DNA from: Phenylobacterium sp.
GTDB taxonomy: Bacteria; Pseudomonadota; Alphaproteobacteria; Caulobacterales; Caulobacteraceae
Assembly: GCF_016793225.1 (NCBI RefSeq)
Contig: NZ_JAEUMN010000034.1
Span: 1-38,107 of the forward strand
Direction: 5' to 3'
Length of the DNA: 38,107 nt
Part shown: in pieces, positions 1-38,107 of the stretch
How the letters are laid out: each line of letters opens with the position of its first letter
Numbering within the stretch: the stretch's first letter is position 1
Translations under genes and position numbers: made by a program
Notes under the pieces: model-generated
Database searches by the model: none
The model's input: only the letters and a program-made list of their open reading frames with translations
Told to the model about the DNA's origin: nothing

Positions 1-92
1 AGCCGGGGGCGAGCCGTGCGGCGACGGGGGTTTGCCTGAGGCGCGGAGTCTATGGGTCCCGGTTTTCGCCTGCGGCGAAACCGGGATGACAG
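1..92 (+). repeat. Intergenic double-hairpin repeat, copy A (left part cut by window edge)
   Basis: This is the right half of a repeat found seven times in the window. The right hairpin (about 40-92) has arms CCCGGTTTTCGCC and GGCGAAACCGGG around TGC and ends in GATGACAG. A GAGTC site (46-50) lies just before it. The G-rich core is only partly inside the window. No gene is visible in 1-481; the stretch is filled by copies A, B and C. Confidence 0.8.
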
Positions 93-114
93 GAGTAGGT
101 CTGCGTTCTTGCGG

Positions 115-269
115 CTGTCATCCCGGCCGGACCCGGCGCAGCCGGGGGAGAGCCGGGACCCATACGCGCCTGTGGTCGGGGGTGGGGTGGCGGCGGTGGC
201 GGCTGGGGGTTTGCCGGAAGCGCGGAGTCTATGGGTCCCGGTTTTCGCTGCGCGAAACCGGGATGACAG
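115..269 (+). repeat. Intergenic double-hairpin repeat, copy B
   Basis: A full copy. The left hairpin starts CTGTCATCCCGG and ends CCGGGACCCATA. A G-rich core (about 170-220) follows, and the right hairpin (TCTATGGGTCCCGG to CCGGGATGACAG) carries GAGTC at 225-229. The two ends are inverted relative to each other, as in BIME/REP-type elements. No coding potential is credible here: the open frames on both strands are low-complexity readings of the repeat. Confidence 0.8.
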
Positions 270-291
270 GTTTGAATCAGCATTCTTTCGG

Positions 292-444
292 CTGTCGTCC
301 CGGCCGGACCCGGCGGAGCCGGTGGAGAGCCGGGATCCATACGCGCCGGTGGTCGGGGGTGGGGCGCGGCGGTGGCGGCGGGGGGGTTGCCGGAAGCGCG
401 GAGTCTATGGGTCCCGGTTTTCGCTGCGCGAAACCGGGATGACA
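292..444 (+). repeat. Intergenic double-hairpin repeat, copy C
   Basis: A full copy in the same orientation as B. The left arm is slightly diverged (CTGTCGTCCCGG) and the right hairpin is identical in type to B. GAGTC is at 401-405. It ends about 40 bases before the stop codon of the protease gene on the minus strand. Confidence 0.8.
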
Positions 445-481
445 AAGGGGGGGGGGAACTCAGACGTCTTTCGGCTCGGCG

Positions 482-1417
482 TCAGGTGAAGTCGAAGCGG
501 ACCTGGGAGCGGCCGAAGTCGAGGGCGACCTGTTCGAACTGCTGAAGCAGGTCCATGCCGATGACGAGCGCGGGGCTGTCCTGGAGGTCCCAGATCCGGA
601 AGACGTGCATGTCGGCGCAGGTGACCTGGACGTTGCCCAGGTGCAGGCCGCCCAGCCGCAGGAAGGGCAGGAACAGCGACTCGCCGGTGAAGCTCTCGCC
701 CGCGAGGGTCTCCATCCGCACCAGCTGGGGCGCCGCCACACGGCCCCGGCGGCGCTCCTGCTCGAGCAGCAGGTCGCGCAGCCTGCTGTTGCAGAGGCTG
801 CCCTGGGCGCCGGAATCGATGATGGCGCTGATGCGTTTGCCGGACAGGTCGGCGTCGACGATGGTCAGCTGGCCCTTGCGGCGCCGCGCGGGGACCACGA
901 CCACCTTGCCCGGCTCGCTCTCGTCGTGGCGGGAGCGGGTGATCTCCATCCGCTGGCCCTTGAGGTCGAGGACGAGACGCTGGCCCTTCAGCCAGTCGAC
1001 GCCCAGCACGCCGTCGACGTCGGCGCCCTTGATCGGCAGCGCCGGGGCCCGGACGTTGCGGCGGTTGCGCGGGCCGACCTGGAGGTGATCCAGGGTGACG
1101 ATCGGACGGTCGCGGACCCCCACCACCGTGTGGACCGGGGCCGAGCCGCCGGCCTTCAGCGCCAGCTTCTCCATCAGCCGGTTCGAGACGCAGCTGATGT
1201 TGGCGCCGGTGTCGAGGACGAAGCTGAACGGGCCCTGGCCGTTGATGCTGACGGGCGCGAGGATGTGCTCGTTGCGGCTCTCGCGGGTGGCGAGCTCGGT
1301 GGGCGGAGCGTCCTCTTCCGGGTGCTCGGTCTGCGGGGTCTGGGCCAAGGCGCGGCCGGCCGGCAGCGCGGCGGCCGCCATGAGCCCCAGAGCGGCGCTG
1401 CGACGGGTCGCCTCCAT
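482..1417 (-). CDS. Exported retropepsin-like aspartyl protease family protein
   Basis: This 311-residue protein has two retropepsin-like half-domains. The first carries FVLDTGAN (Asp69) and the second AIIDSGAQG (Asp201), each followed by hydrophobic sequence. This arrangement is typical of bacterial two-domain aspartyl proteases that are complete in one chain. The N-terminus (MEATRRSAALG, then an Ala/Leu stretch ending near ALAQ) looks like a Tat-type signal peptide, so the enzyme probably acts in the periplasm. The start at 1417 is chosen because GGGAGGAG lies 6 bases upstream; a longer frame to 1477 lacks this site. The gene stands alone between two repeat clusters. Caulobacter PerP, which processes PodJ, is a periplasmic aspartyl protease, but I cannot claim orthology from the sequence. 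Family assignment is firm; the substrate is unknown. Confidence 0.85.
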   Translation of the reverse strand: MEATRRSAALGLMAAAALPAGRALAQTPQTEHPEEDAPPTELATRESRNEHILAPVSINGQGPFSFVLDTGANISCVSNRLMEKLALKAGGSAPVHTVVGVRDRPIVTLDHLQVGPRNRRNVRAPALPIKGADVDGVLGVDWLKGQRLVLDLKGQRMEITRSRHDESEPGKVVVVPARRRKGQLTIVDADLSGKRISAIIDSGAQGSLCNSRLRDLLLEQERRRGRVAAPQLVRMETLAGESFTGESLFLPFLRLGGLHLGNVQVTCADMHVFRIWDLQDSPALVIGMDLLQQFEQVALDFGRSQVRFDFT

Positions 1418-1499
1418 GCGCGGTCTCCTCCCGGACAGGTGAGCGCCAGCGTAGCACCGTTCGCCCACCGCCGCCATTTGGTTGCGGCGGCGGGGGGTC

Positions 1500-1522
1500 T
1501 TGCGGCGAAACCGGGATGACAG
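1500..1522 (+). repeat. Solitary right-end fragment of the double-hairpin repeat
   Basis: Only the last arm of the right hairpin is present (TGCGGCGAAACCGGGATGAC plus AG). The first arm and the GAGTC site are missing. It lies directly before copy D, as if an older copy had been truncated. Confidence 0.6.
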
Positions 1523-1544
1523 GGGTGGGTCAGCATCCTTTCGG

Positions 1545-1700
1545 CTGTCATCCCGGCCGGACCCGGCGCAGCCGGGGAGAGCCGGGACCCATACGCGCCT
1601 GTGGTTGGGCGGGGGGTGCGGCGGTGGCGGCTGGGGGGTTTGCCGGAAGCGCGGAGTCTATGGGTCCCGGTCTTGGGCTGCGCCCAAACCGGGATGACAG
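1545..1700 (+). repeat. Intergenic double-hairpin repeat, copy D
   Basis: A full copy. The right hairpin uses different inner arms (TCTTGGGC and GCCCAAA around TGC) from copies A-C, with both arms changed together. GAGTC is at 1654-1658. The interval 1418-1737 holds only this copy, the preceding fragment and the leader of the next gene. Confidence 0.8.
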
Positions 1701-1737
1701 CTACGTTTCCGAAAGGGATCTCTGGGAGAGTGGGGGG

Positions 1738-2169
1738 ATGATGCGTCGTTTTCTTGCCGCCCTTCTGATCGCGTTCAGCGCCGGCGTGGCGCAGGCCGCC
1801 GATGCGCCGAAGAAGGGGGATGAGAAGGGCGATGTCGGGCAGTACGTCGAACTGCAGCCCGTGGGCCTGCCGATCGTCTCCAACGGGCGGCTGGTGAACT
1901 ATGTGTTCGTCTATGTCCGCATCAACCTGACCAGCTCGGCGAACGTGGCGAAGCTGCGCGAGAAGGAGCCGTTCTTCCGCGACGCGCTGGTCCGCGCGGG
2001 GCATCGCACCCCCTTCAGCCACCCCAAGGACCTCAGCCAGGTGGACGTTCCGCGGCTGACCGCCGCCATGACCCGCAGCGCCGCGGCGATCGCGGGGCCG
2101 GGGCAGATCCGCAACGTCGTGGTGACCTCGCAGGCCCCGCGCCGCAGGATGGCGACGCCGCACGCCTGA
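1738..2169 (+). CDS. Secreted FliL-like protein of unknown role
   Basis: This 143-residue protein begins with a clear Sec signal peptide (MMRRFLAALLIAFSAGVAQA). The rest resembles the periplasmic part of FliL-type proteins: a first strand region near YVELQPVGLPIV, a second with VYVRINL, a central RDALVRAG helix, and a final GPGQIRNVVVTSQ strand. It lacks the membrane anchor and cytoplasmic tail of true FliL, and no flagellar gene is nearby. The start is set at the first of two adjacent ATG codons (1738 and 1741), behind a GGGAG site. It is followed on the same strand by hppA after 185 bases. The FliL link rests on pattern only and is tentative; the reading frame and signal peptide are well supported. 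Confidence 0.7.
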   Translation: MMRRFLAALLIAFSAGVAQAADAPKKGDEKGDVGQYVELQPVGLPIVSNGRLVNYVFVYVRINLTSSANVAKLREKEPFFRDALVRAGHRTPFSHPKDLSQVDVPRLTAAMTRSAAAIAGPGQIRNVVVTSQAPRRRMATPHA

Positions 2170-2354
2170 GGCTTCCCCAGCGCCCCGGTTGCGCCGGCTT
2201 GTGAAACCCGAGTAGTTTCCGCCGTCTTTCGGGGCGCGATCCTCGCGTACCCGAGCTTGGGGAAACACTAGGGACGGGATCGATTCGGGCGGGACCGGCG
2301 GTTGCCGGACGTCCGAAGTCCCCCTCCGCGCAATCGCAAAGGGGTGCGCTACTC

Positions 2355-4484
<2,130 letters not shown>

Positions 4485-4510
4485 CGCCCGCCGGCCAAGG
4501 CCGAACATGC

Positions 4511-4542
4511 GAACGCCCCGGAGAGCGATCTCCGGGGCGTTC
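4511..4542 (+). terminator. Strong hairpin terminator after hppA
   Basis: A perfect 14-base-pair stem (GAACGCCCCGGAGA with TCTCCGGGGCGTTC) closes a GCGA loop 26 bases after the hppA stop. The T tract after it is weak (TGCTTGG), so termination may be less than complete. Confidence 0.8.
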
Positions 4543-4577
4543 TGCTTGGCGGGGCATGGCGGGCCGCACCCTCTCAG

Positions 4578-4716
4578 CTGTCATCCCGGTTTCGCGAAGC
4601 GAAGACCGGGATCCATATGCGCGGGTGGTCGGGCGGGAGGGTGCGGTGGTGGGTTTGCCTGAAGCGCGGAGTCTATGGGTCCCGGTTTTCGCCTGGCGGC
4701 GAAACCGGGATGACAG
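4578..4716 (+). repeat. Intergenic double-hairpin repeat, copy E
   Basis: A full copy. The left hairpin is of the type CCCGGTTTCGC, GAA, GCGAAGACCGGG; the right has TTTTCGCC and GGCGAAA arms. GAGTC is at 4669-4673. The stretch 4485-5045 has no gene: it holds the hppA terminator, copies E and F, and the spacer between them. Confidence 0.8.
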
Positions 4717-4756
4717 GGGGTGGATGGCTCGGCAGCCGCCGCAGTCGGTGTTCTGC

Positions 4757-4788
4757 GACCACGAATGAACACGAAGCACACGAATGGT
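4757..4788. repeat. CACGAA short-period repeat
   Basis: CACGAA occurs three times at spacings of 10 and 9 bases (4760, 4770, 4779) between repeat copies E and F. A related string (GAACCACACGAAC) lies at about 13203-13215 in another intergenic gap. It looks like a decayed non-coding repeat rather than a binding-site array. Confidence 0.4.
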
Positions 4789-4866
4789 CCGTCGGGCACG
4801 ACGGCTCGGACTCGCGTCGGGCAGGGCGCGTTCGGGTGGTTCCCCTCCGCCCCGACACCCTCACAG

Positions 4867-5004
4867 CTGTCATCCCGGTTTCGCGAAGCGAAGACCGGGA
4901 CCCATACGCGCGGGTGGTCGGGCGGGAGGGCGCGGCGGTGGGTTTGCCTGAAGGGCGGAGTCTATGGGTCCCGGTCTTGGGCTGCGCCCAAACCGGGATG
5001 ACAG
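4867..5004 (+). repeat. Intergenic double-hairpin repeat, copy F
   Basis: A full copy with the left hairpin of type E and the right hairpin of type D (TCTTGGGC with GCCCAAA). It is therefore a mosaic of the two hairpin types. GAGTC is at 4958-4962. A decayed scrap (GCGGCGAACCGGATGAC, about 5027-5043) follows and runs up to the bamE stop codon. Confidence 0.8.
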
Positions 5005-5045
5005 GAGCGTGCGTGGGTTACGCCTCGCGGCGAACCGGATGACCG

Positions 5046-5555
5046 TCAGCGGCGGTCGCCGGGGCGGCTGCCGGGGACGCCTTCGTCGTCCTGCGGGAGC
5101 AGGCCGCCGCGGCCGACGCTGCCGAGGAGCTGCTCGAGGACGGTCATCTCGCGGCCGCGCGTGGGCGTCTCGCGGTTGTTGAATGCGATCACCTTGCCGT
5201 CCTTGAGGGTGTAGACGTTGACCGTCTCCACGAGCTCGGTGTCCTTGTTGAAGGCGATGGCGGTGACGTTGCGGGCCGTGACCCGGGGCCGCTGGAAGGC
5301 CACGCGCTCCTTGATCTGGTTCACGTAGAACCAGACGTTCGGGTCGAAGGTCGACTGCACCGACGGCGAGCCGAGCTTGGCGCGGACGGTGGACTTGGTG
5401 TCCGTGCCGATCTTCACGTCCTTCGGGTCGGAATCGATCGCCTGGAAGCCGGAGTAGCTGGTGATCGGGGAGCACGCGCTGACGCCGGCCGCCACGAGGG
5501 CGACGGCGGCGAGGGCGGCGCCGATGCGGGGAAGATGGGCGGCGTGGCGGGTCAT
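5046..5555 (-). CDS. bamE: Outer membrane assembly lipoprotein BamE (SmpA/OmlA family)
   Basis: This 169-residue protein belongs to the SmpA/OmlA family, the small lipoprotein subunit of the BAM complex that inserts beta-barrel proteins into the outer membrane. A lipoprotein signal ends in GVSAC, giving a lipidated cysteine at residue 28. The core carries the family pattern: VKIGTDTKSTVRAKLGSPS, then FDPNVWFYVN, then a strand ending AIAFNKDTELVETVNVYTLKDG. The C-terminal tail (about residues 145-169) is Gly/Pro-rich and probably disordered, which is common in alphaproteobacterial BamE. It diverges from the bc1 chaperone gene, and the two promoters lie on top of each other. The gene end touches a decayed copy of the intergenic repeat. 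Confidence 0.93.
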   Translation of the reverse strand: MTRHAAHLPRIGAALAAVALVAAGVSACSPITSYSGFQAIDSDPKDVKIGTDTKSTVRAKLGSPSVQSTFDPNVWFYVNQIKERVAFQRPRVTARNVTAIAFNKDTELVETVNVYTLKDGKVIAFNNRETPTRGREMTVLEQLLGSVGRGGLLPQDDEGVPGSRPGDRR

Positions 5556-5593
5556 CGGACTCGTTTTCTGATCGGCCGAAGCGGCAAGAGGCT

Positions 5594-5624
5594 TTGACCT
5601 ATCGCCCGGCGGTCCCTAGTTCAA
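5594..5624. promoter_or_regulatory. Superimposed divergent promoters for bamE and the bc1 chaperone gene
   Basis: On the plus strand TTGACC (5594-5599), 15 bases and CCTAGTTC (5615-5622) face the chaperone gene. On the minus strand TTGAAC (5624-5619), 15 bases and GATAGGTC (5603-5596) face bamE. Each resembles the Caulobacter housekeeping promoter (TTGaC, GCTAnAwC). The -35 of one overlaps the -10 of the other, making a near-palindrome (TTGACCTA and TAGTTCAA). Start sites would lie about 35-40 bases before each gene. Confidence 0.6.
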
Positions 5625-5667
5625 TGCCGCCTTTAGACCCACCTCTGGGGCGAAATCGAGGCTCGCC

Positions 5668-6195
5668 ATGCTCAAGGCCCTGTTCAAGCCCCGCGCGACG
5701 GTCGCCGCCGGCCGCGCGCTGTACGCCGCGACGGTGGCCCAGGCGCGGACGCCGGGGCTCTACGCGGCGCTGGGCGCGCCGGATACGCCGGAGGGCCGTT
5801 TCGAGGTCTACAGCTTCCACGTCTACCTGGTGCTGGCGCGGCTGAAGGGCGAGGGGCCGCAGGCGGCGGATACGGCCCAGGCGCTGTTCGACACCTACGT
5901 GAGCGCCCTGGACAATTCGCTGCGCGAGATGGGCGTGGGCGACCTGTCGGTGGGCAAGAAGATGCGCAAGCTGGGCGAGGCGTTCTACGGGCGCGTGAAC
6001 TCGTTCGAGAAGGCGCTGGCGGCGCTGCCCGACCGGACCGAGCTGGAGGCGCTGCTGGGGCGCACGGTCTATGCCGGGGCCGACGAGGGCCGCGCCGCGG
6101 CGCTGGCGGACTATGTGGTCGGCCAGCGGGACGCGCTGGCGGCGCAGCCCCTGGACGAGCTGCTGGCCGGGCGGGTCGCGTGGGGGCCGGCGTGA
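5668..6195 (+). CDS. Ubiquinol-cytochrome c chaperone family protein (CBP3-like)
   Basis: This 175-residue protein matches the ubiquinol-cytochrome c chaperone family (CBP3/UQCC1-like), which helps cytochrome b of the bc1 complex mature. Visible family hallmarks are YSFHVYLVLARLKGEG (about residues 50-65), the AQALFDTYVSALDNSLREMGVGDLSVGKKM block (about 70-100) and the following GEAFYGRVNSFEKAL helix. No signal peptide is present, as expected for a cytosolic factor. The stop codon overlaps the GTG start of yceD in a GTGA junction, so the two are co-transcribed; this pairing is common in alphaproteobacteria. The promoter is shared face to face with bamE. Confidence 0.9.
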   Translation: MLKALFKPRATVAAGRALYAATVAQARTPGLYAALGAPDTPEGRFEVYSFHVYLVLARLKGEGPQAADTAQALFDTYVSALDNSLREMGVGDLSVGKKMRKLGEAFYGRVNSFEKALAALPDRTELEALLGRTVYAGADEGRAAALADYVVGQRDALAAQPLDELLAGRVAWGPA

Positions 6196-6707
6196 GCTGG
6201 TCGCGCATCGTGAAGCTGCACGAGGCGGGCCGCGGCCCGGTGCGGCTGTCGCTGGAGCCGGACGAGGCGCAGCGCGCCGCGCTGGCGCGGCAGCTGGGGC
6301 TGGTGAGCCTGCCGAGCCTGGCGGCGCAGGTGACCGTGAAGCCGTGGCTGGACGGGGTCGAGGTGACCGGCCGGTTCGACGCCGTGGTCGAGCAGGTCTG
6401 CGGCGTGTCGCTGGACGCCTTCGAACAGCCGGTGGCCGGCGAGATCGACCTGCGCGCGGTGCCGGCGGGCAGCCCGAACGCGGCGGCGCCCGAGGGCGGC
6501 GAGCTGGAGCTGGATCCCGACGCGCCGGACGCCCCCGACATCCTGGACGGCGACGCGGTGGACGTGGCGGCGATCGTCGTCGAGCACCTGGCGCTGGAGC
6601 TGGACCCGTTCCCGCGCAAGCCGGGCGCGACCTTCGAGTACCAGGCGCCGCCCGAGGAAACCTCGCCCTTCGCGGCGCTGAAGGCGTTGAAGGACCGCAA
6701 GGGGTAG
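6192..6707 (+). CDS. yceD: YceD family protein (DUF177)
   Basis: This protein of 171 residues belongs to the YceD/DUF177 family, linked to 23S rRNA accumulation in other bacteria and usually encoded just before rpmF or plsX. The C-terminal family signature is present as EHLALELDPFPRKPG, preceded by DGDAVDVAAIVVE. The earlier VTGRFDAVVEQVCGVSLDAFE stretch is also typical, though in this copy the family cysteine pair is reduced to one. I chose the GTG at 6192, which overlaps the upstream stop (GTGA) and has GGGGGCC just before it; a GTG at 6180 would add four residues. rpmF does not follow; a repeat and a GIY-YIG gene sit between yceD and plsX. Confidence 0.88.
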   Translation: MSWSRIVKLHEAGRGPVRLSLEPDEAQRAALARQLGLVSLPSLAAQVTVKPWLDGVEVTGRFDAVVEQVCGVSLDAFEQPVAGEIDLRAVPAGSPNAAAPEGGELELDPDAPDAPDILDGDAVDVAAIVVEHLALELDPFPRKPGATFEYQAPPEETSPFAALKALKDRKG

Positions 6708-6743
6708 GGGGCCGGCTCAAGCCTGGGCCGACGAACCCAGACC

Positions 6744-6876
6744 TCCGGCCATCCCGGCGAATGCCGGGATCCAGATTGCGAGCGCCAGAGGCGAGGCCGA
6801 GCCGCCCCAGGGGCCCACGCCCCCGCTCGGAGCCATTCGATCTGGGTCCCGGCATTCGCCGGGACGGTCGGGAGTG
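6744..6876. repeat. Inverted-hairpin repeat of a second family
   Basis: Two hairpins in inverted orientation flank a spacer of about 65 bases. The left one is CATCCCGGCGAATGCCGGGAT (hairpin of CCCGGC and GCCGGG), followed by CCAGAT; the right one is its reverse complement with two or three changes (ATCTGGGTCCCGGCATTCGC, then CGGGAC). It lacks the GAGTC site and the G-rich core of the main repeat. It lies between yceD and the GIY-YIG gene. Confidence 0.75.
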
Positions 6877-6908
6877 GACCGGGAAAGTGCGAGAACATAA
6901 GTAGAATT

Positions 6909-7244
6909 ATGTTCTACACCTATATGCTCGCCAGCCGCCGCAACGGTACGCTCTACGTGGGCTCGACCGACGGGCTGCAACGTCGGATGTGGGAGCATCG
7001 CGCCAAGGTCAGGCCGGGCTTCACGGCGCGGTACGGCGTCACGCTGCTGGTGTGGTTCGAGCGGCACGAGACTCGCGCCGGCGCGGTCCAGCGAGAGCGG
7101 CGCATCAAGGCGTGGCGTCGGTCCTGGAAGATCATGCTGATCGAAGCGGACAACCCCACTTGGCGGGACCTCTGCGGCGAGGAGTTTCCCGAGCCAGACG
7201 TGGCGGCCTGGTTGGCGGGCCTGCCTCACGATCGGCGTGCGTGA
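6909..7244 (+). CDS. Standalone GIY-YIG nuclease domain protein
   Basis: This 111-residue protein consists of one GIY-YIG domain of the YhbQ/UPF0213 type. The motifs are YTYMLAS (GIY position), LYVGST (YIG position), then RRMWEHR, a region with VWFE, and AVQRERRIKAWRR with the helix that holds the catalytic Glu in this family. Such small domains are thought to cut DNA, but the role of standalone ones is unsettled. The gene interrupts what is otherwise a yceD-plsX neighbourhood and sits directly after an inverted-hairpin repeat. No good ribosome binding site is visible; CATAAG stands 11-16 bases before the ATG and could be a -10, giving a very short leader. I infer an insertion into the operon. 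Confidence 0.9.
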   Translation: MFYTYMLASRRNGTLYVGSTDGLQRRMWEHRAKVRPGFTARYGVTLLVWFERHETRAGAVQRERRIKAWRRSWKIMLIEADNPTWRDLCGEEFPEPDVAAWLAGLPHDRRA

Positions 7245-7339
7245 GCGAGGCGCCCGGGGTCCATCCGTCCGGCCCCGTTTCCGTTCTGCAAACCGGCGGG
7301 CTATGGTCGCCGGCGATTCCGCGCGTTGAGGGACGAGCG

Positions 7340-8395
7340 CTGACCCAGCCACTGGTGATTTCGATCGACGCCATGGGCGGCGACCATGGGCCGTCCGTGG
7401 TGATCCCCGCGTGCGCGCAGGCGCTCGCGGCCCTGCCGGCCGGCGCGCGCCTGTTGATCCACGGGGACGAGGCCGCGCTGCGGGCCGAGGCCCAGCGGGC
7501 GAAGCTGCCGCTCGACCGGGTGGAGTTCCGGCACGCCGAGAAGGTGATCGCCATGGACGAGAAGCCCGCCCAGGCCATGCGCCGGGGCAAGGGCTCGTCG
7601 ATTTGGAACGCGGTGGAGGCGATCCGCGAGGGCCAGGCCGTGGCGGCGGTGTCGGCGGGCAACACCGGCGCGCTGATGGCCATCTCGAAGCTGATCCTGC
7701 GGATGAGCGCCGACCTGGACCGGCCCGCCCTGGTGGCGTCGATCCCGCACGCGAAGGGCGTGACGACCTTCCTGGACGTGGGCGCCAACGTCGACTGCGA
7801 CGCCGGGCGGCTGGTGGAGTTCGCCATCATGGGCGAGGCCTACCACCGGGCGGCCCACGGCGTGGCCCGGCCCAGCGTGGGCCTGCTGAACGTGGGCTCG
7901 GAGGAGATGAAGGGCCACGAGGAGGTGCGCGAGGCCCACCGCATCCTGCGCGAGGGCGCCATCGACCTTGAGTACAAGGGCTTCGTCGAGGGCGACGACA
8001 TCACCAAGGACTCGGTGGACGTGGTGGTCACCGACGGCTTCACCGGCAACGTTGCCCTGAAGGCCATGGAGGGCGCCGCGCGCTTCATGTACGCCGAGCT
8101 GCGCGAGGCCCTGACCCGCGATCTCTTCGCCAGCCTGGGGGCGATGCTGGCGCGGCCCTCGCTGATGACGTTCCGCGACAAGATCAGCCCGCCGCCGGCC
8201 GCGCCGCTGCTGGGCCTGAACGGCCTGGTGCTCAAGTGCCACGGCTCGGCGGAGACGCGCGACTTCGCCAAGGCGGTGAAGGCCGCGGCCGATCTGGCGC
8301 AAAGCGGGTTTGCCTCCGAGATCGAACGGAATATGAGGCGGCTTCCCGCTGCGCTCGCCGACGCGGGACCCGCAGCCGCGGACGGAGCCGCCTGA
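7340..8395 (+). CDS. plsX: Phosphate acyltransferase PlsX
   Basis: PlsX converts acyl-ACP to acyl-phosphate, the first step of membrane phospholipid synthesis with PlsY. The protein (about 351 residues) shows the family start VISIDAMGGDHGP, SAGNTGALMA, FLDVGANVDC, GLLNVGSEEMKG and VVVTDGFTGNVALK. No ATG lies upstream of the conserved start. The candidates are a CTG at 7340, behind GAGGGACGAG, and a GTG at 7355 with no clear binding site; I prefer the CTG, with doubt. A possible promoter -10 (GCTATGGTC, 7300-7308) lies upstream, so plsX may have its own promoter despite yceD and the GIY-YIG gene. The stop codon is one base before fabH, so plsX and fabH form an operon. Confidence 0.93.
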   Translation: MTQPLVISIDAMGGDHGPSVVIPACAQALAALPAGARLLIHGDEAALRAEAQRAKLPLDRVEFRHAEKVIAMDEKPAQAMRRGKGSSIWNAVEAIREGQAVAAVSAGNTGALMAISKLILRMSADLDRPALVASIPHAKGVTTFLDVGANVDCDAGRLVEFAIMGEAYHRAAHGVARPSVGLLNVGSEEMKGHEEVREAHRILREGAIDLEYKGFVEGDDITKDSVDVVVTDGFTGNVALKAMEGAARFMYAELREALTRDLFASLGAMLARPSLMTFRDKISPPPAAPLLGLNGLVLKCHGSAETRDFAKAVKAAADLAQSGFASEIERNMRRLPAALADAGPAAADGAA

Positions 8396-8396
8396 A

Positions 8397-9377
8397 TTGC
8401 CCAAAGTCGTGCGTAGCGTCGTCACCGGGGTCGGCGGATTCCTGCCGGACCGGATCGTGACGAACGAGGACCTGTCCAAGGTGGTGGACACGTCCGACGA
8501 ATGGATCCGCGAGCGGACCGGAATCCGCCAGCGCCGGCAGGCCGACGACGGCACGCCGGTGTCGGACCTGGCGGTGGAGGCCGCGCGCCGCGCGCTGGCC
8601 GCGGCGGGGCGTACGCCGGCGGACGTGGACATGATCGTGGTGGCCACCACCACCCCGGACCTGACCTTCCCCGCCACGGCGACGATCGTGCAGCGCAAGC
8701 TGGGATGTCCCGTGGGCGTGGCCTTCGACGTGCAGGCCGTCTGCTCGGGCTTCGTCTACGCGCTGTCGGTGGCCGACGGCTTCGTGGCGCGCAACCGCAG
8801 CAAGGTGGCCCTGGTCATCGGCGCCGAGACCATGACGCGGCTGATGGACTGGACCGACCGAGGCACCTGCGTGCTGTTCGGCGACGGCGCCGGCGCCGTG
8901 GTGCTGGAGCCGCAGGAAGGCGAGGGGACCACCGCCGACCGCGGCCTGCTGGGCTTCGCGCTCCGCGCCGACGGGACGAAGCAGGACCTGCTCTACGTGG
9001 ACGGCGGGGTCTCGACCAACCGGCAGACCGGCTACCTGCGCATGCAGGGCAACCAGGTGTTCCGCCATGCGGTCGTGAACATCTCGGAAGCCGTGGTGGC
9101 CGCCGCCGCGGACGCGGGCATCGACGTGCCCAGCGTGGACTGGTTCATCCCGCACCAGGCCAACCAGCGCATCCTGGAGGGCGTCGCCCGCCGGCTGGGC
9201 ATCGACGAGACCAAGGTCATCTCGACCGTGGCCGAACACGCCAACACCTCGGCCGCCTCGATTCCGCTTGCACTGGACGAGGGGCTGAACGACGGTCGCA
9301 TCAAGCCCGGGCAACTGCTGCTGCTCGAGGCCATGGGCGGCGGACTGACCTGGGGCGCCTGCGTTCTTCGCCTTTGA
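8397..9377 (+). CDS. fabH: Beta-ketoacyl-ACP synthase III (FabH)
   Basis: FabH condenses acetyl-CoA with malonyl-ACP to start fatty acid synthesis. The 326-residue protein has the full catalytic triad: Cys116 in AVCSGFVYAL, His253 in FIPHQANQRI and Asn283 in HANTSAASIP. The N-terminus (VVTGVGGFLPDRIVTNEDL, then TSDEWIRERTGIRQR) is canonical. Translation starts at a TTG one base after the plsX stop, which couples the two genes. The final GGGLTWGACVLRL is the usual end of the family. The enzyme is cytosolic and works upstream of PlsX in the same pathway. Confidence 0.97.
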   Translation: MPKVVRSVVTGVGGFLPDRIVTNEDLSKVVDTSDEWIRERTGIRQRRQADDGTPVSDLAVEAARRALAAAGRTPADVDMIVVATTTPDLTFPATATIVQRKLGCPVGVAFDVQAVCSGFVYALSVADGFVARNRSKVALVIGAETMTRLMDWTDRGTCVLFGDGAGAVVLEPQEGEGTTADRGLLGFALRADGTKQDLLYVDGGVSTNRQTGYLRMQGNQVFRHAVVNISEAVVAAAADAGIDVPSVDWFIPHQANQRILEGVARRLGIDETKVISTVAEHANTSAASIPLALDEGLNDGRIKPGQLLLLEAMGGGLTWGACVLRL

Positions 9378-9476
9378 GTCCGCTTGCGCTTATGCTGTAA
9401 AGTGTGACTTGAAGTCTCTGTGCCGATAGGACAATCAAGCGCAATGAACGACGTGGCTGCGGGGACCCGAGCGATC

Positions 9477-9779
9477 ATGAAAGGGGCGACGGTGACGCGG
9501 GCCGACCTCTGCGAGGCGGTCCATGAGCAGGTCGGCCTGACGCGCCAGGACTGCTCCGAGCTCGTGGAGCGGGTGCTGGAGCTGATGTGCGTGGCCCTGG
9601 AGAAGGGCGAGCAGGTCAAGCTCAGCGGCTTCGGCGTCTTCCAGGTGCGCGCCAAGCGGGCGCGCATGGGGCGCAATCCCAAGACCGGCGAGCCTGCCGC
9701 GATCGACCCGCGCCGCGTGATCGGGTTCCGCGCGAGCCAGGTGATGAAGGCCCGTGTCGACCGCGCGCTGTCCCGATGA
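9477..9779 (+). CDS. ihfA: Integration host factor subunit alpha
   Basis: This 100-residue protein is the alpha subunit of IHF, a DNA-bending architectural protein. It has the HU/IHF fold features: the N-terminal helices TRADLCEAVHEQVGLTRQDC, the KLSGFGVFQVRAK turn, and the DNA-contacting arm GRNPKTGEPAAIDPRRVIGF. I chose ATG 9477 (GGGGA about 9 bases upstream) because it gives the usual family length; ATG 9444, behind AGGA, would add 11 residues. The placement plsX-fabH-ihfA-merR is common in alphaproteobacteria. A GAGTC site (9375-9379) lies at the fabH stop, upstream of this gene. Confidence 0.93.
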   Translation: MKGATVTRADLCEAVHEQVGLTRQDCSELVERVLELMCVALEKGEQVKLSGFGVFQVRAKRARMGRNPKTGEPAAIDPRRVIGFRASQVMKARVDRALSR

Positions 9780-9809
9780 GGACGCCGCGGTGAGGACCGC
9801 GTAGCCGCG

Positions 9810-10220
9810 GTGGCCAAGGGGCCCGACGCCTTCCGGACGATCTCCGAAGCGGCGGATGAACTCAACGTGCCCCAGCACGTGCTCCGGTTCTGGGAGACGC
9901 GGTTCAGCTTCATCAAGCCCATGAAGCGCGCCGGCGGGCGCCGGTTCTACCGCCCCTCGGACATCGCCGTGCTGCGCGGCGTGCGGCGGCTGCTGCACGA
10001 CGAGGGCTACACCATCAAGGGCGTCCAGAAGCTTCAGCGCGAGCAGGGCGTGAAGCGGCTGGCGGCGATCGGCGAGGGCGAGGCGGCGGCGCGGGGCGCC
10101 GAAGCGGTCGCGCCGGCGGCCAGCCGGGGGCCGGTGACGCGGGACACCAGCGGGCTCGTGGAGGCCCTGCGCGACCTGGAGACCATCAAGGCGCGGCTGG
10201 ACGGCCTGCTGCGCAAGTAG
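9810..10220 (+). CDS. MerR family transcriptional regulator
   Basis: This 136-residue protein has an N-terminal MerR-type winged helix: FRTISEAADELNVPQHVLRFWETRF is the helix-turn-helix, and GGRRFYRPSDIAVLRGVRRLLHDEGYTIKGVQKL is the wing and dimer helix. The C-terminus is short, Ala-rich and ends in a helix (ALRDLETIKARLDGLL). It has no cysteines for metal sensing. It starts at a GTG, since a stop codon lies just upstream in frame. It follows ihfA by 30 bases and is probably co-transcribed. The effector is unknown; the ihfA-merR pair is conserved in related genomes by general knowledge. Confidence 0.9.
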   Translation: MAKGPDAFRTISEAADELNVPQHVLRFWETRFSFIKPMKRAGGRRFYRPSDIAVLRGVRRLLHDEGYTIKGVQKLQREQGVKRLAAIGEGEAAARGAEAVAPAASRGPVTRDTSGLVEALRDLETIKARLDGLLRK

Positions 10221-10235
10221 GCGCGGAACCGGTCC

Positions 10236-11411
10236 TTATCCCCTGATCGAATGCCGGAGGCCGGCGGCCAGGCGCGACATGCCGCGGTCCACCGCCTCGG
10301 GGTCCCCGCCGAAGCCGATCCGGAGATGGCCGGGCGCGCCGAAGTACTCGCCGGGGGCGACCAGCACGTCGAAGTCGTCGAGCAGGCGGCGCGCGAGCGC
10401 GCGGGTGTCGGACACGCCCGGGACCTCGGGAAAGTACATGCAGCCGTGCGGCGGCAGCTCGCCGGCCAGCAGGCCTTCGGCGACGAGGGGCGCCGCGTGG
10501 CCGGCGACCACGGGCCGGGTGGCCTGCAGGATCCCCCGCCAGTGCGCCTCGAACGGCGCGGGCCGCTCCAGGACGTGGGCCGCCACGGCGTGGGACAGCT
10601 TCGAGACCCCCATGTCCCCGTCCGGAGCCGCGCACCGGATGCGCGCGAGGAGCCCGGCGTCCGCCGCCATCCAGCCGAACTTGAGGGCGAAGAGGCCGAA
10701 CACCTTGGTCAGGCTCGAGACGGTGACGATGTTGGCGGCGAGGCTGGCGGCCGGCGGCGGCGCGTTCGCGAAGTCGGCGTAGACCTCGTCGACGATCAGG
10801 ACGCCGCCGACCGTCTCCACGAGACGGGCGGCCGCGGCGATGGCCTCGGGGGGCATCCAGGCGCCCGATGGATTGTGCAGGTTGGTGAGGATCACCACCC
10901 GCGTGCGGGGCGTCAGGCGGGCGGCGAGGTCGTCGAGGTCCAGCGCGTAGTCCGGCCCGCCGCGGCGGATGAAGCCCACGGACGCGCCGGCCTCGGCCGC
11001 CAGGCGCGCGAGGAGATCGAAGCCGGGGGTCTCGACCAGGACGTCATCATCCTTGGCGACGAGCGCCCGCAAGGCCAGGGCGAGGGCGCCGGTCGCACCC
11101 GTGGTGGGCAGGACCTGGTCGGGGCCCAGCCCGTAGCGGCGTGCGACCGCGTCGATGGCGAAGCGGTTGCCGTCCGCGAAGACGCTGACGTAGCGCGACG
11201 TGACGCCTGAGCCGAAGGCTTCGCGCACGGTGCGGACGAGGAGCTCGGTCGGCTCGGCGATGGTGCTCTCGAAGAGCAGGGACACTTCGGGCCGCGTCGC
11301 CTTGACCCGCATCGTTCCCCGGACCCAGTCCGCGTAGCGGGCCGCATCGAACAGGGCGTCGCCGCCTTCCGCCTGCTCCCTGGCGGCGCCTGTCGAACGG
11401 CCTGACGTCAC
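10236..11411 (-). CDS. Class I/II PLP-dependent aminotransferase
   Basis: This protein of about 391 residues is a fold-type I aminotransferase. The Schiff-base lysine is Lys236 in SSLTKVFGLF. Other family marks are TTGATGALALAL (cofactor phosphate loop), NLHNPSGAW, the VDEVYADF aspartate that holds the PLP ring, and the C-terminal HLRIGFGG arginine that binds the substrate carboxylate. No signal peptide is present, so it is cytosolic. I chose GTG 11411, behind a GGGGG tract; a GTG at 11438 is an alternative that fits the promoter spacing better. It diverges from an S10 peptidase gene, and both carry the island's shared promoter pattern. The likely role is amino-acid transamination in the peptide-use pathway; the substrate is not predictable. 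Confidence 0.88.
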   Translation of the reverse strand: MTSGRSTGAAREQAEGGDALFDAARYADWVRGTMRVKATRPEVSLLFESTIAEPTELLVRTVREAFGSGVTSRYVSVFADGNRFAIDAVARRYGLGPDQVLPTTGATGALALALRALVAKDDDVLVETPGFDLLARLAAEAGASVGFIRRGGPDYALDLDDLAARLTPRTRVVILTNLHNPSGAWMPPEAIAAAARLVETVGGVLIVDEVYADFANAPPPAASLAANIVTVSSLTKVFGLFALKFGWMAADAGLLARIRCAAPDGDMGVSKLSHAVAAHVLERPAPFEAHWRGILQATRPVVAGHAAPLVAEGLLAGELPPHGCMYFPEVPGVSDTRALARRLLDDFDVLVAPGEYFGAPGHLRIGFGGDPEAVDRGMSRLAAGLRHSIRG

Positions 11412-11454
11412 GAAAAACCCCCGCCCACCGCACGACACGCCCGCGGCCGCCTGT

Positions 11455-11490
11455 CAGCTTACCCGCGGCGGGTGGAGTTTCTTTGCGATT
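11455..11490 (-). promoter_or_regulatory. Island promoter P6 (aminotransferase)
   Basis: Read on the minus strand: AATCGCAAAGAAACT, 14 bases, TAAGCTG. The purine-rich block AGAAACT (11482-11476) and the -10-like TAAGCT (11461-11456) have the same spacing as five other promoters of the island. Weaker match than P1, P2 and P5. Confidence 0.45.
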
Positions 11491-11614
11491 TGCCCCCGAA
11501 GCGGCCAGCCGACGGGGGGCGCTATTCGTGGGCCTGTTCGTCCGCGCATAAGTCATGCTCGGCTGTCGATCGCGGCAGGCGCCTGCCGTCGCGGTCGCCG
11601 CGGCGACGGCGCAC

Positions 11615-11649
11615 AACGAAAGGAAAATCCGGGCGGTCGCCGCTAGGCT
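11615..11649 (+). promoter_or_regulatory. Island promoter P1 (S10 peptidase A)
   Basis: AACGAAAGGAAAAT (11615-11628), 14 bases, CTAGGCT (11643-11649). With the preceding G the -10 reads GCTAGGCT, close to the Caulobacter housekeeping -10. The predicted start of transcription lies about 20 bases before the ATG. Confidence 0.6.
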
Positions 11650-11674
11650 TCGCCGGGAGCTTCGGGGAAGGCGG

Positions 11675-13162
11675 ATGGAGAGACATGGGATGCGTGCGGC
11701 CGCGCTGAGCCTGCTGGCGATCATGGCGGCCATGGCGGCGGGCGGCGCCCAGGCCGCGGACGCTCCGGCGCCGCGGGTGGCGGTGACCCGGCACGAGGGC
11801 GTCTTCAACGGCCAGGCGCTGCGCTACACGGCCACGGTGGCCGAGACGGTGCTCGCCGACGCGCAGGGCCGGCCGGCCGCCATGGCCACCACGATCGCCT
11901 ACGTCCGCGACGGCGTGAAGGACCGCGCCCGGCGGCCGGTGATGTTCCTGTTCAACGGCGGGCCGGGGGCCTCATCGTCGCCCCTGCACATGAGCGCGCT
12001 GGGGCCCTACAGGCGTACGCCCGCGCCGCCTGGAGATCGCAGCGGAGGCGGCTGGGTCGCCAATGCGCACAGCCCGCTGGACGCCGTGGACCTGGTGTTC
12101 GTCGACCCGGTCGGCACGGGGTTCTCGCGGCCGCTGCCCGGCGTGGACGGCAAGCCGTTCTACTCGACCTCGGGCGACGCCCAGGCGGTGAAGACCGTGA
12201 TCCAGGCCTGGCTGAAGGCGCACGGGCGCGAGGGTTCGCCGCGGTTCCTCGCGGGCGAGAGCTATGGGACGACCCGGGCGGCCGCCATCGTCGGGATGTC
12301 GAAGGACCTGCCGTTCGACGGCGTGCTGCTGATCGCGCTGGCCGGCGAGGTTCCGGGTCGCGAGATGCCGTACGTCGTGGCGTTGCCGACCATGGCGGCG
12401 GGGGCCTGGCATCACCAGAAGATCGACCGGGCCGGGCGGACGGTGGACCAGGTGTTCGCCGAGGCCGTGCAGTTCGCCAGGACGGAGTACGTGACCGCCC
12501 TCATCCAGGGCGGAAGCCTGCCGGCGGCGGAGAAGCGCCGGATCGCGGAGAGGATGTCGGCGCTGGTGGGGCTGCCGGCCGCGCTGATCGAGGAAAAGAA
12601 CCTGCGGCTGTCCAAGAACGACTGGATGTTCAACATCCTGAAGGACCGTGCGCTGCGGACCGGCCTGCTGGACGTGACGGTGACCGCGCCGCTGGAGCCC
12701 GGGCAGGACGGGGCGATCGACGACCCGGCGCTGGGGGTCGTGCCGAAGCGGGCGGCGGGCGCGCCGGCTGGCCCGCCGCCCAGCCCGGAGGCCATCGGCC
12801 CGGTGCCGTCGCCCGTGGTGGGGCGCTACCTGACCGAGGTGCTGAAGTACCCGGCGACGGAGCCGTACTACGGCGTGAACTTCTCGGTGAACGCCGCCTG
12901 GATCCACGAGCGGCGCAGCAATCCCTACGAGGCGCTGGGGGCGGCGATGCAGGCCAATCCGGGGCTGCGGCTGTTCTGGGCGGCCGGCTACTACGACCTG
13001 ACGACGCCGGCCTACGCCGGGCGCTACGTGCTGGACCAGGCCGGGGTTCCCGCCGGTCAGTTGACGGCGGCCTACTTCGCCGGGCCGCACGGGGTGTACG
13101 ACGGGGACGCCAACCTCGCGCGCTTCAACGCGGCGGTGCGGGACTTCGTGACGAAGCGCTGA
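11675..13162 (+). CDS. Exported S10 serine carboxypeptidase-like protein A
   Basis: This 495-residue alpha/beta-hydrolase belongs to peptidase family S10. The oxyanion motif is FNGGPGASSS, the nucleophile Ser196 in GESYGT, the acid Asp441 in AAGYYDLTTP, and the base His472 in FAGPHGVYDG. The other three S10 proteins of the island have GHM at the histidine, so this copy is a variant. An Ala-rich signal peptide (cut near GAQA, about residue 27) sends it to the periplasm. I chose ATG 11675, behind GGGGAAGG; ATG 11690 would remove five residues. S10 enzymes remove C-terminal residues, usually at acid pH. The gene is a single unit behind an island-type promoter and ends facing S10 protein B. Confidence 0.88.
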   Translation: MERHGMRAAALSLLAIMAAMAAGGAQAADAPAPRVAVTRHEGVFNGQALRYTATVAETVLADAQGRPAAMATTIAYVRDGVKDRARRPVMFLFNGGPGASSSPLHMSALGPYRRTPAPPGDRSGGGWVANAHSPLDAVDLVFVDPVGTGFSRPLPGVDGKPFYSTSGDAQAVKTVIQAWLKAHGREGSPRFLAGESYGTTRAAAIVGMSKDLPFDGVLLIALAGEVPGREMPYVVALPTMAAGAWHHQKIDRAGRTVDQVFAEAVQFARTEYVTALIQGGSLPAAEKRRIAERMSALVGLPAALIEEKNLRLSKNDWMFNILKDRALRTGLLDVTVTAPLEPGQDGAIDDPALGVVPKRAAGAPAGPPPSPEAIGPVPSPVVGRYLTEVLKYPATEPYYGVNFSVNAAWIHERRSNPYEALGAAMQANPGLRLFWAAGYYDLTTPAYAGRYVLDQAGVPAGQLTAAYFAGPHGVYDGDANLARFNAAVRDFVTKR

Positions 13163-13309
13163 GGAGTTGGCTGGCGCGGCCGCGCCAGAACGAAGGAACC
13201 GCGAACCACACGAACATGCTGGTGCGGGCCGGGTGCGATGGAACGCCCGGACGTGGATCGTGGTCAAACGGCGCCTTCGGCGCGCGGGAGCCAGCGGAGA
13301 GCCGATGGG

Positions 13310-13381
13310 GGAGAGGGCAGGCCTCAGGCTCGGCGGATCGATCGTGCGCACCAAACGCAGTGGATGAGGCTCGCCCTCTCC
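13310..13381. repeat. Imperfect inverted repeat in a convergent gap
   Basis: GGAGAGGGCAGGCCTCA (13310-13326) pairs with TGAGGCTCGCCCTCTCC (13365-13381), with two mismatches in 17. It lies in the 302-base gap 13163-13464 between two converging peptidase genes. A second weak stem (CCCCCT at about 13421 with AGGGGG at about 13447) follows. Nothing else is visible in the gap apart from a CACGAAC scrap near 13210. It may serve as a bidirectional terminator or be a decayed repeat. Confidence 0.5.
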
Positions 13382-13464
13382 ACCACCCGCTCTACGGCAA
13401 GCGGCGTCGGCGTGCGGTCCCCCTCTCCGACTGCGTGGGAAAGGAAGGGGGCGGGGCCTCTGGC

Positions 13465-15063
13465 CTACTGCGTGGCGTCGCGGATCAGGGTGCGGACATC
13501 GTCGGCAAAGGCGCCGGCGGTGTCGCCGAGGTAGAGCATGTGGCCGGAGGCGTAGCGGCGCAGCATGACGCGGTCCCTGGGCAGTCCAGCCTGCTCGATG
13601 GCGTACTCGGCCGGGGCCGAGTGGGTGGAGAGGTCGTAGTAGCCCGACGCCACGAGCACGCGGAGCTTCTCGGTCCGGCGCATGGCGACGGCGAGGTCGG
13701 TGGCGAAGGACTGGCCGGGCGGCACGCCGCGGCGCTCCCAGTTCCAGGCGGGCAGCAGGTCGCGCCAGACGATGGCGCCGTAGGGCCGGTCCATGACGAC
13801 GCCGAGGTCGTCGGCGACCATCTGGTGGAAGGCGGCTATGAAGCCCGGGACGTAGCGCCCCATCGCCGGGTCGTCGGCGACCGGATCGGCGCCGGAACCG
13901 GCGAGCGGCAGGGTGTAGCGGCTGTCGTACACGCCCACCTGCAGGCCCCTGTCGGCGAGCAGGCGGCGGGCGAACTCGGCGTCCGGCACGACCAGGGACT
14001 TGTCGTAGGCGGACGCGGGCAGGCCGGTGTAGGCGGCGAGGCGGGCGCCGATCGCGGCGCGGTCGGCCGCGCCGAGCTGCCCGGCCTTGTCCTTCTGAAG
14101 CGCCTGGACGTAGTCGCCCCGGGCGAAGGCCACGACCTCCTGGTGGAAGTCCTCCAGGCTGCGACCCCTGCGGTCGATCTTCCCGTGATGCCACGCGGTG
14201 TCGGCCAAGGCGGGCAGGGCGAGGGCCTGGCGCATCTCGGCCGCGCCGGCTTCGCCCGAGGCGTTGCGGGCGCCGAGGGTCGTGCCCAGCAGGACGACGC
14301 CGTTCAGGGTGATCCCGCGCATGTAGCCCACGTAGAGCGGCCCACCCATCAGGGCCCGGGGCAGGACGGCGGCGCGGACCGAACCGTAGCTCTCGCCCAT
14401 CACGAACTTGGGCGCGTTCCAGCGCCGGTGCTCGGTCAGCCAGAGCTCGATGAACTGGGCCACGGCGTCGGCGTCCTCGTCCACACCCCAGAAATCGGCG
14501 TTGGTCCCCTTGCCGATCACCCGCGACCAGCCGGTCCCGACGGGATCGATGAAGACCAGGTCCGCCACGTCGAGGAGGCTGTGCGGGTTGTCGGCGAGGC
14601 CGAAGGGCGGGGTATTGGAGGGGTTCACCTCCTGGTCCAGCACCACGCGGCGGGGGCCGACGACGCCCATGTGCAGCCACAGAGACGACGAGCCGGGGCC
14701 GCCGTTGAAGACGAACATCACCGGGCGGCGGGGATCCGGCGGGCCGGCCTTGAGGTAGCTGAACGAGAAGATGGAGCCGATCGGCTCGGCGGCGCGGTTG
14801 TAGAGCCAGGTCTCGCCGGCGATCGCCGTGTAGGCGATGCGCTGCCCCTTCACGGTGATGGCGCGCTTGGAGACGAAGCGCTTCGGCGCGGGCAGGGGCT
14901 CGACCGGCCCCGGCGCCGTGGGCCGCGACATCGGGATCGAGAACGGCCCCGCGTTGGCGGGCGGCGCCGGCGGCGGGGCCTGGGCGAGGGCCGGGGCGGC
15001 GCACAGGAGAGCCGAGACGGCCAGCGCCGCGACGTCCCTGACCCCTGCGGGGAGGGGAGTCAT
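13465..15063 (-). CDS. Exported S10 serine carboxypeptidase-like protein B
   Basis: This 532-residue S10 family protein has FNGGPGSSSLWLHMG as oxyanion region, Ser225 in GESYGS, Asp477 in ASGYYDLSTHS and His508 in YASGHMLYLG. The triad is complete. A signal peptide (cut near APALAQ, residue 28) is followed by a Pro-rich linker of about 40 residues. Its ATG overlaps the stop codon of the upstream class V aminotransferase-like gene (ATGA), so the two proteins are translationally coupled. I infer that both act on the same peptide material in the periplasm. The gene ends facing S10 protein A across a 302-base gap. Confidence 0.9.
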   Translation of the reverse strand: MTPLPAGVRDVAALAVSALLCAAPALAQAPPPAPPANAGPFSIPMSRPTAPGPVEPLPAPKRFVSKRAITVKGQRIAYTAIAGETWLYNRAAEPIGSIFSFSYLKAGPPDPRRPVMFVFNGGPGSSSLWLHMGVVGPRRVVLDQEVNPSNTPPFGLADNPHSLLDVADLVFIDPVGTGWSRVIGKGTNADFWGVDEDADAVAQFIELWLTEHRRWNAPKFVMGESYGSVRAAVLPRALMGGPLYVGYMRGITLNGVVLLGTTLGARNASGEAGAAEMRQALALPALADTAWHHGKIDRRGRSLEDFHQEVVAFARGDYVQALQKDKAGQLGAADRAAIGARLAAYTGLPASAYDKSLVVPDAEFARRLLADRGLQVGVYDSRYTLPLAGSGADPVADDPAMGRYVPGFIAAFHQMVADDLGVVMDRPYGAIVWRDLLPAWNWERRGVPPGQSFATDLAVAMRRTEKLRVLVASGYYDLSTHSAPAEYAIEQAGLPRDRVMLRRYASGHMLYLGDTAGAFADDVRTLIRDATQ

Positions 15064-16292
15064 GCGGGCGGGGCCTTGGGCAGGACGGCCAGCAGCCGGT
15101 CGACGTCGTTCATGTCGTTGAACACGGAGAGCGAGACGCGGAAGCGGTTGGCGCTGACGGTCATGCGGATGTCGTTCTTCTGGAGCCGCTCGGCGAGCTT
15201 GGCGCGGGCGTCCTTCAGGGCGAAGGCGACGAGCGGCGTGCGGCTGTCCAGTGGGGTCATCGGCTGGTAGCCCCGACGGCGGAGCTCGGCCTGGATCGCG
15301 TCGGCCATGGGCTGGCGGTACGCCTGGATGTTGGCGACGCCGAGCTGGCGGATCCAGGCCAGGCTGTGCTCGAGCTGGACCACGCCGGTCCAGGAGGTGG
15401 TGCCCATGGCGAACTTGCCGCTGGCGCCCTCGGCGTAGCTGTAGTCGGAGACACGGTCGCCCGGCGGATCGAAGGGGAAGACGTGGGTGACGAACCGGCC
15501 GCCCACCTGGTGATAGCCCCACCAAGGCCGCGCGACCTTCTCCTGGATCTCCCGGCGCACGTAGAGGAACGCCAGGCCGAAGTCGCCCATCAGCCACTTG
15601 TAGGACGAGCAGGCGGCGAAATCGACGCCGGCGGCGCGCAGGTCCAGCGGCGTGGAGCCGGCGCCGTGCACGATGTCGGCGTAGACGTAGGCGCCGTGGG
15701 CGTGGGCGAGGTCGCAGACCGCCTTCAGGTCGTGCTCGAAGCCGTTGGTGGTGGAGACGTGGCTGACCGAGACCAGCTGCGTCCCGTCGTTCACCGCCGC
15801 GGCCATGGCGGCCATGTCGATGCGGCCCTCGGGCGTCATCGGCAGGGTGACCACGTCGACGCCGGCCTTGGCCAGTTCGCCGTAGGTGTAGAAGGACCCG
15901 AAGAAATGCAGCGCGTCGGTGACGATGCGCCCGCCGGCCTGCGGGAAGCCCAGGGCCGCCAGCACCAGGTTCTCGCCCATGGTGGTCGACTGGATCTGCA
16001 CCAGCTCGTCGGGCGCGGCGCCCACGAGCGCGCCGAAGCCGGCGAGCACCGCGGTCTCCTTGGCCCCCATGCTGTAGCCGGTCCAGGGGCCGTCGCGCGT
16101 CTTGAAGCGGAGGTACTCCTCGAGCGCGGCCCTGGCGCCCAGCGGCATGGGATGGGTCGAGCCGCTGTCGAGGTAGACGTACGGCATCTTCGCGAACGCC
16201 GAGCGCGCCGGCAGGGCGGCGGGCGGGGCGGCCGCGGCCAGGCCGGGGGTCGCCGCTGCGGCCGCGACGAGCGCTCTGCGGGTGAACTTCAT
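15060..16292 (-). CDS. Tat-exported class V aminotransferase-fold PLP enzyme
   Basis: This 410-residue PLP enzyme is of the class V fold, which includes cysteine desulfurases and isopenicillin N epimerase. The Schiff-base lysine is Lys232 in CSSYKWLMGDFG, the ring-holding Asp is in YADIVHGAG, and a His precedes in VSHVSTTNG. The N-terminus MKFTRRALVAAAAATPG is a Tat-type signal (TRRALVA, then an Ala stretch), so the enzyme seems to be folded with PLP in the cytoplasm and exported. Epimerase-like or lyase-like activity on a peptide is my inference. A desulfurase role is unlikely: the family's mobile catalytic cysteine loop is not evident. It heads an operon with S10 protein B, behind an island-type promoter. 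Confidence 0.85.
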   Translation of the reverse strand: MKFTRRALVAAAAATPGLAAAAPPAALPARSAFAKMPYVYLDSGSTHPMPLGARAALEEYLRFKTRDGPWTGYSMGAKETAVLAGFGALVGAAPDELVQIQSTTMGENLVLAALGFPQAGGRIVTDALHFFGSFYTYGELAKAGVDVVTLPMTPEGRIDMAAMAAAVNDGTQLVSVSHVSTTNGFEHDLKAVCDLAHAHGAYVYADIVHGAGSTPLDLRAAGVDFAACSSYKWLMGDFGLAFLYVRREIQEKVARPWWGYHQVGGRFVTHVFPFDPPGDRVSDYSYAEGASGKFAMGTTSWTGVVQLEHSLAWIRQLGVANIQAYRQPMADAIQAELRRRGYQPMTPLDSRTPLVAFALKDARAKLAERLQKNDIRMTVSANRFRVSLSVFNDMNDVDRLLAVLPKAPPA

Positions 16293-16313
16293 CGGAGCCC
16301 CTGACTTGCCCGG

Positions 16314-16350
16314 ATGCTAGCGCCGGCGGTGCGAATTTTCCTTTCGAACT
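16314..16350 (-). promoter_or_regulatory. Island promoter P2 (class V enzyme and S10 protein B)
   Basis: Read on the minus strand: TTCGAAAGGAAAAT, 14 bases, CTAGCAT (16320-16314); with the base before, GCTAGCAT. The block CGAAAGGAAAAT is identical to that of P1 on the other side of the peptidase pair. Transcription would begin about 15 bases before the ATG at 16292. Confidence 0.6.
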
Positions 16351-16392
16351 TGGCCGGGGCCCCTTGGGGCGTTGGATGATTTATCCAAGCGG

Positions 16393-16899
16393 TCAACGGA
16401 ACTGCCGCGCGGTCAGCGGCACGGCCATCGTGCTCTTCTGGGCCGACAGCGTGACGATGGAGCGCACGTCGATCACCCCCGGCAGCTTCAGCAGCACCGA
16501 GAAGATGAAGTCCTGGTACCAGGTCACGTCGGGGGCCAGGATCTTCATCATGGCGTCCATCTCGCCGAACACGGTCCAGCACTCGAGGATCTCGGGGATG
16601 CTGTTGATCGCCTTGTAGAAGTTGGCCCGTTCGGCCTCGGTGAGGGTGGTCATCTTCACCTGGGCGAAGATCTGCATCTTGAAGCCCAGCTTCTCGTGGT
16701 CGACCACCGCGACCACGGACTTGATGTAGCCCTCCTCGCGCAGCCGCTGGATGCGCCGCCAGCACGGCGACTGCGACAGGCCCACGCGCTCGGCCAGCTC
16801 GCCCGTCGAGAGCGAGGCGTCCTTCTGCATCAGGTCCAGGATCTTGATGTCGATGGCGTCGAGCGCCGCGGGAATAGCTGTGTCTTTGAACCGGGCCAT
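16393..16899 (-). CDS. Lrp/AsnC family transcriptional regulator
   Basis: This 168-residue protein has the Lrp/AsnC layout. The N-terminal winged helix is DAIDIKILDLMQKDASLSTGELAERVGLSQSPCWRRIQRLREEGYI with its recognition helix at SQSPCWRRIQRL. The C-terminal RAM domain, about residues 70-150, contains FAQVKMTTL, ILECWTVFGEMDAMMKI and the typical D-YQDFIFSVLLKLPGVIDVRS strand. The RAM domain binds amino acids as effector. It sits at the centre of the peptide island, divergent from the TonB receptor and 100 bases before the class V enzyme. I infer that it controls the island promoters. It has no ribosome binding site, and its promoter -10 lies almost at the ATG, so the message may be leaderless. 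Confidence 0.92.
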   Translation of the reverse strand: MARFKDTAIPAALDAIDIKILDLMQKDASLSTGELAERVGLSQSPCWRRIQRLREEGYIKSVVAVVDHEKLGFKMQIFAQVKMTTLTEAERANFYKAINSIPEILECWTVFGEMDAMMKILAPDVTWYQDFIFSVLLKLPGVIDVRSIVTLSAQKSTMAVPLTARQFR

Positions 16900-16902
16900 T
16901 CG

Positions 16903-16934
16903 CGCATAGCGGATGCGCCTTCGCCGCGAGTCAA
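16903..16934 (-). promoter_or_regulatory. Housekeeping-type promoter of the Lrp/AsnC gene
   Basis: On the minus strand TTGACT (16934-16929), 18 bases, GCTATGCG (16910-16903), then CGA and the ATG. GACTC (16932-16928), a GAnTC methylation site, overlaps the -35. The start of transcription would fall at or within a few bases of the start codon. Confidence 0.5.
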
Positions 16935-17042
16935 GGCGCGGACCGTTCGCCACGGCGCGCGACCCGGGCGCATTGGTCATTCGCGGCCGGCGAGGCGGCT
17001 GCATTATCAATCTGCGTCGCCGCGGTGACGGTCCGAAGAACG

Positions 17043-17073
17043 AAAAGAAAAACCGGGGCTCTGAAACTAGGGT
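17043..17073 (+). promoter_or_regulatory. Island promoter P5 (TonB-dependent receptor)
   Basis: AAAAGAAAAA (17043-17052), 14 bases, CTAGGGT (17067-17073). The full block starts AACGAAAAG, as in P1. The leader to the ATG at 17154 is about 75 bases, longer than for the other island promoters. Confidence 0.55.
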
Positions 17074-17153
17074 CTGGCCTTGCAGGACCTTGGCCGAAGA
17101 CATGCGGGAAGCGCAGCTTCTGCGCCGGGGTCCGCCGAAACCGGGGGATCACG

Positions 17154-20123
17154 ATGAGCGGCTTTTCCATTCGCAGGCGCATGCTGGGCTCGACCGTGCT
17201 GGCCGGCCTGGCGCTGATGGGGGCCGCGCCGGCCTTCGCCCAGGCCGCCCCAGACGGCGCCGAGGTGGGGGAGGTGGTCGTCACCGGCTCGCGCATCCGT
17301 CGGGCCGAGACCGAGACGCCGGCGCCGGTCGCCGTCGTCGACGCCCAGACCCTGACCGACCGCGGCTTCGTCCAGCCCGGCCAGGCGCTGAACCAGATCA
17401 CCTCCAACATCCCGTCGTTCCCGCAGGCGGCCGGCAACGGCTCGGCGGCCGGCAGCGGGCAGCAGTATCCGAACCTGTTCGGCCTGGGCCCCGGCCGCAC
17501 GCTGACCCTGGTCAACGGCCGCCGGATGGTCACCTCGTCGTCGGGGCAGTTCAACATCAACGCGCCCGGACAGGGCGACCGGGTGGTGGACACCAACATC
17601 ATCCCCGCGGGCCTGCTCGAGCGCATCGACGTCGTGCAGGCGGGCGGCGCGGCGGTCTACGGCTCGGACGCCATCGCCGGCGTGATCAACTATGTGCTGA
17701 GGGACGACTTCGAGGGCGTCGAGCTGGACGCTCAGTACGGGGAATCCAGCCGCGGCGACTATCCGGTGACCAGCCTGCGCGGCACGTTCGGGAAGAACCT
17801 GTTGAGCGGGCGCGCCAATGTGGCGCTGGACCTGGAGTACTCCAAGACGCGGCCGCTCTACGACTACGACCGACCGCGCTCGAACCTGGGCCGGGTGACG
17901 GTGGCCAACACCGCCAACACGTCCGGCTCGGACGGCATCCCGGCGGTGCGCGAGAACCTGAACTCGCGCTTCACCAGCTTCAACTACAACGGCCTGCTGT
18001 TCTCGCCGGCCGCGGCGCCGCTCACCAACTTCATCCTGGCCATCGGCGGCGTCCCGCAGCAGTTCAACGCCACGGGCACGGCGCTGGTCCCCTACAGCAT
18101 CGGCACGCCGGGCGGCATTCCGTTTTCGTCGGGCGGCGACGGGCTGCCCTACCAGGAGCTGGCCTCGCTGTACGTCGGCGTGACGCGGTTCAACGCCAAC
18201 TTCCTGGGCCACTACGACATCACCGACAACATCCGCCTGTCGGCGGAGGTGGGCTGGGCGCACGTGCGCAGCCGCGACCCCTACCAGAACCTGCAGTCGA
18301 ACACGGTGCTCAACAACGCCGCCAGCGGCGCAGGCGCGATCCCGATCGCGCGGAGCAACCCGTTCCTGGACCCGGTGCGCGCGCAGGTGGCCCCGGGCGG
18401 CCCGCCGCTGTTCCTGTCCAAGGCGTGGAGCGATATCCTCTATTCCCGCGAGGGCAATCTCGAGACGGACACGGCCCGCGTGGTGCTGGCCCTGGACGGC
18501 GACTTCAGCCTGGGCGAGCGCAACTTCTACTGGAGCCTCTCGGCCAGCCACGCCGAGACCGACGGCGCCCAGCGCGGCTACGCGGTCTGGCAGACGCGCT
18601 TCAACAACGCGCTGCAGGCCGTGCGCACCGCCACCGGCCAGATCGTCTGCGGCATCAACGCCGACGCCAACCCGAACAACAACGACCCGAACTGCACGCC
18701 CATCAACCCGTTCGGCCAGGGCAATGTGACCCAGGAGGCGCGCAACTACGTCAACCTGCTGGTCGGCCAGGACTACCTCAACACCCAGGACGACTACCTG
18801 GCGACCCTGGGCGGCGACGTGCTCGAGCTGCCGGCGGGCAAGGTGAAGTTCAGCGTGGCCTACGAGCACCGCCGCGAGAAGGCGAAGTTCGTGCCGCTGA
18901 CGGCCAACCAGCTGGGGCTGACCGGCTCGCAGGTGCCGCAGGCGGCGACCGGCGGACGCTTCCACACCGACGAGCTGTCGGGCGAGCTGCTGATCCCCGT
19001 GCTGGGCGGCGACTTCACCCTGCCGTTCGCCAAGATGGTCGAGCTGGACGGCTCGTACCGCTACGTGGACAACTCGCTGGCGGGCAAGGAAGACGTCTGG
19101 GGCGTCGGCGGCCGATGGGAGATCGTGACCGGCTTCACGGCCCGGATCTCGCGCAGCCGCAACTTCCGGGCGCCGACGCTGGACCAGCAGTTCGCCCCGG
19201 TGCGGACGGCGCTGAACAACGCGGGCCAGGACCCGTGCGACTTCCGCTACATCGCCAACGGGCCGGCGCCGGCGACGCGCCGGGCCAACTGCGTGGCGCT
19301 GTTCGCGGCCAACCCGGGCTACGGGCCCCTCGCGACCTTCCAGAACTCGTCGTCGAACTTCTCGACGGCGCTGGTGACGTCGGGCGGCAATCCGAACCTC
19401 GACAACGAGATCTCCAACACCCTGACCTACGGGGTGGTGCTGCAGCCCGAGTTGATCCCGGGCCTCACCATCGTGGCGGACCGCATCGAGGTGGACCTGA
19501 AGGACGGCCTTTCGCCGTTCACGCCGGTCAACTTCCTGGAGACCTGCTTCGACGCCTCGCCGCAGCCGGCGGACGTGTGCGCGACCTTCACGCGTGACGC
19601 GGCCGGCAACGTGGTCACCGCGCGGCAGACGACCTTCAATGCCGGCAAGGTCACGTACCGGGGCGAGACCTACAACATCAACTACGTCTTCCCGGTGGGC
19701 CGCTTCTTCGGCGACGCCGACTACGGCGACATGGAGCTGAACCTGTCGCTGACCCACACGTCCAAGCTGGTGACCTCGGTCACGGGCTTCGACCGTTCGC
19801 GGACCGACAACACGGTGGCCCAGCCCGACTGGGTGGGGACCTTCGACGCGCGCTACCGCCGCGGGCCGCTGCGCCTGACCTACCAGATGATCTACCTGGA
19901 CAAGGTGGCCCTGGCCCAGAACGCCTCGATCGAGTCGACGCCGACGCCGGTCATCGACGAGAACATCCGGCACAACGTCTCGGCGGCCTACACCTTCCTG
20001 GACCGCTACACGGTGCGCGCCGGCGTCACCAACCTGACGGACGAGGACCCGTCGTTCCCCACCCGCAACTACGGCGACATCCTGGGCCGGCAGTTCTTCG
20101 TGGGCCTGAACGCCAAGTTCTAG
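17154..20123 (+). CDS. TonB-dependent outer membrane receptor
   Basis: This 989-residue protein is a TonB-dependent receptor of the large Caulobacter/sphingomonad type. The signal peptide ends near APAFAQA. A TonB-box-like EVGEVVVTGSRIRR (about residues 35-50) comes next, then the plug domain with LNQITSNIPSF, RTLTLVNGRRMV and QAGGAAVYGSDAIAGVINYVL. The barrel ends in GRQFFVGLNAKF with a terminal aromatic residue for BAM insertion. One or two cysteine pairs (for example IVCGINADANPNNNDPNCTP) suggest disulfides in loops. No siderophore gene is near; the neighbours point to peptides as cargo, which is inferred. I chose ATG 17154, behind GGGGGATC. Confidence 0.95.
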   Translation: MSGFSIRRRMLGSTVLAGLALMGAAPAFAQAAPDGAEVGEVVVTGSRIRRAETETPAPVAVVDAQTLTDRGFVQPGQALNQITSNIPSFPQAAGNGSAAGSGQQYPNLFGLGPGRTLTLVNGRRMVTSSSGQFNINAPGQGDRVVDTNIIPAGLLERIDVVQAGGAAVYGSDAIAGVINYVLRDDFEGVELDAQYGESSRGDYPVTSLRGTFGKNLLSGRANVALDLEYSKTRPLYDYDRPRSNLGRVTVANTANTSGSDGIPAVRENLNSRFTSFNYNGLLFSPAAAPLTNFILAIGGVPQQFNATGTALVPYSIGTPGGIPFSSGGDGLPYQELASLYVGVTRFNANFLGHYDITDNIRLSAEVGWAHVRSRDPYQNLQSNTVLNNAASGAGAIPIARSNPFLDPVRAQVAPGGPPLFLSKAWSDILYSREGNLETDTARVVLALDGDFSLGERNFYWSLSASHAETDGAQRGYAVWQTRFNNALQAVRTATGQIVCGINADANPNNNDPNCTPINPFGQGNVTQEARNYVNLLVGQDYLNTQDDYLATLGGDVLELPAGKVKFSVAYEHRREKAKFVPLTANQLGLTGSQVPQAATGGRFHTDELSGELLIPVLGGDFTLPFAKMVELDGSYRYVDNSLAGKEDVWGVGGRWEIVTGFTARISRSRNFRAPTLDQQFAPVRTALNNAGQDPCDFRYIANGPAPATRRANCVALFAANPGYGPLATFQNSSSNFSTALVTSGGNPNLDNEISNTLTYGVVLQPELIPGLTIVADRIEVDLKDGLSPFTPVNFLETCFDASPQPADVCATFTRDAAGNVVTARQTTFNAGKVTYRGETYNINYVFPVGRFFGDADYGDMELNLSLTHTSKLVTSVTGFDRSRTDNTVAQPDWVGTFDARYRRGPLRLTYQMIYLDKVALAQNASIESTPTPVIDENIRHNVSAAYTFLDRYTVRAGVTNLTDEDPSFPTRNYGDILGRQFFVGLNAKF

Positions 20124-20128
20124 AACGT

Positions 20129-20188
20129 CGCGGTCCAGGATATCGGACCGCGCCTCCGCCGCGGCGGCCGCCAGAGGGCCGCCGCGGC
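20129..20188 (+). other. Two GC-rich hairpins between receptor and downstream gene
   Basis: CGCGGTCC pairs with GGACCGCG (20129-20136 and 20145-20152), and GCCGCGGCGGCC pairs with GGCCGCCGCGGC (20158-20169 and 20177-20188) around a 7-base loop. Both stems are perfect. No T tract follows. They start 6 bases after the receptor stop codon and could stabilise its message or reduce read-through into the next gene. Confidence 0.6.
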
Positions 20189-20279
20189 CCCCACATCCGG
20201 CTCTTGCCGGTCGGCCGCGCCGGCCCGACGCTGCGCGCGGCGCGGGTCCCCGCGCCGAGGTCCAGGCACGGAGGAGCGC

Positions 20280-21221
20280 TTGCGCATCATCGATCGGGAC
20301 GAGGTGGCCCGGAAGCTCACCTACGAGCTCTGCATCCCGCTCGTCCGGGAGGCGATGATCGCCTTCTCGAAGGGCGTCACACGCCAGCACCTCCGTTCGA
20401 TCCTGCCGCTGGGGCCGAAGGGGGTGTTCGGGATCATGCCGGGCGCGCTGGGCGAGGGCGCGATGTTCGGCGCCAAGCTGATCAGCGTCTACCCGGGCAA
20501 CTTCGCCAAGGGCGTCCAGTCGCACCAGGGCGTGGTGGTGCTGTTCGACGGCGAGACCGGCGCGCCGGTCTGCGTGGCGCACGCCGGCGAGATCACGGCG
20601 ATCCGGACGGCGGCGGCGAGCGCGGTGGCGACGGACGCGCTGGCCCGGCCCGAGGCGGCCGCGATGGCGATCCTGGGCTACGGCGAGCAGGCGACGACGC
20701 ACGCGCGCGCGATCGCGAAGGTGCGCCGGCTGTCGAAGATCGCCGTGTGGGGCCGCGACGCCGGGCGGGCGACGGCTTTCGCGGCCAGGATGGGCGCGGA
20801 ACTGGGCCTTCCGGTCGCCGCGGCCGACAGCGTCGAGGCCGCCGTGGCGGACGCCGACATCATCACGGCGGTGACCAATGCGCGCGAACCGATCCTGCGC
20901 GGCGCCTGGGTGGCGCCGGGCGCGCACGTGAACCTGGTGGGCTCCAGCGGTCCCGGGCCGACGGAGGTCGACCACGACCTGGTGGTCCGTTCGCGCTTCA
21001 TCGCCGACAGCCGCGAGGGCGTTCTCGCCCAGGGCGCCGAGTTCCTCTACGCCAAGGCCGCGGGCCTGGTGGGCGACGATCACGTGGTGGGCGAGATCGG
21101 CCAGGTGCTGGCGGGCGACCTGCCGGGACGCCAGTCCGCCGACCAGATCACGGTCTACAAGTCGCTGGGTCACGTGGTGCAGGACCTCGCGGCCGCCAAG
21201 GCGCTCTACGAGGCGGGCTGA
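20280..21221 (+). CDS. Ornithine cyclodeaminase / mu-crystallin family protein
   Basis: This 313-residue protein belongs to the ornithine cyclodeaminase/mu-crystallin family. Members either cyclise ornithine to proline or reduce cyclic imines such as pyrroline-2-carboxylate. The nucleotide-binding loop AILGYGEQATTHARAI (about residues 125-140) and the following AVWGRD strand are clear. GPGPTEVDHDLV and GEIGQVLAGDLPGRQ near the C-terminus are family signatures. Translation starts at a TTG behind a perfect GGAGGA. No signal peptide is seen, so it is cytosolic. No island-type promoter precedes it; it probably depends on read-through from the receptor gene across two hairpins. It joins the next gene in a TGATG overlap. 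A role in proline-like amino-acid catabolism is plausible, not proven. Confidence 0.9.
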   Translation: MRIIDRDEVARKLTYELCIPLVREAMIAFSKGVTRQHLRSILPLGPKGVFGIMPGALGEGAMFGAKLISVYPGNFAKGVQSHQGVVVLFDGETGAPVCVAHAGEITAIRTAAASAVATDALARPEAAAMAILGYGEQATTHARAIAKVRRLSKIAVWGRDAGRATAFAARMGAELGLPVAAADSVEAAVADADIITAVTNAREPILRGAWVAPGAHVNLVGSSGPGPTEVDHDLVVRSRFIADSREGVLAQGAEFLYAKAAGLVGDDHVVGEIGQVLAGDLPGRQSADQITVYKSLGHVVQDLAAAKALYEAG

Positions 21222-22927
21222 TGCGCGGGTTCTGCCTCGTGTTGTCGATGGCGCTGGCCGTGGCGCTCGGCCCTGCGCCCGCGGCCGCCGCCGCGGAGCC
21301 GGAGCTTCGGGTCGTGCTGAAGCCCGGGGGGATCGACGCGGCGGCCGGCCGGGCGTTCGTCGAGGTCCGGCTGACCATCCCCGACGTCGACGTTCCGGCG
21401 GGCGCGCCGCTGCTGACGCTGCCCCTGGTGATCGCGAACACCGACACCGTGGCGGCGACCCTGACGGAGCTGAAGGTCACGGACGCCGCGAGCGAGGTCC
21501 CGCTGAGCGTGAAGGACGACCCCGTCGCGATCGCCTACTCGCGCCGCTGGTTGGCCGGGCGGGCGGTGAAGGGGGACGTGACCGTGACCTACCGGGCGCC
21601 GGTGGACAACACGCCGCCCCGGAGGGGCTCGGGACCGCCGTACGGCCTGCGCACCGAGGGCGGCGGCGTCTCGGGCGTGGGCAACACCTTCATCCTGCTG
21701 CCCGAGGGCGGGACGGCCTATCGGGTGGCGCTGTCCTGGGACCTGAGCGGGATGCCGGCCGGCTCGACCGCGATGTCGAGCCTGGGCGACGGCGACGTCA
21801 CGCTGCCCGCGGGGCCGGCCGAGCGGCTCCACCGCACCCTGTTCATGGCCGGACCCATGCGGCGCGCGCCGGCGAACGTGACGGCGACCGGCTTCTCCGC
21901 CGCCTGGCTGGGCGACCCGCCGTTCGACCCGCGGCCGCTGATGGAATGGGCGTCGCGCCTGCACGGCTGGATGAGCGGCTTCTTCCAGGACCCGGAGACC
22001 CCGCCTTACCGGGTCGTCCTGCGCTACAACCCCATCAACGCCGGCGGCGGCGCGGCGCTGACCAACTCGTTCCTGCTGACCTGGGGCGAGACGGCCAAGG
22101 ACCCCGAGGCGCTGAAGGGGACCCTAGCGCACGAGATGATCCACACCTGGACCGCCTCGGGCCTTGGCGGCCAGTGGTACGGCGAGGGGATCGCGGTGCA
22201 CTACCAGGCGCTGTTGCCGATGCGCGCCGGCATGCTGACGCCCGAACAGTACCTGGACGACATCAACGACACGGCCCGGCGCTACTACACCAATGCGCTG
22301 AACGACACGCCGGACGCCGAGATCGCCGCGCGGTTCTGGGAGGACACCCGGATCCGTACGCTGCCGTACGACCGGGGCGCGATGTACTTCGCCGTGCTGG
22401 ACGGGAAGATCCGGCGGGCCAGCCAGGGCCGGCGATCGCTGGACGACCTGATCCGCGAGATGGTCCGGCGACGCCGCGCGGGCGAGACCGTGCCCGAGAG
22501 CGGCTGGGTCGAGCTGCTGGCGCGGGAGCTGGGCGAGGAGGGACGCCGCGTGCACGCGGACATGCTGGCGGGCCGGCTGATGCTGCCCGAGAGCGGCGAC
22601 TTCGGTCCCTGCTTCAGCCGCACGACGGGCAGGTTCCGGCGCTTCGACCTGGGCTTCGACCCCCGCTCGCTGGTGGGGGACGTGAAGACCATCCGGGGCC
22701 TGGTCCCGGGCTCGGAAGCCGCCAAGGCCGGACTTCAGGACGGCGACGTCGTCACCTACTCGGTCGCCATGGACAGCGTGCAGGGCGACCAGGCGCGGAT
22801 GCTGACGCTGCGCGTGACCCGCGCGGGCCGGACATTCCCGGTGACCTACCTGCCGCGCGGCGAGACCGTGGACGCCTGGCAATGGACGCGGGTCCCGGGC
22901 GTGCCCGACGCCAGATGCGCGACCTGA
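21221..22927 (+). CDS. Exported M61-like gluzincin peptidase with C-terminal PDZ, copy 1
   Basis: This 568-residue zinc peptidase has HEMIH (His304, Glu305, His308) and, 13 residues on, the third ligand Glu322 in WYGEGIAVHY. The layout of a beta-rich N-terminal half, a thermolysin-like core and a C-terminal PDZ domain (GLVPGSEAAKAGLQDGDVV, about residues 490-510) matches family M61 glycyl aminopeptidases, although the spacing to the third ligand is shorter than in the classical members. A Sec signal peptide (cut near AAAA, about residue 25) sends it to the periplasm. Cys464 and Cys566 are matched in the second copy and may form a disulfide. It starts at the stop codon of the preceding gene (TGATG) and ends 24 bases from the converging S10 protein C. 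Confidence 0.82.
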   Translation: MRGFCLVLSMALAVALGPAPAAAAAEPELRVVLKPGGIDAAAGRAFVEVRLTIPDVDVPAGAPLLTLPLVIANTDTVAATLTELKVTDAASEVPLSVKDDPVAIAYSRRWLAGRAVKGDVTVTYRAPVDNTPPRRGSGPPYGLRTEGGGVSGVGNTFILLPEGGTAYRVALSWDLSGMPAGSTAMSSLGDGDVTLPAGPAERLHRTLFMAGPMRRAPANVTATGFSAAWLGDPPFDPRPLMEWASRLHGWMSGFFQDPETPPYRVVLRYNPINAGGGAALTNSFLLTWGETAKDPEALKGTLAHEMIHTWTASGLGGQWYGEGIAVHYQALLPMRAGMLTPEQYLDDINDTARRYYTNALNDTPDAEIAARFWEDTRIRTLPYDRGAMYFAVLDGKIRRASQGRRSLDDLIREMVRRRRAGETVPESGWVELLARELGEEGRRVHADMLAGRLMLPESGDFGPCFSRTTGRFRRFDLGFDPRSLVGDVKTIRGLVPGSEAAKAGLQDGDVVTYSVAMDSVQGDQARMLTLRVTRAGRTFPVTYLPRGETVDAWQWTRVPGVPDARCAT

Positions 22928-22951
22928 GACGGCTCTGGGGGCGCCGATGGA

Positions 22952-24406
22952 TCAGCGCAGGGTCCCGCTCACCAGGGCGCGGATGTCGCGGCTGAAGCGC
23001 GCGCGGGTTTCGGCGTCGCGGTACATCATGTGACCCCCGGGATAGCAGCGGAACGTCATGGCGGGCTTCAGGGGCGCGGGGAGGCGGCGCGCGGTCTCCG
23101 CGTCGCCGGCGCAGTTCGCGAGGCTGTCGTACAGGCCCGAGGCCACGAGCACCCTGAGCCTCGGATTCAGCGCCACGGCCTCGGCCGTGCCGGGCAGGGG
23201 CGGGCCGAGCTTCGGCGGGCCGGCTCCCGTGCGGACGGCCTCTGCGAAGGCCTTCTCGCGCGCCTCGGGGGTGACCGGGCCGGTGGCGTAGTCCCAGCGC
23301 GCGCCGACGCCGGGCGGGGGCTTGCCGTCCGGGCCAGGCGGCTCGGCCTCGAGGCCCACGTACGGCAGGTCGGTGCGATACCCGAGGTCGCCGCGCAGGT
23401 AGCGCAGGATGGCGTCCGTGGCGCGGTCGGACGGCTCGTCGACGCGGCGCATGTCGAAGACGTTCAGCGGCCTGTCGCCGCCGAGCGCGGTGCGGAACTG
23501 CCGCGGCGTCAGCATCAGCGTGCGGCGATCGACCTGGTCCGCCGGCACGCCGGTGAGGCGCGCCAACCCCGCCGCGATGCGCTCGCGCTCGTCGGGGTCC
23601 AGCTGCTCGCGCCGGGCCAGCGCCGGCCCGTAGGTGTCGCGGGCCCACCGCCCGGCGGCGCGGCGGACGGCGTCGGGCGTGCGTCCGACGTCCGGGGCAA
23701 GCCGGCCGTGATGGAAGGCGGTCACCGCGTATCCCACGACCCTCAGGTGGTCGAGCGGCGGGTCGGCGGCGCCGCGGGCGAGCCCGGTTCCGCCGGAGAT
23801 CAGCCCCAGGCCGTTGACCCGGACGCCCCGCGCCAGCAGGGCCTGGCCGACGTTGGCGGCGCGGCCTGCGCCCCAGCTCTCGCCGATCAGGTAGAGCGGG
23901 TTGGCCTCGGCGGCTTGCTGCGCGCGCCAGGCGCGGACGAACTCGGTCACCGACGCCACGTCGCCCAAGGTGCCGTAGAACCCCTGGGCGTACTCGGGGC
24001 GGGCCGCGCGGCTGAAGCCCGTGCCGATGGGATCGACGAAGACCAGATCGGCGTGGGTCAGCCAGGTGTCGGCGTTGTCGACGAGGCGGCCGACTTCGCC
24101 CCGCTTCGGGCCGGCGACCTCGAAGTGCAGCGTGGCCGAGTTGGCGCCGGGGCCGCCGTTCCAGACGAAGGCGAGGGGGCGGGGCTTCGACGAGGGGACC
24201 CGGTAGGCGATGTAGAACATCCAGCCCCTGGTCTCGCCCGTTCCCGGGTCGCGGATGGCGATGCGGCCGGCCTCGGCCGTGTAGGCGAGCGGCCGGCCGG
24301 CGATGGTGATGGCGTGGCGCGTGACCACAGGGGCCTCGGCCGCCGGCTGGGCGACGGCGGACGCGGCGGCGGTCGCCAGGACCGCGGCGGCGAGCAGGGC
24401 CCTCAC
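22952..24406 (-). CDS. Exported S10 serine carboxypeptidase-like protein C
   Basis: This 484-residue S10 family protein shows WNGGPGANSATLHFE, the nucleophile Ser177 in GESWGAG (Trp instead of the usual Tyr), Asp427 in ASGLYDSLANC and His459 in YPGGHMMYRD. The signal peptide is VRALLAAAVLATAAASAVA. I chose GTG 24406, one base after the stop of the upstream gene, since it starts the signal peptide cleanly; an ATG at 24436 would overlap the upstream gene by 29 bases. It is the second gene of a two-gene operon with S10 protein D. The Tyr-to-Trp change and the cysteine after the catalytic Asp set it apart from its paralogues and suggest a different substrate. Confidence 0.88.
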   Translation of the reverse strand: MRALLAAAVLATAAASAVAQPAAEAPVVTRHAITIAGRPLAYTAEAGRIAIRDPGTGETRGWMFYIAYRVPSSKPRPLAFVWNGGPGANSATLHFEVAGPKRGEVGRLVDNADTWLTHADLVFVDPIGTGFSRAARPEYAQGFYGTLGDVASVTEFVRAWRAQQAAEANPLYLIGESWGAGRAANVGQALLARGVRVNGLGLISGGTGLARGAADPPLDHLRVVGYAVTAFHHGRLAPDVGRTPDAVRRAAGRWARDTYGPALARREQLDPDERERIAAGLARLTGVPADQVDRRTLMLTPRQFRTALGGDRPLNVFDMRRVDEPSDRATDAILRYLRGDLGYRTDLPYVGLEAEPPGPDGKPPPGVGARWDYATGPVTPEAREKAFAEAVRTGAGPPKLGPPLPGTAEAVALNPRLRVLVASGLYDSLANCAGDAETARRLPAPLKPAMTFRCYPGGHMMYRDAETRARFSRDIRALVSGTLR

Positions 24407-24407
24407 C

Positions 24408-25895
24408 TCAGAGCGCCTGGGGCGCGAACCGCCCACCGGTGATCCAGCTGCGGATGTCGCCGGTGAACGCCTTCAGCGACGGCTCGTGCGTGTAGGCCAT
24501 GTGGCCGCCCACGTACTGGCGCTGGATCACGCGTTCGCGCGGCCAGTCGCTCTTGGTCACGAGGTAGCGGGCCGGGCCGACCGTGGTCGTCAGGTCGTAG
24601 ATGCCGGTGCCGATCATGAGCCGGAACTTCGGATCGGCCGCGAAGGCGGGGCCGATGCGCGCCTGGTAGTCGTAGTCCAGGAAGGGGCCGCCCGGCCCCA
24701 GCGTGCCGTTCCAGGCCCAGCCGCTCGTCTCCGGCGCCTGGGCCCGGTAGTCCGAAGCCGGCCAGGCGACGCCGAGGTCCCGGTAGTGCGCCAGCATGGA
24801 GGGCTCGACCGCGGCGGTCACCGGGCCGAAGGGGTCGGCCACGCGCTGCCCGGCCGGCGCGGGACCCACGTAGCGGGCGTCGTACATGCCCAGCACCTGG
24901 CCGGGGAGAAGCTCGCGCAGGAAGGCGATCTTGGTGATCTGGAGGTCGTTCCGCAGGTAGTAGTCGGCGCTGACGCCGGTCATCGCCTGAAGCTTCGCGG
25001 CCACCTCGCGGCGCCTGGCGGCGGGCAGGTCGTGGCCCTGCAGGAGGGCCTGCAGGTATTCGCTCATGCCCCAGGCGTAGGCGGCGTCCACCACGGCGCC
25101 CATGGACCGGCCTTTCCAGGCCGGCGCCCGGCCGTGGTAGGCGGCGACGGCGGCCAGCGCCGTGAGATTGGTGGCGTAGGCCAGGGCGTTCTTCGCGCGC
25201 TGGCTGGTCTCGATCATGTTGACGGCCTGGCCGAAGAGGAAGACGCCGGAGAGCGGCATCACCTTGGCCAGCTGGCCGGCCATGAGGGCCGCGCGAAGGG
25301 TGCCGTAGCTCTCGCCCAGCACGAACTTCGGCGAGGCCTCGCGGCCGTTCGTCCGGATCCAGGCCGCCACGAAGTCGGAGACCGACTGGGCGTCGCCCTC
25401 GACCGAGTACACACGCGACCGGTCGCCGCCGGGCAGCAGGCGCGAGAAGCCGGTCTCGGCCGGGTCGACGAACACCAGGTCGGCCACGTCGAGCACCGTC
25501 TCCGTGTTGTCGACGAGGCCGCCGGCAGTGGGGACCTTGGGATCCTGGGAGACCACGAGCCGTCGGGGGCCCAGAGCCATCATGTGCAGGGTGGCGGACG
25601 AGCTGGACGGGCCGCCGTTGAAGGCGAACAGCACCGGACGGGTGGCGGGGTCGGCGCCGGCCTTCACATAGGACGTGCAGACGAAGCGCACGCCGGGCCG
25701 GCCGTCGGCGGCCGCGACGACCGTCTCTCCGACCGTGGCGGTGAAGTCGACCTTCCGTCCGTTGAAGACGCCCGAATGCGTGCTTACGAACGGGCCGCCG
25801 GCGCCCGGGAGGGTCTCGGCGGCCTTCGCCGCGCCCGCGGCCGCCACGGCGAGGCCGCCGGCGCCCAGCAGCTCGCGCTTGGTGATCCCGGCCAT
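24408..25895 (-). CDS. Exported S10 serine carboxypeptidase-like protein D
   Basis: This 495-residue S10 family protein has FNGGPSSSSATLHMM (Ser replaces Gly in the oxyanion loop), Ser196 in GESYGT, Asp434 in GTGIYDLTTT and His465 in YVGGHMAYTH. The N-terminus MAGITKRELLGAGGLAVAAAG has a KR pair before the hydrophobic stretch. It looks like a Tat signal with lysine in place of the first arginine, so export may be by either route. The ATG at 25895 follows AGGGGGCGG. It heads the operon with S10 protein C and is preceded by an island-type promoter. It diverges from the amidohydrolase unit, 218 bases away. Confidence 0.88.
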   Translation of the reverse strand: MAGITKRELLGAGGLAVAAAGAAKAAETLPGAGGPFVSTHSGVFNGRKVDFTATVGETVVAAADGRPGVRFVCTSYVKAGADPATRPVLFAFNGGPSSSSATLHMMALGPRRLVVSQDPKVPTAGGLVDNTETVLDVADLVFVDPAETGFSRLLPGGDRSRVYSVEGDAQSVSDFVAAWIRTNGREASPKFVLGESYGTLRAALMAGQLAKVMPLSGVFLFGQAVNMIETSQRAKNALAYATNLTALAAVAAYHGRAPAWKGRSMGAVVDAAYAWGMSEYLQALLQGHDLPAARRREVAAKLQAMTGVSADYYLRNDLQITKIAFLRELLPGQVLGMYDARYVGPAPAGQRVADPFGPVTAAVEPSMLAHYRDLGVAWPASDYRAQAPETSGWAWNGTLGPGGPFLDYDYQARIGPAFAADPKFRLMIGTGIYDLTTTVGPARYLVTKSDWPRERVIQRQYVGGHMAYTHEPSLKAFTGDIRSWITGGRFAPQAL

Positions 25896-25924
25896 ATCCG
25901 CCCCCTGGTTTCCGTCGCCGGGGA

Positions 25925-25962
25925 AGGCTAGCCCGGGGCCGCCGGATAATCTTTTCCTTCTG
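25925..25962 (-). promoter_or_regulatory. Island promoter P3 (S10 proteins D and C)
   Basis: On the minus strand CCAGAAGGAAAAGATTAT, 14 bases, CTAGCCT (25931-25925), read with the preceding G as GCTAGCCT. The AAGGAAAA string is present, but the base-for-base alignment puts AGATTAT at the conserved spacing, so the block is shifted by five bases relative to P1 and P2. Confidence 0.45.
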
Positions 25963-26055
25963 GCGGCGCGGCCCAATTCCCGCGGCATAGGCTATGCCGA
26001 CGGCGCTTCCGGTCCCGCATTGATCTTGTCGCCCGCGACGGCGCTCGCCAGCAGT

Positions 26056-26089
26056 TCGAATAGAAAATCCCGACGCCGAAGGTACGATG
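26056..26089 (+). promoter_or_regulatory. Island promoter P4 (amidohydrolase, M61 copy 2, permease)
   Basis: TCGAATAGAAAAT (26056-26068), 14 bases, TACGATG (26083-26089). The -10 lacks the CTAG core of P1, P2, P3 and P5, but position and upstream block match. The distance to the ATG at 26114 is 24 bases, as in P1. Confidence 0.45.
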
Positions 26090-26113
26090 ATGCGGTCGTG
26101 AGGGGTCGTATCC

Positions 26114-28141
26114 ATGCCGCTTAGAACCGCCGTCGCAGCCGGCCTGGCCCTGGCCGTCGCGCTCTCGGCGCCGGCGCTCGCGGCGACCCACAGGTACGTC
26201 GTCATCGCCAACGGCGAGAAGGTGGGTCATCTGACCGCCGACGTGCAGGGGCGCACGACGCGGGTCGACTACGCGGTCTCGAACAACGGCCGCGGCCCCA
26301 AGGCCCGCGAGACGATCGAGGCGGACGCCGGGGGCCTGCCCGTAGCCTGGACCATCGAGGGCGAGAGCCTGTTCGGCAGCCCCGTGGCCGAGCGCTACGC
26401 GTGGCGCGCCGGCGAGGCCGAATGGACCAGCCAGGCGGACAAGGGCCGGGTCTCCGCGCCCCGGCCGCTGCTCTACATCGGCAACGACGTCAGTCCCTGG
26501 ATGCTGGGCGTCTATGTGAAGGCGCTGCTGAAGGCTCCCGGCCGCACGCTGCCCGTGCTGCCGTCGGGACAGCTGCGGCTGAGCGAGGTGCGCCGGACCA
26601 CCGTGGGCGCGGGCAAGCGGGCGGTCCCGGTCACCGTCTACGAGCTGGCCGGCATCGACCTGGCCCCGGACTACATCCTGGTGGACGGAAAGGGCGAGCT
26701 GTTCGCGGTGGGCGGCCTGATCCGCGAGGGGTACGAGGCCGAGGTCCCGAAGCTGGACGCCCTGAAGCGCGAGATCAGCCTGGCGCGGGCGCAAGAGGCG
26801 CAGGCGAAGCTGGCGCATCGCTTCGGCGGGCCGGTGCGGATCCGCAACGTGCGCGTCTTCGATCCGGTGTCGATGACGCTGAGCGCCGACCTGAAGACCG
26901 TGGTGGTGTTCAAGGACCGCATCACCGGCGTGCTCGCCAACGACACGCCAGGCCCGCCGCCGAAGGGCGAGGCGGTGATCGACGGGCAGGGCGGGACGCT
27001 GATGCCCGGCCTGCACGACATGCACTCGCACACCAGCCTGTCGTCAAACCTGTTCAACCTCGCGGCCGGGGTGACCGCGACCCGCGACCAGGGCAACGAC
27101 AACGAAGAGCTGCTGTCCATGCTGGACGGGCTGGCCGCCGGCCGGCTGGCGGGCCCGCGGATCGTGCGCAACGGGTTCCTGGAGGGCCGCAGCCCCTATT
27201 CGGCGCGGCTGGGGTTCGTGTCGGACACGCTGGAGGACGCGCTCGCGCGGGTCCGCTGGTACGCCGACCACGGCTACTGGCAGGTCAAGATCTACAACAG
27301 CTTCAACCCCGACTGGGTGGCCCCCGTGGCGGCCGAGGCCAAGCGGCTCGGGATGGGGGTGACGGGCCACGTGCCGGCCTTCTCGTCGCCCGACCGGGTG
27401 ATCCGGGACGGCTACGACGACATCGCCCACATCAACCAGCTGATGCTGGGCTGGATCCTGGACCCAAAGGAGGACACCCGCACGCCCCTGCGGCTGACCG
27501 GCATGGCGCGCGGCAAGGACCTGGACCTGAGGTCCGAGCGCGTCCAGTCGACCGTGCGGCTGATGAAGGCCCGCGGGACCGCGCTGGACACCACGGCGAT
27601 GATCCTGGAGCGGCTGATGCTCTCGCGGGCGGGCCAGGTGCAGGCGGGCGACCAGCCGTACCTGGACCATGTGCCGATCGGCTACCAGCGCTACCGCAGG
27701 CGCAGCTTCGTCACGATCCGCACCCCGCAGGACGACGCCGACTACCAGGCCGGCTACCGCAAGGTGCTCGAGGTGTTGAAGATGCTGGACGACGCGGGCA
27801 TTCAGCTGCTGCCGGGCACCGACGACGGCACGGGGTTCTCCAGCCTGCGGGAGATGGAGGTCTATGTCGCGGCGGGCATCCCGGCCGGCCGGGCGCTCTA
27901 TCTGGGCACCCTGGGCGCCGAACGCTACTTCCGGCGCGACCACGAGGCGGGCAGCATCGAACGCGGCAAGCTGGCCGACCTGATCCTGGTGGACGGCGAC
28001 CCGGTGGCGAACATCTCGGCGCTGAGGAAGACCCGCATGACGATGGTCGGCGGGGTGGTCTACTACCCGGCGGAGATCTACGAGCACCTGGCGATCCGGC
28101 CGTTCGCGCCGCCGCCGCCCGTGACGAAGGCCGCGCCGTGA
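26114..28141 (+). CDS. Exported amidohydrolase with extra N-terminal domain
   Basis: This 675-residue protein has a Sec signal peptide (cut near PALA, residue 23) and then two parts. Residues about 25-245 form a beta-rich domain of unknown function (YVVIANGEKVGHLTADV, then repeated strands). Residues about 255-650 form an amidohydrolase TIM barrel: PGLHDMHSH (His304, His306), Lys392 in WQVKIYNSF, His419 in GHVPAF, His439 in DIAHINQ and Asp570 in PGTDDGTG. These match the metal ligands of the imidazolonepropionase/Xaa-Pro-dipeptidase-like branch, including the possible carboxylated lysine. I infer cleavage of dipeptides or N-acyl amino acids in the periplasm. It heads a three-gene operon; its stop overlaps the next GTG (GTGA). 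Confidence 0.87.
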   Translation: MPLRTAVAAGLALAVALSAPALAATHRYVVIANGEKVGHLTADVQGRTTRVDYAVSNNGRGPKARETIEADAGGLPVAWTIEGESLFGSPVAERYAWRAGEAEWTSQADKGRVSAPRPLLYIGNDVSPWMLGVYVKALLKAPGRTLPVLPSGQLRLSEVRRTTVGAGKRAVPVTVYELAGIDLAPDYILVDGKGELFAVGGLIREGYEAEVPKLDALKREISLARAQEAQAKLAHRFGGPVRIRNVRVFDPVSMTLSADLKTVVVFKDRITGVLANDTPGPPPKGEAVIDGQGGTLMPGLHDMHSHTSLSSNLFNLAAGVTATRDQGNDNEELLSMLDGLAAGRLAGPRIVRNGFLEGRSPYSARLGFVSDTLEDALARVRWYADHGYWQVKIYNSFNPDWVAPVAAEAKRLGMGVTGHVPAFSSPDRVIRDGYDDIAHINQLMLGWILDPKEDTRTPLRLTGMARGKDLDLRSERVQSTVRLMKARGTALDTTAMILERLMLSRAGQVQAGDQPYLDHVPIGYQRYRRRSFVTIRTPQDDADYQAGYRKVLEVLKMLDDAGIQLLPGTDDGTGFSSLREMEVYVAAGIPAGRALYLGTLGAERYFRRDHEAGSIERGKLADLILVDGDPVANISALRKTRMTMVGGVVYYPAEIYEHLAIRPFAPPPPVTKAAP

Positions 28142-29844
28142 GGCTGGCCGTGGCGATCCTGTCGGGGCTGATGGCCGTCGTGCTCGGGACGGGCGCCGCG
28201 GCGGCCGAGCCCCCGAAGCGGCTGGACGTGGTGCTGACGCCGCACGCCGCCGGCGGCGAGGGCAGCCATCTCGGCGTCCGGATGACCCTGGAGGCGCCGG
28301 GGCTGAAGGCCGGCGATCCGCTGGTGCGGCTGCCGATCCGGCTGGTGGGCATCCCGACGCCGCCGTGGCCGGCGGACGCCGTCGAGGCGCGCGACGACCG
28401 GGGACCGATCCCGCTGTCGCAGGCCGAAGAGCCCCCGACGCCGCAGGGGGTCTACCGCCGCTGGATCGTGGGCCGGGCGAGCGCCGGGGACGTTGTGGTG
28501 AGCTACCGCGCGCCGCCCCGACGGGTGACGGCGGCCACCAACAACGGCCCGCTGTTCGACCTGCGCGAGGAGAACGGCGGCTTCGCCGGCTCGGGCAACG
28601 GCTTCTTCGCCGCCCCGGCCGCGCCTGGACCCTGGCGAGTCCGGCTGAGCTGGGACCTGTCGGCGGCCCCCAAGGGCTCGCGCGGCGTCTGGTCGCTGGG
28701 CGAGGGGACCGTCGAGACGGTGATCCCCTCCGACGTGCTGCAGTTCAGCTACTACTACGTGGGGCCGCTGAAATCCTATCCGCCGGACCCCGGCTCGGGC
28801 TTCGACGTCTACTGGCTGTCCGAGCCGCCGTTCGACCCCAACGAGCTGGGCGCCAAGCTGAAGGCCCTCTACGGCGGCATGGCGGCCTTCTTCGGCGACA
28901 GGGGCGGGAGCTACCGCGTCTTCGCGCGGCAGAATCCCTACAAGGGCACGGGCGGCACCGGCCTCGCACGGTCGTTCATGTTCGGCTACCACCTGCCGGC
29001 GAAGCCCACGGTCGACAGCCTGCAGGGGCTCCTGGCCCACGAGATGGCCCACACCTGGCCGGGGATGCAGGGCGATCACGGGGAGACCGCCTGGTACTCG
29101 GAAGGCATGGCCGAGTACTATTCGACGGTGCTGTCGTGGCGCGCGGGGGCGATCAGCACGGGACGGCTGCTGGAGACCTTCAACGAGCGCGCGACGGCCT
29201 ACTATTCGAACCCCTACGTGCGCGCCTCGAGCCCCGAAGCGGCGAAGAGGTTCTGGACGGATCCCGTGGCGCAGACCGTGCCGTACGGCCGGGGCTGGCT
29301 CTACCTGCAGCAGGTGGACGCGGCGGTGCGGGAGGCCTCGGGCGGCCGGCGCAGCCTGGACGACCTCGCCAAGGCGATGCGCCGGCGCCAGGACGCCGGC
29401 GAGCCCTATGGCGTCGCGCAGTGGCTGGAGCTCGTGGGGGCCGAGATCGGGCCGGTGGCGGCCACGGCCGGATACGAACGGATGGTGCGCGGCGACCTGC
29501 TGATCCCGCCGTCCGGGCTGTATGCGCCGTGCCTCGTGGTGCGGCCGCAGGCGGTGCGGCCGTTCCAGCTGGGCTTCGCGCGGGCTTCCCTGAACGACGA
29601 CCGCGTGGTGCGCGACCTGGAGCCCGGTTCGGCGGCCGACCAGGCGGGCGTGCGCAACGGCGACGTCATCGTCGAGGCGAGCGACATCAGCGAGGTGCGC
29701 AAGGACGAGACGCGGCCGCTGATCCTCACCCTGCGGCGGGGCGACGCCACGACGACCGTGAGCTACCTGCCGCGCGGCGCGCCCGCGGAGGGCTATCGCT
29801 GGTCGCGCGATCCGAACACGCCCGACAACGCCTGCCGCTTCTAG
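28138..29844 (+). CDS. Exported M61-like gluzincin peptidase with C-terminal PDZ, copy 2
   Basis: This 568-residue paralogue of the gene at 21221 has exactly the same length. Zinc ligands are HEMAH (His301, Glu302, His305) and Glu322 in WYSEGMAEYY, and the PDZ loop is LEPGSAADQAGVRNGDV. The last residues (DNACRF) supply Cys566, which with Cys465 mirrors the pair in copy 1. The signal peptide is cut near GAAAAE. It starts at a GTG overlapping the amidohydrolase stop (GTGA), and the permease follows 7 bases after its stop. Between the zinc ligands it has a four-residue longer insert with QGDHGE, so the two copies may differ in specificity. Confidence 0.83.
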   Translation: MRLAVAILSGLMAVVLGTGAAAAEPPKRLDVVLTPHAAGGEGSHLGVRMTLEAPGLKAGDPLVRLPIRLVGIPTPPWPADAVEARDDRGPIPLSQAEEPPTPQGVYRRWIVGRASAGDVVVSYRAPPRRVTAATNNGPLFDLREENGGFAGSGNGFFAAPAAPGPWRVRLSWDLSAAPKGSRGVWSLGEGTVETVIPSDVLQFSYYYVGPLKSYPPDPGSGFDVYWLSEPPFDPNELGAKLKALYGGMAAFFGDRGGSYRVFARQNPYKGTGGTGLARSFMFGYHLPAKPTVDSLQGLLAHEMAHTWPGMQGDHGETAWYSEGMAEYYSTVLSWRAGAISTGRLLETFNERATAYYSNPYVRASSPEAAKRFWTDPVAQTVPYGRGWLYLQQVDAAVREASGGRRSLDDLAKAMRRRQDAGEPYGVAQWLELVGAEIGPVAATAGYERMVRGDLLIPPSGLYAPCLVVRPQAVRPFQLGFARASLNDDRVVRDLEPGSAADQAGVRNGDVIVEASDISEVRKDETRPLILTLRRGDATTTVSYLPRGAPAEGYRWSRDPNTPDNACRF

Positions 29845-29851
29845 GGGACCC

Positions 29852-31171
29852 ATGACCGACCAGCTCCGCCACGGCGTCCGCCTGATCGACCTCGTCATGC
29901 TGGGGGCAGGGACGGCCATCGGCGCCTCGATCTTCTCGGTGCTGGGACCGGCGGCGCAGGTGGGCCGCGAGGGCATCCTGGCGGCGTGCCTGCTGGCGGC
30001 GCTGCCGATGGTGCTGTTCGGGCTGGTCTACGCCTACATGGCCTCGGCCGTGCCGCGCACCGCCGCCTCCTTCGAGTGGCAACGGCAGTTCACCCATCCG
30101 CTGATCGCCTTCGGGATCGTCTGGCTGCGGATCCTGTCGAACGCCGTGGTGATGATCGTGCTGGGCACGGTGCTGGTGAACTACCTCGGCAAGGTGGCGC
30201 CCGTTCCAGGCAAGCCCGTGATGTTCGTCCTGTTCCTGGCGGTCTTCGCGCTGAACTACCTGGGCGTGGCCATAGCGGCCCGGGCGCAGACGGTGATGAT
30301 GCTGCTGCTGCTTGGGGTGTTCGCCGTGTTCGTGGCCGCGGGCGCGCCCCACCTGAAGCCGCAGCTCGTCGCGGACTCGGTCGGCGTGGGCTGGGTTCCC
30401 ATCGTCGCGGCGCTGCCCCTGATGATCCAGCTGTTCCTGGGCATCGAAACCACCACCGAGGTGGGCGAGGAGGTGGCCGATCCGAAGCGGGTCGTGCCGC
30501 TGGCCCTGGGGCTCGCGCTGCTGCTGACGGTGGCCGTCTACCTCGCCATCGCGTTCACGGCGCTGTCGCTGGTGGGCGCCGACGGGCTGGCGGCCAGCGA
30601 CGCCCCGCTGCTGACGGCGGCCGAGGCGGCGCTCGGGGGCTGGGCGGCGCCCGTGATCGTGACGGCCGCCGTGCTGGCGCTCGCCAAGTCGATGAACGCG
30701 GTGTTCCTGGTGTTCGCGCGGTTCCTCTACGCCATGGGCCGGGCGGGCGTGCTGCCCGCGCCCCTCGGCCGCATCCATCCGCGGTTCGGAACGCCGCACG
30801 TGGCGACGATGGTGGCCTTCGCGGCCTGCTGCCTGGGCCTGTTCCTCCCGTCCAGCCTGCTGTTCCTGCTGCTGGCGGTGAACATCCCGACGATGATGAA
30901 GTACCTCGGCTCGTGCCTCGCGGCCTACAACGTGGCCCGACGTCATCCCGAGATCCACGCCCAGGCGCGGCTGCGGTTCGGGCGGACGACCGTGCGGACG
31001 CTGTCGGTCCTGGGCATGATCGCCGCGGCGGTCATCGCGTCGGTCGGGATCACCTCCGACTGGCGGCCATATGTGCTGCTGGCCGGCTGGCTGGCGGCGG
31101 GGCTGCTCTACTACCGCTTCCGTCGCCACGCCCCGGGCGTCGAGCCCGCCTCACCGAGGTCTCCAGGATAG
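29852..31171 (+). CDS. APC family amino acid permease
   Basis: This 439-residue inner membrane protein belongs to the amino acid-polyamine-organocation (APC) superfamily. The first helix carries LVMLGAGTAIGASIFSVLG, with the unwound Gly-rich segment that binds the amino group of substrates. A later FLGIETTTEVGEEVADPKR is the helix-6 signature. About 12 hydrophobic helices can be counted. It follows the second M61 gene by 7 bases, with AGGGGA before the ATG, so it is the third gene of that operon. It would import the amino acids or small peptides released in the periplasm. The substrate cannot be told from the sequence. Confidence 0.9.
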   Translation: MTDQLRHGVRLIDLVMLGAGTAIGASIFSVLGPAAQVGREGILAACLLAALPMVLFGLVYAYMASAVPRTAASFEWQRQFTHPLIAFGIVWLRILSNAVVMIVLGTVLVNYLGKVAPVPGKPVMFVLFLAVFALNYLGVAIAARAQTVMMLLLLGVFAVFVAAGAPHLKPQLVADSVGVGWVPIVAALPLMIQLFLGIETTTEVGEEVADPKRVVPLALGLALLLTVAVYLAIAFTALSLVGADGLAASDAPLLTAAEAALGGWAAPVIVTAAVLALAKSMNAVFLVFARFLYAMGRAGVLPAPLGRIHPRFGTPHVATMVAFAACCLGLFLPSSLLFLLLAVNIPTMMKYLGSCLAAYNVARRHPEIHAQARLRFGRTTVRTLSVLGMIAAAVIASVGITSDWRPYVLLAGWLAAGLLYYRFRRHAPGVEPASPRSPG

Positions 31172-31298
31172 CGGCGGCGCCTGCAATCTCGGCAGTCGCC
31201 GCAGCCGCCGCATCCCAGCGTTACTTCATAACACATATGGCCTTGCCAACCGGCCCCAACGGCGGGATGAACGGGGACGGCGTGGGTTCGGGGCGTAC

Positions 31299-33701
31299 AT
31301 GAAGAAGCTTGTGTTGACCGCGGTGGCGGTCCTGGCCGGCGTGCTTTCCACGTCGATGGCGCTGGCCGATCCGGTGCAGCAGACCAAGGCGCCCTGGAAG
31401 GACGCCTTCCGGCAGCTCGAGGGCGAAGCGTGGCCGACGCCCACGGACTACCGCGCCGCCAGCGGCGCGCCCGGCCATCGCTACTGGCAGCAGAAGGTCG
31501 ACTACAGGATCCAGGCCCGCCTGGACGAGCCGACGAAGACCGTCTTCGGCAAGGCCACGATCACCTACCGCAACAACTCGCCCGACCGGCTGACCTATCT
31601 CTGGCTCCTGCTGGACCAGAACATCTTCCGCCGGGATTCCATCGCCGAGCGCACGGCGACCGTCGGCGGCTCGGACGAGATCAGCCTGGCCACGCTGAAG
31701 CGCGTGCAGAAGTTCAAGGACTGGGAGGGCGGCTTCAAGATCGCCGCGGTGCGCGACGGATCGGGCCGCGCGCTGCCGCACAAGGTGGTCGATACCCTCA
31801 TGCGCGTGGACCTGCCCCAGAGCCTGCCGTCCGGCGGCGCGGTCAGCTTCACGATCGAATGGTCGTACGCCCTGAACGAGACCAAGGTCACCGGCGCCCG
31901 CGACGGTTACGAGTGCTTCACCCGGCCCGACGAGGACGGCAACTGCCTGTTCCTGGGCGCCCAGTGGTTCCCGCGCCTGGCGCGCTACACCGACTATGAG
32001 GGCTGGCACAACAAGGCCTTCCTGGGCTCGGGCGAGTTCACGCTGGAGTTCGGCGACTACGACGTCTCGCTGACGGTCCCGAACGACCACGTGGTGGCCG
32101 CGACCGGCGACCTGACCAACCCGGGCGCGGTCCTCACGCCGGCCCAGGCGGCGCGCCTGCAGCAGTCGCGCACGGCGAGGGAACCCGTCTACATCGTGAC
32201 GCCGGCCGAGGCGCTGGCGGCCGAAAAGGGCAAGCCCACCGGGACCAGGACTTGGACCTTCCGGGCCCAGAACGTCCGCGACTTCGCCTGGGCCTCCAGC
32301 CGCAAGTTCGTGTGGGACGCCATGGGCGTGCGGCAGGACAGCGCCGAGCAGCCGCTGGTCATGGCCATGAGCTTCTACCCCAAGGAGGCGCGGCCCCTGT
32401 GGGACGCCTGGTCGACCAAGGCGATCGCCCACACCATCCAGGTCTACAACGAGTTCGCCTTCCCCTATCCATACCCCAAGGCCCAGTCGGTCAACGGCAT
32501 CAACGGGGGGATGGAATACCCCATGATGACCTTCAACGGTCCGCGGCCGATCAAGGACCGCAAGACCGGGGACCTGACCTACACCGAGCGCACCAAGGCC
32601 GGCCTGATCGGCGTGATCATCCACGAAGTGGGCCACACCTACTTTCCGATGATCGTGAACTCGGACGAGCGGCAGTGGACCTGGATGGACGAGGGCCTGA
32701 ACTCGTTCCTGCAGTTCCAGGCCGAGAAGCGCTGGTCGAAGGACTTCCCCAGCCGCCGCGGCGAGCCCAAGGACATCGTCGAGTACATGGTCAGCGAGAA
32801 CCAGGTCCCGATCATGACCCAGTCGGACTCGCTGCTGCAGTTCGGCGCGAACAGCTACCACAAGCCGGCGACGGCGCTGGTGATCCTGCGCGAGACGATC
32901 CTGGGCCGGGAGCTGTTCGACAAGGCGTTCCGCGACTACGCCACGCGCTGGCGGTTCAAGGGCCCGACGCCCTACGACTTCTTCCGCACGATGGAGGAGT
33001 CGAGCGGCGTGGACCTCGACTGGTTCTGGCGCGGCTGGTTCTACTCGACCGACCACGTGGACATCGCGCTGGACCGGGTGGTCGCGGGCCAGCTGGAGCC
33101 GGCCGACGCCGACGCCGCGGCCCGGCTGCGGGCGGAGCGCAGGGCCGAGGAGCCGGCCAGCCTGACCGAGAGCCGCAACACCGGCGGCTACGTCGCCGAC
33201 CGCGACCCGAAGGTGCGCGACTACTACGACGCCATCGGCCGCGAGGACGCGACGGCGGCCAGCCGGAAGAAGGCCAAGGCCGCCGACGAGGAGCTGACCC
33301 CGGCCGAGCGGACCGCGCGCAACACGACCGACACCTTCTACCGCTTCCGATTCAGGAACGTCGGCGGGGTGGTGATGCCGGTGATCCTGAAGCTGGACTA
33401 CGCCGACGGCTCCACCGAGACGATCCGGATCCCAGCCGAGATCTGGCGACGCAACAGCGCCGAGGTGACCTGGCAGCACGTGACGGCCAAGACGCTGAAG
33501 AAGGCCGAGATCGACCCGCTGTGGGAGACCGCCGACGCCGACCGCGGCAACAACGTCTACGAAGGCGCGGGCCAGGCCCGGACGCTGAAGGTGAGCGGGC
33601 CGGAGAAGGACGAGGGCGACAAGCTGAAGGACAACGACCTGCGGGTCACGACCGACGGCCTGGACCCGGTCCCGGCGACCAAGGCCGAGGAGAAGAAGTG
33701 A
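31299..33701 (+). CDS. Exported M1 family aminopeptidase
   Basis: This 800-residue zinc aminopeptidase has HEVGHTYFP (His442, Glu443, His446) and Glu465 in WMDEGLNSF, the HExxH-x18-E pattern of family M1. The substrate-binding motif is GGMEYPM (residues 403-409), replacing the classical GAMEN. A Sec signal peptide (cut near MALA, residue 24) sends it to the periplasm. A charged, probably disordered segment (about residues 600-680) separates the catalytic part from a C-terminal beta domain. The leader has no island-type promoter; a small palindrome (GTTACTTCATAAC, 31220-31232) is the only visible element. The stop overlaps the next gene (GTGA). Confidence 0.92.
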   Translation: MKKLVLTAVAVLAGVLSTSMALADPVQQTKAPWKDAFRQLEGEAWPTPTDYRAASGAPGHRYWQQKVDYRIQARLDEPTKTVFGKATITYRNNSPDRLTYLWLLLDQNIFRRDSIAERTATVGGSDEISLATLKRVQKFKDWEGGFKIAAVRDGSGRALPHKVVDTLMRVDLPQSLPSGGAVSFTIEWSYALNETKVTGARDGYECFTRPDEDGNCLFLGAQWFPRLARYTDYEGWHNKAFLGSGEFTLEFGDYDVSLTVPNDHVVAATGDLTNPGAVLTPAQAARLQQSRTAREPVYIVTPAEALAAEKGKPTGTRTWTFRAQNVRDFAWASSRKFVWDAMGVRQDSAEQPLVMAMSFYPKEARPLWDAWSTKAIAHTIQVYNEFAFPYPYPKAQSVNGINGGMEYPMMTFNGPRPIKDRKTGDLTYTERTKAGLIGVIIHEVGHTYFPMIVNSDERQWTWMDEGLNSFLQFQAEKRWSKDFPSRRGEPKDIVEYMVSENQVPIMTQSDSLLQFGANSYHKPATALVILRETILGRELFDKAFRDYATRWRFKGPTPYDFFRTMEESSGVDLDWFWRGWFYSTDHVDIALDRVVAGQLEPADADAAARLRAERRAEEPASLTESRNTGGYVADRDPKVRDYYDAIGREDATAASRKKAKAADEELTPAERTARNTTDTFYRFRFRNVGGVVMPVILKLDYADGSTETIRIPAEIWRRNSAEVTWQHVTAKTLKKAEIDPLWETADADRGNNVYEGAGQARTLKVSGPEKDEGDKLKDNDLRVTTDGLDPVPATKAEEKK

Positions 33702-34198
33702 GGCGGGTCCTGACGGCGATCGGGGCGCTCCTGGCGCTCTCGACGCCGGCGGCGGCGCACCGCGGACACGAGGCGCTGACGGTCGTGGAGATCGACGCGG
33801 CCACCGGCGCCGTCACCGTCACGCACCGCGCCGCCGCCCACGATGTCGAGCCGGCGCTGTCGGTGATCGCGCCGAACGCCCAGCAGAGCCTCGACGACCC
33901 CGACGCCGTGAAGGCGCTGGAGGCCTATGGGGCGCGGGCCTTCCGGCTGTGGGACGCCGACGGCAAGCCGGTCGCGCTCGTCCACCGCCGGACGAACCTC
34001 GCCGGCGACGACGTCGAGCTGGTTTATGCGGGCCAGATGCCGAAGGCCGCCACCCGGGCCGTGACCGTCGACAGCGACCTCCTGGAAGACGCCCACGCCG
34101 ACGAGGAGAACCTCGTCAACGTCCGCCGCGCCGGCGTGACCAAGTCGGCCGAGTTCTACCTGGGCCAGGGGCCGCAGAAGCTGGTCTTCGAGAAGTAG
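33698..34198 (+). CDS. Exported DUF6702 family protein
   Basis: This 166-residue protein matches the DUF6702 family, often encoded beside M1 aminopeptidases. It has a signal peptide cut near PAAAH, giving a mature start at HRGHEALTVVEID. It then has beta strands with TVTHRAAAHDVEPALSV and a final AEFYLGQGPQKLVFEK. Two histidines at the mature N-terminus (HRGH) could bind metal, which is a guess. The GTG start overlaps the M1 stop (GTGA), so the two are made together. A helper or substrate-presenting role for the M1 enzyme is inferred from the pairing only. Confidence 0.82.
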   Translation: MRRVLTAIGALLALSTPAAAHRGHEALTVVEIDAATGAVTVTHRAAAHDVEPALSVIAPNAQQSLDDPDAVKALEAYGARAFRLWDADGKPVALVHRRTNLAGDDVELVYAGQMPKAATRAVTVDSDLLEDAHADEENLVNVRRAGVTKSAEFYLGQGPQKLVFEK

Positions 34199-34265
34199 CG
34201 TCCCGTCCCGGCGCCAGGCGAGGCGGAAGGATCGGGATCGATAGGGAAATCTCGCCGCCGGCCGC

Positions 34266-34342
<77 letters not shown>

Positions 34343-34364
34343 CTGGCCAGGCGGCGAGGCGCGT

Positions 34365-34392
34365 CTTCTAGCGGAAGCGCGGATGAGGGCAA
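34365..34392 (-). promoter_or_regulatory. tRNA-Pro promoter
   Basis: On the minus strand TTGCCC (34392-34387), 14 bases, GCTAGAAG (34372-34365), 22 bases before the tRNA. This fits the Caulobacter housekeeping pattern well. The -35 lies inside the first codons of the divergent gene at 34383. Confidence 0.6.
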
Positions 34393-35072
34393 CGGGAAAG
34401 TTGGCGGCCTTGGCGGCGGGCGTGGCCTGCGTCGCCGGCGAGGCCGCAGCCGCCGACTGCGAACCGCCGGGATGGGTTCGAACGCCAACGGCTTCGGAGC
34501 TGGCCGAGGCCTATCCCAAGACGGCCCGCCAGACTGGCGTCGAAGGCCGCGCGACGCTCGCGTGTCGCTCCGAAGAGGACGGCCGGATGGTCGACTGCTC
34601 GGTCGTCGGCGAGACGCCGGCCGGGCATGGGTTCGGGGCGGCCGCGCTGTCGCTGGTGGGCAGCCTTCGGGGGACACGCCCGTGCCAGGGGGCGTCGAGC
34701 CTTCAGCCCGATGGCGCCCGGTTGACCATGCGCTTCGTGCTGCCACACGCCGAACCCCCGTTCCGTGAGGCGATCTACAGGCGCGACAAGGCCTTCGCCC
34801 GGCTCGGCGCGGCCGGGCCGTACTACCCTGAACGAGCCGCGCGCGTGGGCGCTACGGGCGTCGTCAACATGGACTGCCGGGTCGACGAGCGTGGACGGCT
34901 GAAGGACTGCACCGTCCTCGATGTCTCCACACCTGGCTACGGGTTCGAGTTTGCGGCCGTAAGGATGGCCGAGAAGGGCTGGATGACCGCGGGACCCGAG
35001 AACCTACGCGCGGCGCCGCCCCCGGACCGCCGGTGGAGGTTCCGCGTCATCTTCGACGGGCGGACTCGCTGA
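34383..35072 (+). CDS. Secreted protein with two TonB-C-like repeats
   Basis: This 229-residue protein has a signal peptide (cut near EAAAA, about residue 21) followed by two related domains. Each carries the pattern of TonB C-terminal domains: YPKTARQTGVEGRATLACRS, then GRMVDCSVVGETPAGHGFGAAAL in the first, and YPERAARVGATGVVNMDCRV, then GRLKDCTVLDVSTPGYGFEFAA in the second. Each repeat has a matched cysteine pair (LAC and VDC; MDC and KDC), likely one disulfide each. It has no membrane anchor, so it is not a classic energy transducer. The start lies on top of the tRNA promoter. It ends 21 bases before the converging MBL gene. Confidence 0.8.
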   Translation: MRATGKLAALAAGVACVAGEAAAADCEPPGWVRTPTASELAEAYPKTARQTGVEGRATLACRSEEDGRMVDCSVVGETPAGHGFGAAALSLVGSLRGTRPCQGASSLQPDGARLTMRFVLPHAEPPFREAIYRRDKAFARLGAAGPYYPERAARVGATGVVNMDCRVDERGRLKDCTVLDVSTPGYGFEFAAVRMAEKGWMTAGPENLRAAPPPDRRWRFRVIFDGRTR

Positions 35073-35093
35073 GGTTCGGGCCGTCCCGCCCGT

Positions 35094-36020
35094 TCACCCC
35101 GCGATCGGCCGGGCGTCGATGCCCTTGCCCAGTTCGTAGGTCGCCCCCGTGGCGCCATAGGCGGCGGTGCGACGGGTGAGGCCGGTGGCCTGGCGCAGGC
35201 GCAGGGTGGCCTCGATGCCGGTGCAGTGGCCCAGCAGCATGTAGCGGACGCCCGCGGCCCTCAGCTCGGCCCCCGTCCAGTCCAGCCGCTCGTCGTTCAG
35301 GGCGAAGGTGTGCAGGCCGCCGATCAGCGCCAGCAACGGCTTGCCCCCGGCGATGGACCGGGCCCGGCGGACGATGTTGACCACCCCGGCGTGGCCGCAT
35401 CCGGAGAGCGCCACGACGCCGTCGGCGGTGTCGAACACCATGGCCATGTCCTCGGGCACGTCGTCCTCGCCGCCGCCGGCCAGCCTCCAGCCCTGCGGAT
35501 AGTTCTTCTCGCCGGTCTCGCGCGGGACCGGTCCCGTCAGCCAGACGCCGGGCGCGATCTCCACGGGGTCCTTGTGCACGATGAAGGTGGCGCCGGCGGC
35601 CTCCAGGTCCGCGCGGAACCTGGGGATCGCCGGCCGGTAGCCCTGGCCGCCCGCCAGGAAGAAGCCCTCGGCCACATGCACGCGGGTCAGCGCCTTGGGG
35701 TTCCGCGCCGCCAGCGCCTTGCGCAGCACCAGGAAGCCGCCGGTGTGGTCGCCGTGATGGTGGCTGAGGACGACGTCCTCCACGTCGGACAGGTCGATCT
35801 TCAGCTCGCGGGCGTTGGCGAGGACGGTCTCGGGACGCGCGCCGGTGTCGTAGAGGATCTTCCGGCCGTCCACCTCGACCAGGGCGGCGTAGCCCCATTC
35901 GCCCACCCCCTGGTCGGCCATCATGGTCGAGAGCACCGTGACCTTGAGCCGGGCCGCCTGGGCCGCCAGCGCGGGCAGGGGCGCCGAGACAAGGAGGATG
36001 AGGGCGAGCAGGAACCGCAT
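35094..36020 (-). CDS. Exported MBL-fold metallo-hydrolase
   Basis: This 308-residue protein has a Sec signal peptide (cut near PALA, residue 19) and a metallo-beta-lactamase fold. The metal site is SHHHGDHTGG (His87, His89, Asp91, His92). Further ligands are probably the His of SGCGHAGV and the His of LIGGLHTF. LYDTGARPETVLAN precedes the metal site. This MBL subgroup (with SGCGHAG and GGLHTF) resembles the dihydropteroate-synthase-related hydrolases rather than true beta-lactamases. The gene may be transcribed after the DUF2842 gene, which ends 31 bases upstream. The substrate is unknown. Confidence 0.88.
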   Translation of the reverse strand: MRFLLALILLVSAPLPALAAQAARLKVTVLSTMMADQGVGEWGYAALVEVDGRKILYDTGARPETVLANARELKIDLSDVEDVVLSHHHGDHTGGFLVLRKALAARNPKALTRVHVAEGFFLAGGQGYRPAIPRFRADLEAAGATFIVHKDPVEIAPGVWLTGPVPRETGEKNYPQGWRLAGGGEDDVPEDMAMVFDTADGVVALSGCGHAGVVNIVRRARSIAGGKPLLALIGGLHTFALNDERLDWTGAELRAAGVRYMLLGHCTGIEATLRLRQATGLTRRTAAYGATGATYELGKGIDARPIAG

Positions 36021-36051
36021 GTGGCCTCCGCGAAGAACGGCCGAGCTTAGG

Positions 36052-36249
36052 TCAGCCCCGGCGTTCCATCCAGCGGATCAGCGGGGCGAGCGGCACCCAC
36101 CAAAGGATCCCGGCGAGGGCGTAGAAGACGAGCTGGGCGGCCCAGTGCGAGGGCAGGCGCTCGCCGACGGTGACCGCGACGATGACATAGACAAACAGGA
36201 ACGCCAGGATCGCGAGCATTCCGACGAACTTGCGCAGGCGAGGGGACAT
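36052..36249 (-). CDS. DUF2842 small membrane protein
   Basis: This 65-residue protein has two transmembrane helices (VGMLAILAFLFVYVIVAVTV and LVFYALAGILWWVPLAPLI) and matches DUF2842, a small alphaproteobacterial family often near ctaA. The ATG at 36249 follows GGAGG closely (two bases), which is short but consistent with the family length. A longer frame to 36306 has no better start. It diverges from ctaA across 86 bases. The function is not known. Confidence 0.8.
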   Translation of the reverse strand: MSPRLRKFVGMLAILAFLFVYVIVAVTVGERLPSHWAAQLVFYALAGILWWVPLAPLIRWMERRG

Positions 36250-36335
36250 GGCCTCCACATAGAGCGCTCGCCGCGGCGGCGTAAGCCCGCTAAAGGGACG
36301 CCGCATCCGAGAAACGTCCGCTTCCCCCCGAGGCC

Positions 36336-37367
36336 ATGATCTCCTTCCTGAGTTCCGACCGCTCCAAGCCGGTGGCCATCTGGCTGTTCGTCGTGGCGGC
36401 CCTGGTGCTGGGGATGATCGTCGTGGGCGGGGCGACCCGGCTCACGGATTCCGGCCTGTCGATCACGGAGTGGAAGCCGGTGACGGGCGCGATCCCGCCG
36501 CTGGGCGCCGACGACTGGAACGCCGAGTTCGAGCGCTACAAGCAGATCCCGCAGTACGCGCAGCTGAACGCCGGGATGAGCCTCGCCGAGTTCAAGTTCA
36601 TCTACTGGTGGGAGTGGTCGCACCGGTTCCTGGGCCGGCTGGTGGGCCTGGCCTTCGCCGTCCCGTTCGCGGTGTTCGCGTTCCGGCGGCAGCTGCCGCG
36701 GCGGCTGCTGGTGCGCCTGGGCGTGATCTTCCTGCTGGGCGCCGCCCAGGGGGCGATCGGGTGGTGGATGGTGGCGAGCGGGCTGTCGGAGCGCGTCTCG
36801 GTGGCGCCCGAGCGGCTGATGGTCCACCTGGGGCTCGCGTTCGCCCTGCTGGGCGCGCTGCTGTGGACCGCCTTCGACTGCTGGGCCGGGGCGGCGCGCC
36901 AGACCCTGCCCAGTCCCTGGGGCCGGCTGGCCGCGGGGCTGCTGGGCCTGATCTACCTGCAGATCCTGCTGGGCGCCCTGGTGGCCGGCAACGACGCGGG
37001 CCGGGTCTTCAACGACTGGCCCCTGATGAACGGCGCGCTGCTGCCGGACGACTACTGGGCCGGCGGGATCTGGGCGACGCTGGCGCACAGCCAGGGCGCG
37101 ACGCAGCTGCACCACCGCCTCGTGGCCTATGTCCTGACGCTGGTGGCGGTCGCGATGGCGGTCAGCGCCTGGCGCACGCCGTACCTCGCGCGCACCTCGA
37201 AGCTGCTGGCGGCCGGCGTCGCGGGCCTGGTGGTCGTGCAGGCGGTCCTGGGGGTCGCGACCCTGATGGCGGGCGCGCCGCTGGGCCTTTCCATCGTGCA
37301 CCAGCTGACCGCGGCGGCCCTGCTGGGCCTCGCCGTGGCGTTCGCCTGGCGGGTGCGGCGGGTCTAG
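36336..37367 (+). CDS. ctaA: Heme A synthase (CtaA/COX15)
   Basis: CtaA oxidises heme O to heme A for cytochrome aa3-type oxidases. The 343-residue membrane protein has the expected eight helices and four heme-binding histidines: His96 in EWSHRFLG, His164 in MVHLGLAF, His259 in QLHHRLVA and His322 in SIVHQLTA. The N-terminal GGATRLTDSGLSITEWKPVTGAIPPL stretch is typical of the alphaproteobacterial (type 2) form, which lacks the cysteine pairs of the Bacillus type. It stands alone between the divergent DUF2842 gene and a repeat cluster. Confidence 0.96.
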   Translation: MISFLSSDRSKPVAIWLFVVAALVLGMIVVGGATRLTDSGLSITEWKPVTGAIPPLGADDWNAEFERYKQIPQYAQLNAGMSLAEFKFIYWWEWSHRFLGRLVGLAFAVPFAVFAFRRQLPRRLLVRLGVIFLLGAAQGAIGWWMVASGLSERVSVAPERLMVHLGLAFALLGALLWTAFDCWAGAARQTLPSPWGRLAAGLLGLIYLQILLGALVAGNDAGRVFNDWPLMNGALLPDDYWAGGIWATLAHSQGATQLHHRLVAYVLTLVAVAMAVSAWRTPYLARTSKLLAAGVAGLVVVQAVLGVATLMAGAPLGLSIVHQLTAAALLGLAVAFAWRVRRV

Positions 37368-37375
37368 GACCTGGG

Positions 37376-37584
37376 TTGTCATCCCGGTTTGCGCGAAGCG
37401 GAAGACGCCTGCGGTCGAGGGTGGGCGGCGGGGTTGGTCCTGGGTTGTCATCCCGGTTTGCGCGGAGCGGAAGACCGGGAGCGCCTGTGGTCGAGGGTGG
37501 GGCGCGGCGGTGGCGGCGGGGTTGGTCCTGAGCCGCGGAGTCTATGGGTCCCGGCTCTCCGCTTCGCTTCGGCCGGGATGACAG
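37376..37584 (+). repeat. Intergenic double-hairpin repeat, copy G with an extra left half
   Basis: A left half (TGTCATCCCGGTTTGCGCGA and following, 37376 to about 37440) is followed by a full copy (about 37446-37584). GAGTC is at 37538-37542, and the right hairpin has diverged arms (CTCTCCGC, CGGCCGGG). The gap 37368-37760 holds this cluster, an AT-rich patch and the rplM promoter; no gene is seen. Confidence 0.75.
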
Positions 37585-37660
37585 CGGAAAAGATGTGGTA
37601 TTATATTACCGGATACAAAAACCATCGGAAGAACAGTAAGTTAGCAGAACCTAGACCTTC
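37585..37660. other. AT-rich patch upstream of rplM
   Basis: This stretch (for example GTGGTATTATATTACCGG, then ACAAAAACC and AGTAAGTTAGCAG) is far less GC-rich than anything else in the window. It ends about 10 bases before the rplM promoter -35. It contains the small palindrome GGTATTATATTACC, imperfect by one base in the centre. Confidence 0.55.
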
Positions 37661-37669
37661 CATTCCCGG

Positions 37670-37698
37670 TTGACATGGGGCGGGGCATTCGGCATAAG
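37670..37698 (+). promoter_or_regulatory. rplM promoter
   Basis: TTGACA (37670-37675), 17 bases, CATAAG (37693-37698). A consensus -35 at the optimal distance from a fair -10 fits a strong ribosomal protein promoter. The leader to the ATG is about 55 bases. Confidence 0.65.
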
Positions 37699-37760
37699 CC
37701 GCGCCTCACGTCGGGGGCGCAGTCCAGCGGTCCCGCGCAAGGTTCATTGGATCGTCCCTC

Positions 37761-38107
37761 ATGCTGAAGAGCACCACGGCTTCGCTGAAGCCCGCCGAGG
37801 TCGAGAAGAAGTGGATCGTGGTGGACGCCGAGAACGCCGTGGTCGGCCGCCTCGCTTCGTTCATCGCGATGCGCCTTCGCGGCAAGCACCGGCCTGACTA
37901 CACCCCGCACGTCGACTGCGGCGACTACGTCGTCGTCGTGAACGCCGACAAGGTGAAGTTCACCGGCAAGAAGGCCACCGACGAGGTCTACTACTGGCAC
38001 ACCGGCCACCCGGGCGGCGTGAAGCAGCGGACCCCGGCCCAGATCCTGGGCGGCAAGTATCCCGAGCGCGTGCTGCAGAAGGCCGTCGAGCGCATGCTGC
38101 CGAAGGA
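37761..38107 (+). CDS. rplM: 50S ribosomal protein L13 (3' end beyond window)
   Basis: The first 115 residues of L13 are present: [18 protein letters not shown], then [24 protein letters not shown], then [15 protein letters not shown] and the start of ERMLPK. The family length is about 150-160 residues, so roughly a quarter is cut off by the window edge. rpsI normally follows it in an operon. The ATG at 37761 gives the expected N-terminus. Confidence 0.97.

Follow-up and report, generated by a model that had tools for sequence, protein, structure and literature searches.

The six promoters of a peptide-uptake and peptidase island in Phenylobacterium sp. probably make up the regulon of the Lrp/AsnC-family protein encoded in the island, which, judging from the DNA and protein sequences, would activate six units and repress itself. 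The window is the whole stretch of DNA that was analysed, 38,107 nucleotides of contig NZ_JAEUMN010000034.1. A sequence-only reading of it had proposed one regulon with the -35 replaced by a regulator site, and had named the Lrp/AsnC protein as the candidate regulator. Each of the promoters P1–P6 also carries a GCATAnnnnATGC-like palindrome, unseen in that reading, which is centred 61 or 91–92 bp 5' of a TAnnnT box, and the two divergent promoter pairs (P1/P6 and P3/P4) have palindromes in common (Table 1).

The six purine-rich blocks and -10-like strings described earlier lie where they had been placed. The -10 reads TAnnnT in all six promoters, with CTA in four and GCTA in three. The claimed gap of 14 bases holds between the strings as they had been named, which begin at CTA in P1, P2, P3 and P5 and at TA in P4 and P6; the gap from block to TA is 15 bases in four promoters and 14 in two. 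The distance from the block centre to the -10 is 20 bp in P1, P2, P3 and P5 versus 19 bp in P4 and P6. Four of the -10 boxes had been described as close to the ATG, and those of P1–P4 indeed end 21–29 bases 5' of the start codon; that of P5 ends 80 bases before it. The start of the P6 gene is uncertain. A TTG-type -35 is absent from all six promoters. In Caulobacter, the main-sigma (RpoD) promoter has the -35 TTGaCgS and the -10 GCtANAWC, as given in an excerpt of PMC8144410. The contrast drawn previously with housekeeping promoters of the window was confirmed by eye: TTGCCC for tRNA-Pro, TTGAAC for bamE, and TTGACC for bc1, the latter two names being those of the sequence-only reading.

Table 1 Features of the island, its six promoters and the lrp promoter.
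Feature	Position	Strand	Remark
P6 target: PLP enzyme, aminotransferase class I/II	10236..11438	-	True start uncertain
P6 -10 TAAGCT	11456..11461	-	
P6 block CGCAAAGAAACTCCA	11473..11487	-	Centred 19 bp before -10
Palindrome GCATAAGTCATGC, common to P1 and P6	11546..11558	.	92 bp before -10 of P1, 91 bp before that of P6; conserved in L004
P1 block CGAAAGGAAAATCCG	11617..11631	+	Palindrome-like; centred 20 bp before -10
P1 -10 TAGGCT	11644..11649	+	
P1 target: S10 serine carboxypeptidase-like	11675..13162	+	
P2 unit, second gene: S10 peptidase	about 13465-15050	-	
P2 target: class-V aminotransferase-fold protein	15060..16292	-	RR-type leader (by eye)
P2 -10 TAGCAT	16314..16319	-	
P2 block CGAAAGGAAAATTCG	16332..16346	-	
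P2 palindrome GGATAAATCATCC	16374..16386	.	61 bp before -10; conserved in L004, L005, L006, L013
lrp, Lrp/AsnC-family protein, 168 aa, proposed regulator	16393..16899	-	Pfam HTH_24, HTH_AsnC-type, AsnC_trans_reg
lrp putative autoregulatory palindrome GCATCCGCTATGC (minus strand)	16904..16916	.	Centre 11 bp before ATG, over predicted -10
lrp -35 TTGACT	16929..16934	-	TTGACA in most relatives; TTGA in 28/30 loci
P5 distal palindrome GCATTGGTCATTC	16970..16982	.	92 bp before -10
P5 second palindrome GCATTATCAATCT	17001..17013	.	61 bp before -10
P5 block CGAAAAGAAAAACCG	17041..17055	+	
P5 -10 TAGGGT	17068..17073	+	
P5 target: TonB-dependent receptor	17154..20123	+	
P5 unit, next gene: ornithine-cyclodeaminase family	20280-21221		
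P5 unit, following gene: M61-like	to 22927		
P3 target: two S10 peptidase-like genes	22952..25895	-	
P3 -10 TAGCCT	25925..25930	-	
P3 block GGAAAAGATTATCCG	25943..25957	-	
Palindrome GCATAGGCTATGC, common to P3 and P4	25985..25997	.	61 bp (P3), 92 bp (P4)
Second, weaker palindrome GCATTGATCTTGT, common to P4 and P3	26017..26029	.	60 bp (P4), 93 bp (P3); also in L004 and L006, and stronger in L013
P4 block CGAATAGAAAATCCC	26057..26071	+	
P4 -10 TACGAT	26083..26088	+	
P4 target: amidohydrolase	26114..28141	+	Signal-like leader (by eye)
P4 unit, next genes: M61-like, amino acid permease, M1			

The purine-rich block, at the place of the -35, is a weak match to the upstream palindrome, centred 19–20 bp before the -10. 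A matrix trained on the distal palindromes only has its third peak at offset 20, and the six window blocks, scored as palindromes in a shuffle test, gave p values of 0.0005–0.047 (combined 4e-8). The offset-20 site is weak, and 6 of 32 promoters (P5_L005, P5_L013, P4_L013, T_L008, T_L010 and T_L011) fail the shuffle test at 0.05. The block is the weakest site, and the palindromes at 61 and 92 bp are the stronger putative operators. Clustered, helically phased imperfect palindromes, here at offsets of 19–20, 61 and 91–92 bp, are a trait of the targets of Lrp/AsnC-family proteins. It is improbable that a second regulator occupies the A-rich block and that Lrp binds the distal palindromes only; the asymmetry of the block and its weak palindrome score in several promoters speak for such a division, but it does not account for the peak of the distal-site matrix at offset 20 or for the GCATA-starting site at this offset in three Sphingomonad S10c promoters, and the 14 island genes include no other recognisable regulator. 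A TTCGAAGAACGAA palindrome some 30 bp upstream of the -10 in P5 was considered as a further site and dropped, since by eye it is not shared by P4.

The sequence GCATAnnnnATGC occurs at eight places in the genome, three of which are inside the window, all intergenic. The sites at P1/P6 and P3/P4 have TAnnnT at 61, 91 or 92 bp on both sides. The third site, that of lrp, lacks TAnnnT at those distances, which would fit an action on lrp itself. TAnnnT is likewise missing at those distances from the five remaining genomic sites, four of which lie in coding-like frames. Exact GAAAA-N15-CTAG has three occurrences in the 4.6-Mb genome, all of them in the window (P1, P2 and P5); the control, the pattern read backwards, has seven matches. 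A promoter model trained on 17 promoters of relatives, with the window left out, found 41 matches in the genome at E values up to 10, and the six best are P5 (58.8 bits), P4 (54.4), P3 (46.7), P2 (39.8), P1 (37.6) and P6 (36.3), followed by a match of 16.8 bits. This search partly measures orthology, and therefore the training was repeated without one promoter type at a time, with the test within the window only. The raw ranks of the held-out promoters P1–P6 among 75,984 window positions are 2, 9, 5, 4, 6 and 6, where three of the eight positions ranking above P2 are 1-bp shifts of true sites; with the block and -10 alone, the ranks are 1, 6, 6, 5, 6 and 6. The six promoters are the only strong matches in 4.6 Mb, so that the occurrence of the pattern at genomic background frequency, which was to count against the regulon, was not found. 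The matches had been predicted to concentrate before TonB receptors and peptidases, which is correct for the genes of this island but not for TonB receptors generally. A TonB-receptor-wide regulon was rejected on account of the absence of further strong promoter matches in the genome, and also of the 67 loci with a related receptor and no island Lrp, in which strict palindromes are at chance level (7 observed versus 6.3 expected). The 12 loci with the island Lrp contain 16 strict palindromes versus 1.0 expected from base composition.

The geometry recurs in relatives of the island, which occur in Caulobacterales, Hyphomonadales and Sphingomonadales, the last being the order of Sphingomonas and Novosphingobium. 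Offsets of 60–61 or 91–93 bp account for 22 of 24 palindrome matches in 13 loci and for 51 of 54 in 30 loci centred on lrp; when loci that repeat those used earlier are taken out, 25 remain, with 44 of 47. Receptor promoters of Asticcacaulis keep both 61 and 92 in three of three cases. Misfits among the distant promoters are, in Sphingomonads, the S10c promoters of L010, L011 and L020, with upstream palindromes at 94, 104 and 103; the M61 gene of L020, with a palindrome at 51; and L060, which has no intergenic palindrome at seven of eight letters and nine in its coding parts. In L010, L011 and L020, the choice of the -10 in the receptor promoters followed inspection of the distances. Among 101 genomes of the genus, which are related and hence not independent, 32 have both the promoters and the island Lrp/AsnC gene, one has the gene only, none has the promoters only, and 68 have neither. 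Training promoters came from five of the 32 genomes with promoters, and without these five the counts are 27, 1, 0 and 68. The genome with the gene only (G066) keeps the palindrome before lrp, and no island gene is present in the 13 kb read around it. The co-occurrence supports the proposal of one regulon with the Lrp/AsnC protein as candidate, although the island genes travel together, so that Lrp is not singled out by co-occurrence alone. That it is the regulator is further supported by the same palindrome over lrp's own -10 and by the chance-level palindromes in receptor loci lacking it.

The island Lrp has an N-terminal AsnC-type helix-turn-helix (HTH) and a C-terminal ligand domain (RAM), and scores over the cut-offs of PF13412 (71.8 bits), PF13404 (64) and PF01037 (58.4). 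It falls far short of the cut-offs of the named NCBIfam equivalogs Lrp, AsnC, LysM, LrpA and ChrS, with the best score, for Lrp, being 104.6 of 233 bits. By its sequence, the protein is a member of the Lrp/AsnC family and not an orthologue of Lrp, AsnC, LysM, LrpA or ChrS. The lrp promoter has its palindrome over the predicted -10 and a TTG-type -35 upstream in 30 of 30 loci read, at the same distance from each other in all 30 and with exact half-sites in 29. The regulator would cover the -10 behind a good -35 and repress itself. It is very unlikely that Lrp represses the six units as well, with the block being no more than a weak or A-rich -35. Divergent genes can be under repression by a local Lrp protein, as with PA2577 in an excerpt of PMC8707732; however, the strong sites of the six units are far upstream (61 and 92), not over the -10 or the start, and their -35 is not TTGAC, the good -35 being found at lrp, the promoter whose -10 is covered by the palindrome. 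From the site position and the missing -35, we infer activation of the six units.

The sequence-only reading had also offered a special sigma factor. A factor of the ECF type would read the GAAAAnCC block as the -35 together with a CTAnnGT-like -10, and the palindromes would serve something else. Points in its favour are the likeness of GGAAAA-type -35 boxes to FecI- or ECF-type promoters, the good conservation of the block (CGAAAAGAAAAnCCG) and the -10 of some relatives, CCTACCGTT, which is similar to ECF -10 boxes with CGT. Nevertheless, this explanation is extremely unlikely: the -10 is TAnnnT in six of six promoters and lacks a constant CGT (TAGGCT, TAGCAT, TACGAT), the fixed helical spacing of the palindromes is left unexplained, and a Pfam scan of the 14 annotated island genes found no sigma domain and hence no linked cognate sigma gene. 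The special sigma factor was dropped on these grounds.

In the preferred reading, activation by the island Lrp, dimers joined as an octamer or similar assembly would bind the palindromes on one DNA face, with the spacings of 31 and 41 bp corresponding to about three and four helical turns, and may bend or wrap the promoter DNA. With the -10 starting at -12, the sites would be near -32, -73 and -104. The first of them, the weak one, would occupy the -35 place of sigma, so that RNA polymerase with the main sigma factor would be held at TAnnnT by the regulator. An amino acid or small peptide released by the island peptidases is the probable effector, although this is a guess.

The nearest solved relatives by sequence are E. 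coli Lrp (2gqq, E 5.6e-25) and the AsnC-family protein of 3i4p (E 3.4e-26), and both alignments span the HTH and the ligand domain. The E. coli protein regulates globally and has degenerate AT-rich sites; by contrast, the island sites read GCATA...TATGC and are limited to the island. According to excerpts of PMC2995911, Ss-LrpB of Sulfolobus and other archaeal Lrp activators have clustered imperfect palindromes on one DNA face, two or three helical turns apart, with about 100 bp wrapped on three dimers, and are autoregulated; the island resembles them in the clustering and in the proposed autoregulation. They differ in the archaeal transcription machinery and site sequence, and in the island the nearest site overlies a bacterial -35 and the sites at 61 and 92 are alternative or joint. 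In the excerpted text of PMC8707732, the genes of BkdR, PutR, MdeR and PA2577 adjoin and diverge from their targets, as in the island, BkdR also concerns amino-acid-type metabolism, and similar sequences in the target promoters of many Lrp/AsnC homologues have a 30–31-bp periodicity. In that text, those regulators act on a neighbouring unit, with PA2577 binding broadly, whereas the island has six units in a 16-kb stretch with one geometry, legible from sequence alone. Among the open-licence papers listed in the literature searches, no title or abstract beginning concerned this island or regulon, which is not a claim of absence from print.

Operators of the Lrp family are as a rule degenerate and difficult to infer from sequence, as stated in part of PMC2995911. 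In the island, the sequence gives a local regulator, its probable target set, the operator sequence and the promoter geometry, with about thirty related genomes as replicates. The island is therefore a clean test bed for Lrp assemblies that activate transcription without a -35, and the result names the probable regulator and the boundaries of the peptide-uptake and peptidase island. With a likelihood somewhat short of even, the island Lrp represents a new subgroup of Lrp proteins whose operator code can be read, in which a weak operator at offset 20 replaces the -35, strong operators stand on a helical lattice at 61 and/or 92, and the -35 recognition of the polymerase has passed to the Lrp assembly. 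Such a code would be kept in Phenylobacterium and at receptor genes of Asticcacaulis, be traceable in Sphingomonadales, and be able to take in an unlinked gene, as with the amidohydrolase of genome G043, which lies on a separate contig and carries the array.

The six promoter-like sequences P1-P6 are present where the sequence-only reading placed them, each with a purine- or A-rich block upstream of a TAnnnT -10 box. Their layout, held there to mark one regulon, does not recur at background frequency: GAAAA-N15-CTAG is found three times in the 4.6 Mb draft genome (197 contigs, the window being the whole of the 38,107-base contig C115), always in the window, and the reversed pattern seven times. 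A sequence-only promoter model, built from 17 promoters of relatives' loci L004, L005, L006, L007 and L013 with the window excluded, yields 41 matches over the genome at E up to 10. P1-P6 take the first six places, with E from 2.4e-15 to 2.4e-8; the next match is at 0.03. Because these promoters are partly orthologous to the training set, a leave-one-promoter-type-out test was added inside the window, in which the raw ranks of held-out P1-P6 are 2, 9, 5, 4, 6 and 6 of 75,984; P2 moves up to sixth if three hits that are true sites displaced by 1 bp are discounted. Since distal palindromes are common to P1/P6 and P3/P4, only the block plus -10 is independent for these pairs; used alone, it ranks held-out P1-P6 1, 6, 6, 5, 6 and 6.

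The distal palindromes have the form GCATAnnnnATGC and lie upstream of the blocks. In the window, those with at least 7 of 8 half-site letters number four in 1,889 intergenic versus one in 21,564 coding positions; the contrast is weaker in some distant loci and missing in the relative's locus L060 (0 intergenic versus nine coding). Offsets were measured from the palindrome centre to the first T of the predicted -10. Matches with an A-rich block lie at 60-61 or 91-93 in 22 of 24 cases from 13 loci and in 51 of 54 from 30 loci picked by the Lrp/AsnC-family regulator gene (lrp) alone, or 44 of 47 after dropping five already-used loci (the window, L004, L005, L006 and L013); if the block is not required, the lrp-picked loci give 58 of 86. 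Some distant promoters have offsets of 94, 103, 104 or 51, and the -10 of three distant receptor promoters was picked only after the distances had been viewed. In alignments, the block, the -10 and the palindromes stand out as conserved against changing surroundings. Asticcacaulis receptor promoters keep offsets 61 and 92 in 3/3 loci, with half-sites drifted to GAATA...ATT.

Positions of features, and palindrome offsets (bp upstream of the -10)
Feature	DNA	Position	Strand	Description	Offset
Promoters of a divergent gene pair	window	5556-5667		genes called bamE and bc1 chaperone in the sequence-only reading	
Island	window	~10.2-33.7 kb		14 annotated genes	
Gene	window	10236-11438	minus	top NCBIfam matches, below cut-off: GntC, capreomycidine synthase VioD	
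P6	window			PLP enzyme	91 (site of P1)
P1	window			S10 (S10a)	92 (site of P6)
P2	window			class-V aminotransferase-fold protein	61
lrp	window	16393-16899	minus	Lrp/AsnC regulator	
P5	window			TonB receptor	92, 61
Gene	window	20280-21221		top NCBIfam match, below cut-off: pyrroline/piperideine-2-carboxylate reductase	
P3	window			S10 pair	61 (site of P4); 93 (second, weaker, shared)
P4	window			amidohydrolase	92 (site of P3); 60 (second, weaker, shared)
Gene	window	26114-28141		top NCBIfam match, below cut-off: Caulobacter Xaa-Pro dipeptidase	
Lrp gene	L160 (G066)	6217-6714		lrp without promoter match	
Promoter	L161 (G043, contig C10)	~2278-2200	minus	TATCAT box	60
Gene	L161 (G043, contig C10)	873-2186	minus	amidohydrolase (PF01979, 130.9 bits)	

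A matrix trained on the distal palindromes only gives high mean scores at offsets 61, 92 and 20 along the promoters. Shuffling that preserved composition gave p values of 0.0005-0.047 for the six blocks of the window (combined 4e-8); among all 32 promoters, p is <0.05 in 26 and not in six. Three Sphingomonad S10c promoters carry a GCATA-starting site right at offset 20. We read the block as a putative degenerate operator copy over the -35, the least certain step of the argument.

Sites of the Caulobacter main sigma factor are given in excerpts of PMC8144410 as TTGaCgS and GCtANAWC. The six targets lack TTGaCgS and have TAnnnT at the second element. Excerpts of PMC2995911 describe Lrp regulators with imperfect palindromes clustered two or three helical turns apart, wrapped DNA, and activation from a constrained position beside the promoter; an excerpt of PMC8707732 gives a 30-31 bp periodicity for many homologues. 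From these promoter differences and the excerpted behaviour, we propose that Lrp, on the 61/92 palindromes plus the block, probably holds polymerase at a -35-less promoter. The effector could be, at a guess, an amino acid or dipeptide freed by the island peptidases.

Lrp/AsnC is the sole DNA-binding regulator recognised in the 14 island genes. A survey of 101 genomes within the genus found Lrp (E up to 1e-50) in 33 and, under stricter filters, promoter matches (E up to 1e-4) in 32: 32 have both, one Lrp only, none promoters only and 68 neither (Fisher p 1.6e-25, ignoring relatedness). Five of the 32 are sources of training promoters; minus these, the counts are 27/1/0/68 (p 5e-23, likewise ignoring relatedness). 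Most promoter matches (110/126) share a contig with lrp, all within 27 kb, and 16 are on other contigs, many of these 16 in fragmented assemblies. In the Lrp-only genome, G066, the protein is 64% identical and the palindrome GCATCCGCGATGC directly precedes its start; no island genes surround it in the 13 kb read. Among the 79 receptor-related loci, enrichment of strict palindromes is confined to those with the island Lrp: 16 were seen versus 1.0 expected from base composition in 12 loci with it, two of which (L010 and L060) have none, and seven versus 6.3 in 67 loci without it. Every link drawn between protein and DNA rests on comparison.

The regulator's own promoter was compared in the 30 of 33 gene-bearing genomes for which lrp loci were returned. 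All 30 have a TTG-type -35 (TTGA in 28, TTGG and TTGT in the other two) and a GCATCCGCTATGC-type palindrome, with exact half-sites in 29. Its centre is always 24 bp past the first T of the -35, and therefore over the predicted -10. As judged from sequence, this is an autorepression layout, the opposite of the six targets. A second lrp copy lies ~4-6 kb from the first in six genomes (G024, G041, G049, G060, G070 and G072), with 73-75% identity to the query.

In G043, on a contig other than that of the island, an amidohydrolase gene with a signal-like leader directly follows a match to the promoter model (30.7 bits, E 1.4e-6). The gene is possibly an unlinked regulon member; G043 seems to be the genome from which L004, a metagenome assembly, derives, so a binning error is possible. 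A divergent S10a/PLP-enzyme pair (L162; G040, contig C7) has a common palindrome at offsets 92 and 91. The pair is not on the lrp contig, and control may thus act at a distance.

The island encodes four S10 carboxypeptidase-like and two M61-like proteins, an amidohydrolase, an M1 peptidase, a class I/II PLP enzyme, a class-V aminotransferase-fold protein, the Lrp/AsnC regulator, a 989-residue TonB-dependent receptor, an ornithine-cyclodeaminase family protein and an amino acid permease. Two more frames in this stretch are out of frame and gave no matches in the domain scan. The receptor's nearest matches in the named collection are Phenylobacterium assemblies, at 86, 85 and 63% identity, plus one at 84% in an assembly of an unclassified alphaproteobacterium; the window thus comes from a Phenylobacterium or something closely related. 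From 79 receptor-related loci fetched, the 12 with receptor identity of ~50% or more were examined (Phenylobacterium, Asticcacaulis, Sphingomonas, Novosphingobium and Hyphomonas), and all carry an Lrp of 57-90% identity. Judging by the below-cut-off matches of the genes at 20280-21221 and 26114-28141, proline-type or cyclic amino acid peptides may be substrates of the island. The PLP enzymes matched by the gene at its left end cyclise arginine, a resemblance unusual in a catabolic island. Outside the island, the TTGAnC promoters of the divergent genes named bamE and bc1 chaperone in the sequence-only reading overlap face-to-face, as judged by eye.
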